Both the position numbers and the translations under genes were made by a program. The notes beneath the pieces were generated by a model, which was not told the DNA's origin, ran no database searches, and was given only the letters and a program-made list of their open reading frames with translations. A DNA stretch of 64,000 nucleotides from Oscillospiraceae bacterium (GTDB lineage: Bacteria; Bacillota; Clostridia; Oscillospirales; Ruminococcaceae), in the NCBI GenBank assembly GCA_024684395.1, contig JAIKWY010000049.1, positions 1-64,000 on the forward strand. The letters run 5' to 3'. Position 1 is the first letter of the stretch. Each line of letters begins with the position of its first letter. Positions 1 through 64,000 of this stretch are shown here, piece after piece.

Positions 1-2
1 GT

Positions 3-45
3 GGGGGAGGAAGGGTTTTAAGGGGGCTGCGCCCCCTTAAAACCC
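3..45. repeat. Dispersed GC-rich palindrome, copy R1
   Basis: A 15-bp perfect stem (positions 13-27 with 31-45) with a 3-base loop, preceded by GGGGGAGGAAGG. Nearly the same sequence recurs at 9088-9127 ahead of asnA. No gene is seen in positions 1-118; this hairpin and the terminator at 80-114 account for most of it. The function is unknown; it resembles a REP-type intergenic repeat. Confidence 0.6.
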
Positions 46-79
46 GCTATTCTCTCAATTGCCAAAGTAATGCCCACGC

Positions 80-114
80 AAAAAAGCATCCCCCTGCCGG
101 AGAGCAGGGGGATG
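80..114 (-). terminator. Rho-independent terminator of the first dockerin gene
   Basis: An 11-bp perfect stem (88-98 with 104-114, core CCCCCTGC/GCAGGGGG) is followed on the minus strand by a T tract at 80-85. It lies just after the stop codon of the gene at 119-2689. The same stem core is used by three more terminators in this cluster. Confidence 0.85.
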
Positions 115-118
115 GAAA

Positions 119-2689
119 TTACTTTTTCACAAAATCAGTGATCTTGGCATCCTCATTGCCTGCGCCGACGGCAGCAGCATAGATGAGGATGATGGCGGCA
201 TCGGACGCATTGACGGTTTTGTCGCCGTTGACATCGGCAGCCTTGATCTGCGCCTCTGTCAGACCGGATGCCTCGCCTGCACCCATCGCAGCGGCTGCGA
301 TCAGGACCTTGGCAGCATCACTGGCGTTGACCGTGGTGTCACCGTCGAGGTCGCCGAGGGCTTGCTCGGTGGGCTCAACTACAGTTCCGTCGATGACCTC
401 GAAGGTATAGCCGTACTTCTCAGCATACGCCTGTGCGGTAGAGCCTTCATAGCCCCGGATGGTGCCGGTGAAATCATACTCTTTTTTGTTGTAATCATAG
501 CCATTGCAGATCGTATCTGCACTGTCACTGATCTCGCAGGCAGGGTTCAGGATGGTGATGGTTTTCAGCCCTCTGCAAGTGAGGAACCCTCTGTCGCTGA
601 TGCTTGCCACACTTGCCGGAACAGTCACAGACTCCAGCCCGTTGCAGCCCACGAATGTCTCCGTTCCGATGCTTTCCACGCCCTCCGGGATGGTGAGGGA
701 GGTCAGTGCCTGGCAGTCAGCAAACGCACGGTTGCCGATGCTTGTGACGCTGTCCGGGATGGTGACGGATTCCAGTTTATAGCAGAACTCGAACATATTG
801 TCGCCGATGCTCGTCAGACCGGCAGGGAGAGTAACGCTTTGCAGCACATCGCAGCACATGAACTGACCACTCCCGAGGCTTGTCACACTGTCCGGGATCG
901 TGACGGAGGTCAGCGCTCTGCAATTGGAGAATACAGCGTCACCCATCGTTGTCACGCTGTCCGGGATGGTGATGGATTCCAGTGCGTAACATGAGCTGAA
1001 GGCATCGTAACCGATACTTGTCACACTGTCCGGGATCGTGAAGGATGTCAGTGCATCACACGAGGAAAATGCACTTTCGCCGATACTTGTCACGCTCTCC
1101 GGGAAGGTAACGGATGTCAGCTTCTCACAATCACAGAATGCTTTTTTGGGGATGCTTGTCATGCCGGACGGGATGGCGACGGATTCCAGCGCTTCGCAGC
1201 CCATGAACGCTTCCTCGCCAAGACTTGTCAGACCGTTCGGGAGCGTGACAGAGGTCAGCGACGAACAGAACCGGAACAAGCCTTCTCCGATGGTCGTCAC
1301 GCTGTCGGGGATGGTGATGGATTCCAGCGCCGTGCAGCCGGGGAATACATTGTCTCCGATGCTTGTCACACTGTCCGGGATGGTGACGGAGGTCAGCGCC
1401 GTGCAGCCGGCAAACGCAGCTCTCAGTCCGATGCTCGTCACGCCGTTCTCGATGACAATGCTCTTGATCTGCGGCTTCTCATCCATCCACGGAACGGCAT
1501 CTGCGTTCATCTCGCCTGTGCCGCTGACAGTGAGCGTGCCTGCATCATCAAGTTTCCATGTCAGGTTGTCGCCACAGGTGCCGGATGCCACCACAGAAGC
1601 GCCGGGGGTGGGCTCAGTCGGCTCGGTTGTGGCTTCGGTCGGCTCGGTCGCCGTCCCGTCAAGGCTCTCGAAGGTATAGCCGTACTGCTCGGCATATGCC
1701 TGTGCGGTGGAATCGCTGTAGCCACGGATGACAGTTGTTTCAGCGCACATTCCCGGCGCATCATAGAACTCGCAGTCTTTGTTCAGGAATGTAGCTGTTT
1801 TCAGCGAGGCGCAGCCGGCGAGTATGGCACCATTGACAGATGCAACGCTCTTCGGGAACGTGATCTCCTCCAGACCGGAGCCTGAAAATGCGCCAAAGCC
1901 GATCTTTTTGACAGTCTCCGGGATGGTGAGTTGTTTCAGCGCCTGTGCAGAATAAAACGCATCGTCCGGGATCTCCTCCAGCCCCTCCGGCAGAATGACC
2001 TTTGTCAGGGACTTGCAGCCGGCAAAGCAGTCGTGCTCCAGTGAACCGCCCTTTCCGAACGTGACGGACTGCAATTCTTCGCATTCTTTGAAAGCCCAGC
2101 AGTTGACAAAGACATTATCCGGCACGGTGATCTCGGTGATCTTTGTCTTGGCGAAAGCCAGCGCATTGATCGTTGTAATGTTCGGCGGGATATTGACCGT
2201 GGTCAGGCTTGTGCAGCCGAAGAAGGTCTCGTCCGGGATCTGATCAATGTTTTCCGGCAGGCGGACGGTCTCCAGATTCTGGCATTCAAAAAAAACATTG
2301 GCATCCATGACCGTCACGGAATCCGGAATCTCGATCTGATAAAGGTCGTTGCAGCCGCAAAACGCATGATGTCTGATCCTTGTGACGCTGCCCGGGATCG
2401 TGACGCTCTGCACCCATGTGGCATAAAAGGCTTCTGCGCCGATGACCGTGACCGGCAGGCCGTCTATCTCCGCCGGGATCTCGACCGTTTCTGCCTTTTC
2501 ATCGCAGTCCGTGACCTCGGCATGGTCGGCGTATTTGGTGAAGGTCAGGTCGCCGTAGGTCACCTGTTCTCCTTCTTCACCTTCTTCGGCAACGACAAGC
2601 ATACTGTTGCTCAACGGCAGTCCTGTCATCGGCAGTGCCGAGCCGAGCATCAGAAGTGCCGTCAGTCCGGCTGTGATCCTGTGTTTCAT
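119..2689 (-). CDS. Secreted BspA-type LRR protein with C-terminal dockerin
   Basis: 856 residues. An N-terminal signal peptide (MKHR, hydrophobic LTALLMLG core) is followed by two long LRR_5 (Treponema/BspA-type) arrays. The units read like SVTIPDSVTSIG..AF..C..L and are split by a Thr/Pro-rich linker near residue 350. A two-segment type I dockerin forms the last ~75 residues (LGDLDGDTTVNASDA, then ADVNGDKTVNASDA, both with Ca-binding Asp/Asn). The family binds proteins or surfaces; the dockerin implies attachment to a cohesin-bearing scaffold outside the cell. A strong AGGAGG lies 7-8 bases before the ATG. The dockerin is almost the same as that of the gene at 5629-6954, so both probably use the same cohesin. 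The ligand is unknown. Confidence 0.9.
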   Translation of the reverse strand: MKHRITAGLTALLMLGSALPMTGLPLSNSMLVVAEEGEEGEQVTYGDLTFTKYADHAEVTDCDEKAETVEIPAEIDGLPVTVIGAEAFYATWVQSVTIPGSVTRIRHHAFCGCNDLYQIEIPDSVTVMDANVFFECQNLETVRLPENIDQIPDETFFGCTSLTTVNIPPNITTINALAFAKTKITEITVPDNVFVNCWAFKECEELQSVTFGKGGSLEHDCFAGCKSLTKVILPEGLEEIPDDAFYSAQALKQLTIPETVKKIGFGAFSGSGLEEITFPKSVASVNGAILAGCASLKTATFLNKDCEFYDAPGMCAETTVIRGYSDSTAQAYAEQYGYTFESLDGTATEPTEATTEPTEPTPGASVVASGTCGDNLTWKLDDAGTLTVSGTGEMNADAVPWMDEKPQIKSIVIENGVTSIGLRAAFAGCTALTSVTIPDSVTSIGDNVFPGCTALESITIPDSVTTIGEGLFRFCSSLTSVTLPNGLTSLGEEAFMGCEALESVAIPSGMTSIPKKAFCDCEKLTSVTFPESVTSIGESAFSSCDALTSFTIPDSVTSIGYDAFSSCYALESITIPDSVTTMGDAVFSNCRALTSVTIPDSVTSLGSGQFMCCDVLQSVTLPAGLTSIGDNMFEFCYKLESVTIPDSVTSIGNRAFADCQALTSLTIPEGVESIGTETFVGCNGLESVTVPASVASISDRGFLTCRGLKTITILNPACEISDSADTICNGYDYNKKEYDFTGTIRGYEGSTAQAYAEKYGYTFEVIDGTVVEPTEQALGDLDGDTTVNASDAAKVLIAAAAMGAGEASGLTEAQIKAADVNGDKTVNASDAAIILIYAAAVGAGNEDAKITDFVKK

Positions 2690-2741
2690 AATGCATCCTC
2701 CTACTCACTTATGATTTCCCCCACTTCATGTGGATAATTCT

Positions 2742-2770
2742 ATTATCCTGCAAAACGGCAGGCAATGCAA
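2742..2770 (-). promoter_or_regulatory. Sigma-A promoter of the LRR-dockerin gene
   Basis: On the minus strand, -35 TTGCAT (2765-2770), a 17-bp spacer and -10 GATAAT (2742-2747). The palindrome at 2806-2835 ends 35 bp upstream of the -35. Confidence 0.7.
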
Positions 2771-2805
2771 GTGCTCGGACAAAAAGTTTCCCATTTTCTG
2801 CTATC

Positions 2806-2835
2806 TGCACAAACTTTTCTCCACCGATTTGTGCA
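2806..2835 (-). promoter_or_regulatory. 30-bp palindromic operator-like site, copy 1
   Basis: TGCACAA-N16-TTGTGCA, total 30 bp, placed 35 bp upstream of the -35. Identical half-sites with identical spacing occur at 3833-3862, 5546-5575 and 7071-7100. The constancy suggests a regulator-binding site; the regulator is unknown. Confidence 0.7.
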
Positions 2836-2844
2836 TCTGTCCGA

Positions 2845-2873
2845 CAAAAATCCCCCTGCATGGGGCAGGGGGA
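2845..2873 (-). terminator. Terminator of the nuclease-like gene
   Basis: Stem TCCCCCTGC (2851-2859) with GCAGGGGGA (2865-2873), followed on the minus strand by a five-base T run (2846-2850). It sits directly after the stop of 2878-3735. Confidence 0.85.
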
Positions 2874-2877
2874 AAGC

Positions 2878-3735
2878 TTACGCTTCAACATTAAACAGGT
2901 CTCTTGCTTCACAGATCAATGACTTTAGTACTTCTGCGTTTCTGTCAAATTCCTGAATTGTTTTTAACCGTATTCTATAGCATCGGGTACGTGGGATGTA
3001 ATCAATATTTAAATCACCGACATCCAGATCATCCAGCTTGTTATCACTGGTTTTGATAAACAACGCCAAAAACTGTTTTTTAGGTTTGAAATGCACAAAA
3101 TTCTTTGCAACGCCATCCTTTGCAAGTCCGATATAGAATTTGTTGTATTTTAATTCCATGCCAGGGGCAAATTCAGAAATGCGTTCAAGTAAAGCGTCCA
3201 CAAGTTTTATCTGTGTTTTACTGCTCTTCTTTTCCCAATAGGCTCTATCTGTCGGTTCTGCGATCTCATCATCATCACCAAGCGTCACTTTATCCAGTAC
3301 TTTTGTAAACGCAATATGGATATTGTCGCCAACTTTATACGCCGAGATCTGAATGGCGATCAGCGGAATACTGCCATTAAACAGGGAAATGACATTCATA
3401 AAGCGCCCTGTGATCTCTTCTGCAATAATAACAGCGGTATGATCGTATTGCGGATACTTTTTTCGCTCATTATCCCAGTATTCAATTGTTCTGATGATGT
3501 GGCTGGGATCGGTGGCACCGAGTTGGATTTCAACTTCATATCGTGAATTATCTTCATCGCCAAGCAGCATGTACAGACGACCGCCTGAAGCATAGCTCCG
3601 TTCTCGTTGAATTGCAGTCAGACTTCCCAAGCCTAAAACTTCCGGATTGTCAAAAATATATGACTGTATGGCAGCCTCGTTGATGTCCGGGTTGTTTTTT
3701 AATGAGACTCGTTCCATATTAATGATCTTGCTCAT
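2878..3735 (-). CDS. Nuclease-like protein (NucS/PD-(D/E)XK-like region plus DUF5655-like C-terminus)
   Basis: 285 residues with no signal peptide, so cytoplasmic. Residues ~40-130 contain a Gly-Arg-Leu-Tyr strand, then EVEIQLG and IIRTIEYW, the layout of NucS/DUF91-type nuclease folds (D...E-x-K); here the usual ELK reads EIQ, so activity is doubtful. Residues ~185-285 (FYIGLAKDGVAKNFVHF...RLKTIQEFD) look like the DUF5655 domain that often follows such nucleases. RBS GGAGGGAG precedes the ATG. By eye the gene is more AT-rich than its dockerin neighbours, which hints at transfer, yet it shares their promoter and palindrome architecture. The family call is by eye and moderately sure. Confidence 0.6.
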   Translation of the reverse strand: MSKIINMERVSLKNNPDINEAAIQSYIFDNPEVLGLGSLTAIQRERSYASGGRLYMLLGDEDNSRYEVEIQLGATDPSHIIRTIEYWDNERKKYPQYDHTAVIIAEEITGRFMNVISLFNGSIPLIAIQISAYKVGDNIHIAFTKVLDKVTLGDDDEIAEPTDRAYWEKKSSKTQIKLVDALLERISEFAPGMELKYNKFYIGLAKDGVAKNFVHFKPKKQFLALFIKTSDNKLDDLDVGDLNIDYIPRTRCYRIRLKTIQEFDRNAEVLKSLICEARDLFNVEA

Positions 3736-3768
3736 GATACTCCCTCCTTCACAGGTGGCTATATGCTT

Positions 3769-3797
3769 ATTATCCTGCTTTTACAGAGAAATAGCAA
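3769..3797 (-). promoter_or_regulatory. Sigma-A promoter of the nuclease-like gene
   Basis: Minus strand -35 TTGCTA (3792-3797), 17-bp spacer, -10 GATAAT (3769-3774). The palindrome at 3833-3862 ends exactly 35 bp upstream of the -35. Confidence 0.7.
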
Positions 3798-3832
3798 GCG
3801 TTTCCATGAAAGTTTACACTCTTTCTGTTTTC

Positions 3833-3862
3833 TGCACAATTCTTTGCCAACCGTTTTGTGCA
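3833..3862 (-). promoter_or_regulatory. 30-bp palindromic operator-like site, copy 2
   Basis: TGCACAA-N16-TTGTGCA. The stretch joining it to the terminator at 3873-3900 is the same as in the copy at 2806-2873, so these two intergenic regions are partly duplicated. Confidence 0.7.
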
Positions 3863-3872
3863 TCTGTCCGAC

Positions 3873-3900
3873 AAAAATCCCCCTGCACGGCGCAGGGGGA
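3873..3900 (-). terminator. Terminator of the cohesin-like/dockerin gene
   Basis: Stem TCCCCCTGC (3878-3886) with GCAGGGGGA (3892-3900), followed on the minus strand by five T (3873-3877). Confidence 0.85.
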
Positions 3901-3905
3901 AACGC

Positions 3906-5444
3906 TCATTTCTTTGCCAGGATCAGCCGCTTCAACAGCCCGAGGTCGAAGATGTCGATCACGCTGTCGCCGTTGAGGTCGGCGGCATCCGGATTTTTCA
4001 GCTCGCCGACGCCGAGGAGGTATTTCTGTAGTGCGATGATGTCCGAAACACTGAGGGAGCCGCTGCCGTCCGTGTCGCCAAGGAGGAGGGCGGGCGGTGC
4101 TGTGGTAGGCTTCTCGGTGGGCGCTTCGGTGGGAGCCTCAGTCGGCGCTGTGGTAGGCTTCTCGGTGGGCGCTTCGGTGAGTTTCTCAGTCGGTGCTGTG
4201 GTGGGAGCCTCAGTCGGTGCTGTAGTAGGCTTCTCGGTAGGCGCTTCGGTAGGTTTCTCAGTCGGTTTTGTGGTAGGCGCTGTGGTGGACTTTTCGGTAG
4301 GCGCTTCGGTAGGTTTCTCAGTCAGCTTTGTGGTAGGCGCTTCGGTCGGTGCTGCGGTGGGAGCTTCGGTCGGATCTGTGTTAGAGGATCCGCCCGGCGC
4401 CGTATTGGGCAGCAGCTCGAACGGATAGTCATTCAGCGCCGCATAGCTCTGTGCCGTGGTACCGTCATAGCCATAGATGACCGGCGGCTGTGTGCAGTGG
4501 AAGAAGATCATGGAGCCGATGCTCGTCACGCCGGCGGGGATCGTCAGCGAGGTCAGGCTCGTGCAGCTCTGGAATGCATAGCCGGAGATGGTCGTCAGGC
4601 TGTCCGGGAGCGTGACGGAGGTGAGGTTCTGGCTCTTGACAAATGCAAATGTCCCGATGCTCGTCACGCCCTCCCCGATCACGATGCTCTTGATCTTCGA
4701 TTTATCGCCGAAGTCCGGACGGTCAGCCATCTCGCCCGTTCCGCTGATGGTGAGCGTTCCTTCGGCATCCCTTGTCCATGTCAGATGCTCGCCGCAGGTG
4801 CCGGTCTCGGTCGGTTCGGTGGGGTCGGTCGGCGGCTCGGTCGGATCGGTGGGGCGTTCGGTCGGCGCAGTCGTCTCGGTGGGCGCTGCATCATCCAGGA
4901 TGAGGATCCATCCGTCATCGGCTTTCACCTCGTAGTCGAGCGATTGCAGCATATTCTTGCACCAGCCGGCTTCCTCACCGGCGGGGGGCTTCGTGTTGAT
5001 CTTGATATAGTACCGCTCGCCGGGCTTGCTGTCCTGCGGGACGCTGACCATGAACAGGGCGATGTTCATGGAGCTGGTCAGGGCTCTGGCGCTGGAATCG
5101 GTGACCCACAGCTGATTGCCGGACAGATCCCTGATGATCGGGACTCTGCCCAGAGGAGCGCCGCCGAGATCGAGCGCTTCTTCGCTGTCCTCCACGACAT
5201 CATAGGTGCAGCGTGGGTCGATGTCGATCCCGAACTGGTAGTCCGTCCAGCCCTTGGGCATCGAATCTGTATGGATATAGATCGGGATAGGCTGTCCGGC
5301 AGCACTCGGGTCAATAGCCGTCTGCGTGATTGATACCCGGAACACGCCGTCACTTGCCGCCGCCGGGAGGATCCCCTGCGGCACGGAACAAAGTATGGTA
5401 CAAGCCGCAGTTGCCGCAGCGGCGAGCTTCTTCCACCAATTCAT
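3906..5444 (-). CDS. Secreted multi-domain protein: cohesin-like N-terminus, LRR block, Pro/Thr linker, dockerin
   Basis: 512 residues. Signal peptide at residues 1-31 (ends AAAS). Residues ~32-175 form a beta-rich domain whose pattern (WTDYQFGIDID, later IALFMVSVP...GERYYIKI) resembles cohesins. A PTEPPTDPTEP linker, then a short LRR_5 block (~215-320, SVTLPDSLTTISGYAFQSC), then a long PTEAPTEKPTTAP linker, then a dockerin (LGDTDGSGSLSVSDI and ADLNGDSVIDIFDL). Having both a cohesin-like domain and a dockerin would make it an adaptor scaffoldin, but the cohesin call is tentative; a carbohydrate-binding beta-sandwich is the alternative. The dockerin differs from the NASDA type of its two neighbours. 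Confidence 0.8.
   Translation of the reverse strand: MNWWKKLAAAATAACTILCSVPQGILPAAASDGVFRVSITQTAIDPSAAGQPIPIYIHTDSMPKGWTDYQFGIDIDPRCTYDVVEDSEEALDLGGAPLGRVPIIRDLSGNQLWVTDSSARALTSSMNIALFMVSVPQDSKPGERYYIKINTKPPAGEEAGWCKNMLQSLDYEVKADDGWILILDDAAPTETTAPTERPTDPTEPPTDPTEPTETGTCGEHLTWTRDAEGTLTISGTGEMADRPDFGDKSKIKSIVIGEGVTSIGTFAFVKSQNLTSVTLPDSLTTISGYAFQSCTSLTSLTIPAGVTSIGSMIFFHCTQPPVIYGYDGTTAQSYAALNDYPFELLPNTAPGGSSNTDPTEAPTAAPTEAPTTKLTEKPTEAPTEKSTTAPTTKPTEKPTEAPTEKPTTAPTEAPTTAPTEKLTEAPTEKPTTAPTEAPTEAPTEKPTTAPPALLLGDTDGSGSLSVSDIIALQKYLLGVGELKNPDAADLNGDSVIDIFDLGLLKRLILAKK
4088..4370 (-). repeat. Minisatellite coding the Pro/Thr linker
   Basis: Degenerate tandem units such as GTAGGCTTCTCGGTGGGCGC encode alternating APTE, KPTT and APTT motifs of the linker. 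Copy number probably varies between strains. It is not a CRISPR: units are in frame and have no spacers. Confidence 0.8.
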
Positions 5445-5480
5445 ATAGAAACCCCTTTCATGGATGTGTGATACAACACT

Positions 5481-5509
5481 ATTATCCTACAGAATGGCAG
5501 ATTTTACAA
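5481..5509 (-). promoter_or_regulatory. Sigma-A promoter of the cohesin-like/dockerin gene
   Basis: Minus strand -35 TTGTAA (5504-5509), 17-bp spacer, -10 GATAAT (5481-5486). The palindrome at 5546-5575 ends 36 bp upstream of the -35. Confidence 0.7.
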
Positions 5510-5545
5510 GAGTATTTTAAAAATATGTACAAATTTTCCCGATTA

Positions 5546-5575
5546 TGCACAAAGCGGAGGGCTCGGTTTTGTGCA
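5546..5575 (-). promoter_or_regulatory. 30-bp palindromic operator-like site, copy 3
   Basis: TGCACAA-N16-TTGTGCA with the same 30-bp length as the other copies; the 16-base centre is not conserved. Confidence 0.7.
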
Positions 5576-5592
5576 ACACTTCTGTGATGGGG

Positions 5593-5623
5593 CAAAAGGA
5601 TCCCCCTGCGGGGGCAGGGGGAT
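5593..5623 (-). terminator. Terminator of the gene at 5629-6954
   Basis: Stem ATCCCCCTGC (5600-5609) with GCAGGGGGAT (5614-5623). The following T run on the minus strand is short (four T at 5594-5597). Confidence 0.75.
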
Positions 5624-5628
5624 GTGAT

Positions 5629-6954
5629 TCAATGAACGAAATCGGTGATCTGCACATTGTCCTGCCCTGCCCCGACGGCGGCGGAGTAGATCAGGATGAT
5701 GGCGGCATCGGAGGCATTGACCGTGTCGTCCTTGTTGACATCGGCAGCCTTGATCGGCGCTTCTGTCAGCCCGGATGCCTCGCCGGCGCCCATTGCAGCG
5801 GCGTCGATCAGGACTTTGGCGGCATCGCTGGCGTTGACCGTGGTGTCTCCGTCGAGGTCGCCGAGGGGAGGCTCGGGTTCGGTGGGTTTTTCGGTGGGTG
5901 CCTCGGTCGAAGATTCTGTAGGCTTTTCGGTTGGCTCGACATGGGAATCAACTTCAGATGAGTAAGAATCCAAGCCGGAGGAGTAAGAATCCACGCCGGG
6001 GTTCACTTTTCTTTCCGCTATGTATATAGACTGTGTGATAGTGGGGTAGCCTTCACCAGAATAATACTGGAGCAAATCTGTCCCGTTCTCATCAATGAGT
6101 TTGGTAACAACAAAACGAACCTCATGGTATCCAAGAGGCGCATCATCCGATGCTGTAAATGTTCCCATAAGAGATAAGGAACTGTCCGCATCACGGTAGG
6201 ATGCCGTGGTAGTGGAAATCACCTTCGTGTAGTCAAATGTGATTGGAAGATTATTGTCTTTTTCCATTCGTATTTCTGCTTCTGCAATGGAAGCGCCTTG
6301 ACATAGTATTTCATTATTCAGCCAAAGATCTCTCGTTTCACCTTGATAACAGGGCACGCTCGGCTGATCTTTTTTCATGTAATCTTTGACTTCGATCTTG
6401 TCTGTTTTTTCATAGACTTTAATTGTCCATGTCAAACGAATTGTGTTTACTAATTCAGTACAACCAGATTCAGTAGTGGTTTCGATGTCATCGCACTCAA
6501 GCAGATTGTTACCGTCAGTATCTTCCAATTTCGTGACAAGGTAGGAAATCTCGTAAATTCCGGGGGCGGAATCTTCTTTGGCTTTCAGAAATGTATTTAA
6601 CATCGCAAGATCTCTGTCCGTCCTCTTTTCACATTCAATTTCAAACGGTAGTTCTTCAGTATTCTCAAAATGACCTTCAAAAGCACCTATCTGTTGATCG
6701 TATGCGAGGATATAATAGTCAAACAATCTAATCCAGCGTCCCTGTGCGACACTGGAAAGATAGTCACCGCCTGAGTAGTAACGAACTCTTTTGTTGGTAC
6801 TTCTACTACTGGTACTCGAATAATCCACATAGCTGCTATACCACGAATCTGTGCCAGACGACTCCGCAGCCCTAATATCTGCTGCGCCGAGTACAGAACC
6901 TGCGGCGATCAGTACCACCGCACAAAGTGCAGTAGCTGTCATAACATATTTCAT
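5629..6954 (-). CDS. Secreted dockerin protein with two related beta-rich units
   Basis: 441 residues from the ATG at 6952-6954, chosen because AGGAGG lies just upstream; an in-frame ATG at 6987 has no ribosome site. Signal peptide (MKYVMTATALCAVVLIAAG). The middle holds two related segments, one containing DSAPGIYEISYLVTKLED and the other DDAPLGYHEVRFVVTKLID, pointing to an internal duplication of an unrecognised domain. A PTEKPTE linker leads to a NASDA-type dockerin nearly identical to that of 119-2689. The role on the cell surface or scaffold is unknown. The body is more AT-rich than the flanking genes. Confidence 0.85.
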   Translation of the reverse strand: MKYVMTATALCAVVLIAAGSVLGAADIRAAESSGTDSWYSSYVDYSSTSSRSTNKRVRYYSGGDYLSSVAQGRWIRLFDYYILAYDQQIGAFEGHFENTEELPFEIECEKRTDRDLAMLNTFLKAKEDSAPGIYEISYLVTKLEDTDGNNLLECDDIETTTESGCTELVNTIRLTWTIKVYEKTDKIEVKDYMKKDQPSVPCYQGETRDLWLNNEILCQGASIAEAEIRMEKDNNLPITFDYTKVISTTTASYRDADSSLSLMGTFTASDDAPLGYHEVRFVVTKLIDENGTDLLQYYSGEGYPTITQSIYIAERKVNPGVDSYSSGLDSYSSEVDSHVEPTEKPTESSTEAPTEKPTEPEPPLGDLDGDTTVNASDAAKVLIDAAAMGAGEASGLTEAPIKAADVNKDDTVNASDAAIILIYSAAVGAGQDNVQITDFVH

Positions 6955-7007
6955 AATGTATCCTCCTAAACTCTCAACATTCCACATCGCATTGTGGATA
7001 TATCTAC

Positions 7008-7034
7008 ATTATCATACATATAAAAAAAATACAA
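7008..7034 (-). promoter_or_regulatory. Promoter of the gene at 5629-6954
   Basis: Minus strand -10 GATAAT (7008-7013) with TTGTAT (7029-7034) 15 bp upstream, or CTTGTA at 16 bp. The spacing is shorter than in the three sister promoters but the layout is the same. Confidence 0.55.
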
Positions 7035-7070
7035 GCATTTTTGGGGTTTATTCACAGTTTTTCTCTCATC

Positions 7071-7100
7071 TGCACAAAAACCATTTCCATTCTTTGTGCA
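7071..7100 (-). promoter_or_regulatory. 30-bp palindromic operator-like site, copy 4
   Basis: TGCACAA-N16-TTGTGCA, ending 35-36 bp upstream of the leftward -35. It also lies 22 bp upstream of the rightward asnS -35, so it could in principle act on both. Confidence 0.65.
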
Positions 7101-7122
7101 ACAATCTCCCCGAAAAAAACTC

Positions 7123-7151
7123 TTGACAAACCCCATCGAATGTGCTATACT
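7123..7151 (+). promoter_or_regulatory. asnS promoter
   Basis: TTGACA (7123-7128), 17-bp spacer, TATACT (7146-7151): near-consensus sigma-A promoter, about 10-15 bp before the T-box leader begins. Confidence 0.85.
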
Positions 7152-7164
7152 ATTCTCATACAAA

Positions 7165-7427
7165 TGCAATGACGGAGAGAAGTAGCACCGGAGATCACTC
7201 CCAGTGAGTGCGGGACAGTGGAAACCGCACAGCAGAGCCGATGTGAATAACACTCCCGAGCAGCAAGCTGAACGCCTTCGGGTCAGTAGGTGCGCCGTAT
7301 GCCGTGCGTTATACGGAGACGCTTATTCGAGCGGTCGAGTGGCTGTGCAGGAGAGCTGCATGGCAATTCAGGTGGTACCACGAGAGCATTGCTCCCGTCC
7401 TGATCTTACGTCAGGACGGGATTTTTT
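7165..7427 (+). ncRNA. T-box leader, asparagine-type
   Basis: The leader shows the GAGAGAAGTAG start of stem I, a candidate specifier AAC (Asn) at 7249-7251, the T-box core AGGTGGTACCACG (7370-7382), and a terminator with stem CCCGTCCTGA/TCAGGACGGG (7394-7403/7411-7420) followed by six T. T-boxes bind uncharged tRNA and switch from terminator to antiterminator, so asnS should be induced when tRNA-Asn is uncharged. The specifier and the downstream gene agree. Confidence 0.92.
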
Positions 7428-7475
7428 CATTCCTGACGGGCTCACCCCAAAACTTTACCGAAAGGAAGATCATGC

Positions 7476-8852
7476 ATGAAGCACATCGACATCAAGCAAA
7501 TTTTCACCGATCCCGCTTACATCGGTCAGGAGGTCACCGTCTGCGGATGGGTGCGCACCTCCCGCAATTCCAAGACCATGGCGTTCCTCGCCCTGAATGA
7601 CGGCACATCGCTGCCGCATCTCCAGATCGTCATCGACAAGGCGACCGGCATCGACTTCGAGGATGCCATGCCCGGCGGCACCTCCGTCAAGGTCGTTGGT
7701 ACGGTCGTAGAGGGTCAGAACGGCGGCGTGGAGATCAACGCCAAGGAGATCACCGTCCTCGGCACCTGCCCCGCTGACTATCCGCTCCAGAAGAAGCGCC
7801 ACACCCTCGAATTCATGCGCACCATGCCGCATCTGAGAGGCCGCACGAACACCTTCAATGCCGTGATGCGTATCCGTTCGGTGCTGGCACAGTCCATCCA
7901 CCGCTATTTCCAGGAGCGCAACTATGTCTATGTCAACACGCCCCTCATCACCGGTTCCGACTGCGAGGGTGCCGGCGAGATGTTCCAGGTAACGACCATC
8001 GGCTACCCGGAGGAGGGCAAGTATAAGACCGCTGAGGAGTATTATGCAGATGATTTCTTCGGCAAGCGTGCAGGGCTTTCCGTTTCCGGTCAGCTCGAGG
8101 GCGAGATGGCTGCGATGGCAATGGGCAAGATCTACACCTTTGGCCCGTCCTTCCGTGCCGAAAATTCCAACACCCCCAAGCATCTTGCCGAGTTCTGGCA
8201 CATCGAGCCGGAGGTAGCCTTCATGGAGCTGCCGGATGTCATCGAGCTTGCTGAGGATATGGTAAAGCATGTCATCCGCAATGTCCTCGATACCTGCCCG
8301 GAGGAGATGAAGTTCTTCGACGAGCATTTTGAGAAGGGTCTGATCGACCGTCTCGAGGATCTGATCTCCCATGAGTTCGCCGTCTGCGACTATACCGAGG
8401 CCATCCGCCTGCTGAAGGAGTCCGGCGAGGACTTCCAGTATCCGGTTGAGTGGGGCTGCGACCTCCAGACTGAGCACGAGCGCTACATCTCCGAGAAGGT
8501 GTTCAAGCGTGCGACCTTCGTGACGAACTATCCCAAGGAGATCAAGAGCTTCTACATGAAGCAGAACCCGGACGGCAAGACCGTGGCTGCGGTCGATCTG
8601 CTCGTTCCCGGCGTCGGCGAGATCATCGGCGGCTCTGAGCGTGAGGCGGATTATGACAAGCTCGTGGCTGCGATGCAGGAGCGTGGCATGAGCATGGAGC
8701 CCTATGCCGATTACCTCGACCTGCGCAAATTCGGCTCCGTGCCGCACGGCGGTTTCGGTCTGGGCTTCGAGCGTCTGATCATGTATGTGACCGGCGTCCA
8801 GAACATCCGTGACGTGATCCTGTTCCCGAGAACAGTCGGGTCGATTCGCTAA
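7476..8852 (+). CDS. asnS: Asparaginyl-tRNA synthetase
   Basis: 458 residues, normal length. Cytoplasmic class IIb synthetase charging tRNA-Asn. An N-terminal OB-fold anticodon-binding domain (TVCGWVRTSRNSKTMAFLAL) is followed by the class II catalytic core: motif 2 around FRAENSNTPKHLAEFWHIEPE and motif 3 at GGFGLGFERLIMYVTG. RBS AAAGGAAG lies 8 bases before the ATG. Controlled by the upstream Asn T-box. Close to asnA, which makes the amino acid substrate. A second ATG four bases upstream is out of frame. Confidence 0.96.
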   Translation: MKHIDIKQIFTDPAYIGQEVTVCGWVRTSRNSKTMAFLALNDGTSLPHLQIVIDKATGIDFEDAMPGGTSVKVVGTVVEGQNGGVEINAKEITVLGTCPADYPLQKKRHTLEFMRTMPHLRGRTNTFNAVMRIRSVLAQSIHRYFQERNYVYVNTPLITGSDCEGAGEMFQVTTIGYPEEGKYKTAEEYYADDFFGKRAGLSVSGQLEGEMAAMAMGKIYTFGPSFRAENSNTPKHLAEFWHIEPEVAFMELPDVIELAEDMVKHVIRNVLDTCPEEMKFFDEHFEKGLIDRLEDLISHEFAVCDYTEAIRLLKESGEDFQYPVEWGCDLQTEHERYISEKVFKRATFVTNYPKEIKSFYMKQNPDGKTVAAVDLLVPGVGEIIGGSEREADYDKLVAAMQERGMSMEPYADYLDLRKFGSVPHGGFGLGFERLIMYVTGVQNIRDVILFPRTVGSIR

Positions 8853-8929
8853 GGCTAACTGTTTCTGATTATCTTTTGAAAGTCAAAATGCATTTTCACT
8901 TAAAATTCCAAAGAAAAGGCACCGGATAA

Positions 8930-8958
8930 TTGACATTATTTCAGCATGGGTGTATAAT
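8930..8958 (+). promoter_or_regulatory. Promoter of the asnA transcript
   Basis: TTGACA (8930-8935), 17-bp spacer, TATAAT (8953-8958): a perfect consensus pair. It starts a ~240-base untranslated leader before asnA. Confidence 0.9.
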
Positions 8959-8976
8959 ATACCTGTAATAAATGGA

Positions 8977-9024
8977 ACAAAGACGTTCCGGCTGTATGTC
9001 ACTGTACGGTCGGAACGTCTTTGT
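8977..9024 (+). other. Long leader hairpin upstream of asnA
   Basis: A 14-bp perfect stem, ACAAAGACGTTCCG (8977-8990) with its complement at 9011-9024, around a 20-base loop. It begins about 10 bases after the predicted transcription start and has no T run. No T-box core follows. It could be a regulatory element or protect the 5' end; unclassified. Confidence 0.6.
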
Positions 9025-9087
9025 GTATCCTGATATTACTTCCCTCTATCCCGATAGACAAGGAAAGCTTGCCCCTCCGCCGCAAGC

Positions 9088-9127
9088 GGGGGAGGAAGGG
9101 GTTTTAAGGGGGCTGCGCCCCCTAAAC
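9088..9127. repeat. Dispersed GC-rich palindrome, copy R2
   Basis: Shares GGGGGAGGAAGG, TTTTAAGGGGG and CTGCGCCCCCT with copy R1 at 3-45. Here it sits inside the asnA leader and is followed by a short T-rich stretch (CTTTTTTAG), so it might act as an attenuator; this is a guess. Confidence 0.5.
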
Positions 9128-9202
9128 CAGCTTTTTTAGTTTTAAGGATCATTATGAGGTGAAATGAAATTGGAAGCTTACTATTAGAAAGGATGGATGG
9201 AT

Positions 9203-10216
9203 ATGGCAAAGTCGCTGTACCTGCCGGAGGGCTATTCCTCCGCACTGACACTGCGTGAGACACAGCACGCAATCAAGTACATCAAGGATGTGTTCCAGCA
9301 GTCGCTGAGCGTTGTGCTGACGCTGGATCGTGTGACCGCCCCGCTGATCGTGGAGAAGGGCTCCGGTATCAACGACGATCTCAACGGCGTGGAGCGCAAA
9401 GTGGAATTTACCATCAAGGAGATCGGCAACAAGGAAGCCGAGGTCGTGCAGTCCCTTGCCAAGTGGAAGCGCATGGCGCTCTACCGCTACGGCTACAAGC
9501 CGGGTGAGGGCATCTATACCGATATGAACGCCATCCGCCGTGATGACGATACCGACAACATCCACTCGATCTTCGTGGATCAGTGGGACTGGGAGAAGGT
9601 GCTCACCCGTGAGCAGCGCACCGAGGAATTTCTGAAAGAGACCGTCAAGTACATCGTAAAGGCGATCATCTACACCAAGCGCAAGGTCAGCCTGCGCTAT
9701 CCGGCACTGAGTGCGCCGATGAAGGAAGAGGTCTTCTTCGTGACGACACAGGAGCTCGAGGACAAGTATCCGGATCTGACGCCCAGACAGCGTGAGGACG
9801 CCGTCTGCAAGGAGCACGGCACCGTCTTCATCCAGAAGATCGGCGGCAAGCTGGCAAGCGGTCAGCGCCATGACGGCAGAGCGCCCGACTATGATGACTG
9901 GGCACTCAACGGCGACCTGTTCTTCTGGAACGAGGTGCTCCAGAGAGGCTTCGAGGTCAGCTCGATGGGCATCCGTGTGGATGAGAAGTCCCTTGCATCC
10001 CAGCTTGCAGAGCTTGGTGCTGAGGACAGAATGCAGTACAAGTTCCACCAGATGATCGCAGACGGCACGCTGCCCCTGACCATCGGCGGCGGCATCGGTC
10101 AGTCGAGACTGTGTATGCTGCTGCTCGAAAAGGCACACATCGGCGAGGTGCAGGCGTCCATCTGGCCGCAGGACATGATCGACCAGTGCAGTGCAGCGGG
10201 GATCACGCTGCTGTGA
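9203..10216 (+). CDS. asnA: Aspartate-ammonia ligase (asparagine synthetase A)
   Basis: 337 residues from the ATG at 9203. An ATG six bases earlier is in frame but too close to the ribosome site (AAAGGA, 9188-9193). AsnA makes asparagine from aspartate, ammonia and ATP in the cytoplasm. Family signatures: VVHSLAKWKR-like VVQSLAKWKRMALYRYG, the EGIYTDMNAIRRDD segment, SIFVDQWDWEKV, and the C-terminal GGGIGQSRLCMLLL, which matches the class II synthetase-like active site. Together with asnS it forms an asparagine supply and charging unit, each with its own promoter. Confidence 0.95.
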   Translation: MAKSLYLPEGYSSALTLRETQHAIKYIKDVFQQSLSVVLTLDRVTAPLIVEKGSGINDDLNGVERKVEFTIKEIGNKEAEVVQSLAKWKRMALYRYGYKPGEGIYTDMNAIRRDDDTDNIHSIFVDQWDWEKVLTREQRTEEFLKETVKYIVKAIIYTKRKVSLRYPALSAPMKEEVFFVTTQELEDKYPDLTPRQREDAVCKEHGTVFIQKIGGKLASGQRHDGRAPDYDDWALNGDLFFWNEVLQRGFEVSSMGIRVDEKSLASQLAELGAEDRMQYKFHQMIADGTLPLTIGGGIGQSRLCMLLLEKAHIGEVQASIWPQDMIDQCSAAGITLL

Positions 10217-10286
10217 TCATGGAGCTTAGGTGTGGGGCGAAGCTCCACACCTGAACCATTTTGCGTTTCGCAGAAAAGGAAAATGA

Positions 10287-10325
10287 AGCGCTGCCTTTGC
10301 AGGAATGCATGGGCAGCGCTTTTTG
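10287..10325 (+). terminator. asnA terminator
   Basis: Stem AGCGCTGCC (10287-10295) with GGCAGCGCT (10312-10320), then five T (10321-10325). A second hairpin without T tract (AGGTGTGG/CCACACCT, 10228-10252) precedes it. It lies in the convergent gap and may also stop the leftward LRR operon. Confidence 0.8.
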
Positions 10326-11498
10326 CTATAATTGCAGTTGTTCGGTGGCATCTGTATACCCGATCTTCTCCTTTTTGAAATTGGTCAGCATGACCTGCAT
10401 CTCATACGCCTCCCGCTCGATGGCATAGCCGATGCATTCGTCCATACAGCGCCGGATGTCGTCCTGAAACCGGCTGCTTCCGAGGATCTCCTGCATTACT
10501 TCGGTATCATTCCGGTCGATGAAAAAAGACATCAGACTTGTAAAACCGCTTCGGATCTCAGCGGCGTTTCTTTCATCCTCCGGGCAGAGCCGGAACGCAG
10601 TCCATCTCACATGCCATGTCTTCGGCACATCATAAGAAGGCACCTGATCCAGAGTCCTGAAGAGCGTGCCAATGACCTCCCAAGGTCTGATCTCCCATGC
10701 TTGCTCCAGTTCTTCAAGGGTGTCCCGGTCAAAACGGATGCTGCGGACGATGATGGAAGTCAGTCCGGTGCAGCCTATAAAAGCTCTGTATGCGATGCTT
10801 TCTACGCTGTCCGGGATGGTGATCGAGGACAGCGAGGCGCATTGTACAAATGCGAGATCGTCAATGCACTTAACAGATCTTGGAATATTGACTGAGGTCA
10901 GGTTGGATCGAAACGCACGGCGATTGATCTTTGTCACGCTATCCGGGATCGTGACATCCCCCTCACAGGTGGTTGCGTCTATCAGGATGCCGTTCACGAC
11001 GACCAGCGGATCCTCTTTGCGTCTGGCATCGAGCCATGCAGTGTCGGAAAATGCATATTCTCCGATGTCCGTCACGCTGTTCGGGATCGTGACGGAAGTC
11101 AGCCCGGTACACTCATCAAATGCATAGTCTCTGATGGCTGTCAAGCCGTCCGGAAATGAAACAGAGGTCAGCCCGGTGCAGCCTTCAAATGCTTCGATCC
11201 CGATGGATGTCAGGCTGTCCGGAAATGTGACCGAAGTCAGCCCGGTGCAGCCTTGAAATACACAGTCTCTGATGCATGTCATGCTGTTCGGAAATGAAAC
11301 AGAGGTCAGCCCGGTACATTCAGAGAATGCAAATTCTCCGATGTCTGTCACGCTGTCCGGAAATGTGACCGAAGTCAGCGCAGTGCAGCCTGTAAACGTG
11401 TCGTCCTCAATGCTCGTCACCCCCTCTGGAATGACCACATCGCCGCCGCTGCCGTGATAGCGTTTCAGAACGCCGTCCTGAATGTCAAATTCTCCCAT
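10326..11498 (-). CDS. Cytoplasmic LRR_5 protein, paralogue 5 of the coaBC-linked array
   Basis: 390 residues, no signal peptide. It opens with the header FDIQDGVLKRYHG..GDVVIPEGVT, then about nine 23-residue LRR_5 units (LTSVTFPDSVTDIGEFAFSECTG), then a ~130-residue helical C-terminus ending AYEMQVMLTNFKKEKIGYTD. That C-terminal module is shared with the four upstream paralogues. The last gene of the operon. LRR_5 arrays usually bind proteins; the partner is unknown. Neighbouring LRR codons are highly similar, so repeat exchange is likely. Confidence 0.85.
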   Translation of the reverse strand: MGEFDIQDGVLKRYHGSGGDVVIPEGVTSIEDDTFTGCTALTSVTFPDSVTDIGEFAFSECTGLTSVSFPNSMTCIRDCVFQGCTGLTSVTFPDSLTSIGIEAFEGCTGLTSVSFPDGLTAIRDYAFDECTGLTSVTIPNSVTDIGEYAFSDTAWLDARRKEDPLVVVNGILIDATTCEGDVTIPDSVTKINRRAFRSNLTSVNIPRSVKCIDDLAFVQCASLSSITIPDSVESIAYRAFIGCTGLTSIIVRSIRFDRDTLEELEQAWEIRPWEVIGTLFRTLDQVPSYDVPKTWHVRWTAFRLCPEDERNAAEIRSGFTSLMSFFIDRNDTEVMQEILGSSRFQDDIRRCMDECIGYAIEREAYEMQVMLTNFKKEKIGYTDATEQLQL

Positions 11499-11515
11499 AT
11501 ACCGTTCCTTTCACA

Positions 11516-12142
11516 TCACAGCTTGAACTGCTCCGCAGCATCTGTATACCCGATCTTCTCCTTCTTATAATTCGTCAGATAAAGCTGGATCTCATATTGC
11601 TGAGACGTGATGGCAATCTCGATCATGCTGTCGATGTTTGCCCGGAACAGATCATCGAAGTACCCGCACTGTTGCAGGAGCATCAGTGTATGCAGGTCGC
11701 TTTCCTCCATGATCGTGTACAGGACAAAGCTGAAATGTACCCACAGAAATTCGTTGTTCCGCACATCGTCCTGACAGCGCCGGAATGCATACAAGGCGAC
11801 AGCGACCGCATCCAGATCACGGATCCCCTTATTTGTGTAGTTATATGACACGAGGAGGTCGATGACATCCGTGAGCCCCACGCCCGCCTTCTCCCGGATC
11901 CGTGCAAAGTCATCCTGCTGTAGCACGATGCGCCGGACAGTCACAGCGGTCAGCCCGGTGCAGCCGTCAAATGCCCACTTCCCGATGCTTGCTACGCTCT
12001 CCGGGATCGTGACGGAGGTCAGTGCCTTGCAGTTCAGAAAGGCACATGCCCCGATCTCTGTCACGCCATCCGGGACAACGGCTGCGCCGCCGCTGCCGTT
12101 GTAAAACCGCAGTTCCCCGTCCTGTATCGCAAAATCGCCCAT
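11516..12142 (-). CDS. Short LRR_5 protein, paralogue 4
   Basis: 208 residues. Same header (FAIQDGELRFYNG...VVPDGVTEIG) but only about two LRR units before the shared C-terminal module (...IDSMIEIAITSQQYEIQLYL, then TNYKKEKIGYTD). It is effectively the C-terminal module with a minimal recognition array, which suggests the tail is the constant functional part. 17 bp separate it from the next gene and from the previous one. Confidence 0.8.
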   Translation of the reverse strand: MGDFAIQDGELRFYNGSGGAAVVPDGVTEIGACAFLNCKALTSVTIPESVASIGKWAFDGCTGLTAVTVRRIVLQQDDFARIREKAGVGLTDVIDLLVSYNYTNKGIRDLDAVAVALYAFRRCQDDVRNNEFLWVHFSFVLYTIMEESDLHTLMLLQQCGYFDDLFRANIDSMIEIAITSQQYEIQLYLTNYKKEKIGYTDAAEQFKL

Positions 12143-12159
12143 AGTTGCTCCTCATTGCT

Positions 12160-13407
12160 TCACAGCCCGAACCGCTCCGAAACGTCCGGGAAGCCGAGAT
12201 GCTCGTTCTTGTAGTTCGTCAGATAGACCTGTATCTCATAGCTCTCGTTTGTGATGGCATATTCGATGCACCCGTCAATGCTGTTCCGGAGCGCTGCGTC
12301 AAACTGCCCGCTTTGCAGCATCTTCTGTACCAGAGCAATATCGCCCTGATCGATCAGAAAGCACAGTGTTTCCTCGACATGCGCCCGGAGATAGGCGGTA
12401 TTGCGTCTGTCATCCGGATGGAACCGGTACATCTCAAGGGGGATCGCCCAGAAGTTCTCCGCCTCATCCGGCGGCTTCGGGTAGTCCGTCAGCACATGGA
12501 CGATCTGTTCCGATTGAATATCACGCTCGACCCACAGCGCCGTGAAGATCTCCCACTCGAGCTTGTAGCCCCGAATGGTGATGTCGTCCATGTTCACACA
12601 GCCTGCAAAAGCCGATGCATCGCATTCGGTTACGCTCTCGGGAACCGTGAGGGAGACGATCCTCCTGCAGCCGCAGAAGGCCTCCGGTCCGATGCGTGTC
12701 ACGCCGTTCTGAATGCAGACTCTCCGCAGACTGCCGCACCCCTTCATGAGCCTGCGCCGGATCATCGTCAGTCCGGCGGGGAACGTGATCTCTGTCAGCG
12801 AATCGCAGCCGCTGAACGCCTCGGAGCCGATGTGCGTCACCGTGTCCGGCAGGTCGATCTTCTCCAGTGCTTCACAGCCGCTGAACGCCGACTGCCCGAT
12901 GAAGGTCAGGCTGCCCTTGCAAATGATCTTTTTCAGCGAGTTACAGTCCTGGAAGACCATTTCCGGGATTTTCGTCACGCCTTTCGGGAGGGTGACGGAG
13001 GTCAGCGCCGTGCAACCCCGGAAGGCTCTGCCTTCGATCCTCGTCACGCTGTCCGGGATGGTCACGGTGTTCAGCGCCGTGCAGTCCGCAAATGTATCAT
13101 AGGTGATGCATGTCACGCCGTCCGGGATGCGCAGGGAGGTCAGGCTGGTGCAGCCCTTGAAGGCACTGGCTGCGATCTCCCTGACGCTGTCGGGCAGGTC
13201 GAGCGCTTTTAGACTGACACAGCCCCCGAAGGCGTTGAATCCGATGCAGGTCAGGCTGTCCGGGAGCTTGACGGATTCTAAAAAGCGCCAGTTCATGAAC
13301 ACGCTGTGCCCGATCTCTGTCACCCCCTCCGGGATGACGACATTGGTATCCTTGCCCCGGTACAGGACAAGCAAGCCGTCCCGGATGTCAAATTCGTCTG
13401 TGTGCAT
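12160..13407 (-). CDS. Cytoplasmic LRR_5 protein, paralogue 3
   Basis: 415 residues, the longest of the array. Header FDIRDGLLVLYRGKDTNVVIPEGVTEIG, about ten LRR units (e.g. TSLRIPDGVTCITYDTFADC), then the shared C-terminal module with HPDDRRNTAYLRAHVEETLC, DGCIEYAITNESYEIQVYL and TNYKNEHLGFPD. No signal peptide or membrane segment. Confidence 0.85.
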   Translation of the reverse strand: MHTDEFDIRDGLLVLYRGKDTNVVIPEGVTEIGHSVFMNWRFLESVKLPDSLTCIGFNAFGGCVSLKALDLPDSVREIAASAFKGCTSLTSLRIPDGVTCITYDTFADCTALNTVTIPDSVTRIEGRAFRGCTALTSVTLPKGVTKIPEMVFQDCNSLKKIICKGSLTFIGQSAFSGCEALEKIDLPDTVTHIGSEAFSGCDSLTEITFPAGLTMIRRRLMKGCGSLRRVCIQNGVTRIGPEAFCGCRRIVSLTVPESVTECDASAFAGCVNMDDITIRGYKLEWEIFTALWVERDIQSEQIVHVLTDYPKPPDEAENFWAIPLEMYRFHPDDRRNTAYLRAHVEETLCFLIDQGDIALVQKMLQSGQFDAALRNSIDGCIEYAITNESYEIQVYLTNYKNEHLGFPDVSERFGL

Positions 13408-13422
13408 GGTGTCACCTCTGTT

Positions 13423-14319
13423 TTACAGCTGTAGATGGTCTGTCGGGTCGGCGTAGCCGAGCTTTTCGGCTTTGTAGTTGGTGAGGAGGAGCTGAACATC
13501 CTGCGCATGATTGGAAATGGCGTTTTCAATACATTCGTCTATATGTTCCTTGAAATAGTCATAGACCCAATCGCATTTCAATGCACTGAACAGCATTTCA
13601 GCTTCATTCTGGGCGATCATAAAGAACAGCAGCCGGTCAAGATTGTTCCGGACATAAGCGGTGTTTTTTTCGTCCTTCTGACTGATGGCAAATGCAGTGC
13701 AGACGTTATAATCCAGAAACGGCGCATTATAATCATAGGTGATAAGCCCATAAATAATATCGTCATATGTCAGATGCTCCCAGCGCCGTTTCAGAAACGA
13801 GAGCTTTCCCTCATCGAACCGGATGCTGCGGATGGTGATCTGTTTCAGCCCATTGCATCCGGAAAAAGCCCATCTTCCGATCTTTGCCACACTGTGCGGG
13901 AGCAAGACAGAGGTCAGACCGCTGCATCCGCTGAATGCTTCTCCTCGGATCTCCGTCACACGATCCGGTATCCTGACGGAGCGCAGTCCGGTGCAGCTGC
14001 GAAAGGCTTGTCCGCCAATAAATGTCACCTTGTCAGGTATCGTGATCTCTGTCAGACCGGAGCACCGGCTGAAAACCTCGCCTTCGATCCGTGTAATGGT
14101 GCTGGGAAGAAGGATGGAGGTCAGCCCGGTACATCCCAGAAAAGCCCGGGATCGTATCGTGCGCACACGATCCGGGATCGTAACAGCCGTCAGCCCGGTG
14201 CAGCCCGCAAAAGCGCTGTCCCCGATGGCTGTTACGCCCTCCGGGACAGTGACAGCCCCGGCATCCCCGTGATACTTCACCAGAATGCCGTTCTGTATCA
14301 CAAATGCATTTGGTTTCAT
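13423..14319 (-). CDS. Cytoplasmic LRR_5 protein, paralogue 2
   Basis: 298 residues. Header FVIQNGILVKYHGDAGAVTVPEGVTAIG, about six LRR units, then the shared module (EKNTAYVRNNLDRLLFFMIA, DECIENAISNHAQDVQLLL, TNYKAEKLGYADPTDHLQL). A 15-bp gap separates it from both neighbours. Its last residues are nearly identical to those of paralogue 1. Confidence 0.85.
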   Translation of the reverse strand: MKPNAFVIQNGILVKYHGDAGAVTVPEGVTAIGDSAFAGCTGLTAVTIPDRVRTIRSRAFLGCTGLTSILLPSTITRIEGEVFSRCSGLTEITIPDKVTFIGGQAFRSCTGLRSVRIPDRVTEIRGEAFSGCSGLTSVLLPHSVAKIGRWAFSGCNGLKQITIRSIRFDEGKLSFLKRRWEHLTYDDIIYGLITYDYNAPFLDYNVCTAFAISQKDEKNTAYVRNNLDRLLFFMIAQNEAEMLFSALKCDWVYDYFKEHIDECIENAISNHAQDVQLLLTNYKAEKLGYADPTDHLQL

Positions 14320-14334
14320 GGGTTCACCTCTGTT

Positions 14335-15267
14335 TTACAGCTGTAGATGGTCGGTCGGGTCGGTATAGCCGATCTTTTCGGCTTTGTAGTTGGTGAGGAG
14401 GAGCTGGGCATCGAGCTTTTCATGCTCAATGGCACAGTCGATCCAGTCGTCTATGTTTTGCCGGATGCCGTCCTGCAGCAGAGCGTTGCCGAGAAGCTCC
14501 TGCAAGACTGCGATGTCCTCCCGGTCTATGAAAAATGCCGCAAGACCGGAGAGGATCCGCAGGATCTCTTGTGTGTTTTTTTCATGCTCCGGGTGCTGTG
14601 TAAAGGCGGTCCATCGCACGGGATACCGGATATGCGGCGGTACGATGCCCAATTCGTTCGTTCCGGCAGTGGGATAGAAGCCCTGGATGACTTCGTGCGG
14701 TTCGACACCCCATGTTTCTTGCAGATGTCCGAGCGTTTCCTGATCAAAACAGATGCCCTGGACGGTGACGGATGTCAGCCCGGTGCAGCCGATAAATGCT
14801 TCCCGGTAGATGCGAACAACGCTCTCCGGGATGGTGATCGAGGTCAGCCCGGAACAGCCTGCAAATGCCAACTGCCAGATGACCTCCACGCTGTCCGGGA
14901 TGGTGACGGAAGTCAGCCCGGAGCAGCGGAAAAATGTACGCCGCCGGATCTCCTCGATCCCGTCCGGGAGGGTGACAGAGGTCAGCCCCGTGCAGTTGGC
15001 AAAGGCATTGGCTTCTATGCTCCTCATTTCGTCCGGGAAGGTGACAGAAGTCAGCCCGGTACAGCCCGCAAAAGCATGTCGTTCGATCCAGTCTGCGCTG
15101 TCCGGGAGGATAACGGAGGTCAGCCCGGTGCAGCCTGCAAATGCCTGTTTTCCGATCTCTGTCACGCCCTCCGGCACCGTCACATCCCCGCCGCTGCCGT
15201 GGTATTTCACCAGAACATGCTTCGGAAAATAATCTGTTACCGTCTCGATCTGGAAATCATCCATCAC
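14335..15267 (-). CDS. Cytoplasmic LRR_5 protein, paralogue 1
   Basis: 310 residues. Its ATG overlaps the coaBC stop codon (ATGA), so the pair is probably translationally coupled. Slightly longer header, about six LRR units (SVTFPDEMRSIEANAFANC), then the shared module (EHEKNTQEILRILSGLAAFF, DDWIDCAIEHEKLDAQLLL, TNYKAEKIGYTD). First of the five tandem paralogues, so the whole array is transcribed from the coaBC promoter. Confidence 0.85.
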   Translation of the reverse strand: MMDDFQIETVTDYFPKHVLVKYHGSGGDVTVPEGVTEIGKQAFAGCTGLTSVILPDSADWIERHAFAGCTGLTSVTFPDEMRSIEANAFANCTGLTSVTLPDGIEEIRRRTFFRCSGLTSVTIPDSVEVIWQLAFAGCSGLTSITIPESVVRIYREAFIGCTGLTSVTVQGICFDQETLGHLQETWGVEPHEVIQGFYPTAGTNELGIVPPHIRYPVRWTAFTQHPEHEKNTQEILRILSGLAAFFIDREDIAVLQELLGNALLQDGIRQNIDDWIDCAIEHEKLDAQLLLTNYKAEKIGYTDPTDHLQL

Positions 15268-16472
15268 AGCCCCTTCGACAGCTTTCCGCTTTTCAGGATG
15301 GCATCGAGGATGCGGTGGGCGGCTTCCTCCTTGCTCATCAGCGGCAGCTCGGTGTCGGTCTTGTCAGTGATGAGGGTGATGACGTTCGTATCCACGCCGA
15401 AGCCTGCGCCCTCTGTGCGGAGGCTGTTGGCGCAGATCATGTCGGCATTCTTGGAGGCGAGCTTCTTCCTCGAATTTTCGAGCACATTGTCCGTCTCCAT
15501 CGAGAAGCCGCAGAGGAACTGTCCCGGCTTCTTGTGTTCCCCGAGGTATTTCAGAATGTCCTGCGTCCGCTTGAGCGGGATGCTCATGTCGCCGTCGGAT
15601 TTCTTGATCTTGCAGTCAGCCGTTGTCGTGGGCGTGTAGTCCGCCACGGCAGCCGCCTTGATGATGATGTCACAGCCGGGAGCAGCGGCGGTCACGGCAT
15701 CGAACATCTCCTGCGCCGTGCCGATCTTCACGAGCTGCACGAAGGGCGGCGGCGTGGTGTCGGCATGACCGGTGACGAGCGTCACCTGGGCGCCCCGGAG
15801 CATGGCAGCCTTGGCGATGGCATAGCCCATCTTCCCGGAGGAGTGGTTGCTGATGAAGCGCACGGGGTCGATCGGCTCACGGGTGGCACCTGCCGTGACG
15901 AGCACACGCCGCCCGGTCAGATCCTTCTCGCAGGCGATCTCCCGGAGGATGTAGTCAAGGAGCACGCTCTCCTCGGGCATCCTGCCGTCGCCCATGTCCC
16001 CGTTGGCGAGCATCCCGTGATCCGGCTCCACGATCTCATAGCCGAAACGGCGCAGCTTGGCGATATTGTCCTGCACGATGGGATTGTGGAACATGTTGTG
16101 GTTCATGGCAGGGGAGACGATCTTCGGGCAGGTACATGCCATGACGGTGGTCGTCAGCATATCATCCGCAATGCCGTTTGCGATCTTGCCGATGACATTG
16201 GCGGAGGCGGGTGCGATCATCACCACATCCGCCTGCTTGGCGAGGGCGACATGCTCCACGCTGTACTGGAAATTCCTGTCAAATGTGTCGATCAGGCACT
16301 TGTGCTGCGTGAGCGTTTCGAAGGTGATGGGATGGATGAAATTGGTCGCATTTTCGGTCATGAGCACATGCACCTCGCAGTGGAGCTTCATGAGCATCCG
16401 GGCGAGGTTGGCGATCTTGTAGGCAGCGATGCTCCCGGTGACGGCAAGCACGGCGGTTTTTCCTCTTAACAT
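15264..16472 (-). CDS. coaBC: Bifunctional phosphopantothenoylcysteine decarboxylase / phosphopantothenate-cysteine ligase
   Basis: 402 residues, normal length. Catalyses two steps of coenzyme A synthesis: CTP-dependent joining of cysteine to 4'-phosphopantothenate (CoaB half) and FMN-dependent decarboxylation (CoaC half). The N-terminal flavoprotein half shows VTGSIAAYK, APASANVIGKIANGIADD and PAMNHNMF; the C-terminal half shows VTAGATREPIDPVRFISNHS, SGKMG and KAAAVADY. Divergent from a putative pantothenate transporter component, a sensible pairing. Unusually, five LRR genes follow in the same operon. Confidence 0.95.
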   Translation of the reverse strand: MLRGKTAVLAVTGSIAAYKIANLARMLMKLHCEVHVLMTENATNFIHPITFETLTQHKCLIDTFDRNFQYSVEHVALAKQADVVMIAPASANVIGKIANGIADDMLTTTVMACTCPKIVSPAMNHNMFHNPIVQDNIAKLRRFGYEIVEPDHGMLANGDMGDGRMPEESVLLDYILREIACEKDLTGRRVLVTAGATREPIDPVRFISNHSSGKMGYAIAKAAMLRGAQVTLVTGHADTTPPPFVQLVKIGTAQEMFDAVTAAAPGCDIIIKAAAVADYTPTTTADCKIKKSDGDMSIPLKRTQDILKYLGEHKKPGQFLCGFSMETDNVLENSRKKLASKNADMICANSLRTEGAGFGVDTNVITLITDKTDTELPLMSKEEAAHRILDAILKSGKLSKGL

Positions 16473-16516
16473 GGCGGTTCCTCCGTTCTGGGATGATTTG
16501 TATAGATGATAGTTCC

Positions 16517-16545
16517 ATTATACCATACTGCGTGGGAAAAAGCAA
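16517..16545 (-). promoter_or_regulatory. coaBC-LRR operon promoter
   Basis: Minus strand -35 TTGCTT (16540-16545), 17-bp spacer, -10 TATAAT (16517-16522). Confidence 0.8.
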
Positions 16546-16645
16546 CAGCGGGTTTTGCACCGCCCCCGTTTCCGGAACGCCTGTCTCGCCGTGAGATACA
16601 GCCTCTCAATTCTATGAATTTTTTCAAAAAAATCCCTGCAACCCC

Positions 16646-16674
16646 TTTACTTTTTTTGGGGGACGTGTTATAAT
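16646..16674 (+). promoter_or_regulatory. Promoter of the ECF S-component gene
   Basis: TTTACT (16646-16651), 17-bp spacer, TATAAT (16669-16674). The ~50-base leader holds a small hairpin (ATCCCTGAAGGGAAT). Confidence 0.8.
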
Positions 16675-16730
16675 ATACATGTTGTATTGTATCCCTGAAG
16701 GGAATAATAACACAAGGAGGAAAATTGAAT

Positions 16731-17387
16731 ATGAAAAAGACCACACGTAACATTGTTCTGCTTGGGGCACTGACGGCGATCGAACTGCTGATGATCATGA
16801 CGCCGATCGGATCTGTTGCGATCGGAGAGCTGAAGATCACCTTCGCGATGCTCCCCGTAGCCATCGCAGCCATTGCACTCGGACCGGCAGGCGGTACCAT
16901 CATCGGTGCAGTATGGGGCATCGGCAGTTTTCTCTGCTCGATCGGCGTCGGCATGGCGCCCAGTAAGATGCTCATTGCACTGTTTGCCATCAATCCGGTT
17001 CTGACATTCGTTCTCTGCTTCGTGCCGAGAGTCCTCGACGGCTTGCTCGTCGGACTGATCTGCCGGGGCTGTGAGAAGATCATGCCGCCGTATCCTGCAT
17101 TTGCCATCACCGGCTTCTGTGCAGCATTCCTGAATACGGTCATGTTCCTGTCTGCGCTTGTCCTCTTCTTCGGCAAGTCGGATTATGTACAGGCACTGCT
17201 CGACAAGTTCCAGATCAACGAACTGACATTCATCACTGCCATTGCCTTTATGGCTGCACTTGCGGGAGTGAATGCGATCAGCGAGATGATCGCATCGACG
17301 GTCTTTTCCAGTGCGATCGGCTTTGCACTTCACCGGGCAAAGCTCATCGAAGTTCCCACCCGGGCTGTACCGGGCGAAAGTGCATAA
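16731..17387 (+). CDS. ECF transporter S component, probably for pantothenate
   Basis: 218 residues from the ATG at 16731; a TTG at 16725 is in frame but only 4 bases from AAGGAGG. An integral membrane protein with about six hydrophobic helices. The N-terminal pattern (TRNIVLLGALTAIELLMIM...GELKITFAMLPVAIAAIALG) and the GPAGGTIIGAVWG segment are typical of ECF substrate-binding proteins, which work with shared ATPases encoded elsewhere. Divergent placement next to coaBC points to pantothenate; riboflavin or folate are alternatives. Confidence 0.8.
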   Translation: MKKTTRNIVLLGALTAIELLMIMTPIGSVAIGELKITFAMLPVAIAAIALGPAGGTIIGAVWGIGSFLCSIGVGMAPSKMLIALFAINPVLTFVLCFVPRVLDGLLVGLICRGCEKIMPPYPAFAITGFCAAFLNTVMFLSALVLFFGKSDYVQALLDKFQINELTFITAIAFMAALAGVNAISEMIASTVFSSAIGFALHRAKLIEVPTRAVPGESA

Positions 17388-17423
17388 TATTCCGGCACCG
17401 CATTCCGGATAACAGGTATACAG

Positions 17424-17450
17424 AGCGGCGCTTCCATGCGCCGCTTTTTG
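17424..17450 (+). terminator. Terminator of the ECF gene
   Basis: Stem AGCGGCGC (17424-17431) with GCGCCGCT (17438-17445), followed by five T. Confidence 0.85.
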
Positions 17451-17480
17451 TTTAAATGCACAATCAGCATTTTATATAAA
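17451..17480 (+). promoter_or_regulatory. Weak promoter candidate for the GGDEF gene and perhaps the operon
   Basis: TTTAAA (17451-17456), 18-bp spacer, TATAAA (17475-17480), right after the terminator. It is the only plausible pair in the gap, but the -35 is poor. Confidence 0.35.
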
Positions 17481-17551
17481 ATCAATCAACCCGCCGCCCG
17501 TGAGATGCGCAGAAATGTACAGAGACGGGAGGCATCTTAGGAGGGCTGACC

Positions 17552-19465
17552 ATGACAGAAGAATCTGTAAAGCACATCGTCGTCATTGCGGCAGGCATTG
17601 ACGAGGAATACCAGAACAGCGTCATTGATGGTGTCATCGACTGCGCCAGGAAGGCAAATGCCAATGTCACCTGCTTTGCGTCGTTCGGTGGTGTTATCTC
17701 CAACAGCAAGTATGACGTTGGTGAGTATAACATCTACAACCTCATCAATTACAAGAAGTTTGACGGTGCAGTGCTCCTGACAAATACGATCTGCAATCCT
17801 GAGATGAAGAAGAAGATCATCGCCGGTGTCAAGGCTGCCGGGATCCCCGGTGTGTTCCTCGACTGTGACGACGATCCGGATTTCTATAACATCAAGATCG
17901 ACAACATCGAGGCAATGCGTGCCATCGTGCAGCATGTCATCCAGGAACACGGCGCCAAGACCGTCAACTACATCTCCGGCCCGCTCTCCAACCCGGAGGC
18001 GCAGGCTCGTTATGAGGCGTTCCTGCATGTCATGGCGGAGAACCGGCTCATTGCCGACGCACGGCGTGTCTACTTCGGTGAGTTCCGTCCGATCGACGGC
18101 GAGCGTGCCATGGAGGAGTTCCTGAGCTCCGGTATGCCGCTGCCGGATGCGATCATTTCGGCAAACGATGCGATGGCGCTCTCTGCCATGCGGTCGCTCC
18201 AGAAGGCAGGCTATTCGATCCCGGACGACATCATCGTCACCGGCTTCGACAACACCTACAACGCCCGTCACTACTGCCCGACGCTGAGCTCTGTCTCCCG
18301 TCCGCTGTATGACGCCGGCTACAAGGCATGTGAAGTGCTGCTCGATGCGGCAGACGGCGGCAGCCCCGAGAAGGTCATCTCCCTGAGCGCTGAGCCGGTA
18401 TTCACCGAAAGCTGCGGCTGCAAGCACGACGGCGAAGAGGACTTTGAGACCTACAAGAAGAGCACCTTCGACATCATCGACAACTGCCGTTCGGATATTG
18501 CCATCCTGAACCGCATGACCTCGGAGCTTGCCGAGTCGGAAACGCCCGAGCAGAACCAGGAGGTCATCACCAAGTTCCTGAGCCACCTTGACTGCGACCA
18601 GTGGTGCATGTGTCTCTGCGCCGAGTGGAACACCACGTTCCGTGGCAGCTCGCCGGATGAATACCAGATCCACGGCTATACCAAGACCATGAGCGCACCG
18701 CTCATCTGGCAGAAGGACGGCGTCGGCAGTGTGGATTCCTTCCCCAGCTCCCAGATGTTCCCGTTACCGCTCGAAGGCGGCGGCAATGTCAGCTTCTTCC
18801 TGCCGCTGCACTTCCGTGAGCGCTGTCTCGGCTACTACATCATCACCGGCAGCAAGTTCCCGATGAAGAGTATGCTCTGTCATTCCATCATGATGAACAT
18901 CTCCAACTCCATCGAGAACATCCGCAAGCTGCTGCATCTGAACAATGTCATCAACGAGCTCGACAAGCTCTATGTCATCGACCCGCTCTGCGGCATCTAT
19001 AACCGCAACGGCTTCATCCGTGAGGCAGATCTCCTCTACCGCAAGTGTGAGGATACCGGCGATCCGCTGCTGATCTCCTTCATCGACATGGACGGACTGA
19101 AGATCGTCAACGACAACTATGGTCACAAGGAGGGCGACTTTGCGCTCCAGCGGCTGGCAAGCGTCATCAAGGACTGCTGCCTGCCCGGTCAGATCTGCGC
19201 CCGCTTCGGCGGTGATGAGTTCATCATCCTCGGCATCGGCACCAGTGAGGACGAGGTCGAGGCGCTCGAGTACCGCTTCATGAAGCGGCTCTCCGACCAG
19301 AACCACATCATCAACAAGCCCTATGAGCTGTCTGCGAGCATCGGTACGTATATCGCACCCGTTGATCCGAGCATCACGCTCTTCAACATGATCACGACGG
19401 CTGACCAGATGATGTACGAGAGGAAAAAGAAGAAAAAGACCTCCCGCTATCTGCGGAAGGAATAA
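17552..19465 (+). CDS. LacI-type sugar-sensor domain fused to GGDEF diguanylate cyclase
   Basis: 637 residues, no signal peptide, RBS AGGAGG. Residues ~5-290 form a periplasmic-binding-protein-like LacI/GalR effector domain (HIVVIAAGIDEEYQNSVIDG, DAIISANDAMALSAMRSLQK, VTGFDNT) without the usual DNA-binding helix-turn-helix. A middle region of ~180 residues links to a GGDEF domain (~470-635) with an intact RFGGDEF motif (GGDEF at 553-557). It probably makes cyclic di-GMP in response to a small ligand. It precedes the vWA-MoxR cluster but a hairpin at 19480-19512 separates them, so shared transcription is uncertain. Confidence 0.9.
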   Translation: MTEESVKHIVVIAAGIDEEYQNSVIDGVIDCARKANANVTCFASFGGVISNSKYDVGEYNIYNLINYKKFDGAVLLTNTICNPEMKKKIIAGVKAAGIPGVFLDCDDDPDFYNIKIDNIEAMRAIVQHVIQEHGAKTVNYISGPLSNPEAQARYEAFLHVMAENRLIADARRVYFGEFRPIDGERAMEEFLSSGMPLPDAIISANDAMALSAMRSLQKAGYSIPDDIIVTGFDNTYNARHYCPTLSSVSRPLYDAGYKACEVLLDAADGGSPEKVISLSAEPVFTESCGCKHDGEEDFETYKKSTFDIIDNCRSDIAILNRMTSELAESETPEQNQEVITKFLSHLDCDQWCMCLCAEWNTTFRGSSPDEYQIHGYTKTMSAPLIWQKDGVGSVDSFPSSQMFPLPLEGGGNVSFFLPLHFRERCLGYYIITGSKFPMKSMLCHSIMMNISNSIENIRKLLHLNNVINELDKLYVIDPLCGIYNRNGFIREADLLYRKCEDTGDPLLISFIDMDGLKIVNDNYGHKEGDFALQRLASVIKDCCLPGQICARFGGDEFIILGIGTSEDEVEALEYRFMKRLSDQNHIINKPYELSASIGTYIAPVDPSITLFNMITTADQMMYERKKKKKTSRYLRKE

Positions 19466-19479
19466 CGTCGTATCTGGTA

Positions 19480-19512
19480 AGAAGCACTGTGCGTAGCGAC
19501 GGCAGTGCTTCT
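19480..19512 (+). terminator. Hairpin between the GGDEF gene and the vWA gene
   Basis: A 10-bp perfect stem, AGAAGCACTG (19480-19489) with CAGTGCTTCT (19503-19512), followed by only a short T-rich stretch. It is probably a partial terminator that sets the expression of the downstream cluster. Confidence 0.55.
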
Positions 19513-19581
19513 TTCACGATTTTCAGAGCCTGTTTTTCATGCGGCGAAATGCTGTGAGACCGGCTTTCAGGAGGGGATCTC

Positions 19582-21000
19582 ATGATGGACACAGAGAACG
19601 AGGAAAAGCTCCAACAGGCGGAAAAACTTGCCCGCCAGGTGCTGCAATACGCCAGAAACAGCCTGTTTCTCAATCTGCGTTTCATGGACAGCGCTGTCAG
19701 CCGTCTGTTTCCGGCGCCGTGTCCTGTCAACGGCATGGGGACGGATACACGCCATCTCTTTTTCGACAGCTTGAGCCTGCTCAGGATCTTTGCGGGGAAC
19801 AACCGCCGTGTCACACGCATGTATCTGCATACGGTGCTGCACTGCGTGTTCCAGCATCCCTATGTCGGCAGCGTGACCCGGCTGGATGTGTGGGATCTGG
19901 CATGTGACATCGCCGTGGAGCAGATGATCCGGGATCTGGCGCTCCCGTGCCTCGAAGATCCCTGTGAGGGCTTGCAGTCGCAGGTGCTCATCGCTTTGCA
20001 GAGCAAGGTCAAGATCATGAATGCCGAGCATATCTACCGCTATTTCATGGATCAGGACATCACGGACATCCAGTGCGCCGAGATGCAGAAGGCGTTCTAT
20101 ATGGACGATCATTCCCCCTGGTACGCCCCGCCCGAGGGCTACGGCAAGGGCAAAGGCGGCGGCGGTTCCGAGAACTACGGCAGCCACTATCCCGATGACG
20201 GTCAGGGCGGCGGCAATTCCGACGAGGAGGATGAAGACGGCGCCATGAGCGAGCGGGAAGCCAGAGAGAGCTGGGACCGCATCTCCCGCCAGATCCAGGT
20301 GGATCTTGAGACGTTCTCGAAATCCCGTGGCGACCACGCCGGCAACATGATCCAGAACCTCAAGGCACTCCACCGGGAACGCTGCGACTACAGCGATTTC
20401 CTCCGCAGATTCTCCGTCTACGGCGAGGTCATGCACATCGACGAGGACACGTTCGACTACAATTTCTACACCTACGGCATGGATCTCTACGGGGATATGC
20501 CGCTGGTCGAGCCGCTCGAATACAAGGAGATGAAGCGGGTGCGGGAGTTCGTCGTGGCGATCGACACCTCCGGCTCCGTGGCAGGCGAGACCGTGCAGAA
20601 ATTCGTGCAGAAGACCTACAACATCCTGAAACAGCAGGAGAGCTTCTTCTCCAAGGTGAATATCCACATCATCCAGTGTGATGCCGACATCCAGGAGGAT
20701 GCCAAGATCACCTGCCAGGAGGAGTTTGACATCTATATCCAGAACATGAAGATCCACGGACTGGGCGGCACGGATTTCCGACCGGTGTTCTCCTATGTGG
20801 ATGAGCTCATCAAGGCGAAGGAGTTCCAGAACCTGAAAGGGCTGATCTACTTCACGGACGGCTACGGACGCTTCCCGACCGCACCGCCAGCATACAAGGC
20901 AGCGTTTGTCTTCCTGGATGAGGAGTGCAATTCCTATAACGTCCCGCCGTGGGCGATCAGCCTCGTGCTGGAAAAGGCGGACATTGAGGAGGAAAACTGA
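19582..21000 (+). CDS. vWA-domain protein with a metallopeptidase-like N-terminus (DUF2201-like)
   Basis: 472 residues. The N-terminal half has the helical layout of DUF2201 putative metallopeptidases (YLHTVLHCVFQHP, then WDLACDIAVEQMI). The expected HExxH reads H83-T-V-L-H87, so the catalytic Glu is missing. A Gly/Asp-rich linker (~185-225) precedes the C-terminal von Willebrand A-like domain with a complete metal site: D328-T-S-G-S332, T397 in GGTDF, and D426 in YFTDG. vWA proteins of this type normally act with a MoxR AAA+ ATPase, and one is encoded at 33275. The stop overlaps the next start by one base. Confidence 0.88.
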   Translation: MMDTENEEKLQQAEKLARQVLQYARNSLFLNLRFMDSAVSRLFPAPCPVNGMGTDTRHLFFDSLSLLRIFAGNNRRVTRMYLHTVLHCVFQHPYVGSVTRLDVWDLACDIAVEQMIRDLALPCLEDPCEGLQSQVLIALQSKVKIMNAEHIYRYFMDQDITDIQCAEMQKAFYMDDHSPWYAPPEGYGKGKGGGGSENYGSHYPDDGQGGGNSDEEDEDGAMSEREARESWDRISRQIQVDLETFSKSRGDHAGNMIQNLKALHRERCDYSDFLRRFSVYGEVMHIDEDTFDYNFYTYGMDLYGDMPLVEPLEYKEMKRVREFVVAIDTSGSVAGETVQKFVQKTYNILKQQESFFSKVNIHIIQCDADIQEDAKITCQEEFDIYIQNMKIHGLGGTDFRPVFSYVDELIKAKEFQNLKGLIYFTDGYGRFPTAPPAYKAAFVFLDEECNSYNVPPWAISLVLEKADIEEEN

Positions 21001-23492
21001 TGGGACTGTTCCGTAAAAATCGACTTGTGATCAAGGGCTCAACGCTTGTTAAATTCAATCCCGAGGCACATGAGCTGCATGACGTGACCGTGGAGATCCC
21101 GGAGTACGTCACGGACATCGGCGATCATGCATTTGCGGGGACGAATGTGGAAAAAGTGACCTTCCATTCCGGCGTGCGGCGCATCGGAAAAGGCGCATTT
21201 GAGGGCTGTAAGGAGCTCAGAAGAGTCGTGCTCCCGCAGGGGCTGACAGAGCTTGCCGAAAGTGCGTTCCGGGATTGCACAGCCCTGGAAAATGTCGCCT
21301 TCCTCGGCAAGACAAGCGTGATCAGCAGCTATTGCTTCAGCGGCTGTTCCACGCTCGAACAGATCGAGCTCCCGGACGGGACACAGAGGATCTGCTCCTT
21401 CGCCTTCAAGGACTGCGTCAAGCTGACGGAGGTCACGCTTCCCGCAGGCATCCGGAACGTGCAGGGCTGGGCGTTTGCAGACTGCAAATGGCTGCGGACG
21501 ATTCGGTTCAGAGGGCCGGTCAGGGTGGAGGATGTCTTTGCCGACACCGCCTTCGGGGGATGCGGCAAGATCAGCTTTGTCGATCTGAGCAAGCCAAAGC
21601 CCGCACCGAAGCCCGTGCAGACAGCAAAGCCCGCTGCACCCAAGCCCGTGCAGACAGCAAAGCCTGCCGCACCCAAGCCCGTGCAGACAGCGAAGCCTGC
21701 CAAACCGAAGCCCGTGCAGACAGCAAAGCCCGCCGAACCGCCAAAGCCCGTGCAAATGGCACAGCCTGCCAAACCAAAGCCCGTGCAGACAGCCAAGCCT
21801 GCCGAGCCGTCAAAGCCCGTTCCTACAGCAGCTCCGGATCTGTTCGAGATCCGGGAGGATGAGCTCATCCGCTACAAGGACAAAGGCGGGGATACCGTAA
21901 CGCTTCCCGGGAACATCCGGGTCATCGGCGAGAGCGCCTTCCGGAAGTCGGGCGTCAGAAAGGTCATCCTTCCGGCATCGCTGCAAAAGATCGGGAGCGC
22001 TGCCTTCCAGCAGTGCAAATCGCTCACGGAGATCGTCTTCCCGGAAAAGCTCGGGAGCATCGGCAGCTATGCCTTTGAGGAATGCACGGCATTGCAGTCC
22101 GTGACGCTGCCCGCTGCACTGGAGACCATCCCGGCATCCTGTTTTGCAGGCTGCACATCGCTGCGGGAGGTCACTGTCCCGGAGAGCGTGAAGCTGATCC
22201 GTTCCGGGGCATTCCGGGACTGCACCGGCTTGCAGACCATTTATGCACAGGCGGAGATCCCCTCCGAGGCGCTCGTGGGCTGCGGCAAGGTGAAGATCAT
22301 CCGTGGGGATGCAAAGCCTGAAACACCTTCGCCGTTCAAGATCGAAGGCACCGTCCTCGTGAAGTACACCCCGGCAGCGGATGCGCCCGCAGAGGTCGTC
22401 ATCCCGGAGGGCATCACGGAGATCGGGAACGAGGCATTCAAGGAGACCGCCGTGGAGAAGGTCATCTGTCCTTCCACGCTGATAAAGATCGGGGAAAACG
22501 CCTTCAACCACTGCGAAAAGCTCCGGAGGATCACGCTCCCCGAGGGGCTGCGGGAGCTCTCCTATAACACGTTCGTGTTCTGCGCATCGCTGCAGGAGAT
22601 CACGCTCCCCAAGGGCATGGAGAGGATCCCGATCCATTGCTTCTTCTGCTGCTACAGCCTGCAAAGCATCGTCATCCCGGAGGGCGTGACGGAGATCGGC
22701 ACGGAGGCATTTTACAAATGCACGAGCATGACGGAGGCCACGCTCCCCGCATCCATCCGGAAGATCGGCATGTGGGCATTCTCCGGATGTACGGCACTGC
22801 GGGTGATCCACATGCATCTGGACATCCGGAAGCTCGACGGATTCAGCATGAACATCCTGAAGGACTGCGGCGAGGTGAAGTTTGACGACCTGACCCTCAG
22901 CCGATCGCCGGTACAGACCGCACAGCCCGCAAAGCCGAAGCCTGCGCCAAAGCCAGTGCCAAAGCCTGCGCCGGAACCTGTGGAGGATATAGCAGTGCAG
23001 GAGAAGCATTCCGCCGAAAGGGAACAGCTTGCGGAGGAGGCAAAGAAGCTTGCAGAGGAGGCAGCCCGCATTGCGGAGGAGCGCCGCCGTTTGCAGGAGG
23101 AAGCCGCCCGCCAGGAGGAGGAACGCCGCCGCTTAGAGGAAGAGGAGCAGCGCCGCCGTGAAGAGGCGGAAGCCCGTGAGGAGGAACAGCGCCGCCGGGA
23201 GGAGGAAGCCCGTCAGGAAGCCGCAAAGCGGAGCGTGATCGGCGCCGATACCACCCCGGAGGAGGTCATCCGCATTTATGCGGAGTTCCGGACGCCGGAG
23301 TCTGTGCACTATCTGGCATCCAACTTCAAGCTTGTCGTGCGGCGGGTGCTCGATGCAGATGCCGGAACGATCCGGAGCATGGTGACAGACCCGTTCATCG
23401 GCACCACGAACAATGTCCGGCTGCTCGAACGCTTTGCCAGACTGGCTTCACGGCAGGATGTGCTGGATCTGATCACAGAATGTAGAAAATAG
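21000..23492 (+). CDS. LRR / Pro-Lys linker / coiled-coil protein with the shared C-terminal tail
   Basis: 830 residues, cytoplasmic, translationally coupled to the vWA gene. Order: header LVIKGSTLVKFNPE and an LRR_5 block; a linker of tandem KPVQTAKPA units; a second block (header FEIREDELIRYKDKGGD); a third (FKIEGTVLVKYTP); a KPAPKP linker; a long charged coiled coil (~665-750, RIAEERRRLQEEAARQEEER); and the ~80-residue tail with DPFIGTTNNVRLLERFARLA and SRQDVLDLI. The tail recurs in four other cluster proteins. The layout suggests three recognition arrays on a stalk ending in a docking domain; this role is inferred. Confidence 0.88.
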   Translation: MGLFRKNRLVIKGSTLVKFNPEAHELHDVTVEIPEYVTDIGDHAFAGTNVEKVTFHSGVRRIGKGAFEGCKELRRVVLPQGLTELAESAFRDCTALENVAFLGKTSVISSYCFSGCSTLEQIELPDGTQRICSFAFKDCVKLTEVTLPAGIRNVQGWAFADCKWLRTIRFRGPVRVEDVFADTAFGGCGKISFVDLSKPKPAPKPVQTAKPAAPKPVQTAKPAAPKPVQTAKPAKPKPVQTAKPAEPPKPVQMAQPAKPKPVQTAKPAEPSKPVPTAAPDLFEIREDELIRYKDKGGDTVTLPGNIRVIGESAFRKSGVRKVILPASLQKIGSAAFQQCKSLTEIVFPEKLGSIGSYAFEECTALQSVTLPAALETIPASCFAGCTSLREVTVPESVKLIRSGAFRDCTGLQTIYAQAEIPSEALVGCGKVKIIRGDAKPETPSPFKIEGTVLVKYTPAADAPAEVVIPEGITEIGNEAFKETAVEKVICPSTLIKIGENAFNHCEKLRRITLPEGLRELSYNTFVFCASLQEITLPKGMERIPIHCFFCCYSLQSIVIPEGVTEIGTEAFYKCTSMTEATLPASIRKIGMWAFSGCTALRVIHMHLDIRKLDGFSMNILKDCGEVKFDDLTLSRSPVQTAQPAKPKPAPKPVPKPAPEPVEDIAVQEKHSAEREQLAEEAKKLAEEAARIAEERRRLQEEAARQEEERRRLEEEEQRRREEAEAREEEQRRREEEARQEAAKRSVIGADTTPEEVIRIYAEFRTPESVHYLASNFKLVVRRVLDADAGTIRSMVTDPFIGTTNNVRLLERFARLASRQDVLDLITECRK
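21596..21830 (+). repeat. Tandem repeat coding KPVQTAKPA units
   Basis: About seven imperfect 33-36-base units built on AAGCCCGTGCAGACAGCAAA. They form the Pro-rich spacer between LRR blocks 1 and 2 and are likely to vary in number between strains. Confidence 0.8.
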
Positions 23493-23567
23493 CCCTTTCG
23501 GAGACCGGATCCCGGCTGCTCCGGAGGGGACAGCGACCCGGTAAGATACAGAAAAGGAGAATCTGAA

Positions 23568-26087
23568 ATGGGAAAAGCAGTTATCGAAAACGGTATCATG
23601 GAATCGTATGAGTTCACCATGCCCGGCAACGTCAAGATCACCGTTGAAGAGGGCGTGAAAGCCTTTGGCGAGCGCTGTTTCTTTGAGCAGAAGAAGCTGA
23701 CCAAGATCATTCTGCCCGGTACGCTCGAAACGCTGGACGGCTGGTGCCTTTCCGGCAGCGGGATCAAGAAGCTCCTTGTCCCGGAGGGTACAACTGCGGT
23801 CAGGGATCATGCTGTATCGAACTGCCGCTCCCTGAAAACGGTCTGGCTCCCGTCCACGCTCACGGAGCTGAGCGGAAGCTGCTTTGAGAACTGCCCGCTG
23901 CTCGAAGAGGTGTTCCTGGCAGCGCCCGCACTGCAATTCCAGCCGGAGACAGTGTTCCGGAACTGCCCTGCGGTCAAGGTCATCCTGGTGGACGGCGAGG
24001 GCGAGCCGGTGCGGGAGCTCTATACCGGCGAGAGCGTCGGCAAGAAGCCGGATCCTGCCGATGCAGGCGAGGAAGGCTTCGAGATCCGGGGCGACCTCCT
24101 TTCCGAGGTCAATCTGCCGGACGGCAATGACATCCGGGTAACGCTCCCGCCCAACATCTTCCGCTACAGCTCCAAGCTCCTCAAGGGCGAAGAGAGCGTG
24201 ACGGAGATCATCATCCCGGAGGGCGTTGAGTCGCTGACCGGCTGGGAATTTGCCGGGACGGGCATCCGGGAGATCCGTCTGCCGGAGAGCCTGAAAAAGC
24301 TCGACGGGCATGTTTTTGACGGCTGCAAGGAGCTGCGCCGTGTGTATCTGCCGGCGTCTCTGGATGAGGTCACGGGCGATGTCTTTGCCAACTGCCCGAA
24401 CCTCGAACTGGTGCTGACTGCCGGTTCTCTGCCCATCGCACGCACCAATGTCTTTGAAAACTCCCCGATGCCCTGGATCGCTTGCTGCGACAAGCGGGAC
24501 AGAAAGCCGATCATACCGAGGGGCTTTACCGTGAAGGACGGCGTGCTCGAGGCTGTGGAGCCCGATGTGACCGATGAGAACGGCTGTCTGCGGATCCCGT
24601 TCGGCGTCACCCGCATCGCACCGGAATGCCTGAAAGACCGCAGTGAGATCAAGCGCCTGCTTTTGCCGCCCGGACTGGAGATGCTGACCGACCGGGAATT
24701 TTCCGGCACATCCATCTGGGAGATCCGTCTGCCGGAGAGCCTGATCCGTCTGGACGGGCATGTGTTCGAGAACTGCACGGAGCTCGAATCTGTCGTGCTG
24801 CCGTCGCATATGACAGCGCTCCGGGGCGAGCTGTTCCACAACTGTCCGAAGCTGAAATACATCTTCTACGGCGGCAAGAAGCTGACCTGCGAAGACAGCT
24901 GCTTCGATGAAGGCCACAAGCCGGAGCTCCTGTACCGCAACCCCTATTCGGAATGGCATACCTATCTGGGCGATACCTACAGCGATACGCTGTTCGATGT
25001 GGAGGACGGCGTGCTGATCCGCTACAAGGGCGATGAGCGTTACTACAACATCGGCATCCCTAAGGGCGTGCGCTGCATTACCACGGCTTGCTTCAAGGGT
25101 ATGAAGCATATCAAGCTCGTGGTCTTCCCGGAGACGCTGCGGGAGCTGGTCGGCTGGGAATTTGCCGGCACCGGCATCACCGAGATCTACTTTCCCGACA
25201 GTCTGCGGAAGCTGGACGGCAACTGCTTTGAAGGCTGCGAGTCGCTCCAGACGGTCTATCTCCCGAAGCATATGACCCGCTTCGGCACGGAGGGCGAATG
25301 CGCCTGCTTCCGGAACTGCACGCAGCTCGGGAAGATCTATTATGCATCCGAGAAGGTGACATACTTCAACTCCGCATTCGAGGGCTGTCCGCATTTCCTG
25401 TTCGTGCAGAAATTCTGGGACAAGAAGCCGCAGCTGCCCGATGACGAGCATACGACCCCGCAGGAATGCGTGGCGATCGAGACGGGCGCAGCCTCCGAGC
25501 AGGAGCAGGCGCCTGAGCGTGATCCGGTGACGGATCCGTATGCAGAAGAAGACCTGTCCTCACTTGAAGACCTGTTTGAAGACGATCCGGAGGAAGCGCC
25601 GGAGGAAGAGCCCGAGGAAGCACCGGAGGATCAGTCTGACGAAGAATTTGACGAGGATCTGGAGCAGATGTATCTTGACCGGATCCATAAGCTCGAAGAG
25701 GAGCTGGTGCAGCAGAAGGAGCAGAACGCTGCCAACGTGGAGCATTACAAGAAGCTGGCAGAGATTCGTTCGCAGCTCGTGGAAGCGGCACAGGAGAAGT
25801 CCCGCATGGAGACAGAGCGGCTCCATCGTGAGGAATGCCGCCAGCTCGAGGAGCAGGTCGCTGAATTACAGCACCGGCTCGACCTTGCCGAGACGAAGAA
25901 CCGTGCCTCCGAGAGCGTGATGCAGAATGTCCTGCTGGCGCTCGATGCGGAGATGCCCCCGGAGGAGCGTGAGAGCATCCTAAAACAGTTCCGGAGCGTT
26001 GCCGGAAAGCTGATCGCACGGGACGCACAGGGCAATGCAGCCGACGGTGATGACACCGGAGAAGGAGACGGCGATGGCGAAGTTTGA
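23568..26087 (+). CDS. Four-module LRR protein with acidic linker, coiled coil and a decayed tail
   Basis: 839 residues, RBS AAAGGAG. Four tandem modules of ~150 residues, each with a header (FEIRGDLLSEVNLPD, FTVKDGVLEAVEP, FDVEDGVLIRYKGD) and the LRR pattern EFAGTGIREIRLPESLKKL. Then a strongly acidic stretch (~665-700), a coiled coil (~705-785), and ESILKQFRSVAGKLIARD. That last part matches the first half of the tail seen in its neighbours (compare SILMQFSKAVYAML), but the second half with the IGT...ARR signature is replaced by an Asp/Gly-rich end. It overlaps the next gene by 14 bases. Confidence 0.86.
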   Translation: MGKAVIENGIMESYEFTMPGNVKITVEEGVKAFGERCFFEQKKLTKIILPGTLETLDGWCLSGSGIKKLLVPEGTTAVRDHAVSNCRSLKTVWLPSTLTELSGSCFENCPLLEEVFLAAPALQFQPETVFRNCPAVKVILVDGEGEPVRELYTGESVGKKPDPADAGEEGFEIRGDLLSEVNLPDGNDIRVTLPPNIFRYSSKLLKGEESVTEIIIPEGVESLTGWEFAGTGIREIRLPESLKKLDGHVFDGCKELRRVYLPASLDEVTGDVFANCPNLELVLTAGSLPIARTNVFENSPMPWIACCDKRDRKPIIPRGFTVKDGVLEAVEPDVTDENGCLRIPFGVTRIAPECLKDRSEIKRLLLPPGLEMLTDREFSGTSIWEIRLPESLIRLDGHVFENCTELESVVLPSHMTALRGELFHNCPKLKYIFYGGKKLTCEDSCFDEGHKPELLYRNPYSEWHTYLGDTYSDTLFDVEDGVLIRYKGDERYYNIGIPKGVRCITTACFKGMKHIKLVVFPETLRELVGWEFAGTGITEIYFPDSLRKLDGNCFEGCESLQTVYLPKHMTRFGTEGECACFRNCTQLGKIYYASEKVTYFNSAFEGCPHFLFVQKFWDKKPQLPDDEHTTPQECVAIETGAASEQEQAPERDPVTDPYAEEDLSSLEDLFEDDPEEAPEEEPEEAPEDQSDEEFDEDLEQMYLDRIHKLEEELVQQKEQNAANVEHYKKLAEIRSQLVEAAQEKSRMETERLHREECRQLEEQVAELQHRLDLAETKNRASESVMQNVLLALDAEMPPEERESILKQFRSVAGKLIARDAQGNAADGDDTGEGDGDGEV

Positions 26088-28491
26088 GATCCGCAGCGGC
26101 ATCCTTGCCGCCTATACGCCGGCTCCCGTAGAACGGGAGCTGACGCTGCCGGAGGGCATCACGGGCGTGGCGTGTGAGCTCGACCCGGCGCATACACTCG
26201 AAAAACTGACAGTCCCGGCAGGCAGCCTTGTGCGGCTCGATCCGTTTTTCCTGCAGCGCAGTCCGGTGAAAGAGGTGCATCTCTCGTGGCAGACGCTGTT
26301 CATAGATGCGTTCGCCTTCTGGGGATGCAGGTCGCTGGAAAAGGTGTACCTGACCGAGGGTACGGTCGTCCATCCGGATGCCTTCAACGGCTGCGATCAT
26401 GTGGATCTGGTATGGCAGCCGCAGCCCCCGCTGACGGAGCAGGAACGTGCTGTTATGCGCAGCGGCGTGCTGATGGGCTATCTGTTCGCACCCGGCGAGA
26501 CGGTGCTGACTGTCCCCGAGGGCGTGCGTTCCGTTGCATGGCACGGCGTCCCCGGCAGCGATGTCCTGACCAAAATAACGATCCCCCCGCACAGCATCGT
26601 CCGGCTCGGTGAGAATGCCTTCCGGGACTGCACGGCGCTGCGGGAGGTACAGCTCTCGGAGGAGACTGCCTCCGTGGGCGCAGGGGCATTCCGGGGCTGT
26701 ACGGCACTGGAGTCCATGACCGTGTATGACGGCACCTGCGTCCATCCGTCCGCCTTTGAGGACGGAAAACGTCCGTTCATCGTCACCGGTGCAGCACCGG
26801 CGGAGCGCTTTGTCATCCGGAACGGCGTGCTGTACGGCTGCTTCTTCCCGGAGGGCGTGACAGACTGCAATGTCCCTGCCGGTGTGGAACGCATTGCGGA
26901 GGAGGCGTTTGCCGGGAATGATACCATGCAGACGCTCACGCTCCCGGAGAGCCTGAAGGAGATCGGCGACAGCGCCTTTCTTGACTGCACGGCACTGCAA
27001 AGCGTGAAGCTCCCGGAGGGGCTGCGCATCCTCGGCAGAAATGCCTTCTGCGGCTGCATCGCATTGCAGAGCGCAGTGCTCCCGGGCAGTCTGCGGATCG
27101 TGCCGATGGGCGCCTTTGAGGGCTGCACGGCACTGCAGAGCGTGACGCTCCCGGAGGGCATCCGGCGCATCGCAGCAGCGGCATTCCACGGCTGTTCCAT
27201 CACGGAGCTGCATCTTCCGGACAGCCTTGCGGAGGTCGGAAAGTGGGCATTCACCGGGAACACGGCATTGCAGGGGGCAAGCCTCTCCGACAGGACACTT
27301 GCCGACCCCGGCGCTTTCCCGGAGGGCATGGCACCCATAAAACGCAGCGGTGCCGAGCAGGAGCCCATCCCCTATGACGAGATGTTCTGCATCCGGGACG
27401 GCGTGTTGTATGACTTCTGCCCGCAGCCGGATGTGACAGATATTGAGATTCCCCCGGAGGTCACGGTCATCGAGGACAAGGCGCTGTGCAATATACAGAC
27501 ATTGACAGGCGTCCTGCTGCCGGAGACGGTGCAGGAGATCCGCATCCGGGATCTGCGGATCCTCGGGGCAGACAGCGATTTCAACGCCTGCTTCTGGATG
27601 TGCAGCCGGCTGACCGACCTGATCTATGCGCCGGACACGGTGCTCGAACAGACCGATGGCTATGGCTTTGCGGCGCCACGCTATGTACCGGCGCTCGAAC
27701 GCATCCGCCTGCCGGAGCTGCTCGGGAGCCATCCGGGCATCGGTGAATGGAACGGCGAGGAACACGCAGAGGGCTGCCGCATCCGGGAGCTCGTCATCCC
27801 GGAAACAGGCTGCGAGACCTTCCGGATCGACAATTGTCCGGCGCTCGAAACGATCTTCGTGCCGGGTACGGTGCGGAACATCAGCATCCACGATTGTCCG
27901 GCGCTGCACTCGATCTTCACCATCTCGGACAATACCGCTTCGGGCGGGAATGCGGATCATACCACGCCCCCGCAGGCAAAGATCTCAGATGTACGGCATA
28001 CGCCGGAGGTATGGGATATGCTGCTGAGCGATGCCGCCAAGCGGCAAAATGAGGGGATCGCTGCGCTGCGGGAACGTATCGCCGCACAGCGCACAGCCCT
28101 TGCCAAGCGCCTTGCCGCACCGGAGAGCCCTGCATATGAAGCGCCTGTACAGAAGCCCGTCCCCGCACCTGCGGAGCCTGTGACGGAAACGCCCGTCATC
28201 GAAGCGCCTGCACAGGAGCCTTCCGTGCCGCAGGTGACGATCACCGATCCGCATACGATCGATGAGTATCTGCTCTATTATGCACAGACAAATGACCCGG
28301 CGAGCGAGGCATATATCGCACAGCATTTCCGGGAGGCGGCACGCTTCCTCGTGGAGATGGAGCTCGGTGTGACCACGGCTGTGATGCACGGGATACGGAT
28401 CGGCACCACCCCCAACAAGAACCTCCTGCTGAGCCTTGCAAGACGCAGCCGCAGAGAGGATATCATACAGTTCTTACAGCAAAACAGATAA
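26074..28491 (+). CDS. Four-block LRR protein with the shared C-terminal tail
   Basis: 805 residues from the ATG at 26074, chosen because AAGGAGA lies 6 bases upstream and the protein then starts at the family header FEIRSGILAAYTP. Four LRR_5 blocks with headers near residues 3, 130, 245 and 430 (e.g. FVIRNGVLYGCFFPEGVTDC). A Pro/Glu-rich linker (~690-725, KPVPAPAEPVTETPV) leads to the tail: ASEAYIAQHFREAARFLVEM, IRIGTTPNKNLLLSLARRSR and REDIIQFL. There is no coiled coil here, so the tail is independent of the coiled-coil region. Cytoplasmic. Confidence 0.87.
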   Translation: MAKFEIRSGILAAYTPAPVERELTLPEGITGVACELDPAHTLEKLTVPAGSLVRLDPFFLQRSPVKEVHLSWQTLFIDAFAFWGCRSLEKVYLTEGTVVHPDAFNGCDHVDLVWQPQPPLTEQERAVMRSGVLMGYLFAPGETVLTVPEGVRSVAWHGVPGSDVLTKITIPPHSIVRLGENAFRDCTALREVQLSEETASVGAGAFRGCTALESMTVYDGTCVHPSAFEDGKRPFIVTGAAPAERFVIRNGVLYGCFFPEGVTDCNVPAGVERIAEEAFAGNDTMQTLTLPESLKEIGDSAFLDCTALQSVKLPEGLRILGRNAFCGCIALQSAVLPGSLRIVPMGAFEGCTALQSVTLPEGIRRIAAAAFHGCSITELHLPDSLAEVGKWAFTGNTALQGASLSDRTLADPGAFPEGMAPIKRSGAEQEPIPYDEMFCIRDGVLYDFCPQPDVTDIEIPPEVTVIEDKALCNIQTLTGVLLPETVQEIRIRDLRILGADSDFNACFWMCSRLTDLIYAPDTVLEQTDGYGFAAPRYVPALERIRLPELLGSHPGIGEWNGEEHAEGCRIRELVIPETGCETFRIDNCPALETIFVPGTVRNISIHDCPALHSIFTISDNTASGGNADHTTPPQAKISDVRHTPEVWDMLLSDAAKRQNEGIAALRERIAAQRTALAKRLAAPESPAYEAPVQKPVPAPAEPVTETPVIEAPAQEPSVPQVTITDPHTIDEYLLYYAQTNDPASEAYIAQHFREAARFLVEMELGVTTAVMHGIRIGTTPNKNLLLSLARRSRREDIIQFLQQNR

Positions 28492-28542
28492 CGGCGGGAT
28501 GCGCATCATCCCAGAAGCCGCATGATAAAGGAGCGTACAGGA

Positions 28543-30285
28543 ATGAGCAAGAAGACTAAACTGAATTTCTCCAACGGCAACAATTATGACGGCGAGATCA
28601 ACGATGCAGGTCAGCCGGACGGCGAGGGCGTGATGACCTACGCCAACGGTCACACCTATGCAGGCGGCTGGAAAAAGGGCGTCAAGCACGGACTGGGCGT
28701 CTATACCTTCCCGGACGGCGAATCCTATGACGGTGAATACCAGGACGACCGCCGCTGCGGCTTCGGCATCCACTCCTTCTCGGACGGGAGAAGGTATGAG
28801 GGCGAGTTCCGGGAGGGCAAGCGCAACGGCGTCGGCATCTTCTTCTTCCCGGGCGGACAGCGCTATGAGGGTGAGTTCCGGAACGGGCTCTATCACGGCT
28901 ACGGCGAGGAGTTCTATACGGACGGCTCCTGCTATAAGGGCGGCTGGAAGGAGGACAAGCGTGACGGCTTCGCAGTCTTCACCTTTGAGAACGGCGAGGC
29001 ATACCGCGGCATCTACCGGGATGACAAGCGCCTGGGCTACGGCGAATCCACCTTCCCCAACGGGCAGAGCTATGAGGGCATGTATGTGGACAATGTCCGC
29101 AACGGCTACGGCTTCTACCATTTCCCGAACGGCACGCAGTACGAGGGCATGTTCAAGGACGGCGCCTACCACGGCTTCGGCTATGAGGCATACGGCACCG
29201 GCAGCAGCTATGACGGCGAGTGGCTCAATGATGAAAAGCACGGCTACGGCGTGTATGTGTTCAGCGACGGATCTGTCTATGACGGCGAATTTATGAAGGG
29301 CAGACGCAACGGGCACGGTACCATGCTCTTCACAGACGGCGAGCAGTTCGAGGGCATCTGGGCGGATGACAGACGAACGCCCCAGGGCAAGACGACCCAG
29401 GTCGTGTACAGCAAGGAGCTCGTGGAAAAGCTCTCGGCAGATGCAGAGAACCGCCGCAGGGCGAAGAATGCCGGCTATCAGCAGGAGATGGAGCGCTGCC
29501 GCAGCGAAGCACGGGCGCTCGAACAGGAGAACGAGAAGGCTGCCGTGCATGTGCAGGAGGTCATCAAACGGCTCGAACAGTGGAAGCAGGACAGAACATC
29601 CGGCAGCCCGGCGTCCGCTGCACCTGCACCGGAGGAGAAGCCGGCAAAGCCCGCTGCGGATACGGCACCGTCCGTCTCTTCCCTGAGCCAGGATGCGCAG
29701 GATCGCATCGCTGCCCTGAACAAGGAGATCCATCATGCGGAGAAGGAGAAGCAGGAGCTCATTGCGGAAAAGATCAGGCTGACCGATGAGAATACCCGCC
29801 TCAATGCGGAAAATACGAAGCTCCGGGCGGACAACGAAAAGCTCCGCACGAAGCTCGACCAGGTGAACAGCGAGCTCCGGCAGCGTGACGAGCTCGACCA
29901 GACACGCCAGAAGCTCGAAGCTGCCAATGCGGAGAACGAGCGCATGGCAGAGGAGCTCCGCCACAAGCAGGCGATCGAGGATCTCGAAGCGGAGGTCGTC
30001 CGTCTCAAGCGTGAGCTGGAGCTGGAACATGCCAAGCAGATCAATGCCAACACCCCGATCGAGGATGTGCTGAAGGTCTATGCCGCCTACAAGACCGATG
30101 AGAGCAAGCAGAGCATCCTCATGCAGTTCAGCAAGGCGGTCTATGCCATGCTGAAAATGGAGACCGATGATGTCCTGACGATCATGCAGGATCCGGAGAT
30201 CGGCAGCCCCGAGAACCGCCGCACGCTGCTCGGTCTTGCACGGCGCTACAGCCGTGAGGATCTCATCAGCGGGCTGAGCCAGTAA
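28543..30285 (+). CDS. MORN-repeat / coiled-coil protein with the shared C-terminal tail
   Basis: 580 residues from the ATG at 28543 (AAAGGAG 9 bases upstream); an in-frame ATG at 28522 has no ribosome site. Residues ~10-285 are about 11 MORN repeats of 23 residues (e.g. YEGEFREGKRNGVGIFFFPG), a beta-hairpin repeat known from membrane- and protein-binding scaffolds. A Pro/Ala-rich linker and a long coiled coil (~375-495) follow, then the tail: ESKQSILMQFSKAVYAML, PEIGSPENRRTLLGLARRYS and REDLISGL. A different recognition module on the same tail as the LRR proteins. Confidence 0.88.
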   Translation: MSKKTKLNFSNGNNYDGEINDAGQPDGEGVMTYANGHTYAGGWKKGVKHGLGVYTFPDGESYDGEYQDDRRCGFGIHSFSDGRRYEGEFREGKRNGVGIFFFPGGQRYEGEFRNGLYHGYGEEFYTDGSCYKGGWKEDKRDGFAVFTFENGEAYRGIYRDDKRLGYGESTFPNGQSYEGMYVDNVRNGYGFYHFPNGTQYEGMFKDGAYHGFGYEAYGTGSSYDGEWLNDEKHGYGVYVFSDGSVYDGEFMKGRRNGHGTMLFTDGEQFEGIWADDRRTPQGKTTQVVYSKELVEKLSADAENRRRAKNAGYQQEMERCRSEARALEQENEKAAVHVQEVIKRLEQWKQDRTSGSPASAAPAPEEKPAKPAADTAPSVSSLSQDAQDRIAALNKEIHHAEKEKQELIAEKIRLTDENTRLNAENTKLRADNEKLRTKLDQVNSELRQRDELDQTRQKLEAANAENERMAEELRHKQAIEDLEAEVVRLKRELELEHAKQINANTPIEDVLKVYAAYKTDESKQSILMQFSKAVYAMLKMETDDVLTIMQDPEIGSPENRRTLLGLARRYSREDLISGLSQ

Positions 30286-30299
30286 CACCGGGAGAGATG

Positions 30300-30857
30300 A
30301 TGGAACAAACGAAGCGGATCGGCGATGCTTCCTATACCGGGGAGGTCAACGATGCCGGACAGCCGCACGGTCACGGCAGGATGCTCTACGCCGGCGGGAT
30401 CTTCTACGACGGCATGTTCGAGAACGGCAAGCCGCACGGTCACGGCACGATGCGCTATCCCCGTGGTTACGGCTATGACGGCGAATACCGGAACGGCAAG
30501 CGCTGCGGACAGGGCAAAATGACCTATCCGAACAATGATGTCTATGACGGTGCATGGCAGAACGACAAACCCCACGGCCACGGCAGAAAGCTCTACGCCG
30601 GCGGGATCTTCTATGACGGCGAATGGCAGGACGGCAGACCGCACGGCATCGGCAAAATGCGCTATCCGGACGGGCACGGCTATGAAGGCGAATACCGGGA
30701 CGGCAAGCGGAACGGTCACGGCATCATGACCTATCCGGGCGGCGAGGTCTATGACGGCGGATGGAAGGATGACGAGAAGCACGGCTTCGGCAGAATGACC
30801 TGTCCGGACGGTACTGTACAGGTAGGCGAGTGGGACAGCGGCAGGCTGATCCGGTAA
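30300..30857 (+). CDS. MORN-repeat-only protein
   Basis: 185 residues, almost entirely eight MORN repeats (HGHGRMLYAGGIFYDGMFEN and similar). The ATG at 30300 is preferred over the adjacent one at 30297 because GGGAG then has normal spacing. No linker, coiled coil or tail is present, unlike the MORN proteins on each side. Six of the repeats form two copies of a three-repeat unit. It might be a soluble partner or a truncated duplicate. The 3' end is intact (TAA) and 29 bp precede the next gene. Confidence 0.85.
   Translation: MEQTKRIGDASYTGEVNDAGQPHGHGRMLYAGGIFYDGMFENGKPHGHGTMRYPRGYGYDGEYRNGKRCGQGKMTYPNNDVYDGAWQNDKPHGHGRKLYAGGIFYDGEWQDGRPHGIGKMRYPDGHGYEGEYRDGKRNGHGIMTYPGGEVYDGGWKDDEKHGFGRMTCPDGTVQVGEWDSGRLIR
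30366..30779 (+). repeat. Direct duplication of a 207-bp (three-MORN) unit
   Basis: Positions 30366-30572 and 30573-30779 align without gaps, exactly three 69-base MORN units each; for example CTCTACGCCGGCGGGATCTT occurs at the same place in both. This shows recent in-frame expansion of the array. Confidence 0.85.
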
Positions 30858-30886
30858 CACCGCAGTGCCGTCAGAAGGAGACGATG

Positions 30887-32071
30887 ATGAAAAAGAAGGC
30901 TACAAACACAAAGGGGAGCCATACCGGGCAGCGCACAGAGCAGCCCGTCAGCCGCACGCTGATCCTTGCGGACGGCTCCCTCTACACCGGCGAGCTCGAT
31001 GCGGAGAATCGTCCGCATGGCAGCGGTGTGATGAGCTATGCAAGCGGTGCCGAGTATGAGGGCGAATGGCGCTCCGGCAAGCGCTCCGGAACGGGCTCGA
31101 TGACCTATCCCGACGGCAGCAGCTACGACGGCACCTGGGAGAATGACGAAAAGAACGGCACCGGCAGATACCTGCGCCCGGACGGCAGTGTCTATGAGGG
31201 AGATTTCGCCGACGGCATGTACCACGGGACAGGCACGCTGACAGAAGCAGACGGTGCCTCCTATACGGGCGCATTCCGGAACGGGGAATTTGACGGTATG
31301 GGACGCATGGCCTATGCCGGCGGTACGATATATGACGGCATGTGGCGGGAAGGACTGCGGGACGGCAAGGGCATCTGTACCTATCAGGACGGCAGATCCG
31401 TCAAGGGCATCTGGATGGATGACCGGCTCATCGGCGCAGCAGAAACGTCTTCCCATGCCGATGAAACAGCAGAGCTCCGTTCCGAGCTCGCAGCACTGCA
31501 AGAGAAGCTCCGGGATGCTGCACAGCTTGCAGAGGAGAACAAGCGCCTGCGGGCAGAGCTTGACAAGATGATAAAAGAGCAGAAATGCCTTGCACAGGCA
31601 TCCGATGGCGATGCGGAAGAGCTCCGGGAGCTGCGGGAAGCACATGCCGAGGATGAAAAGCAGATCAGGGCATTGCAGAGAAAGCTCGATAAGATGGCAG
31701 AAGAGAAGAAACGCCTTGCACAGGCATCCGAAGAGAAGATCGCCGGACTACAGGCGGAGGTCGATGCCCTGCAGGAAAAGCTCGCTGCGCTGTCTGAGAA
31801 AGAGACCCCTGATGCTCCGGATGCACCGGCAGAGACGGTCATAAGGCGCATCGAGGAGATCCTGGCGGAGTATCTGGACACGCTCTCCGAGGAGGCAGAG
31901 CAGCAGCTGGCAGTGCGCTTCCGTGAGACAGCCTTTGCGCTGATGGATTGCAGCGTGGAGGAGGCTTCCAAGGTCATGCGCAGCCCGATCATCGGCACCG
32001 ACAGGAACAAGCGCCAGCTCCGCAACCAGGCACGCCGTGCCAACAGGCTGGACATTGCGCAGATGGTCTGA
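30887..32071 (+). CDS. MORN-repeat / coiled-coil protein with the shared C-terminal tail
   Basis: 394 residues from the ATG at 30887 (AAGGAG 6 bases upstream, versus 3 for the ATG at 30884). About seven MORN repeats at residues ~25-180 (YEGEWRSGKRSGTGSMTYPD), a coiled coil at ~195-310 (LREAHAEDEKQIRALQRKLD), then the tail: EEAEQQLAVRFRETAFALMD, SPIIGTDRNKRQLRNQARRA and NRLDIAQMV. The tail is very close to that of the next gene, so these two C-termini are recent relatives. Confidence 0.88.
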   Translation: MKKKATNTKGSHTGQRTEQPVSRTLILADGSLYTGELDAENRPHGSGVMSYASGAEYEGEWRSGKRSGTGSMTYPDGSSYDGTWENDEKNGTGRYLRPDGSVYEGDFADGMYHGTGTLTEADGASYTGAFRNGEFDGMGRMAYAGGTIYDGMWREGLRDGKGICTYQDGRSVKGIWMDDRLIGAAETSSHADETAELRSELAALQEKLRDAAQLAEENKRLRAELDKMIKEQKCLAQASDGDAEELRELREAHAEDEKQIRALQRKLDKMAEEKKRLAQASEEKIAGLQAEVDALQEKLAALSEKETPDAPDAPAETVIRRIEEILAEYLDTLSEEAEQQLAVRFRETAFALMDCSVEEASKVMRSPIIGTDRNKRQLRNQARRANRLDIAQMV

Positions 32072-32110
32072 GATCACCGGCAGCAGGTGCGCTGCGTGAG
32101 GAGGAAATTT

Positions 32111-33259
32111 ATGGGAAAGATGGCTCCAAAGGAATTTCTGGAAAGGTTGAATGCTCACACCGAGGAAGAGCAGATCCAGATCATGACAAATATCCTGAAG
32201 TGGGCGGATGAGACACAGATCGCAAGACAGGAAGCGGAGTTGTACAAGCGTACTGCCGACAAGCTCTCCGATCAGATCGTACAGCTCAAGGCCGAGGCAC
32301 AGGTGGCTGCAAGAATGCAGCCGGAATCCGGTGATGCTTCCGGATGGGCTGAACAGAAGCAGCAGTATGAGGATCAGATCAAGATGCTGAAAAGCAAGCT
32401 CGATTTCCAGACGAAGCGTGCGGATGGTCTGGCTGAGAGCGTTCAGGCGGAGCACGACAAGTACGAGGCAGAGCATGCGACCTGCGAGGGTCTGGCTGCA
32501 CAGTGTCGTAAGCTCAATGAGGAGAAGGAGCGCCTGGCAGAGAAGCTCCAGGACACCGCTGGCGGCGCTGCTGCTAAGGTTACTGCTTCTGCTGCATATA
32601 CTGCTCTTGCAGATGAGAATGAAGCGCTGAAGAAGCAGCTCGAGGAGCTCCGCAGAAAGGCGGGCGCTCTCGACGAGATCGATTCTCTCAAGAAAGTCAA
32701 TATGACCCAGAAGATGCAGCTCGAGGAGCTCGCCAAGGAGAAGGAAGCCCTCGACGCTAAGGTCAGGGATCTGACCAGCGAGGTCGACCGCTTCAAGAGT
32801 GACAGCGATGATGCCAGGACCCTCGCAGAGGAGAAGGCAAAGCTGCTCGAGGAGAACAAGAAGCTGAAGCAGCAGCTTGCGGAGAGCGGAAACATGCAGG
32901 AGCATCTCTACAAGCTCAATATGGCCAATATCGAGCTGCGTGAGGAGAATGATGCGCTCCGGGCAAAGGCCGGGGATCTCGGGAAAGAACTTGAGGAGAT
33001 GCAGAAAAAACAGGACGGCGAAAACGGAAAAAAGCGCATCGAGAACGTTCTGACCGACTATCTCAGCACGCTTTCTGAGGAAGCCGAGCAGGAGCTTGCC
33101 GACCGGTTCCGGGAAACGGCATTCATCCTCATGGACTGCAGTGCGGAGGATGTCGTGCGTGTCATGAAGAGCCCGGTCATCGGGACGGAGACAAACAAGC
33201 GGCTCCTGCGCAACCAGGCACGCCGCTTCAACCGGGATGACATTGCGCAGAGCATATAA
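32111..33259 (+). CDS. Coiled-coil protein with the shared C-terminal tail
   Basis: 382 residues from the ATG at 32111 (GGAGG 7 bases upstream). Almost the whole protein up to residue ~305 is heptad-rich coiled coil (e.g. KKVNMTQKMQLEELAKEKEA) without LRR or MORN repeats, ending in the tail: EEAEQELADRFRETAFILMD, SPVIGTETNKRLLRNQARRF and NRDDIAQSI. With no recognition array, it could be the oligomerising core that the other tailed proteins join, placed directly before the AAA+ gene. That role is inferred. Confidence 0.86.
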   Translation: MGKMAPKEFLERLNAHTEEEQIQIMTNILKWADETQIARQEAELYKRTADKLSDQIVQLKAEAQVAARMQPESGDASGWAEQKQQYEDQIKMLKSKLDFQTKRADGLAESVQAEHDKYEAEHATCEGLAAQCRKLNEEKERLAEKLQDTAGGAAAKVTASAAYTALADENEALKKQLEELRRKAGALDEIDSLKKVNMTQKMQLEELAKEKEALDAKVRDLTSEVDRFKSDSDDARTLAEEKAKLLEENKKLKQQLAESGNMQEHLYKLNMANIELREENDALRAKAGDLGKELEEMQKKQDGENGKKRIENVLTDYLSTLSEEAEQELADRFRETAFILMDCSAEDVVRVMKSPVIGTETNKRLLRNQARRFNRDDIAQSI

Positions 33260-33274
33260 CAAACGGAGGCACAT

Positions 33275-34786
33275 ATGAACATTCAGGAAGCAAAGGAACA
33301 GATCAAGAACACCGTCAGAGCCTATCTGACACAGGACAGCCTCGGGAGATACCTGATCCCGCCGCACAAGCAGCGTCCGGTCTTTCTCATGGGCCCGCCC
33401 GGCATCGGCAAGACTGCCATCATGGAGCAGATCGCTTCGGAGCTGCACATCGGACTGCTGTCCTATTCCATGACCCACCACACCCGCCAGAGTGCGCTCG
33501 GTCTGCCGATCATCAAGCATGTGGAATATGACGGAAAGCCCTATGACATCTCGGAATACACGATGAGCGAGATCATCTCCTCCATCTATGAATTGCAGGA
33601 GCGCACCGGCTTCCGCACGGGTATTTTGTTCCTCGACGAGATCAACTGCGTCTCCGAGACACTGACACCCATCATGCTGCAATTTTTGCAGTACAAGGTG
33701 TTCGGGCGCCACACCGTCCCTGCCGGATGGATCGTGGTCACAGCGGGCAATCCCCCGGAGTACAACAACGCCGTGCGGGAGTTCGACATCGCCACATGGG
33801 ACAGACTGAAACGCATCGACGTGGAGCCGGATTTTGCGGCATGGAAGGAATTTGCCTACGAGAGCGGCATCCATGCCTCGATCATGACCTATCTGGGCAA
33901 TGACGAGAACTACATGAACCGCTTCTACCGGGTGAAGTCCACCGTGGACGGCAAGCGCTTCGTCACCGCCCGTGGCTGGGACGATCTGAGCCAGATGCTC
34001 TACCTCTACGAGATGCACAGGATCCCGGTGGATGTCAAGCTCATCGGGCAGTACATCCAGGATCCGGAGATCGCCTCGCATTTCTCGGCATACTATGACC
34101 TCTACAACAAATACCGCAGCGACTACCAGATCGCTTCCATCCTCGAAGGCGAAGCACCGCCGGAGATCCGCAAACGTGCGAAGAGCGCCAAGTTCGACGA
34201 GCGCTATTCACTGCTCGGTCTGCTGCTCGAAGCGGTGATGTCCGGCATGAAGAGCTGCATGGATATGGATGCGCATCTGACCTCACTGCTGGTGATCCTC
34301 AAGGGCATCAAGCAGACGCTCGCAACCGGCAGCGGCGATGCAGGGCAGCTCCTTGAAAAGGCGATCGCCGAACAGAAGGATGCAACGGAGCGCGGCATCC
34401 GGGCAAGAAGCCTGACCAACGAGCAGCAGTCCGCTGCCGCACAGCTGCTGCACACCCTGAGCACACTGTTGACGGAGGTCGGGATCCATCCCGAGGAGGA
34501 CGGCTTCACCGTCATCAAGCGGAATTTCGATGCGCAGGTCGCAGCGCTCAACAGCGATGTGAAGCATGTCTCTGCACAGGTCTCGAACATGTTCAGGTTC
34601 TGTGACGATGTGTATCCGGAGGGCAGAGAGCTGAGCATCCTCGTGGCAGAGCTGACCGCCAACCCGCATTCCGCGCGGTTCCTTGCCAAGTACCGTGTTG
34701 AAGAATATTTCATCCACAACAAGTCACTGATGTTCCAGGAACGCCGGCGGGAGATCCTGTCGGAGATCGAATCACTGGATCTGTAA
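33275..34786 (+). CDS. MoxR-type AAA+ ATPase (AAA_5)
   Basis: 503 residues, RBS GGAGG. AAA+ core with Walker A GPPGIGKT (residues 40-47), Walker B ILFLDEIN (117-124), sensor-1 segment VVTAGNPPEYNN, and an Arg finger candidate in WDRLKRI. A C-terminal helical region of ~230 residues follows (LLEAVMSGMKSCMDMDAHL...). MoxR ATPases remodel or assemble proteins together with vWA partners; the partner here is almost certainly the vWA protein at 19582, unusually separated from it by seven repeat-protein genes. The Walker motifs are intact, so it should be active. Confidence 0.92.
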   Translation: MNIQEAKEQIKNTVRAYLTQDSLGRYLIPPHKQRPVFLMGPPGIGKTAIMEQIASELHIGLLSYSMTHHTRQSALGLPIIKHVEYDGKPYDISEYTMSEIISSIYELQERTGFRTGILFLDEINCVSETLTPIMLQFLQYKVFGRHTVPAGWIVVTAGNPPEYNNAVREFDIATWDRLKRIDVEPDFAAWKEFAYESGIHASIMTYLGNDENYMNRFYRVKSTVDGKRFVTARGWDDLSQMLYLYEMHRIPVDVKLIGQYIQDPEIASHFSAYYDLYNKYRSDYQIASILEGEAPPEIRKRAKSAKFDERYSLLGLLLEAVMSGMKSCMDMDAHLTSLLVILKGIKQTLATGSGDAGQLLEKAIAEQKDATERGIRARSLTNEQQSAAAQLLHTLSTLLTEVGIHPEEDGFTVIKRNFDAQVAALNSDVKHVSAQVSNMFRFCDDVYPEGRELSILVAELTANPHSARFLAKYRVEEYFIHNKSLMFQERRREILSEIESLDL

Positions 34787-34803
34787 GAGAGGAGAGAAAC
34801 GAA

Positions 34804-36957
34804 ATGAACAGACTGAAAAAGACCGCAGCATTCTGCCTTGCACTGGCGATGGCATCCGGCATGGTCGTGACGGCAAATGCCCTCGAAGTGCCGGAGACGG
34901 AGAATCCCATGCCCTACACCGAGGTATACGAGCCCCAGACGGCATGGGCAGCGGCAGCGACCGTGGCATGGCGCACGGACAGCAATGCCGTATCTGTCTC
35001 GGAGAATGAGCAGCGCCCTGCCACCGGCTTTGTCTGGCTCGATGCGGAGCTCAAGGTCTATGACCGGGACGGCAACCAGCTGTCGGAAAAGCTCAATGAC
35101 TATATCACAGCGACACAGGGCAGGATGATCCCGGCGCTCTATATCAAGGATGCCGAGACCGCTGCTGCCTTGAAGGACTATCTGCGGGAGAGCGGCTTGC
35201 AGGACTGCTTCGTCGTTTCCACACCGGAGAACAAGGAGCTCGTGCAGGATGTGGCTGACCTGCTGCATGTCCGTGGTATGCTCGACTATACCGGGACCTC
35301 CGAGGCGGATCAGGATGCGCTGCTGGAGATGGCTGCTTCCGTGAATGCCGCACACGGCAAGGTCGCACTGCTGAACCAGTCGCTTGCCACGAAGGAGAAC
35401 ATCAGCCTGCTGCAAGCGCACGGCGTTTCCGTCTGGGCACAGACCGGCTCGGATACCCGCACCCTCGTGACGCTCTTCCTCAACGGCGTCGGCGGCATCC
35501 TGACCGATGATTATGCGGCAGCGATCCGTGCCGAGGAGAAGTTCCAGAGCGATGTGCCTTCTCTGCTGCGCCAGCCGGGTCAGGCTGCGGTCTGCACGGT
35601 CGATCTCGGCGAGGACGGCACGCTCATGGCAGCGGACAAGAGCTTCAGGGAGACGCTCGAAGCGGCGGAGCAGCCGCTTGCGGTGATGCTGCGGTCGGGC
35701 GATTATGACGGCTTCAAGGCTGTTGTGGATGAGCTGGATGCATGGGGCAAAATCGCTTCCGTGACAGCCGGCGGCGAGGTGCTCGAGAAGCTCTATGCGG
35801 AGCATCCGGAGATCGCTGTAGCAACATCGGCATCCGGTGAGGACACGGCACAGCGCATGGGCAGTCTGGATCGCTACAATGCGTCCTATCTGCCGGAGGA
35901 ATACAATGCAGAGACAGCTGCTGCGGCACGTCACAGAGGTCTGGGCGTACTCGGCGGCGAGGACAGTGAAGCGTATCTGCATGGTGCAGATGCCACCAGC
36001 CTGATGCAGCCGGATGCCATCGTGGAGATCAGCGCCTCGGATGTGACGGCTGCCAATGACAGCGACATCCCGAAGCCCGAGGGCAAAAAGCTGAACGGCG
36101 AGACGCAGACCCTCGACAATGCAGAGCTCGTGCAGCTCGAACAGTATGATGACAACGGTGCCCGCCGTCTGATGATCTGGCGTTACAAGACCACGCTGAC
36201 CGTCGGCGAGGAGAGCAAGGGCGAGTACTATGTCTACTCTGCGCCGTTTGAGGTGAACAAGGCAGATGACTGGCAGTTTGCGGGCTTTAGCTATGATACG
36301 GACGAATCCGGCGACCCGATGAATGTCAAGGCGAAGTTCGTTTCGGCAGGCAACGGCGATGTATCCACGACCGTAAATGCAGACCGCACCGAGCGTGAGC
36401 GCCATGACCCGACCTGTACCGAGGGCGGCAGCGTGACATGGGGCGGCATCGTCAGCGGCGACAGGAGCCTTGACCATCAGCAGCATGAGGACGTGCTCCT
36501 CACCCGCAACATGGATGCGCACGGGCATGAATATGAGACAAAGTACACCTGGTTCGATGACAACAAGCAGGTGACAGCCGAGCACAAGTGCAAGCACTGC
36601 GGCGAGGGCGAGTGCGAGACCGTCAACACCTTCTCCAAGATCATCAAGCGTGCCACTGCCACGGAGGACGGCTCGAAGTACCTGATCGCACAGTTCGAGA
36701 ATGAGGAGCTGTTCCAGGAGCAGTCCATCATTGTGACGATCCCCGCCAAGGGCAGCACCGCGACTCCGCCTGACAGGAACACCTACAGCACCGGCAGGGG
36801 CGGCACGACCTCCCAGACCGGTTCCAAGACCAACTCCAAGACCGGCGCTGCCGCCGACACCGGCGACAAGAGCCCCCTCGGCCTCTGGTTCGGGATGGGT
36901 GCTGTCAGCCTGCTGGGTATGGGGCTGACGGTACGGCGTAAGAAAATGGAGAAGTGA
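34804..36957 (+). CDS. Secreted GDPD-like TIM-barrel protein with a C-terminal membrane/wall anchor
   Basis: 717 residues. Signal peptide to about residue 26 (CLALAMASGMVVTANA). Residues ~50-360 hold two stretches of the glycerophosphodiester phosphodiesterase type (LLQAHGVSVWAQTGSDTRTL then FLNGVGGILTDDY, and later DGFKAVVDELDAWGKIASVT), but I cannot see the paired catalytic HR and E-x-D residues, so it may be inactive. Later parts are rich in beta strands and two Cys pairs (CKHCGEGEC). The end reads AADTGDKSPLGLWFGMG, a hydrophobic segment and RRKKMEK, like a sortase signal with a variant motif. Probably the cell-surface member of the cluster. Confidence 0.75.
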   Translation: MNRLKKTAAFCLALAMASGMVVTANALEVPETENPMPYTEVYEPQTAWAAAATVAWRTDSNAVSVSENEQRPATGFVWLDAELKVYDRDGNQLSEKLNDYITATQGRMIPALYIKDAETAAALKDYLRESGLQDCFVVSTPENKELVQDVADLLHVRGMLDYTGTSEADQDALLEMAASVNAAHGKVALLNQSLATKENISLLQAHGVSVWAQTGSDTRTLVTLFLNGVGGILTDDYAAAIRAEEKFQSDVPSLLRQPGQAAVCTVDLGEDGTLMAADKSFRETLEAAEQPLAVMLRSGDYDGFKAVVDELDAWGKIASVTAGGEVLEKLYAEHPEIAVATSASGEDTAQRMGSLDRYNASYLPEEYNAETAAAARHRGLGVLGGEDSEAYLHGADATSLMQPDAIVEISASDVTAANDSDIPKPEGKKLNGETQTLDNAELVQLEQYDDNGARRLMIWRYKTTLTVGEESKGEYYVYSAPFEVNKADDWQFAGFSYDTDESGDPMNVKAKFVSAGNGDVSTTVNADRTERERHDPTCTEGGSVTWGGIVSGDRSLDHQQHEDVLLTRNMDAHGHEYETKYTWFDDNKQVTAEHKCKHCGEGECETVNTFSKIIKRATATEDGSKYLIAQFENEELFQEQSIIVTIPAKGSTATPPDRNTYSTGRGGTTSQTGSKTNSKTGAAADTGDKSPLGLWFGMGAVSLLGMGLTVRRKKMEK

Positions 36958-36962
36958 GCGCT

Positions 36963-37862
36963 ATGAAGAAACTGATCTATACCGATAACATCGGGTTTGA
37001 TATGGATGACTGGCTCAATCAGCCGATCAAAAAGGTGTTTGCAGGAACAGACTGCATCATGGCTGTCACGGAGGACGGAAGGACGCTGCAAAAGATCAGG
37101 CATCCGAGGAATGCCGCAGCGGTGATCTATTGGACAAGGATCCAGGAGATCGCACTGAGTGCGTGGTTCCCCGGTCTGGCGATCGGACTTGTCAGTGACG
37201 GCACCTGCCTGATCGCCAAAAAGCCGACACGAAACGCAATCAGTCTGCGGAACCAGATCCCGTTTGAGATCGTCAATAACAAGATCAAGTCCTGGAAGCA
37301 TATCGTGCAGGTAGCTGTTTCTGATGCGTTTTTTGCTCTGACAGACGATGGAAGGGTACACTATGCCGCATTGGAACGTAACGGCGAGGAGGACTATCGT
37401 GATGTGCTTTCATGGCGGAATGTCAGACGGATCGTTGTCGGAATGCAGTGTTCGATCATTGGCATCACGCACGACGGACAGATGCTGTGTGCCGGTCATG
37501 GTCTTCGCAAAGGACCGAATGGAGATGTCACAGAACGATTGGCTGCCTGCCATGATGTCACAGATGCCTGTATCAGCGGGTCTGAATGCGAAGAGATCGT
37601 CATTGCACGCAAAGACGGTACGGTGGAAAGCATTACCGGACACGGTGAGCCCATCTTCGGCGCTGACGGAAAGGAGAAAATGCTCCGGTCGCATTTCGGG
37701 TATTATTATTATATGCTGGATGCGGAAAACCATCTGTTTATGAAGGCATATGGAGCGCCGAAACCTGTTTTCCCGGATGATCCGCTGATCGATTCGTTTG
37801 CGGTCGGAGATATTGGCTATTCTGAACCTTTTGTGATCGCTACGGGGAGTCCCCGCCAGTAG
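36963..37862 (+). CDS. RCC1-like beta-propeller protein
   Basis: 299 residues from the ATG at 36963; a GTG at 36954 overlaps the upstream stop but is only ~4 bases from GGAG. No signal peptide. Repeats of ~50 residues with the RCC1 pattern: IKKVFAGTDCIMAVTEDGRT, VQVAVSDAFFALTDDGRVHY, VRRIVVGMQCSIIGITHDGQ. RCC1-type propellers are protein-interaction platforms. More AT-rich than the upstream genes. Last gene of the cluster, ending 30 bp before a strong terminator. Confidence 0.8.
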   Translation: MKKLIYTDNIGFDMDDWLNQPIKKVFAGTDCIMAVTEDGRTLQKIRHPRNAAAVIYWTRIQEIALSAWFPGLAIGLVSDGTCLIAKKPTRNAISLRNQIPFEIVNNKIKSWKHIVQVAVSDAFFALTDDGRVHYAALERNGEEDYRDVLSWRNVRRIVVGMQCSIIGITHDGQMLCAGHGLRKGPNGDVTERLAACHDVTDACISGSECEEIVIARKDGTVESITGHGEPIFGADGKEKMLRSHFGYYYYMLDAENHLFMKAYGAPKPVFPDDPLIDSFAVGDIGYSEPFVIATGSPRQ

Positions 37863-37892
37863 CTGTTTCACAAATGGATACTACACTTCGTT

Positions 37893-37926
37893 GCCCCCTG
37901 AGCGATCAGACTCAGGGGGCTTTCTC
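37893..37926 (+). terminator. Terminator of the vWA-MoxR cluster
   Basis: Stem GCCCCCTGAG (37893-37902) with CTCAGGGGGC (37911-37920), followed by TTTCTCT. The same stem appears inverted at 41131-41158. Confidence 0.85.
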
Positions 37927-37965
37927 TATGTGATCGGCATCTCTCTCTTGGATAAGAGAGATGGT
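37893..37965 (+). repeat. Two-hairpin terminator repeat, left copy
   Basis: The terminator stem is followed by a second hairpin, CATCTCTC...GAGAGATG (37938-37964). The whole ~70-bp arrangement recurs in inverted orientation at 41089-41158, flanking the GH3 block. Confidence 0.75.
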
Positions 37966-37997
37966 CTCTGTGCCAAAACAGTTTTAACAAAATATAC

Positions 37998-38026
37998 TTG
38001 CATTCTGTTCTGAATTATGGTATACT
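37998..38026 (+). promoter_or_regulatory. GH3 promoter
   Basis: TTGCAT (37998-38003), 17-bp spacer, TATACT (38021-38026). The -10 lies inside the palindrome at 38017-38034. Confidence 0.8.
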
Positions 38027-38034
38027 TATACCAT
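38017..38034 (+). promoter_or_regulatory. 18-bp palindromic operator over the GH3 -10
   Basis: ATGGTATA-CT-TATACCAT, a perfect palindrome covering the -10 hexamer. A protein bound here would block RNA polymerase, so a repressor responding to sugars is likely. Confidence 0.7.
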
Positions 38035-38068
38035 ATCCAAATTCCGCAATGAATGGAGTGACAGATCT

Positions 38069-40846
38069 ATGAACCAGAAACCTACCCTTGACTGGAACGA
38101 ATACCTCGCAAAGGCTGCCGAAGCGGTCGCTGAGGGCATCGTCATGGTGCGCAATGAGAACCGGGCGCTCCCCCTCCGGAAGGACGAGGAGGTCGCTGTC
38201 TTCGGACGCATCCAGCTGCATTACTATAAATCCGGCACCGGCTCCGGCGGCATGGTCAATGTCGCCAAAGTGACAAGCATCCTCGACGGGCTCCTCGAAG
38301 CGGGTGTCCCCGTCAACGAGAAGCTGCTCTCGGTCTACAAGGCATGGGACGAGGCGCATCCGTTCGACCTCGGACACGGCTGGGGCGCAGAGCCCTGGGC
38401 ACAGGAGGAGATGCCCCTCGATGAGGCGCTTGTGCAGGAGACGGCTTCGTCCTGCAAGACGGCGATCGTCATCATCGGACGGACTGCCGGCGAGGAGCAG
38501 GACAACCATGCGGGCGGGGGCTCTTACCTCCTGACAGCGGGGGAGCGGGACATGCTCCGGCTCACTCGTGCGCATTTTGAGCGGGTCATCGTGCTGCTGA
38601 ATGTCGGGAATATCATGGACATGGGCTTTGTGGATGACTACAGCCCGGACGCTGTCCTCTATGTATGGCAGGGCGGCATGACCGGCGGCACCGGCACGGC
38701 ACAGGTGCTCACGGGCAAGGTATCGCCCTCCGGCAAGCTCCCGGACACGATCGCCTATTCCGTGAAGGACTATCCCTCGGATGCGTACTTCGGCGACAGG
38801 GACTGCAACCGCTATGCCGAGGATATTTATGTCGGGTATCGCTATTTTGAGACATTTGCAAAGGAGAAAGTCCGCTATCCCTTCGGCTTTGGTCTGAGCT
38901 ATACGACCTTCTCCATTACGCCCGGTGACTATGAGATCGACCGCTCGGATGCCAAGGTCTATCTGAATGTGGAGGTGGAAAACACCGGCGACCGTCCCGG
39001 CAAGGAGGTCGTGCAGCTCTACTGTGAGCCGACACAGGGCGTGCTGGGCAATCCGGCACGGGTGCTCATCTCATTTGCCAAGACGAAAACGCTTGCTCCG
39101 GGTGAGAAGCAGACGCTCCGGCTGGCGCTCGAAGTGCCGTGGAGCTATGACGATTCCGGTGCGACCGGGCATCGCTTTTGCTATGTGCAGGAGGAGGGCG
39201 GCTACCGGTTCTTCGCCGGGTCGGATGTGCGTCATGCGGTGCCTGCGATGATCCTCGTGGTCGATGATATGGCATGTGAGAAATGTCAGCAGGCGATGGC
39301 GCCGGTGCAGGCATTTCAGCGGATGAAGCCCGTGAAGGACGGCGACAGCTATCAGATCGGGTGGGAGGATGTCCCGCTCCTTGCCTTCGATGAGAAACAG
39401 CGCAGGCTCGATGCGCTCCCGGAGGAGCTCCGGTCTGACGGCAAGCGCTATGTCCTGCGGGATGTGAAGGACGGCAGCTGTACGCTCGGACAGTTCGTGG
39501 CACAGCTCCCGGACGCTGCACTGTGCAGCCTTGCAAGAGGTGAGGGCATGGGCAGCCCGAGGGTGACAGCGGGCACGGCATCGGCATTCGGCGGCGTGAC
39601 GGATGAGCTGGTAAGCTACGGCATCCCGGCGGCTTGCTGCTCGGACGGTCCCTCCGGTATGCGGCTCGACTGCGGCACCAAGGCATTCAGCCTGCCGAAC
39701 GGGACGCTCCTGGCGGCGACCTTCAACCAGGAACTGCTCGAGGAGCTGTTCTATCTGATGGGTCTGGAGATGACGTCGAACCATGTGGACTGTCTGCTCG
39801 GACCGGGCATGAACATCCACCGGCATCCGCTCAACGGGCGCAATTTCGAGTACTTCTCCGAGGATCCGCTCCTCACCGGCAAGATGGCAGCTGCCGAGCT
39901 GCGGGGTCTGCACAAGGCAGGCGTCACCGGCACGGTCAAGCACTGCTGCGGCAACAACCAGGAGACGAACCGGCATTTCCTCGATGCGGTAGTTTCGGAG
40001 CGTGCGCTGCGGGAGATCTATCTGCGGGGCTTTGAGATCGCTGTGAAGGAGGGCGGCGCCGACTCGATCATGACGACCTACGGCTCCGTGAACGGGCTCT
40101 GGACGGCGGGCAACTATGATCTGTGTACACAGATTATCCGCAAGGAATGGGGCTTTTCTGGCTTCCTCATGACCGACTGGTGGGCGAACATCAACGAGCG
40201 TGGCGGCAAGCCGGACAAGAAGCTGCTCTCGGCAATGGTACGGGCGCAGAACGATGTCTACATGGTCTGTGCGGAGTGTACCGAAGCCAACGGCGATGAC
40301 CTGATGCAGGCGCTCTCGGACGGGCGTGTGACCCGTGGCGAGCTCCAGCGCACGGCGATGAACGTGTGCAATTTCCTGCTCGGGACAAAGGCAATGGAGC
40401 GGCTCTGCGGCATCGACACGGCGGCTGTCATCACGAACCGCCCCGATGACGAGAACGACGCCAACGCCGAGGTCATCTTCTACGATGTGGTGCGGGACTT
40501 CACGCTCGATCTGACCGGGGTGAAGTCCGAGCGTGGCAGGAGCTATGTCTTCGGGCTGAATGTCCTGACACCGGGCTGGTTCGAGGTCACTGTGACGGCA
40601 TCCTCCACAGCGGGCGAGCTGGCACAGATGGCAGTGACCCTCTATGCGATGGGCACGGCAAGCGGCACCTTCACATGGAACGGCACGAACGGCGAACCTG
40701 TGAGCTTCACCAACCGTGTGCCGATGTTCTCCAAGTACTCGGCGATGCGGCTCTATTTCGCACAGAACGGGCTCGATATGGTGAGCATCCGCTTCAAGCA
40801 GGTGTCGGAGATGACGGATCTGACGAGCCTGATAGAAGGTGCATAG
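38069..40846 (+). CDS. GH3 beta-glucosidase with inverted domain order
   Basis: 925 residues, no signal peptide, so intracellular. The usual GH3 order is swapped: the alpha/beta-sandwich domain comes first (~15-270, GRTAGEEQDNHAGGGSYLLT; PSGKLPDTIAYS), then a FnIII-like domain (~290-395, VEVENTGDRPGKEVVQLYC), then the TIM-barrel catalytic domain (~480-790) with SDGPSGMRLD, GPGMNIHRHPLNGRNFEYFS, KHCCGNNQETNR and the nucleophile D703 in GFLMTDWW. This layout is known from Ruminococcus and Butyrivibrio beta-glucosidases acting on cello-oligosaccharides. It probably cleaves oligosaccharides released by the cellulosome. Controlled by the palindrome over its promoter. Confidence 0.93.
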   Translation: MNQKPTLDWNEYLAKAAEAVAEGIVMVRNENRALPLRKDEEVAVFGRIQLHYYKSGTGSGGMVNVAKVTSILDGLLEAGVPVNEKLLSVYKAWDEAHPFDLGHGWGAEPWAQEEMPLDEALVQETASSCKTAIVIIGRTAGEEQDNHAGGGSYLLTAGERDMLRLTRAHFERVIVLLNVGNIMDMGFVDDYSPDAVLYVWQGGMTGGTGTAQVLTGKVSPSGKLPDTIAYSVKDYPSDAYFGDRDCNRYAEDIYVGYRYFETFAKEKVRYPFGFGLSYTTFSITPGDYEIDRSDAKVYLNVEVENTGDRPGKEVVQLYCEPTQGVLGNPARVLISFAKTKTLAPGEKQTLRLALEVPWSYDDSGATGHRFCYVQEEGGYRFFAGSDVRHAVPAMILVVDDMACEKCQQAMAPVQAFQRMKPVKDGDSYQIGWEDVPLLAFDEKQRRLDALPEELRSDGKRYVLRDVKDGSCTLGQFVAQLPDAALCSLARGEGMGSPRVTAGTASAFGGVTDELVSYGIPAACCSDGPSGMRLDCGTKAFSLPNGTLLAATFNQELLEELFYLMGLEMTSNHVDCLLGPGMNIHRHPLNGRNFEYFSEDPLLTGKMAAAELRGLHKAGVTGTVKHCCGNNQETNRHFLDAVVSERALREIYLRGFEIAVKEGGADSIMTTYGSVNGLWTAGNYDLCTQIIRKEWGFSGFLMTDWWANINERGGKPDKKLLSAMVRAQNDVYMVCAECTEANGDDLMQALSDGRVTRGELQRTAMNVCNFLLGTKAMERLCGIDTAAVITNRPDDENDANAEVIFYDVVRDFTLDLTGVKSERGRSYVFGLNVLTPGWFEVTVTASSTAGELAQMAVTLYAMGTASGTFTWNGTNGEPVSFTNRVPMFSKYSAMRLYFAQNGLDMVSIRFKQVSEMTDLTSLIEGA

Positions 40847-40847
40847 T

Positions 40848-41087
40848 ATGGATCTACGTGACAACAATGAGCCCATCCGGCTCAACGACAACAACTCCCC
40901 CCTCATCATCGAGGAGAAGAAAGTCCCCCTCCGGAATGATCCGCCGCCCCCGCCAAAGCCCGCAAAGCCTGCACCCCGGCAGCTCTCCAAACAGGAAGAG
41001 CTGGTGCTGGCGCTCATCATGTTAGCGGTGGCGATCGGTCTGATCGTCATGCGGATCGTGTTCCACTTCGACTTCGCAGGCATATAG
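40848..41087 (+). CDS. Small single-pass membrane protein
   Basis: 79 residues. The ATG at 40848 directly follows the GH3 stop codon (TAGTATG), so it is co-translated with GH3; a weak GAAGGTG precedes it. Residues 1-50 are polar and Pro-rich (NDPPPPPKPAKPAPRQ); residues ~56-73 form one transmembrane helix (LVLALIMLAVAIGLIVM). The function is unknown; it might tether or assist a sugar-uptake component. Confidence 0.75.
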   Translation: MDLRDNNEPIRLNDNNSPLIIEEKKVPLRNDPPPPPKPAKPAPRQLSKQEELVLALIMLAVAIGLIVMRIVFHFDFAGI

Positions 41088-41088
41088 C

Positions 41089-41158
41089 CCATCTCTCTTT
41101 GAAAAGAGAGATGCAGATAGCAAAGAGAAAGCCCCCTGAGTTTGACCGCTCAGGGGGC
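41089..41158 (-). terminator. Terminator of the beta-helix/dockerin gene and right copy of the two-hairpin repeat
   Basis: On the minus strand, stem GCCCCCTGAG...CTCAGGGGGC (41131-41158) is followed by TTTCTCTTT and then a second hairpin ATCTCTCTTT/AAAGAGAGAT (41091-41112). It is an imperfect inverted copy of 37893-37965. The second hairpin sits just after the small membrane-protein gene and may end that rightward transcript. Confidence 0.8.
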
Positions 41159-41177
41159 ATTGCTATGTCTTGTGGGA

Positions 41178-43997
41178 TCATTCAGATGCCGGGAAAGCTG
41201 TAATCAGCTTGTGGATAAACTTGGTATGTGCCACCACATCGAGGGTGGTCAGCTCGCCGTCACCATCCACATCCGCATTGCGGAAGTAGTCGGTCTCGCC
41301 GGTGAGGACTGCCTTCTTCAGGAGGGCGAGGTCGAAGATGTCCACGGTGTCATCGCCGTTGAGGTCGCCGAGTACAGGTGGAACCTCGACAGCGTTCAGC
41401 TTCCACCAGTTGAGGTTGTACAGATAGCCCTCATCGCCGGTGAAGATGAAGTACAGGTCATGCACGCCGGAGGTCGCTTCGATCGGGCAGTTCTGGGTCT
41501 CCCACTTCTGCCAGCCGCCGGTGCCCTTGACATCCATCTTGCCGATGAGCGTGCCGTCCGGCTTGTCGATGTGTACCTCGAGCGCTGCTGTTGCACCGTT
41601 GGAGCCGATGCGGAAGTCGATGCTCTCGCCGCCGGTCAGGTCGATGCCCTTGAAGCCGATGTAATCGCCGTTCTCGATGTAGGCGACATCCGTGCCGCCC
41701 TCGGAGCAGTTCTCGAGGTCAATGCCGGACTGGTAGTCAAAGCTCTCCGCTTCGATGCCTGCCGAAGAACCGCTCAGCCGCAGGAGATGCCGGGACTTGC
41801 TCAGTACCTTGCCGGAAGCATCGACCACATAGATGCGGTACTCGCCCTCGGTCTCGGGGGTCTTGATGGTGGTGGCATTGGCAGCGGCCTTGGTCATGGT
41901 CGCACCTGCCTTGAAGGTCGTGGTATCATCCGGAGCGATCCAGACGGTGTTCCCGGCTTTGCGGATGGGGAGCTTGCTGCCGCAGGTCGTCTGGCAGCTT
42001 GCCGGGAAGACATAGTCCGCCGCCGGGGTGAGCCATCCCGGAACAAGATCCCTGTAGGCATCCTCCACGCCGGAGTTCAGGCAGAACTTGTACTGCGTGA
42101 ACGGCCATACATTGTCAGAGACCACGATCGGACGGTCGATCTTGCTGTCGGGCGGGTCAATGCCCATCTTGTTGACGGTCGCATAGGTGCGGGCGATGTT
42201 CAGGTGATGCTTCTGACCGTAGTCCTCGCAGTTGATCGTGTAGGTGACATTCGGGTCGATCTCCAGAATGTTGTCATTCTCCTCGATCCATGCCGTACCC
42301 TCGTCATTGTGCAGACCATAGGTCGGAGCGCCGGGTCTGCCTGCCGGGATGCCCTGGATGTAGTTCTCGTTGATGATCGTGCCGGGCATCTGTCCGATGG
42401 TGTAGATACCGCCGGAGTCATGCAGACGGTTCAGGCTGCCGATGACACGGTTGTAGCAGATCTGGTTGTCGTGGCATGTCGTGCTGTCCTTGAAATTGCA
42501 CCAGCCCCAGCCGAGGTGGATGCCGTTGTAGGCAGTTTTCTCTATCGTATTATGCAAAATGTGGATATGGTCGCCGTAATAGGTCGTGATGGCAGCGCAG
42601 CCGCCGAAGCCGTGTACCACGGAGATGTCATAGAGCATGTTCTGCGAAACGGTCACGCCCGAGCACACGCCCTCGACACCCTTGGCGAACTTCTCGTGGT
42701 TGTCCCAGGAGGCATCGCCGATGTAGATGTGCTGCGGATGTCCGATGGTGATACCGGAGGAGGTGATGTCGGTGATATAGTTGCCGGTGATCTCGGAATC
42801 CACAACGTCATTGGTCATGGAGATGCCGTCGGCGCCGGTGTGCTTGACAACGCTGTTGCGGACGGCGATGTTGCTCGCATTGGTGATATGCACGGCAGCC
42901 GGCAAAGTATCCGCCATCTCATACTTATACTTATGCCAGTTGGAATCCGCAAACGCCGTATAGGTCTGCGCTGCCTGGCAGGTGGTCTTGCCGTGGGAGC
43001 CTGCCACGTCGGTGAGCTGGTAATCCGTATAGGCAAAGGTGATGCCGTCAAAGGCGATGTTCTCCACACGCTTGTCGGTCGATTCACCGGCGATGACGAT
43101 GAGCTTGTCTGCCACGGGCGCTTCTGCATCAATGGTGCTCATATCCTCGCCCGGGAGCGGATAGTAGTAGACGATGTGGTTCGATTTGTCGAAGAAGAAC
43201 TCGCCCGGGTTCTTGACAAATTCAAGGGCATTGTAGATGGTATGCCAGCTGTTGCAGGAGAAGCCTGCGCCCCAGCCGGGTGTCTGGGCGATGGCGCCGT
43301 AGGGCTGCTGCATGAGCAAAATGAGGGAATTGCCGTCCGCCTTGATGTCACGGGTGCAGACGATGTTCTCGTTCCAGGTGGTGCCGTTGACGATCTCGAG
43401 GTCATCATAATCGGAGGTGATGCGTGGGAAATCCCCGATGTTATAGGCAACACCGTCGCTCTTGGTGCCGGAATCCCATGCCCAGTCCGCCTGACCTTTG
43501 CTGATGCCGTACTGACCGTAGCCGCCCTGCCCCTGCACGGAGATGCTGCCCATATTGGCACGATGGTCGCCGACATAGAAGGAGCGGAGCTTGGTGTCAC
43601 GGTCGAGGGGCGCCTTCCAGAGCCCGTTATCCGCCTGCTGCCAGCCCGTGACCTTGACGGCACCGGAGATGACCGGCGTCTCGTCCTCATATGCCTTGTA
43701 GGTGACAACGCCGCCATGCCCGGAGTCCTCGGGTGTGAAGACGACCGGCTCGGTCAGACGATAGTCGCCGCCCCGCAGATAGATCGTCACGTCGCCGGAA
43801 TACTCCCTCGCCGCATTTTTGGCGGCAGTGAGCGACCCGAACGGATCGGAGAGCGTACCGGAGCCGTTCGCGGAACCGTCCGGCGAGACATAGAATGCGA
43901 TCTCCGCCGCCGCCGTCGATACCGGCAGCAGCGCCCCCATAGATGCCGCCAGTGCAAGCCCGGTCAGACCGGCGAGTAATCTGTGTGTTCGTTTCAT
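41178..43997 (-). CDS. Secreted right-handed beta-helix enzyme with CBM6 and dockerin
   Basis: 939 residues from the ATG at 43995-43997 (AAGGGGGAT upstream); upstream in-frame codons lie in the repeat-filled leader. Signal peptide (LLAGLTGLALAASMGALL). A large parallel beta-helix at ~35-640 starts YVSPDGSANGSGTLSDPFGS and has stacked SNIAVRNSVVKHTGADGIS and HNTIEKTAYNGIHLG turns, as in polysaccharide lyases and GH120-like enzymes. Then a CBM6 domain (~735-865, IEAESFDYQ...GFKGIDLTGG...WKLN) and a dockerin (LGDLNGDDTVDIFDL and ADVDGDGELTTLDV). It probably attacks hemicellulose or pectin on the cellulosome; substrate unknown. Confidence 0.88.
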   Translation of the reverse strand: MKRTHRLLAGLTGLALAASMGALLPVSTAAAEIAFYVSPDGSANGSGTLSDPFGSLTAAKNAAREYSGDVTIYLRGGDYRLTEPVVFTPEDSGHGGVVTYKAYEDETPVISGAVKVTGWQQADNGLWKAPLDRDTKLRSFYVGDHRANMGSISVQGQGGYGQYGISKGQADWAWDSGTKSDGVAYNIGDFPRITSDYDDLEIVNGTTWNENIVCTRDIKADGNSLILLMQQPYGAIAQTPGWGAGFSCNSWHTIYNALEFVKNPGEFFFDKSNHIVYYYPLPGEDMSTIDAEAPVADKLIVIAGESTDKRVENIAFDGITFAYTDYQLTDVAGSHGKTTCQAAQTYTAFADSNWHKYKYEMADTLPAAVHITNASNIAVRNSVVKHTGADGISMTNDVVDSEITGNYITDITSSGITIGHPQHIYIGDASWDNHEKFAKGVEGVCSGVTVSQNMLYDISVVHGFGGCAAITTYYGDHIHILHNTIEKTAYNGIHLGWGWCNFKDSTTCHDNQICYNRVIGSLNRLHDSGGIYTIGQMPGTIINENYIQGIPAGRPGAPTYGLHNDEGTAWIEENDNILEIDPNVTYTINCEDYGQKHHLNIARTYATVNKMGIDPPDSKIDRPIVVSDNVWPFTQYKFCLNSGVEDAYRDLVPGWLTPAADYVFPASCQTTCGSKLPIRKAGNTVWIAPDDTTTFKAGATMTKAAANATTIKTPETEGEYRIYVVDASGKVLSKSRHLLRLSGSSAGIEAESFDYQSGIDLENCSEGGTDVAYIENGDYIGFKGIDLTGGESIDFRIGSNGATAALEVHIDKPDGTLIGKMDVKGTGGWQKWETQNCPIEATSGVHDLYFIFTGDEGYLYNLNWWKLNAVEVPPVLGDLNGDDTVDIFDLALLKKAVLTGETDYFRNADVDGDGELTTLDVVAHTKFIHKLITAFPASE

Positions 43998-44020
43998 GAT
44001 GGATCCCCCTTGTATATAGT

Positions 44021-44109
44021 TTTCGGTCGGCTGTCGCCGACTCAGGGGGGCTCCTCGCCCCCCTAAACCCCCATCGGCAGGACGGTGACCGTCCTGCACC
44101 TGCATCTTT
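44021..44109 (-). repeat. Dispersed three-hairpin element, copy R3
   Basis: Read on the minus strand it starts AAAAGATGC and folds into three hairpins: GCAGGACGG/CCGTCCTGC, AGGGGGGCGAGGAGCCCCCC and GTCGGCGACAGCCGAC, then CGAAA. It lies in the 5' leader of the beta-helix gene, ending just before the ribosome site. A related copy is at 50153-50245, with paired stem changes. Confidence 0.65.
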
Positions 44110-44141
44110 TTTCTCTCGATGGCAGGCATTTGTATAATTTA

Positions 44142-44313
44142 CCAATTTAATCTTAACAAATTGTTCGTATTTATGCAACTGCTATAGTGCAGATTTGGTG
44201 GATTTTATGATGATATATACGGACACCGGGGCGGTGGTTGTATTGTGAATGTATTGTCAAAGGGGAGGAGCACTCACTCACCTCACGAACAATGAGTGAG
44301 TGAGTGAGTGCTT
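44142..44313. repeat. 172-bp inverted repeat, left copy
   Basis: Matches the reverse complement of 45478-45649 over 172 bp with only three differences. Contains an outward (leftward) promoter, a TTTGACA box, and an inner hairpin of GTGAG/CTCAC repeats (44269-44313). Between its inner end and the ATG at 44441 lie two smaller hairpins, TTTGCAC/GTGCAAA (44371-44390) and CTATGG/CCATAG just before the ribosome site. Confidence 0.9.
44150..44178 (-). promoter_or_regulatory. Outward promoter in the left repeat (beta-helix gene)
   Basis: Minus strand -35 TTGCAT (44173-44178), 17-bp spacer, -10 TAAGAT (44150-44155). It is identical to the promoter in the right repeat and points at the gene at 41178-43997. 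Confidence 0.65.
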
Positions 44314-44440
44314 GAACTGATTGTCTTATAACTGATCTATAATCTCTAATCTCCCGGAAATTTGCACACTGACGTGCAAAAATCACCGGTTTTGCGCCTA
44401 TGGGTGAAAGCAATTCGCCATAGCCCACAGGAGGTAGCGT

Positions 44441-45477
44441 ATGACAAGAGAAGAAGTCGCAGCCGTTGAACAGAACGTCGTTTGTCTGAAACACATCCAG
44501 CCGCAGGAGGTGGACTGGCTCTGGTATCCGTACATTCCCAGAGGGAAGATCACCATCATGCAGGGCGATCCGGGAGAGGGCAAGACCACGCTGGCCTTGC
44601 AGCTCGCCGCGCTGGTCACAAGAGGATTCATGTTCGGCGGAACGGGAAAGACCCTTGCCGGAACTGTCATGATCCAGACAGCCGAGGACGGTATGGGTGA
44701 TACGATCGTTCCGCGGCTGCTCCGGTCGGGTGCCGACATGTCGCGCATCAACAATATCCGCGAGGGGCTCATGCCGCTGTCACTGACCGATGATCGTCTT
44801 GCACAGGCACTGGAAGTCTACAGCCCCGACCTGCTGATCATTGACCCGTTGCAGGCCTATCTCGGCTCGAATGTGGATATGCACAGAGCCAACGAGGTCA
44901 GACCTGTGCTCAGCCATGTGGCAGAGCTGGCGGAGCGGTACGGAACTGCCGTGCTCCTCATCGGTCACATGAACAAGATGACCGGCCTGAAAGCCATGTA
45001 CAAGGGGCTTGGCTCCATCGACATCACCGCCGCAGCCCGAAGTGTGCTGCTGGTTGCCAAGAACCCGAAGGATCCCGGGATGCTCTTTATGGGGCAGGTC
45101 AAGTCGAGCCTTGCCCCGGTAGGACCCGTTGTCGGGTTTGAGCGGACGGAACGGGGACCGCTGAACTATCTCGGGGAACAGAGCATTGACCTCCAGCGTC
45201 TGATCGACGGTGAATCGCGTGTTCTGCCCCGTGACAGGGCAGCAGAGTTTTTGCAGGATTTCCTTGCCGATGGCAGGAAGCCTGTCAGAGAGGTCGAAGA
45301 GGCTGCAAAGGCGCAGGGCATTTCCAAAGCAACGCTCCAACGCGCCATTGGACAGCTTTCTATCAAGCGCATCCGGGAAAAGAATTCGCACTATCTCGCC
45401 CTGCCGGAGGAGGAATCTTCCTTGCCGGAGGAATTTGAAGGGCTGACCCCGGCAGATTTTGAACCCCTGCCATGCTA

Positions 45478-45478
<1 letters not shown>
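44441..45478 (+). CDS. RepA-like / AAA_25 RecA-fold ATPase
   Basis: 345 residues, RBS AGGAGG. Walker A GDPGEGKT (42-49), a QTAEDG segment (79-84), Walker B LLIIDPLQ (131-138), and HMNKMTG resembling the RepA/DnaB-like motif 3. The C-terminus (~265-330) has a winged-helix-like region (EVEEAAKAQGISKATLQRAI). Such proteins are replicative helicases or helicase-loader relatives of plasmids, phages and integrative elements. It is the only gene between the two 172-bp repeats; no replication or transfer partners are nearby. Confidence 0.88.
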
Positions 45479-49948
<4,470 letters not shown>

Positions 49949-50030
49949 TCCACAACCGCTTGCCCCCGCGCGGAGCCCGCGCTGGCAGGATGCTTCGCAG
50001 ATCGAAAGCGCATACAATGACATGACCGCA

Positions 50031-50065
50031 TGCCCCCAACGGCTTACGCCGAAGGGGGCATTGCT
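50031..50065 (+). terminator. GH2 gene terminator
   Basis: Stem TGCCCCC-AA-CGGC with GCCG-AA-GGGGGCA (50031-50060), followed by a weak TTGCT. The GGGGGCATTGCT end resembles the hairpin at 41131-41165. Confidence 0.65.
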
Positions 50066-50152
50066 GTGCATTCATTTCCATCGCAGCTAAAGCTGCTCCA
50101 ATGCAGTTCTCCGGTGTTTCAGACAACAGTGCAGCGAGCTCTCTCTTCACGC

Positions 50153-50245
50153 AAAGATGCGGGTGCAGGGGGCTCAGCCTCCTGCCGGGGAGGGTTTAGG
50201 GAGGGCGAGCAGCCCTCCCTAAGCGGGCGAACAGCCCGCCGAAAG
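50153..50245 (+). repeat. Dispersed three-hairpin element, copy R4
   Basis: Starts AAAGATGC and folds into GCAGGGGGC/GCCTCCTGC, AGGGAGGGCGAGCAGCCCTC and GCGGGCGAACAGCCCGC, then CGAAAG. Same order as R3 at 44021-44109. It fills most of the gap between the GH2 terminator and the next promoter; nothing else is seen in 49949-50317. Confidence 0.65.
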
Positions 50246-50253
50246 CCCCCGCA

Positions 50254-50282
50254 TTGACAAACCCCCCAATTTATGCTACAAT
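50254..50282 (+). promoter_or_regulatory. Promoter of the radical SAM pair
   Basis: TTGACA (50254-50259), 17-bp spacer, TACAAT (50277-50282), 35 bp before the ATG with AAAGGAG between. Confidence 0.85.
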
Positions 50283-50317
50283 GATAGCAACGCTATTACT
50301 AAAGGAGTTCATGCCCC

Positions 50318-52168
50318 ATGCTGAAAGAACAGATCGAACGCCACCTCCTTGAGGTGCAGCGCCCATCCCGCTACTGCGGGGGCGAGGTCGGGCAGATCGT
50401 GAAGGACAAGTCGAAAGTGGACGTCCGTTTTGCGTTCTGTTTCCCGGACATCTATGATGTGGGCATGTCCCACCTCGGGATGAAGATCCTCTACTCCCTC
50501 ATCAACGAGCGGGAGAACTACTGGTGTGAGCGGGTGTTTGCGCCGTGGCAGGATATGGAGGAGGTCATGCAGCGTGAGGGCATCCCGCTCTATGCGCTCG
50601 AAAGCATGGATCCGGTGGGCGAGTTCGATTTTGTCGGCTTCACCCTGCAATATGAGATGTCGTTCACGACCATCCTCCACATGCTCGACATGGCACACAT
50701 CCCCGTCCGCCAGTGCGACAGGGGAGAGCACATCGCCCCGATGGTCGTGGCAGGCGGCCCCTGCTGCTGCAACCCGGAGCCCCTGGCGGACTTCTTCGAC
50801 CTGTTCATCCTCGGCGAGGGCGAGGAGGTCAACCTCGAGCTCATGGATCTCTACAAGGAGATGCGGGATGCCGGTGCCACCCGCTCCGAGTTCCTCCGGG
50901 CGGCGGCAAAGCTCCCGGGCATCTATGTGCCGTCACTCTATGATGTGACATATCATGAGGACGGCACCGTGCAGGCTGTCACACCGAAGGACGGCGCTCC
51001 GGCGATCGTCACCAAGCGCGTCATGACCGACATGGACAAGTCCTATTACCCGAAGCAGGTCGTTGTGCCGTTCATCGAGATCGTGCATGACCGTGTATCG
51101 GTCGAGGTGCTCCGTGGCTGCATCCGTGGCTGCCGCTTCTGTCAGGCGGGCTTCCTGTACCGCCCCTTCCGGGAGAAATCCGCCGATACCATCTGCGCAC
51201 AGGGCAAGGCGCTCTGCGACAACTCCGGCTATGACGAGCTGAGCCTTTCTTCGCTCTCCACCTCCGACCATTCCCAGATCGAAGCCGTGCTCGACCAGCT
51301 TCTGGAATATACCGCAGACAGACATATCAACCTCTCGCTCCCGTCCTTGCGTGTGGATAATTTCTCCAAGTCCGTGCTCGACAAGATCACGACCGTCCGC
51401 AAGAGCGGTCTGACCTTTGCCCCCGAAGCAGGCACCCAGCGCCTCCGGGATGTCATCAACAAGAATGTCACCGAGGACGAGCTCATGCGCACCTGCCGGA
51501 TCGCCTTCGAGGGCGGCTATACGACCGTGAAGCTCTACTTCATGATGGGTCTGCCGACTGAGACGGATGAGGACATTATCGGCATCGCAGACACCGCCCA
51601 GAAGGTCGTCAACCTCTTCTACGACATGCCCGACCGTGCCAAGGGCAAGCTCCAGGTCAGCATTTCCACAGCGACCTTTGTCCCCAAGCCCTTCACGCCC
51701 TTCGAGTTTGAACCGCAGGCAGAAAAGGCGGAGATCCTGCGCAAACAGGACGTCCTGCGCCGTGCCATCAAGTCCAAGAAGATCAAGGCGAGTATGCACA
51801 TCTCCGACATCAGCCAGATGGAAGCCGCCCTTGCCCGCGGCGACAGACGGCTCGGGGCGGTGCTCTATGATGTGTGGAAGGACGGCGGACGGCTCGACAG
51901 CTGGGATGAGTTCTTCAAGGCGGAGCGCTGGTATGCGGCGTTTGAGAAAAACGGCTTGGATCCGGCATTCTATGCCAACCGCACCCGTCCGTATGACGAG
52001 GTGATGCCCTGGGATCACATCGACTACATGGTCAGCAAGGCGTTCCTCATCCGGGAGAATGAGAAGGCGCACGCCGGCATCCCGACCCCGCCCTGCCGTG
52101 AGAAATGCTCCGGCTGCGGCGCCAACAAATGCCTCGGACGGGCGTGTTTTCCGGAGGTGACGGCATGA
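50318..52168 (+). CDS. Radical SAM protein with B12-binding-like N-terminus (TIGR03960-like)
   Basis: 616 residues. N-terminal Rossmann-like region (FCFPDIYDVGMSHLGMKILY), radical SAM core with the iron-sulfur triad C268-x3-C272-x2-C275 (CIRGCRFC), and a Cys-rich C-terminus (CREKCSGCGANKCLGRACF) that may bind a second cluster. Almost always paired with the DUF2344/TIGR03936 gene that follows (ATGA overlap) and found near ribosomal-protein genes. A role in RNA or ribosome modification is assumed but unproven. Confidence 0.9.
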   Translation: MLKEQIERHLLEVQRPSRYCGGEVGQIVKDKSKVDVRFAFCFPDIYDVGMSHLGMKILYSLINERENYWCERVFAPWQDMEEVMQREGIPLYALESMDPVGEFDFVGFTLQYEMSFTTILHMLDMAHIPVRQCDRGEHIAPMVVAGGPCCCNPEPLADFFDLFILGEGEEVNLELMDLYKEMRDAGATRSEFLRAAAKLPGIYVPSLYDVTYHEDGTVQAVTPKDGAPAIVTKRVMTDMDKSYYPKQVVVPFIEIVHDRVSVEVLRGCIRGCRFCQAGFLYRPFREKSADTICAQGKALCDNSGYDELSLSSLSTSDHSQIEAVLDQLLEYTADRHINLSLPSLRVDNFSKSVLDKITTVRKSGLTFAPEAGTQRLRDVINKNVTEDELMRTCRIAFEGGYTTVKLYFMMGLPTETDEDIIGIADTAQKVVNLFYDMPDRAKGKLQVSISTATFVPKPFTPFEFEPQAEKAEILRKQDVLRRAIKSKKIKASMHISDISQMEAALARGDRRLGAVLYDVWKDGGRLDSWDEFFKAERWYAAFEKNGLDPAFYANRTRPYDEVMPWDHIDYMVSKAFLIRENEKAHAGIPTPPCREKCSGCGANKCLGRACFPEVTA

Positions 52169-52809
52169 AGGACTACCGCATCGTATTTGAAAAGACCGGT
52201 CTGATGCGCTATATCTCGCATCTTGACCTGAACCGCTGCATGATCCGCTCGATCCGCCGTTCCGGGCTCCCGGCATGGTACACCGAGGGCTTCCACCCGC
52301 ACATGTACCTCATGTTCCCGCTGGCGCTGTCCCTCGGAGCGGAGAGCCTCTGCGAGATGATGGACATCCGTCTGACCGAGGAGGTGCCGGAGGAGGAGAT
52401 ATTGGAGCGCCTGAATGCCGCCCTTCCCGTGGGGCTCCATGCCACACAGGTGCGTGAGCCGAAGAACGTGACCCAGGACATCGGCAGTGCCGTCTATACC
52501 GTGGAGCTTGCCGGCGATGACCTGCCCGCCGTGTGGGAGAGGTTTTTGATACAGCCCGAGATCCTTGTGGAAAAGAAGACCAAGAAGGGCATGAAGACCG
52601 TGGACATCCGCCCGCAGATCACCTGCGAAGCCGCCGAGCCCATCCCGGACGGCATCCGGCTGACGCTCCGGCTCCCGGCGGGGAACGAGGGCAATCTGAA
52701 CGTCAGTGTTGTGACAGATGCCCTGTCTGCGTTCGCAGAAGCGCCTGTACAGGTAAAGAATGTGTGCAGAATCACGATTTTTTGCGTGAATGGAGAAGTT
52801 TTTTCCTGA
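52165..52809 (+). CDS. Radical SAM-linked protein (DUF2344 / TIGR03936)
   Basis: 214 residues from the ATG at 52165, which overlaps the upstream stop (ATGA) and follows GGAGGTGACGGC; an in-frame start at 52105 lies inside the previous gene. Family signatures: FEKTGLMRYISHLDLNRCM, RSGLPAWYTEGFHPHMYLMF and PLALSLGAESLCEMMDI. In many Firmicutes this domain is fused to, or directly follows, the radical SAM protein. It is thought to act with it, perhaps in substrate recognition. Confidence 0.9.
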   Translation: MKDYRIVFEKTGLMRYISHLDLNRCMIRSIRRSGLPAWYTEGFHPHMYLMFPLALSLGAESLCEMMDIRLTEEVPEEEILERLNAALPVGLHATQVREPKNVTQDIGSAVYTVELAGDDLPAVWERFLIQPEILVEKKTKKGMKTVDIRPQITCEAAEPIPDGIRLTLRLPAGNEGNLNVSVVTDALSAFAEAPVQVKNVCRITIFCVNGEVFS

Positions 52810-52815
52810 AAGGGC

Positions 52816-52844
52816 TTGCTTTTTTCTGTGAAATATGGTATGAT
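52816..52844 (+). promoter_or_regulatory. rplS promoter
   Basis: TTGCTT (52816-52821), 17-bp spacer, TATGAT (52839-52844). Confidence 0.75.
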
Positions 52845-52851
52845 ATAAAAT

Positions 52852-53078
52852 GCATTTGAGACCGTCAGGGTATTTCTATGCCCTGATGAGCGTTAATGCC
52901 AAAGCGACAGGCAGGTCCTGTCAAAAGACATTAAATCGGTAGATCCTCTGACGTGTGCCGGCTCCGGTCAGTAAGACACCCGGGATGGGGGAGCGGCTCG
53001 GCAGCCCTGTGCGTAATGCTGAATGCACAGCGGCGGGCGGCGTGTATGAAGTATCGGAAATTACAGGAGGTAGTTACA
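52852..53078 (+). ncRNA. Structured rplS leader (L19 leader-like)
   Basis: A ~230-base untranslated leader with several hairpins: CAGGGTA/TATGCCCTG (52866-52885), GACAGG/CCTGTC (~52907-52922) and CTGAC/GTCAG around 52948-52971. Ribosomal protein leaders that bind the protein product are known for rplS in Firmicutes; I infer autoregulation but cannot match the consensus by eye. Confidence 0.5.
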
Positions 53079-53420
53079 ATGGATGCACTGAAGACGATCA
53101 GCAACGCAAGCATGAAGGAGAATGCTCCCCAGGTACAGATCGGTGATACCGTCAAGGTTCACGTTCGTATCAAGGAGGGTGACAAGAGCCGTATCCAGAT
53201 CTTCGAGGGTACTGTCATCGCCAAGAAGCACGGCGGCATCAGCGAGACCTTTACCGTAAGACGTGTCGCTCACGGCTGCGGTATCGAGCGTGTTTTCCCG
53301 CTGCACAGCCCCGCTGTTGACAAGGTCGAGCTCATAAGACACGGTAAGGTACGCAGAGCAAAGCTCTACTATCTGCGTGACAGAGTCGGCAAGGCTGCCA
53401 AGGTCAAGGAGCTGCTGTAA
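53079..53420 (+). CDS. rplS: 50S ribosomal protein L19
   Basis: 113 residues, normal length. RBS AGGAGG with start ATG 53079; an upstream in-frame codon at 52953 lies in the structured leader and is not used. Signatures: [55 protein letters not shown] and KLYYLRD. L19 sits at the interface of the ribosomal subunits. Followed by genes for export and ribosome assembly. Confidence 0.97.
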
Positions 53421-53521
53421 GAGCCGTTCCGCCTGGACGCAAGACCCGGGCAATTGCATTCTAAAATGCTGCTACACTGCAAAGACAGCCCCGTGCTGTT
53501 TTTGCAGGAGTACTGCGGAGG

Positions 53522-53542
53522 AGGGACGCAAGTCCCTTTTTT
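53522..53542 (+). terminator. rplS terminator
   Basis: Stem AGGGAC (53522-53527), loop GCAA, GTCCCT (53532-53537), then six T. Confidence 0.8.
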
Positions 53543-53605
53543 GCTATACGCACACTGAAAGGCGGGGCGTGAAGCCTGCCTCTATTATATAAGAAGGGAC
53601 TGAGC

Positions 53606-54367
53606 ATGATGGAAGAAGAGAAGAAGCTGACAGAGGAGCAGGATCCCACGGAGGAGACAGTCGAGACGGTCGAAGAGACTGTGGAAAAGCCTGCTGAGGA
53701 AACGACCGAGGAGACCCAGCCCGCCGGAGAACCCGACGGCGACGCTCCCGACGGCGAAATCGACGGCAAGGCACTGTTCAACGACGTCATCGACATCCTT
53801 GAGACGATGCTTGTTTCCGTGTTTGCAGTGCTGCTCATATTCGGCTATTTCATGCGGCCTGTGACAGTCGAGGGACGCTCGATGGTGCCCACGCTGCACA
53901 ATGCTGACCGCCTGGTGATGTTCCGGCTGCTGTATCAGCCGAAGCAGGGCGACATCGTCGTAGTCAACAACTATGAGGGACACACCCTCGATGAGGACGG
54001 CAACATCGTGCCGACCAAGGGACTCGATGAGAATATCATCAAGCGTGTGATCGCTGTCAGCGGTCAGAAGGTCGAGGTCAATTCCGACAAGGGCGAGGTC
54101 TATGTAGACGGCGTCATGCTCAACGAGCCCTATGTCAACGAGCTGACCTATACCGATGACAGAGCGTTCACCTACCCGATCGTCGTACCGGAGGGCTATA
54201 TCTTCGTCATGGGCGACAACCGCAACCATTCCACGGACAGCCGCAGCACAAGAGTTGGTCTTGTCAGCAAGGAGGACGTGCTGGGCAGAGCCTACTTCCG
54301 CTACCTCCCGGCGACCCCCGAAGAGGGCAGCGATGAGGAGAAGGGCTCCTTCGGCTTCATCAAGTAA
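53606..54367 (+). CDS. Signal peptidase I, first copy
   Basis: 253 residues. An acidic cytoplasmic N-terminus (TVEETVEKPAEETTEET) of ~60 residues is followed by one transmembrane helix (~65-85, LVSVFAVLLIFGYF) and the peptidase domain. The catalytic Ser is in EGRSMVPTL and the Lys in IIKRVIAVSGQ; the GDNRNHSTDSR box closes the fold. It removes signal peptides from exported proteins at the outer face of the membrane, such as the dockerin proteins here. The second copy follows 18 bp later. Confidence 0.93.
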   Translation: MMEEEKKLTEEQDPTEETVETVEETVEKPAEETTEETQPAGEPDGDAPDGEIDGKALFNDVIDILETMLVSVFAVLLIFGYFMRPVTVEGRSMVPTLHNADRLVMFRLLYQPKQGDIVVVNNYEGHTLDEDGNIVPTKGLDENIIKRVIAVSGQKVEVNSDKGEVYVDGVMLNEPYVNELTYTDDRAFTYPIVVPEGYIFVMGDNRNHSTDSRSTRVGLVSKEDVLGRAYFRYLPATPEEGSDEEKGSFGFIK

Positions 54368-54385
54368 GCACGGGGTACGTGAAAA

Positions 54386-55003
54386 ATGCGGGAATATGTA
54401 CGTTTTTCCAGAAGAAGGGCAGTGCATGAGATCATCGGCATCTGCCTGGACATCCTGGATTATGCGCTGGTGACGCTGTTCTGCATCGTGCTGCTGTGCA
54501 TCTATGTGTTCCATTTTGCGGCAGTGCAGGGCGATTCCATGAAGCCGACCCTGCAGGCGGGCAACCAGCTGCTGGTCAATGCGCTCGATCTCAGCCCGCA
54601 GTGCGGTGACATCGTCATCATTGACGCCAAGGAGGCGGTGCTGCTCCGGGATTCGGACAGCCAGCCCTACCACACGGAGGGTCTGCACAAGGTCATCGTC
54701 AAGCGTGTGATCGCTGTGGGCGGTCAGCAGCTCGATATTGATTTCGAGAACGGCATCGTCTACCGTGACGGCACGGCACTGAATGAGCCGTACATCAGCT
54801 CGCCGACCAATGCGCCGGCGATCAATGCCGCCTTTGAATACCCGATCACCATTCCGGAGGGCTATGTCTTTGTGATGGGCGACAACCGAGCTGTCTCCAA
54901 GGACAGCCGCTACGGCGATGTCGGACTGATCCCCCTCGATGATGTCGAGGGCAAGGTCATCCTGCGCATCAAGCCTTCCAGTGAGTTTGGCATTGTGAAA
55001 TAA
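54386..55003 (+). CDS. Signal peptidase I, second copy
   Basis: 205 residues. One N-terminal transmembrane helix (ALVTLFCIVLLCIYVFHFAA), catalytic Ser in QGDSMKPTL, Lys in VKRVIAVGG, and box GDNRAVSKDSR. It lacks the long acidic extension of the first copy and is only moderately similar to it, so this is an old duplication, perhaps with different substrate preference. The ribosome site is weak (GTGAAAA before the ATG), so coupling to the upstream gene is likely. Confidence 0.92.
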   Translation: MREYVRFSRRRAVHEIIGICLDILDYALVTLFCIVLLCIYVFHFAAVQGDSMKPTLQAGNQLLVNALDLSPQCGDIVIIDAKEAVLLRDSDSQPYHTEGLHKVIVKRVIAVGGQQLDIDFENGIVYRDGTALNEPYISSPTNAPAINAAFEYPITIPEGYVFVMGDNRAVSKDSRYGDVGLIPLDDVEGKVILRIKPSSEFGIVK

Positions 55004-55073
55004 GTTGTTAAGACAGAGGGGCACCTGCGAGCACGGGCTCCGCACTCCCTGTGATACGAAAGAGGTGATACCC

Positions 55074-55946
55074 ATGCCGGAGATCCAGATCGGCAATATC
55101 CATTGGTTCCCGGGTCATATGACCAAGACAAAGCGCATGATCGCCGCCAATCTGTCCCTTGTGGACGGCGTGGTGGCGCTCTTAGATGCCCGGATCCCGC
55201 TGTCGAGCTGCAACCCGCAGCTGACGGAGCTGATGCACAGCAAGCCCTACATGGTGCTGCTGAACAAGGCGGACATCGCCGACCCGAACCTGACAGCGCA
55301 GTGGGTACAATATTATAAGAAGCAGGGCATCCCTGCCATGTCCCTTGACTGCATCACCGGCAAGTGCATGAAGAATTTCATCCCGACCGTGAAGCAGGAG
55401 CTGCTGCCGGATCTGCTCGAAAAGCGCAGGAAGGCCGGTATGGTCGGCAGACCGATCCGTCTGATGATCGTGGGTATCCCGAATGTGGGCAAGTCCTCCT
55501 TCATCAACAAGATGGCAGGCTCCAAGCGTGCCAAGGTCGAGGACAGACCGGGCGTGACCCGTGACAAGCAGTGGGTGAAGGTGGACGAGCAGACCGAGTT
55601 CCTCGATATGCCGGGCGTGCTCTGGCCGAAGCTCGATGACCAGGAGGCAGCCGTGCGCCTTGCCTTCACCGGAGCGATCCGGGATCAGGTGCTCGACATC
55701 GAAGCACTGGCGATGCTCCTCCTCGAATACCTGCACAAGGAATACCCGAAGTCGCTGCTTGACCGCTATAAGCTCGAAACCGACGAGACAGAGGGCGACA
55801 AGCTCCTCGAACTGGTCGGCAGGAAGCGTGGGATGCTGCTCTCCGGCGGCGTTGTCAACACGGAGCGTGCAGCGATCACCGTGCTCGATGACTTCCGTGG
55901 CGCCAAGCTCGGACGCATCACATTAGAGCGCCCACCGAGGGATTGA
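55074..55946 (+). CDS. rbgA: Ribosome biogenesis GTPase RbgA (YlqF)
   Basis: 290 residues from the ATG at 55074 (AGAGGTG upstream); an in-frame ATG at 55005 has no ribosome site. A circularly permuted GTPase needed late in 50S assembly. Motif order G4 LNKADIAD, G5 SLDCITGK, G1 IVGIPNVGKSSFIN, G2 RPGVTRDKQW, G3 LDMPGVLWPK, then an RNA-binding C-terminal helical domain. The HWFPGHM start is characteristic. Operon-like spacing with rnhB (3 bp). Confidence 0.95.
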   Translation: MPEIQIGNIHWFPGHMTKTKRMIAANLSLVDGVVALLDARIPLSSCNPQLTELMHSKPYMVLLNKADIADPNLTAQWVQYYKKQGIPAMSLDCITGKCMKNFIPTVKQELLPDLLEKRRKAGMVGRPIRLMIVGIPNVGKSSFINKMAGSKRAKVEDRPGVTRDKQWVKVDEQTEFLDMPGVLWPKLDDQEAAVRLAFTGAIRDQVLDIEALAMLLLEYLHKEYPKSLLDRYKLETDETEGDKLLELVGRKRGMLLSGGVVNTERAAITVLDDFRGAKLGRITLERPPRD

Positions 55947-55949
55947 AAT

Positions 55950-56570
55950 ATGAATGAGACAACACTGCACCGCCGTCAGGCGATGCTGGACTATGATACT
56001 GCCATGCGCACGCAGTTCGGTGTGATCTGCGGTGTGGATGAGGCAGGCCGGGGACCGCTTGCGGGCGATGTCTATGCTGCCGCCGTCATCCTTCGGGAAG
56101 ACCACGGCATCGTGGGACTGGACGACAGCAAGAAGCTCTCCGAGAAGCGCCGTGAGGCGTTATTTGATGAGATACAGGCAAAAGCCGCAGCCTTCTGCAT
56201 CGCCACGGCATCCGTTGCCGAGATCGAGGAGCTGAACATCCTACAGGCTGCCATGCTCGCCATGCAGCGGGCGGTCGCAGGATTGCAGACCCCGCCGGAC
56301 TATGTGCTGGTGGACGGCAACCGGCTCCCGGCACTGAGCGTTCCCGGCGAGACCGTTGTCAAGGGCGATGCCACGAGTGCATCCATCGCAGCGGCATCCA
56401 TCCTGGCAAAAGTTGCCAGAGACCGCTACATGCTTGAACAGGCGGCGCTCTATCCGCAGTACGCCTTTGAGAAGCACAAGGGCTACGGCACAGCCGCCCA
56501 TACGGCAGCGTTGCGGGAGTTCGGACCCTGTCCGATCCACCGGCTGTCCTTCCTGAAAAAGATCCTGTGA
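55950..56570 (+). CDS. rnhB: Ribonuclease HII
   Basis: 206 residues. Cleaves RNA in RNA-DNA hybrids, including single ribonucleotides in DNA. Signatures: [20 protein letters not shown] with the catalytic Asp-Glu pair, [13 protein letters not shown], and [11 protein letters not shown] with another catalytic Asp, then [20 protein letters not shown]. Placed after rbgA as in many Firmicutes. Its last codons overlap the start of the next gene (GTGA). Confidence 0.95.
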
Positions 56571-56947
56571 GCCGCCAGCTTGACACCGGCAACCTCGGCG
56601 AGGAAGCCGTCTGCCGCTATCTGACGGAGCGGGGCTATGAGATCCTCGGCAGGAATTTCCGCATCTGCGGGGCAGAGCTCGACATTGTCGCCCGGAAAAG
56701 GGAGGACATCGCTTTTGTCGAGGTCAAGACCCGGATGCCGGGTTCCCTTGCAAGCGGCTTTGATGCCGTGGGAAAGGCAAAACAGCGCCGTATCATCCGT
56801 GCAGGCTATCGCTTCTGCGAGCAGCATGACATCGGGGATGCGGACTATTTCTTCCGCTATGACATTGCGGAGGTCATCTGCCAATGCGGGCAGATCATCA
56901 GCATCGATTATCTTGAAAATGCGTTCGATGAGAGCGACATTTCCTGA
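56567..56947 (+). CDS. YraN family protein (UPF0102, nuclease-like fold)
   Basis: 126 residues with a GTG start overlapping the rnhB stop. Signatures: [34 protein letters not shown] and [10 protein letters not shown], the last two carrying the Asp and E-x-K residues of a PD-(D/E)XK-like site. Conserved next to rnhB in many bacteria. The function is unknown; it may have a role in DNA processing. No strong ribosome site, so coupled translation is probable. Confidence 0.93.
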
Positions 56948-56996
56948 TGATACAAATTTTTCATTGCCGGAGCGTCCGGCAGAAAGGGTGGTAGTT

Positions 56997-58496
56997 ATGA
57001 ACTACAAAAGTACCAGAGACAGCAGCCTGAATGTGACCAGTGCGGTCGCCATCGCACAGGGTATCTCCGCAGACGGAGGTCTGTTCATCCCGGAGTCCAT
57101 CCCGCAGATCACGATGGACGAGCTGAAAGCGCTCGCCGACATGAGCTATCGTGAGCGTGCGAATGTGGTATTCGGGAAGTTCCTGACCGACTTCACCGCC
57201 GAGGAGATCGCATACTGCACCTCCGGCGCCTACAACACGAACAACTTCGACACCGAGAACATCGCAGAGCTCACCGGTGCCTTCGGTGATGCCCAGATCC
57301 TCGAGCTCTGGCACGGTCCGACCTGCGCCTTCAAGGATATGGCGCTCCAGATCCTGCCGTACCTGCTGACCACTTCTCTGAAGAAGAACGGCGAGGACAA
57401 GAAGGTCGTCATCCTCGTGGCAACCTCCGGCGATACCGGCAAGGCAGCCCTCGAGGGCTTCAAGGACGTTCCTGGCACCGAGATCATGGTATTCTATCCG
57501 GATCACGGCGTATCCTCCATGCAGAAGCGCCAGATGGCAACGCAGGAGGGTGCCAACGTCGGTGTCTGCGCACTGGACGGCAACTTCGACGACTGCCAGA
57601 ACGGCGTGAAGATGATCTTCACCGATCCCGCTGTCAAGGAAAAGCTGGCTGCAAACGGCATGATGTTCTCCTCCGCGAACTCCATCAACTGGGGCAGACT
57701 TGCTCCCCAGATCGTGTACTATGTCTCCGCTTATGCTGAGATGGCAAAGCGTGGTGACATTCAGTTCGGTGAGACCGTGAATGTCGTTGTGCCGACCGGC
57801 AACTTCGGCAACATCCTCGCTGCGTACTATGCCAAGAACATGGGCGTGCCGATCGGCAAGCTGATCTGCGCTTCCAACATCAATAAGGTACTGACCGACT
57901 TCATCGAGACCGGCGTCTATGACAGGAACCGTGACTTCTATGCAACGGTTTCCCCGTCGATGGACATCCTGATCTCCTCCAACCTCGAGCGTCTGCTCTA
58001 CATCCTGACCGGCGGTGACGATGCACAGATCCGTGACTGGTTCGGCAAGCTGGCAAAGGATGGCAAGTATGAGGTGACTGACGAGATCAAGGCAAAGCTC
58101 ACATCCGACTTCGTGGGCGGCTTCTGTGACGATGCCGAGACCAAGAAGACCATTGCCGACTTCAAGGCAAAGTACGGCTACACACTCGATACCCACACGG
58201 CTGTGGCTGTCAAGGTATATCTGGACTATATCGCCAAGACCGGCGACAAGACCCGCACCATCATCGCTTCCACCGCAAGCCCGTACAAGTTCAGCGCCAG
58301 CGTGCTCGATGCCATCGAGGGCGTGCAGGAGGGCACCGATGAGTATGCACAGGTAGCCCGTCTTGCCGAGGTATCCGGTCTGCCGGTGCCGCCGTCTCTG
58401 GCTGCCCTCAAGGACAAGCCGGTGCGCTTCTCCGAGGTCATCGCCAAGGAGGCAATGGAGGCGTATGTGCTCAAAAAGCTGGGCATTGAAGGCTGA
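56997..58496 (+). CDS. thrC: Threonine synthase
   Basis: 499 residues from the ATG at 56997 (AAAGGGTGG upstream); the frame stays open upstream inside the YraN gene but with unrelated sequence. A PLP enzyme making threonine from O-phosphohomoserine. The PLP-binding Lys is in HGPTCAFKDMALQ; also VATSGDTGKAALEG and VPTGNFGNILAAYYAKNMG. This is the longer fungal/gamma-proteobacterial-type form with the N-terminal YKSTRD start. A hairpin without T tract (GCCGGA/TCCGGC, 56965-56979) precedes it. One-base overlap with the next gene. Confidence 0.96.
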   Translation: MNYKSTRDSSLNVTSAVAIAQGISADGGLFIPESIPQITMDELKALADMSYRERANVVFGKFLTDFTAEEIAYCTSGAYNTNNFDTENIAELTGAFGDAQILELWHGPTCAFKDMALQILPYLLTTSLKKNGEDKKVVILVATSGDTGKAALEGFKDVPGTEIMVFYPDHGVSSMQKRQMATQEGANVGVCALDGNFDDCQNGVKMIFTDPAVKEKLAANGMMFSSANSINWGRLAPQIVYYVSAYAEMAKRGDIQFGETVNVVVPTGNFGNILAAYYAKNMGVPIGKLICASNINKVLTDFIETGVYDRNRDFYATVSPSMDILISSNLERLLYILTGGDDAQIRDWFGKLAKDGKYEVTDEIKAKLTSDFVGGFCDDAETKKTIADFKAKYGYTLDTHTAVAVKVYLDYIAKTGDKTRTIIASTASPYKFSASVLDAIEGVQEGTDEYAQVARLAEVSGLPVPPSLAALKDKPVRFSEVIAKEAMEAYVLKKLGIEG

Positions 58497-59209
58497 TGGC
58501 GTTATTCGTACTCGGTGATACCCACCTGTCGTTCGGGGTGCCGAACAAGCCGATGGATATTTTCGAGGGCTGGGAGAATTATCAGGCGCTGCTCGAAGAA
58601 AACTGGCGGCGCACGATCGCCCCGGAGGACACCATCGTCCTGGCGGGGGATCTCTCCTGGGGCATGACCTTGCAGGAAGCAAAGGCGGATTTCGCCTTCC
58701 TCGATGCGCTCCCCGGCACGAAGATCATCCTCAAAGGCAACCACGACTACTGGTGGAACTCCATGAAGAAGATGACGGATTTCTTCACGGAGAACGGCTT
58801 TTCCACGCTGCATATTTTGCACAACAACTGCTATGCCTACGAAGGCTACGGCATCTGCGGCACACGGGGCTGGGTGAACATCCCGCCGGAAGCCGGGATG
58901 CCCGGTGAACCCATCCAGGGCGATGCCAAGGTGCTGGCAAGAGAACAGCAGCGCCTGAAAGTGAGCTTGCAGGCGGCAGCATCGCAGGGGCTGAAGCCCA
59001 TCGCCTTCCTGCACTATCCGCCCATTTTCTGGAACAGCCGCAACGAGCTGATGCTCTCGGTGCTGCATGAATTTGGCGTGGAGCATTGCTATTACGGCCA
59101 TCTGCACGGCAGGAGCCATGCCAGAGCCATGAAGGGCTGGGAAGACGGCATCTGTTATCATCTCATCTCTGGTGATTATTTACAATTCATGCCAGAGAAA
59201 ATATTGTGA
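58496..59209 (+). CDS. Calcineurin-like metallophosphoesterase
   Basis: 237 residues, start codon overlapping the thrC stop. All metal-site motifs are present: GDTH, GDLSWG, GNHDYWW, HYPPIFW and GHLHGRSH. The family hydrolyses phosphoesters with two metal ions; the substrate cannot be told from sequence. The GDLSWG...GNHDYWW combination matches a conserved Firmicutes subgroup. Cytoplasmic, no signal peptide. Confidence 0.9.
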   Translation: MALFVLGDTHLSFGVPNKPMDIFEGWENYQALLEENWRRTIAPEDTIVLAGDLSWGMTLQEAKADFAFLDALPGTKIILKGNHDYWWNSMKKMTDFFTENGFSTLHILHNNCYAYEGYGICGTRGWVNIPPEAGMPGEPIQGDAKVLAREQQRLKVSLQAAASQGLKPIAFLHYPPIFWNSRNELMLSVLHEFGVEHCYYGHLHGRSHARAMKGWEDGICYHLISGDYLQFMPEKIL

Positions 59210-59273
59210 TTTTGTCAGAAGTATAGAAGTCTGCTGCGGTCATAAAAAATCTATAGAAATATTGCGGCAGATG

Positions 59274-59282
59274 TGCTATAAT
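59274..59282 (+). promoter_or_regulatory. tig promoter (extended -10)
   Basis: TGCTATAAT with no good -35, an extended -10 promoter. The ~80-base leader contains two hairpins, GTATACG/CGTATAC and CTCTCCG/CGGAGAG (about 59296-59334). Confidence 0.65.
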
Positions 59283-59372
59283 GAATTGTATGTCAGTATA
59301 CGGTCTACGTATACCCTCTCCGGAACGGAGAGACTGCATTATATTGCGAATAATGATTTGGAGGATCTGAAA

Positions 59373-60707
59373 ATGAGCTTAAAATCCACAACAAGAACGG
59401 AAGTCAATACCGTAGAGATGGTATTTGAGGTAGGCGCCGAGGCTTTTGAGGCTGCTGTAGAGAAGGCATTCCAGAAGGCAAGAAAGAACATCTCTATCCC
59501 CGGCTTCCGCAAGGGCAAGGTGACCCGCAAGATGGCTGAGATGCGTCTCGGCGAGGGCGTATTCTACGAGGATGCGCTGAACGAGCTGATCAACACCGAG
59601 CTGCCGCCCGAGCTGGAGAAGGCAGACTTCGAGCTGGTTGACCGTCCGTCCGTTGACGTTGAGAGCGTTTCCAAGGAAGACGGCGCAGTCTTCAAGGTGA
59701 TCTGCATCACCAAGCCGGAAGTGAAGCTCGAGAACTACAAGGGCATCAAGGCTGCCAAGACCGTCAAGGAGGTCACTGAGGCAGACGTGAACTCCCAGGT
59801 GGAGATGCTGCGTCAGAGAAATGCAAGACTCGTTTCCATCGACGACAGAGCTGCACAGATGGGCGATGAGGTCAACATCGACTTCGAGGGCTTCTTCGGT
59901 GACGAGGCATTCGAGGGCGGCAAGGGCGAGAGCTTCCCGCTCCGACTCGGCAGCGGTCAGTTCATCCCGGGCTTTGAGGATCAGATCGTCGGCAAGTCCG
60001 TTGGCGACGAGTTCGACGTTGTTGTGACCTTCCCGGAGAACTACCAGATGGAGGACTATGCCGGCAAGGAGGCTACCTTCAAGTGCAAGCTGAACGGCAT
60101 CACCGTTGAGGAGCTGCCGGAGGCTGATGACGAGTTCATCCAGGATGCCACCGAGTTCGAGACCCTCGAGGCATTCAAGGCTGACGCAAAGGAGAAGCTC
60201 GAGGCTTCCGCAGTCCGTGAGGCTGAGACCGCATTTGACAATGCGATCATGGAGACCCTCATTGGCATGGTAGACGTTCCGATCCCGAACGTGATGTTCG
60301 AGCACCGCATCGACGGTCTGGTACAGAACTTCGAGCAGATGCTGGAGCAGCAGGGCATGAGCCTGGATCTGTATCTCCAGTACACCGGCATGGATATGAC
60401 CGACTTCCGTGAGAGCAACCGTGACCGTGCCGTCAGCGAAGTCAAGCTGCGTCTGGCACTCGAGAGCATCGCAGACCAGGAGAAGCTCGATGTGACCGAG
60501 GAAGAGGTCAACGAGAGCCTCAAGGGTCTGGCTGAGGCAAACAACATGACGGTTGATGAAGTAAAGCGTCGCATCCCGATGCTCGACTACCTGATGGATC
60601 TGCGTGTCGGCAAGGCTGTAGACTTCGTCAAGGAGAACGCAGTCATCACCGAGGCTCCGGCTGAGGATGCAGCTCCCGCTGCTGAGGAAGCTCCGGCTGA
60701 GGAATAA
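59373..60707 (+). CDS. tig: Trigger factor
   Basis: 444 residues from the ATG at 59373 (TTGGAGGATCTGAAA upstream); the frame is open further upstream but only through the promoter and leader. A ribosome-bound chaperone with peptidyl-prolyl isomerase activity. The ribosome-docking signature is GFRKGKV in [20 protein letters not shown]; the FKBP-type domain contains [20 protein letters not shown] and [20 protein letters not shown]; then a helical C-terminal cradle and an Ala/Glu/Pro tail. The tig-clpP-clpX-lon order is typical. Confidence 0.96.
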
Positions 60708-60718
60708 TTGAACATAGT

Positions 60719-60755
60719 CAGCATGAGCGAGCGGATCTGCCGTCCGCTCATGCTG
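60719..60755 (+). terminator. Hairpin after tig
   Basis: Stem CAGCATGAGCG (60719-60729) with its near-complement CCGCTCATGCTG (60744-60755); no T run follows. It could be a weak terminator or an mRNA processing/stability element between tig and clpP. Confidence 0.45.
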
Positions 60756-60793
60756 TGCATTCTGTAGACACACATCAAGAAAGGATGAGGCAA

Positions 60794-61399
60794 ATGTTTA
60801 GAGATATGAATAGCAGTCTGGTCCCCTACGTTGTCGAGCAGACGAGCCGCGGCGAGAGATCCTATGACATCTTTTCCCGCCTGCTCAATGACCGTATCGT
60901 CATGCTGTGCGATCAGGTCAATGATGTGACCGCAAGCCTTGTTGTGGCACAGCTCCTCTACCTCGAGAGCCAGGATCCGGAGAAGGACATCTCCCTGTAT
61001 ATCAACAGCCCCGGCGGTTCCATTTCCGACGGCATGGCGATCTATGACACGATGCAGTATATCAAGTGCGATGTTTCCACCATCTGCATCGGCATGGCAG
61101 CTTCGATGGGCGCCTTCCTGCTGACAGCCGGCGCACCCGGCAAGCGTTTTGCTCTGCCGAACTCCGAGATCATGATCCACCAGCCGCTGATCTCCGGCGG
61201 TCTGTCCGGTCAGTGTACCGACATCAAGATCCATTCCGACCACCTCGTCCGCACCCGTCAGAAGCTGAACGATCTGCTCGCACTGCACACCGGTCAGCCC
61301 CTCGAGGTCATCGAGCGTGACACGGAGCGTGACAACTATATGACTGCCGATGAGGCACAGGCTTACGGTCTGATCGACAAGGTCATCACGAAGAGGTAA
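60794..61399 (+). CDS. clpP: ATP-dependent Clp protease proteolytic subunit
   Basis: 201 residues from the ATG at 60794; ATGs at 60755 and 60785 are in frame but poorly placed relative to AAAGGA. Serine protease forming a double heptamer that degrades proteins fed by ClpX. Catalytic Ser in [11 protein letters not shown], His in EIMIHQP, and the Asp in the DTERDNYM region. Four bases before clpX, so one operon. Confidence 0.97.
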
Positions 61400-61403
61400 C
61401 GAA

Positions 61404-62675
<1,272 letters not shown>

Positions 62676-62687
62676 ATCTGACGCTGA

Positions 62688-62713
62688 AAGCCACACGCCC
62701 TGTGTGGCTTTTT
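62688..62713 (+). terminator. clpX terminator
   Basis: Stem AAGCCACAC (62688-62696), short loop, GTGTGGCTT (62702-62710), then TTT. Confidence 0.85.
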
Positions 62714-62741
62714 GGCTTATAGACTGTACATAAATTACCGC

Positions 62742-62770
62742 TTGCAAAAAGTCGGAAAATGTAGTATAAT
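62742..62770 (+). promoter_or_regulatory. lon promoter
   Basis: TTGCAA (62742-62747), 17-bp spacer, TATAAT (62765-62770). No CIRCE or CtsR-like direct heptads were recognised. Confidence 0.8.
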
Positions 62771-62836
62771 GGGATAAACTAAGTCCTTTGCCCCGGGCGC
62801 AGGATCGTCTGCGTCTGCTGAAAGAGAGGTAATCCA

Positions 62837-64000
62837 ATGCCTGAAAAGAAAAAGAAGACCACCGAAATGCTGCCCACAGTCCCCATGCGTGGCACTGTGG
62901 CATTCCCGCACATGGTGATGCATTTTGATGTGGCAAGAGATATGTCGATCGCTGCCGTGGAAGAAGCACTGCGGCGTGACAGAAGGGTATTTCTGGTCGC
63001 CCAGCGGGATGTGCTGGACGAATTTCCGGAAGAGAAAGAGATGTATACGATCGGCGTGGTCGCTGAGGTCAAGCAGACGCTCCAGACCCAGGACGAGACC
63101 ATCCGCATCCTTGTGGAGGGCATCTACCGTGCCCGCATCAAGCGGATGACAACGCATAACGGCATCATCTACACCGAGCCGCAGCGGATCCTGCAAAGCA
63201 ACCGCACCCCGCATGACGAGATCGAGACCGAAGGCATGATGCGTGCGCTCAAGGACATCTATGAGCGCTATGCAAGGATGTTCCCGAAGATGCCCAAGGA
63301 GATCTTCATCGCCGTGATGTGCCAGGAGGATCCCGAGAAGCTCTATGAAGAGATCGTCTTCAACACGATGCTCGACTACAAGGACAAGCAGCTCCTGCTC
63401 GAAGAAAACGGGCTGTTCGAGCGGCTCCAGCTCCTCTGCGAGATCCTGAGCCGTGAGACGATGATCCTCGAAACAGAGAAGGAGATCCACGACCGCACCC
63501 AGGAGAGCATCGACCAGGGACAGCGGGAGTACTTCCTGCGGGAGCAGATGCGCATCATCAGCAGCCAGCTCCATGACGAAGCAGGGGACATCGCTCTGGA
63601 TGATCCGGATTCCTATGCCGAGCGCATCATGGAGCTTGACCTCCCGGAGGAGAGCGAGACCAAGCTCCTGAAAGAGGCATCCCGTCTCAGCCAGATGCCG
63701 CCCGCTTCGCAGGAATCCTACGTTGTCACCAGCTATCTCGACACGATCCTCGACCTGCCGTGGAACGAGCTGACGGAGGACAAGATCGACCTGCATGATG
63801 CACAGGCATCGCTCGATGCCGACCACTACGGTCTGACCAAGGTCAAGGAGCGCATCATCGAGAGCCTTGCCGTGCGGATGCTCAATCCTGCGCTGCACGG
63901 GCAGATCCTCTGCCTGGTAGGACCTCCCGGCATCGGCAAATCCTCGATCGGACGTTCCATCGCAAGCTCGATCGGCAGGAAGTTCGCCCGTGTATCGCTC
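62837..64000 (+). CDS. lon: Lon protease, 5' part (runs off the window)
   Basis: 388 codons are present from the ATG at 62837 (GAGAGG upstream); the frame is open to the window end. The N-terminal substrate-binding domain (LPTVPMRGTVAFPHMVMHFD), the coiled-coil linker with QREYFLREQMRIISSQLHDE, and the AAA+ Walker A GPPGIGKS near residue 365 are seen. The remaining ATPase and the Ser-Lys protease domain lie beyond the window. ATP-dependent degradation of misfolded and regulatory proteins in the cytoplasm. Confidence 0.96.
   Translation, partial: MPEKKKKTTEMLPTVPMRGTVAFPHMVMHFDVARDMSIAAVEEALRRDRRVFLVAQRDVLDEFPEEKEMYTIGVVAEVKQTLQTQDETIRILVEGIYRARIKRMTTHNGIIYTEPQRILQSNRTPHDEIETEGMMRALKDIYERYARMFPKMPKEIFIAVMCQEDPEKLYEEIVFNTMLDYKDKQLLLEENGLFERLQLLCEILSRETMILETEKEIHDRTQESIDQGQREYFLREQMRIISSQLHDEAGDIALDDPDSYAERIMELDLPEESETKLLKEASRLSQMPPASQESYVVTSYLDTILDLPWNELTEDKIDLHDAQASLDADHYGLTKVKERIIESLAVRMLNPALHGQILCLVGPPGIGKSSIGRSIASSIGRKFARVSL

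Follow-up and report, generated by a model that had tools for sequence, protein, structure and literature searches.

The described systems closest to the locus reported here are built on a MoxR-type AAA+ ATPase paired with a vWA protein. As set out in the main text of Kaur et al. 2020 (PMC7159879), MoxR-vWA pairs capture a client peptide and aid the assembly of complexes, and they form the core of ternary conflict systems whose third component is VMAP, iSTAND, FtsH or a beta-propeller. The same text defines effector-associated domains (EADs), of which one copy is always fused to a core component. The locus studied here resembles NorQ-NorD (PMC9976466) and RavA-ViaA (PMC7159879), as outlined in those sources, and further MoxR-vWA chaperone pairs in having a MoxR ATPase with a vWA co-chaperone of intact MIDAS. 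In the main text of PMC7159879 the terms "DUF2201" and "MORN" are absent and "LRR" occurs once, and a search of the full-text literature, whose coverage excludes subscription papers and preprints, returned no paper joining DUF2201/MoxR with LRR.

Organization of the operon

The window, that is, the whole stretch of DNA analysed, comprises 64,000 nucleotides from a rumen bacterium of the Oscillospiraceae (assembly GCA_024684395.1, contig JAIKWY010000049.1). Eleven open reading frames, all on the + strand, run from 19582 to 37862 with intergenic gaps of at most 75 bp and four overlaps, at the places given in an earlier sequence-only reading of the same DNA. That reading had also correctly placed vWA as gene 1 and MoxR as gene 9, with seven repeat-protein genes intervening (by Pfam, three LRR_5, three MORN and one coiled-coil). 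The operon and its flanks are as follows.

17552..19465, +, LacI-like sugar-binding fold plus GGDEF, 637 aa (Pfam: GGDEF 1.1e-29, Peripla_BP_3 7.4e-23)
19582..21000, +, DUF2201-type vWA, core (Pfam: DUF2201 E 2.7e-12, DUF2201_N 1.8e-5)
21000..23492, +, LRR_5 plus helical tail, tail ~23241-23480 (Pfam, tail alignment, tail profile)
23568..26087, +, LRR_5 plus coiled coil, tail truncated or absent (Pfam, tail profile)
26035..28491, +, LRR_5 plus tail, tail ~28252-28482 (Pfam, tail alignment, tail profile)
28522..30285, +, MORN plus tail, tail ~30043-30282 (Pfam, tail profile; tail structure predicted)
30297..30857, +, MORN without tail (Pfam)
30830..32071, +, MORN plus coiled coil plus tail, tail ~31835-32068 (Pfam, tail profile)
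32087..33259, +, coiled-coil protein plus tail, tail ~33029-33256 (Pfam, tail profile)
33275..34786, +, MoxR-type AAA+ ATPase, core (Pfam: AAA_5 1.3e-7)
34804..36957, +, protein, putatively secreted with a C-terminal anchor (by eye)
36954..37862, +, weakly RCC1-like protein (WD40_RLD E 0.002)
37893..37920, +, terminator-like hairpin of 10 pairs, 8 of them GC, just 3' of the final gene

It is plausible that the eleven genes form one transcript. The hairpin at 37893-37920 is the longest of three terminator-like hairpins on the + strand between 19300 and 38200, and such sites are not in excess across the region (20 observed against 15.2 +/- 4.7 in shuffles). The gene at 17552..19465 adjoins vWA on its upstream side, and its orthologue lies immediately upstream of vWA in eight further loci of the genus (L094-L097, L107, L108, L112, L113). 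This arrangement, seen in part of the genus, may point to a connection with c-di-GMP signalling. The MORN gene at 30297..30857 is apparently fused with the following MORN gene in the relative G013 (L014:7062-8219, interrupted by a contig end).

The two last genes had been counted as parts of the system, and this view did not hold in a tblastn comparison of 163 loci: 34804..36957 has a relative in G005 only, and 36954..37862 has no counterpart in any other locus. The latter had been described as an RCC1-like propeller; the gene is present, but its likeness to RCC1 is weak and below the Pfam cut-offs (WD40_RLD 17.9 bits against 150; RCC1_2 16.1 against 22). Membership of the beta-propeller type of ternary system by way of this gene was rejected because the gene occurs in no other of the 163 loci.

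The vWA and MoxR core

MoxR AAA+ and vWA genes are encoded side by side in many Bacillota; vWA precedes MoxR in 48 of the 50 loci L020-L069. Across 88 aligned MoxR sequences the residues GKT (Walker A), DE (Walker B) and Asn (sensor) are all invariant, and across 88 aligned vWA sequences the MIDAS residues D, S, S, T and D are each present in 88/88. The window MoxR scores 21.2 bits against bpMoxR, for which the cut-off is 27. The window vWA combines an intact MIDAS with a zincin-like site that departs from the HExxH of DUF2201_N metallopeptidases: the catalytic Glu after the first His is replaced by T. Over the 88 vWA proteins this position is M in 51, S in 9, T in 7 and L in 6, and the two His are retained in 84 and 83.

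A C-terminal tail shared by unrelated front ends

Five of the seven intervening proteins have in common a C-terminal tail of ~78 residues. In an alignment of the five tails, 10 of 85 columns are invariant, which bears out the sequence-only reading of one tail placed on unrelated LRR, MORN and coiled-coil fronts. A profile built from the five found, in the source genome at E <= 1, those five and nothing more, a result that is partly circular since the profile was built from them. The protein at 23568-26087, which by eye possibly ends in a truncated tail, gave no match to the profile, and its orthologues in L015 and L014 scored a non-significant E of ~0.6-0.7. The tail of 28522-30285 (83 aa modelled) is predicted to be all-helical, with six helices and a pLDDT of 95. 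Neither a Foldseek comparison of the model with the PDB (best E 1.4) nor Pfam searches with three and with eleven tails (best E 0.013, one member of the eleven) gave anything significant or convincing.

In further genomes the domain shows 24-61% identity to the tail of 28522-30285. It is present in 4 of 61 genomes, the source genome included, all four of which carry a MoxR orthologue, and in the sets searched strong matches are limited to four genomes of one genus. Weak matches (E 0.001-0.004) in four class genomes lacking MoxR were taken as chance at 293 genomes. The tail of 28522-30285 is 58-61% identical to its counterparts in L014 and L015 and 25-33% identical to the remaining window tails; judged by these identities, the tails are old and gene-specific. 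They are under purifying selection (dN/dS 0.27-0.52). In 26035-28491 the tail evolves faster than the LRR part (dN/dS 0.43-0.52 against ~0.2, with dS near 1).

A wider C-terminal domain linked to MoxR

In other loci, the LRR proteins adjoining vWA-MoxR carry a helical C-terminal domain, which we defined on these proteins and call CTD. Its model (138 aa, all helical) had no significant match in the PDB by Foldseek (best E 0.24), and neither tail nor CTD matched an enzyme family above the Pfam cut-off. Of 59 proteins whose CTD stops no more than 30 residues short of the C-terminus, 47 close with a hydrophobic-x-L/F motif, against 70 of 1854 among other raw ORFs of at least 150 aa; the window tails lack the motif. 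A crude hydropathy test applied to the ORF starts showed no hydrophobic signal-like N-terminus in 59 of 60 CTD proteins.

The distribution of the CTD was followed in two overlapping genome samples, of 293 class and 398 phylum genomes. A MoxR orthologue (E <= 1e-50) occurs in 20 of the 293 and the CTD in 12, all 12 of them with MoxR (Fisher 1.9e-16, kinship ignored); in the phylum sample the figures are 9 and 8 of 398, and again 8 of 8 CTD genomes have MoxR. For four of these eight (G523, G636, G645, G725), the CTD profile contained no sequence from the genome concerned. As a control, LRR_5 was found in 57 of 61 relatives and is widespread also where CTD and MoxR are missing; G002, G003, G015 and G021 have 56-64 LRR_5 matches each and no CTD. 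Three relatives without MoxR, G006, G009 and G016 (83, 87 and 63% complete), gave a single weak CTD match apiece. The CTD profiles were built from MoxR-adjacent proteins, so that diverged CTDs in genomes lacking MoxR may escape detection.

Linkage extends to gene position. Of the 11 CTD-bearing class genomes besides the source genome, eight have CTD and MoxR less than 2 kb apart, two have them 6.4-7.5 kb apart, and one has the CTD on a separate contig from MoxR, adjoining vWA. A CTD-bearing gene lies near the core in about two-thirds of the loci compared, its partner module usually being a BspA-type LRR, and its position relative to the vWA-MoxR pair (5', between or 3') varies over the MoxR tree. 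In 31 of 95 loci neither CTD nor tail is found in the vicinity, which contig ends explain in some cases; seven of the loci without either form a Lachnospiraceae clade (L048, L050, L051, L054-L056, L058). In six loci a stand-alone CTD protein is encoded upstream of vWA, and in 5 of 95 (L047, L052, L059, L066, L068) vWA and CTD are joined in a single protein. The domain E values of these fusions (1e-16 to 1e-21) come from an iterated profile containing the five; L052 scored 2.8e-6 with the profile before iteration. A single MAG reading frame, at L047, shows a candidate fusion with an M20 peptidase.

CTD matches number 22 in the source genome and 30 in G008. The window itself contains an array of five LRR-CTD genes, on the strand opposite to the vWA-MoxR operon; each of the five is a member of the profile that gave its CTD E value.

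10326..11498, -, LRR_5-type plus CTD (CTD E 3.4e-31)
11516..12142, -, LRR_5-type plus CTD (CTD E 3.4e-30)
12160..13407, -, LRR_5-type plus CTD (CTD E 2.6e-29)
13423..14319, -, LRR_5-type plus CTD (CTD E 6.2e-29)
14335..15267, -, LRR_5 plus CTD (LRR_5 E 1e-61; CTD E 3.1e-28)

The first four were found with A3, which includes 14335..15267 and none of those four.

The tail is probably, though not provably, a diverged form of the CTD. In sister species the slot of the window tail genes is occupied by CTD proteins, and the helix order of the tail model is that of the CTD model. By hhalign, the tail scored 23.4 against an enriched CTD profile (P 2.8e-4, Prob 41), whereas none of 54 scrambled controls exceeded 14.4, most of those listed sitting at a floor near 14.2. 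Other profile comparisons were not significant (Prob 1, 0.15 and 3.5), and the tail was accordingly dropped as an obvious CTD homologue, to be recovered as a probable one only with the enriched profile. An iterated CTD search reaches the tails weakly, with E 3.1 for a single tail gene of the window and E 1.2 for a single tail fragment, which is represented by two copies of one locus.

Comparison with described MoxR-vWA systems

Like the ternary conflict systems of PMC7159879, as that text presents them, the locus has a MoxR AAA+ and vWA core, a further component, and small coupling domains on core and partners. It differs in having an LRR_5-CTD protein as its third component and Bacillota as hosts; none of the VMAP, iSTAND, double FtsH or beta-propeller/TPR components named there exceeds the Pfam cut-off in the eleven window genes. 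The tail and CTD recall EADs, as defined in the same text, in being small, non-enzymatic and helical (EADs mostly so), with further genomic copies that correlate with the core. One EAD copy is always core-fused, whereas 5 of 95 loci have the CTD on the vWA protein and the window tail is on neither core protein; EAD partners are enzymatic effectors or signalling enzymes, whereas those of CTD and tail are LRR, MORN and coiled-coil modules. Against curated EAD models, none of 11 tails matched convincingly and one of 63 CTD members matched EAD7 (E 0.006), one among many lone weak matches, and identity of the CTD with EAD7 was rejected. In contrast to NorQ-NorD and RavA-ViaA as described in PMC9976466 and PMC7159879, the window vWA is DUF2201-type with a zincin-like N-terminal part, and the recognition modules form repeat proteins of their own. 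In the window operon we recognised neither a cofactor enzyme nor a respiratory client.

The LRR_5 repeats (Pfam PF13306) belong to the BspA-type LRR family; the proteins here share these repeats with other BspA-type proteins and differ in adding a CTD or tail and, for nearly all CTD proteins by the hydropathy test, in lacking a hydrophobic signal-like N-terminus.

A proposed remodelling machine with exchangeable recognition subunits

We infer, with a probability of roughly 0.6, that the locus encodes a cytoplasmic MoxR-vWA remodelling machine whose LRR, MORN or coiled-coil recognition subunits are interchangeable. The CTD, and the tail as its probable derivative, would dock a repeat protein onto the vWA/MoxR core; the front end would select the target; and ATP hydrolysis by the MoxR ring, relayed through vWA, would remodel or free it, by analogy with the model for NorQ-NorD in PMC9976466. 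The sequence-only reading had proposed that the tail is an adaptor to one core, an idea that would fall if the tail occurred mostly in genomes lacking the vWA-MoxR pair; the reverse was seen, all four tail-bearing genomes among the 61 having MoxR. The occurrence of strong tail matches solely in genomes with MoxR, the near-complete co-occurrence of the wider CTD with MoxR and its five vWA fusions favour that idea; the tail of the window itself is unfused to the core. The same reading took the vWA-MoxR bracket around the array to be the system. In the compared loci, the commoner state is a single LRR-CTD gene adjoining vWA-MoxR, and on our best reading the window operon is an expanded, lineage-specific version in which the slot between vWA and MoxR came to be filled by seven genes bearing new front ends.

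Were the repeat proteins instead substrates, with CTD or tail as a handle for folding, assembly or dismantling by MoxR-vWA, the client capture and complex assembly ascribed to such pairs in PMC7159879 would apply directly, and the hydrophobic-x-L/F terminus of CTD proteins could be the engagement signal. We consider this rather unlikely: the window tails lack that motif, and the CTDs fused to vWA (5 loci) or standing alone (6 loci) look more like a permanent subunit than like a handle on clients. It is very doubtful that the tail has nothing to do with the core and is instead an oligomerisation tag or a duplication cassette that spread recently, in an operon serving shared expression alone. 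The confinement of strong matches to one genus would suit such a tag, as would the unproven homology with the CTD, yet the tails are gene-specific and apparently old, are under purifying selection, have strong matches in MoxR-bearing genomes only, and take a slot that holds CTD proteins in sister species.

The sequence-only reading had also pointed to a conflict system, in which CTD or tail would give EAD-type coupling and the LRR, MORN and coiled-coil modules would be cytoplasmic sensors of invaders. Such a role is compatible with the remodelling machine, and the core couple matches that of ternary conflict systems, copies of the domain are both fused to the core and scattered in paralogue arrays, and the distribution is patchy. 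We nonetheless hold it to be improbable. Among the eleven window genes we recognised no effector, no nuclease and no membrane killer, the modules seen besides the core being repeats and coiled coils with no variable effector domains. Ten of the eleven proteins were scanned against PADLOC; none matched a system, and the matches obtained were weak and fell chiefly on coiled coils and a P-loop stretch. A mobile origin was likewise rejected: there was no plasmid match at E <= 1e-20 and no relative in one viral-contig scan, which detects close relatives only. A phage collection gave 35 matching records for MoxR at E <= 1e-10. The best seven of those listed are unannotated faecal "Bacteriophage sp." records (40-55% identity) that may be bacterial DNA; a Thermus phage, also listed, has 25% identity. 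An immune role is possible but unsupported.

The CTD is the principal discovery. Used as a marker, it allows any genome to be searched for the system and for its scattered recognition subunits. For the MoxR-vWA couple of many gut anaerobes, the analysis supplies a third partner that can be tested and an adaptor domain with a definition, and it suggests that some of the very abundant BspA-type LRR proteins in these organisms are components of a cytoplasmic AAA+ machine. A broader proposal, which we put forward as speculative and unlikely on present evidence, is a Bacillota-wide intracellular surveillance machine with a MoxR-vWA switch, a dedicated helical adaptor and an expandable repertoire, spread over the genome, of cytoplasmic LRR receptors, joined in this lineage by MORN and coiled-coil ones. 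If true, its logic would parallel that of innate immune receptors which bear LRRs and act with an NTPase, and if it is invaders that are recognised, it would be an LRR-based bacterial surveillance system.

Gene content and borders of the operon

The eleven co-directional genes of the operon (19582-37862, + strand) lie where the sequence-only reading had placed them, separated by at most 75 bp and overlapping in four places by ORF positions. By Pfam, the first encodes a vWA protein of DUF2201 type that includes a DUF2201_N region, the ninth a MoxR-type AAA+ ATPase, and the seven repeat-protein genes reported to separate the two proved to be three LRR_5, three MORN and one coiled-coil gene. A terminator-like hairpin was found 3' of the eleventh gene (37893-37920), and terminator-like sites were not in excess across the operon region. 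The neighboring and border features are as follows.

10326-15267, - strand: five LRR-CTD genes in tandem, some 4 kb away from vWA
17552-19465, + strand: LacI-like-sensor/GGDEF protein, directly 5' of vWA
34804-36957, + strand: tenth gene, product predicted (by eye) to be secreted and anchored in the membrane by its C-terminus, 3' of MoxR

Since the LacI-like-sensor/GGDEF gene stands directly upstream of vWA in nine loci of the genus, that of the window and eight others, the unit may start at this gene. We also noted a possible c-di-GMP link from the presence of a sensor/GGDEF protein beside vWA. The tenth protein has no Pfam match and, among 163 loci searched by TBLASTN (many short or overlapping), its counterpart was recovered only in the genome G005 (locus L016), at the equivalent position; the eleventh gene (36954-37862) had no counterpart in these loci. 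The length of the contig (166,899 bp) and the occurrence of related operons in the same genus speak for a genuine window, although the assembly (4.2 Mb, 225 contigs, 4.26% contamination) is larger than the same-genus genomes seen (1.3-2.9 Mb). Elsewhere in the window, four genes (119-2689, 3906-5444, 5629-6987 and 41178-44129, - strand) encode proteins judged by eye to be secreted and to have dockerin-like ends, which we read as cellulosome-type surface proteins; LRR repeats occur in two of the four.

The tail domain

Five of the seven in-between proteins do end in a common C-terminal domain (tail) of about 78 residues, as had been noticed from the sequence. Ten of its 85 alignment columns are invariant, and identity to the first sequence is 26-30%. 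A possible truncated copy in 23568-26087 was recognized by eye; the tail profile gave no match to this window copy and matched its orthologs at E 0.6-0.7. The tail has no convincing Pfam match, and its AlphaFold2 model (six helices, mean pLDDT 94.9) had no significant match in the PDB. In the bacterium's own genome the profile matched the five operon genes only. The proposed co-occurrence of tail and MoxR held in a set of 61 genomes, 60 relatives and the own: the tail was present in four, all of one genus and all with an ortholog of the window MoxR (MoxR-positive). Among 293 genomes of the class, strong matches were confined to the own genome, and the weak matches (E 0.001-0.004) in four MoxR-negative genomes, listed here as genome, contig and positions, were taken as chance.

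G090:C1:960275-960466
G116:C14:37216-37407
G061:C1:40979-41107
G333:C69:29379-29558

The 28522-30285 tail shares 58-61% identity with its counterparts in loci L014 and L015 and 25-33% with the other window tails; judging from these identities, the tails are old, gene-specific copies. Tails gave dN/dS of 0.27-0.52 (dS 0.7-1.0) and MoxR 0.11-0.16 (dS 0.3-1.0). Relative to the rest of the protein, the tail evolves faster in 26035-28491 (0.43-0.52 versus about 0.2 for the LRR part), about equally (0.29 versus 0.30) or faster (0.49 versus 0.23) in two comparisons of the MORN gene, and far slower in the coiled-coil gene (0.27 versus 0.74 for the front end).

A wider C-terminal domain accompanies MoxR

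A wider helical C-terminal domain (CTD) is common to the LRR-type proteins beside vWA-MoxR, its genus and Lachnospiraceae versions aligning with an hhalign probability of 96 (E 3e-9). With profile A3 (E <= 1e-3), the CTD was found in 18 of 37 genomes (own and 36 relatives), namely in all 15 MoxR-positive and in 3 of 22 MoxR-negative genomes, G012 and G038 with MoxR matches at 25-26% being scored as negative. The three had one weak match apiece; MoxR-positive genomes had 1 to 30 (own 22), G043 only at E 3.8e-4. LRR_5 alone, unlike the CTD, is no marker of the MoxR system, since it is present in 57 of 61 genomes, including some negative for both MoxR ortholog and CTD, six of which (G002, G003, G004, G012, G015, G021) had at least 56-64 matches.

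Of the 293 class genomes (completeness filter 90), 20 have MoxR (E <= 1e-50) and 12 have the CTD (profile A4), these twelve being MoxR-positive without exception; among 398 phylum genomes the figures were 9 and 8 (profile A5), again all MoxR-positive, with profiles built from MoxR-adjacent proteins, so that diverged CTDs elsewhere could escape. Fisher P values, not corrected for kinship, were 1.9e-16 and 6e-16. The samples overlap, five genomes (own included) being MoxR-positive in both, and A5 includes sequences of G000 (own), G083, G178 and G197, leaving G523, G636, G645 and G725 as independent phylum positives. The twelve class genomes span eight families; in the eleven besides our own, the CTD lies <2 kb from MoxR in eight and 6.4-7.5 kb away in two, and in the eleventh adjoins vWA on a contig other than MoxR's. 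Two further CTD groups of the own genome, with six and four matches, lie at G000:C11:55353-61507 and G000:C79:116246-120221, respectively. A cluster of 15 matches in 20 kb of another genome (G008:C71:8549-28429) is a candidate for studying recognition-protein diversification.

Arrangement and phylogeny of the loci

A MoxR scan of genome contigs gave 53 loci, titled mostly Lachnospiraceae or unassigned Clostridiales/Eubacteriales. Genes in fetched loci were called by simple ORF picking, and LRRs were assigned by Pfam where it was applied, otherwise by motif count and by eye. Of the 50 loci L020-L069, 48 have vWA 5' of MoxR (L025, one of the two exceptions, starts 76 bp before MoxR), and a group of the loci have an LRR-type protein 3' of MoxR. 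Within the window genus, nothing fills the slot from vWA to MoxR in L094-L097, L107-L109 and L111, whereas seven genomes (L098-L104) have one LRR-type gene of 240-264 aa there and L105 has one of 435 aa; in L106, from another family of the order, the slot is taken by a 718-aa LRR_5 protein. This last protein (6871-9024, - strand) has an inserted BRCT domain (E 1.7e-8) and an internal CTD. Seven of the phage-collection matches listed, among them MT835935 and MT837993, are faecal 'Bacteriophage sp.' records that lack annotation and encode MoxR homologs (40-55% identity); they are possibly bacterial DNA.

After iteration (67 domains), CTD or tail was found near MoxR in 61 of 93 MoxR rows and, per locus with four phylum loci added, in 64 of 95. 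Some of the 31 others are cut by contig ends; the complete ones include the empty-slot species and a clade of seven Lachnospiraceae loci. With one label per locus, in what is not a random sample, the CTD lies after MoxR (24), before vWA (15) or between them (10), or is a stand-alone small protein 5' of vWA (6) or fused to vWA (5), and the remaining loci have the window-type tail (4). In L047 (170-3673, + strand), an M20 peptidase, CTD and vWA share one reading frame, either a fusion or an assembly error. Three tail loci were long enough for a quick MoxR tree (92 rows), where they group in a single clade within the genus (support 99), adjoining empty-slot species. As CTD loci are scattered across this tree and tail loci fall in one clade, the CTD/MoxR association looks older than the window's form.

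A C-terminal hydrophobic-x-L/F ends 47 of 59 CTD proteins (e.g. L041, L026, L104) versus 70 of 1854 other raw ORFs, and is absent from the window tails; a number of MoxR orthologs also end in L-x-L or L-x-I. At E <= 0.01, no Pfam or NCBIfam family matched two or more CTD members; relaxing the cut-off to E <= 10 gave a single Pfam family with two matching members.

Tail and CTD probably have a common origin, to judge from profile alignment and models. Their hhalign probability was 1 and 3.5 in other comparisons; the iterated profile raised it to 41 (P 2.8e-4), with a score of 23.4 versus at most 14.4 in 54 scrambled or reversed controls. Compared by helix positions rather than superposition, the tail (helices 9-19, 22-30, 32-39, 44-51, 59-71, 75-81) and the last part of the CTD model (42-54, 60-68, 70-79, 83-90, 97-109, 113-127; mean pLDDT 86.7) have equal helix order and similar spacing.

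Proposed mechanism and relation to known systems

Motifs are kept in 88 MoxR and 88 vWA sequences, and the zincin-like site of the vWA proteins is without its Glu. In the published NorQ-NorD model (PMC9976466), a vWA finger plugs the MoxR ring and the MIDAS holds the client. By analogy, CTD or tail would dock the repeat protein on vWA or the MoxR ring, and the repeat part would pick the target; the CTD-vWA fusions are the best support for docking. Two other readings remain beside docking, that the repeat proteins are themselves clients and that the system serves immunity.

A full-text literature search found no paper on a DUF2201-MoxR-LRR system. Kaur et al. 2020 (PMC7159879) describe EAD coupling domains and four ternary systems built on MoxR-vWA. 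The present system has in common with these the MoxR-vWA core and part of the EAD logic; in contrast, the window has none of the four third components, as described there, and no enzymatic effector. On these grounds, we rate the system as a variant of the known MoxR-vWA kind.
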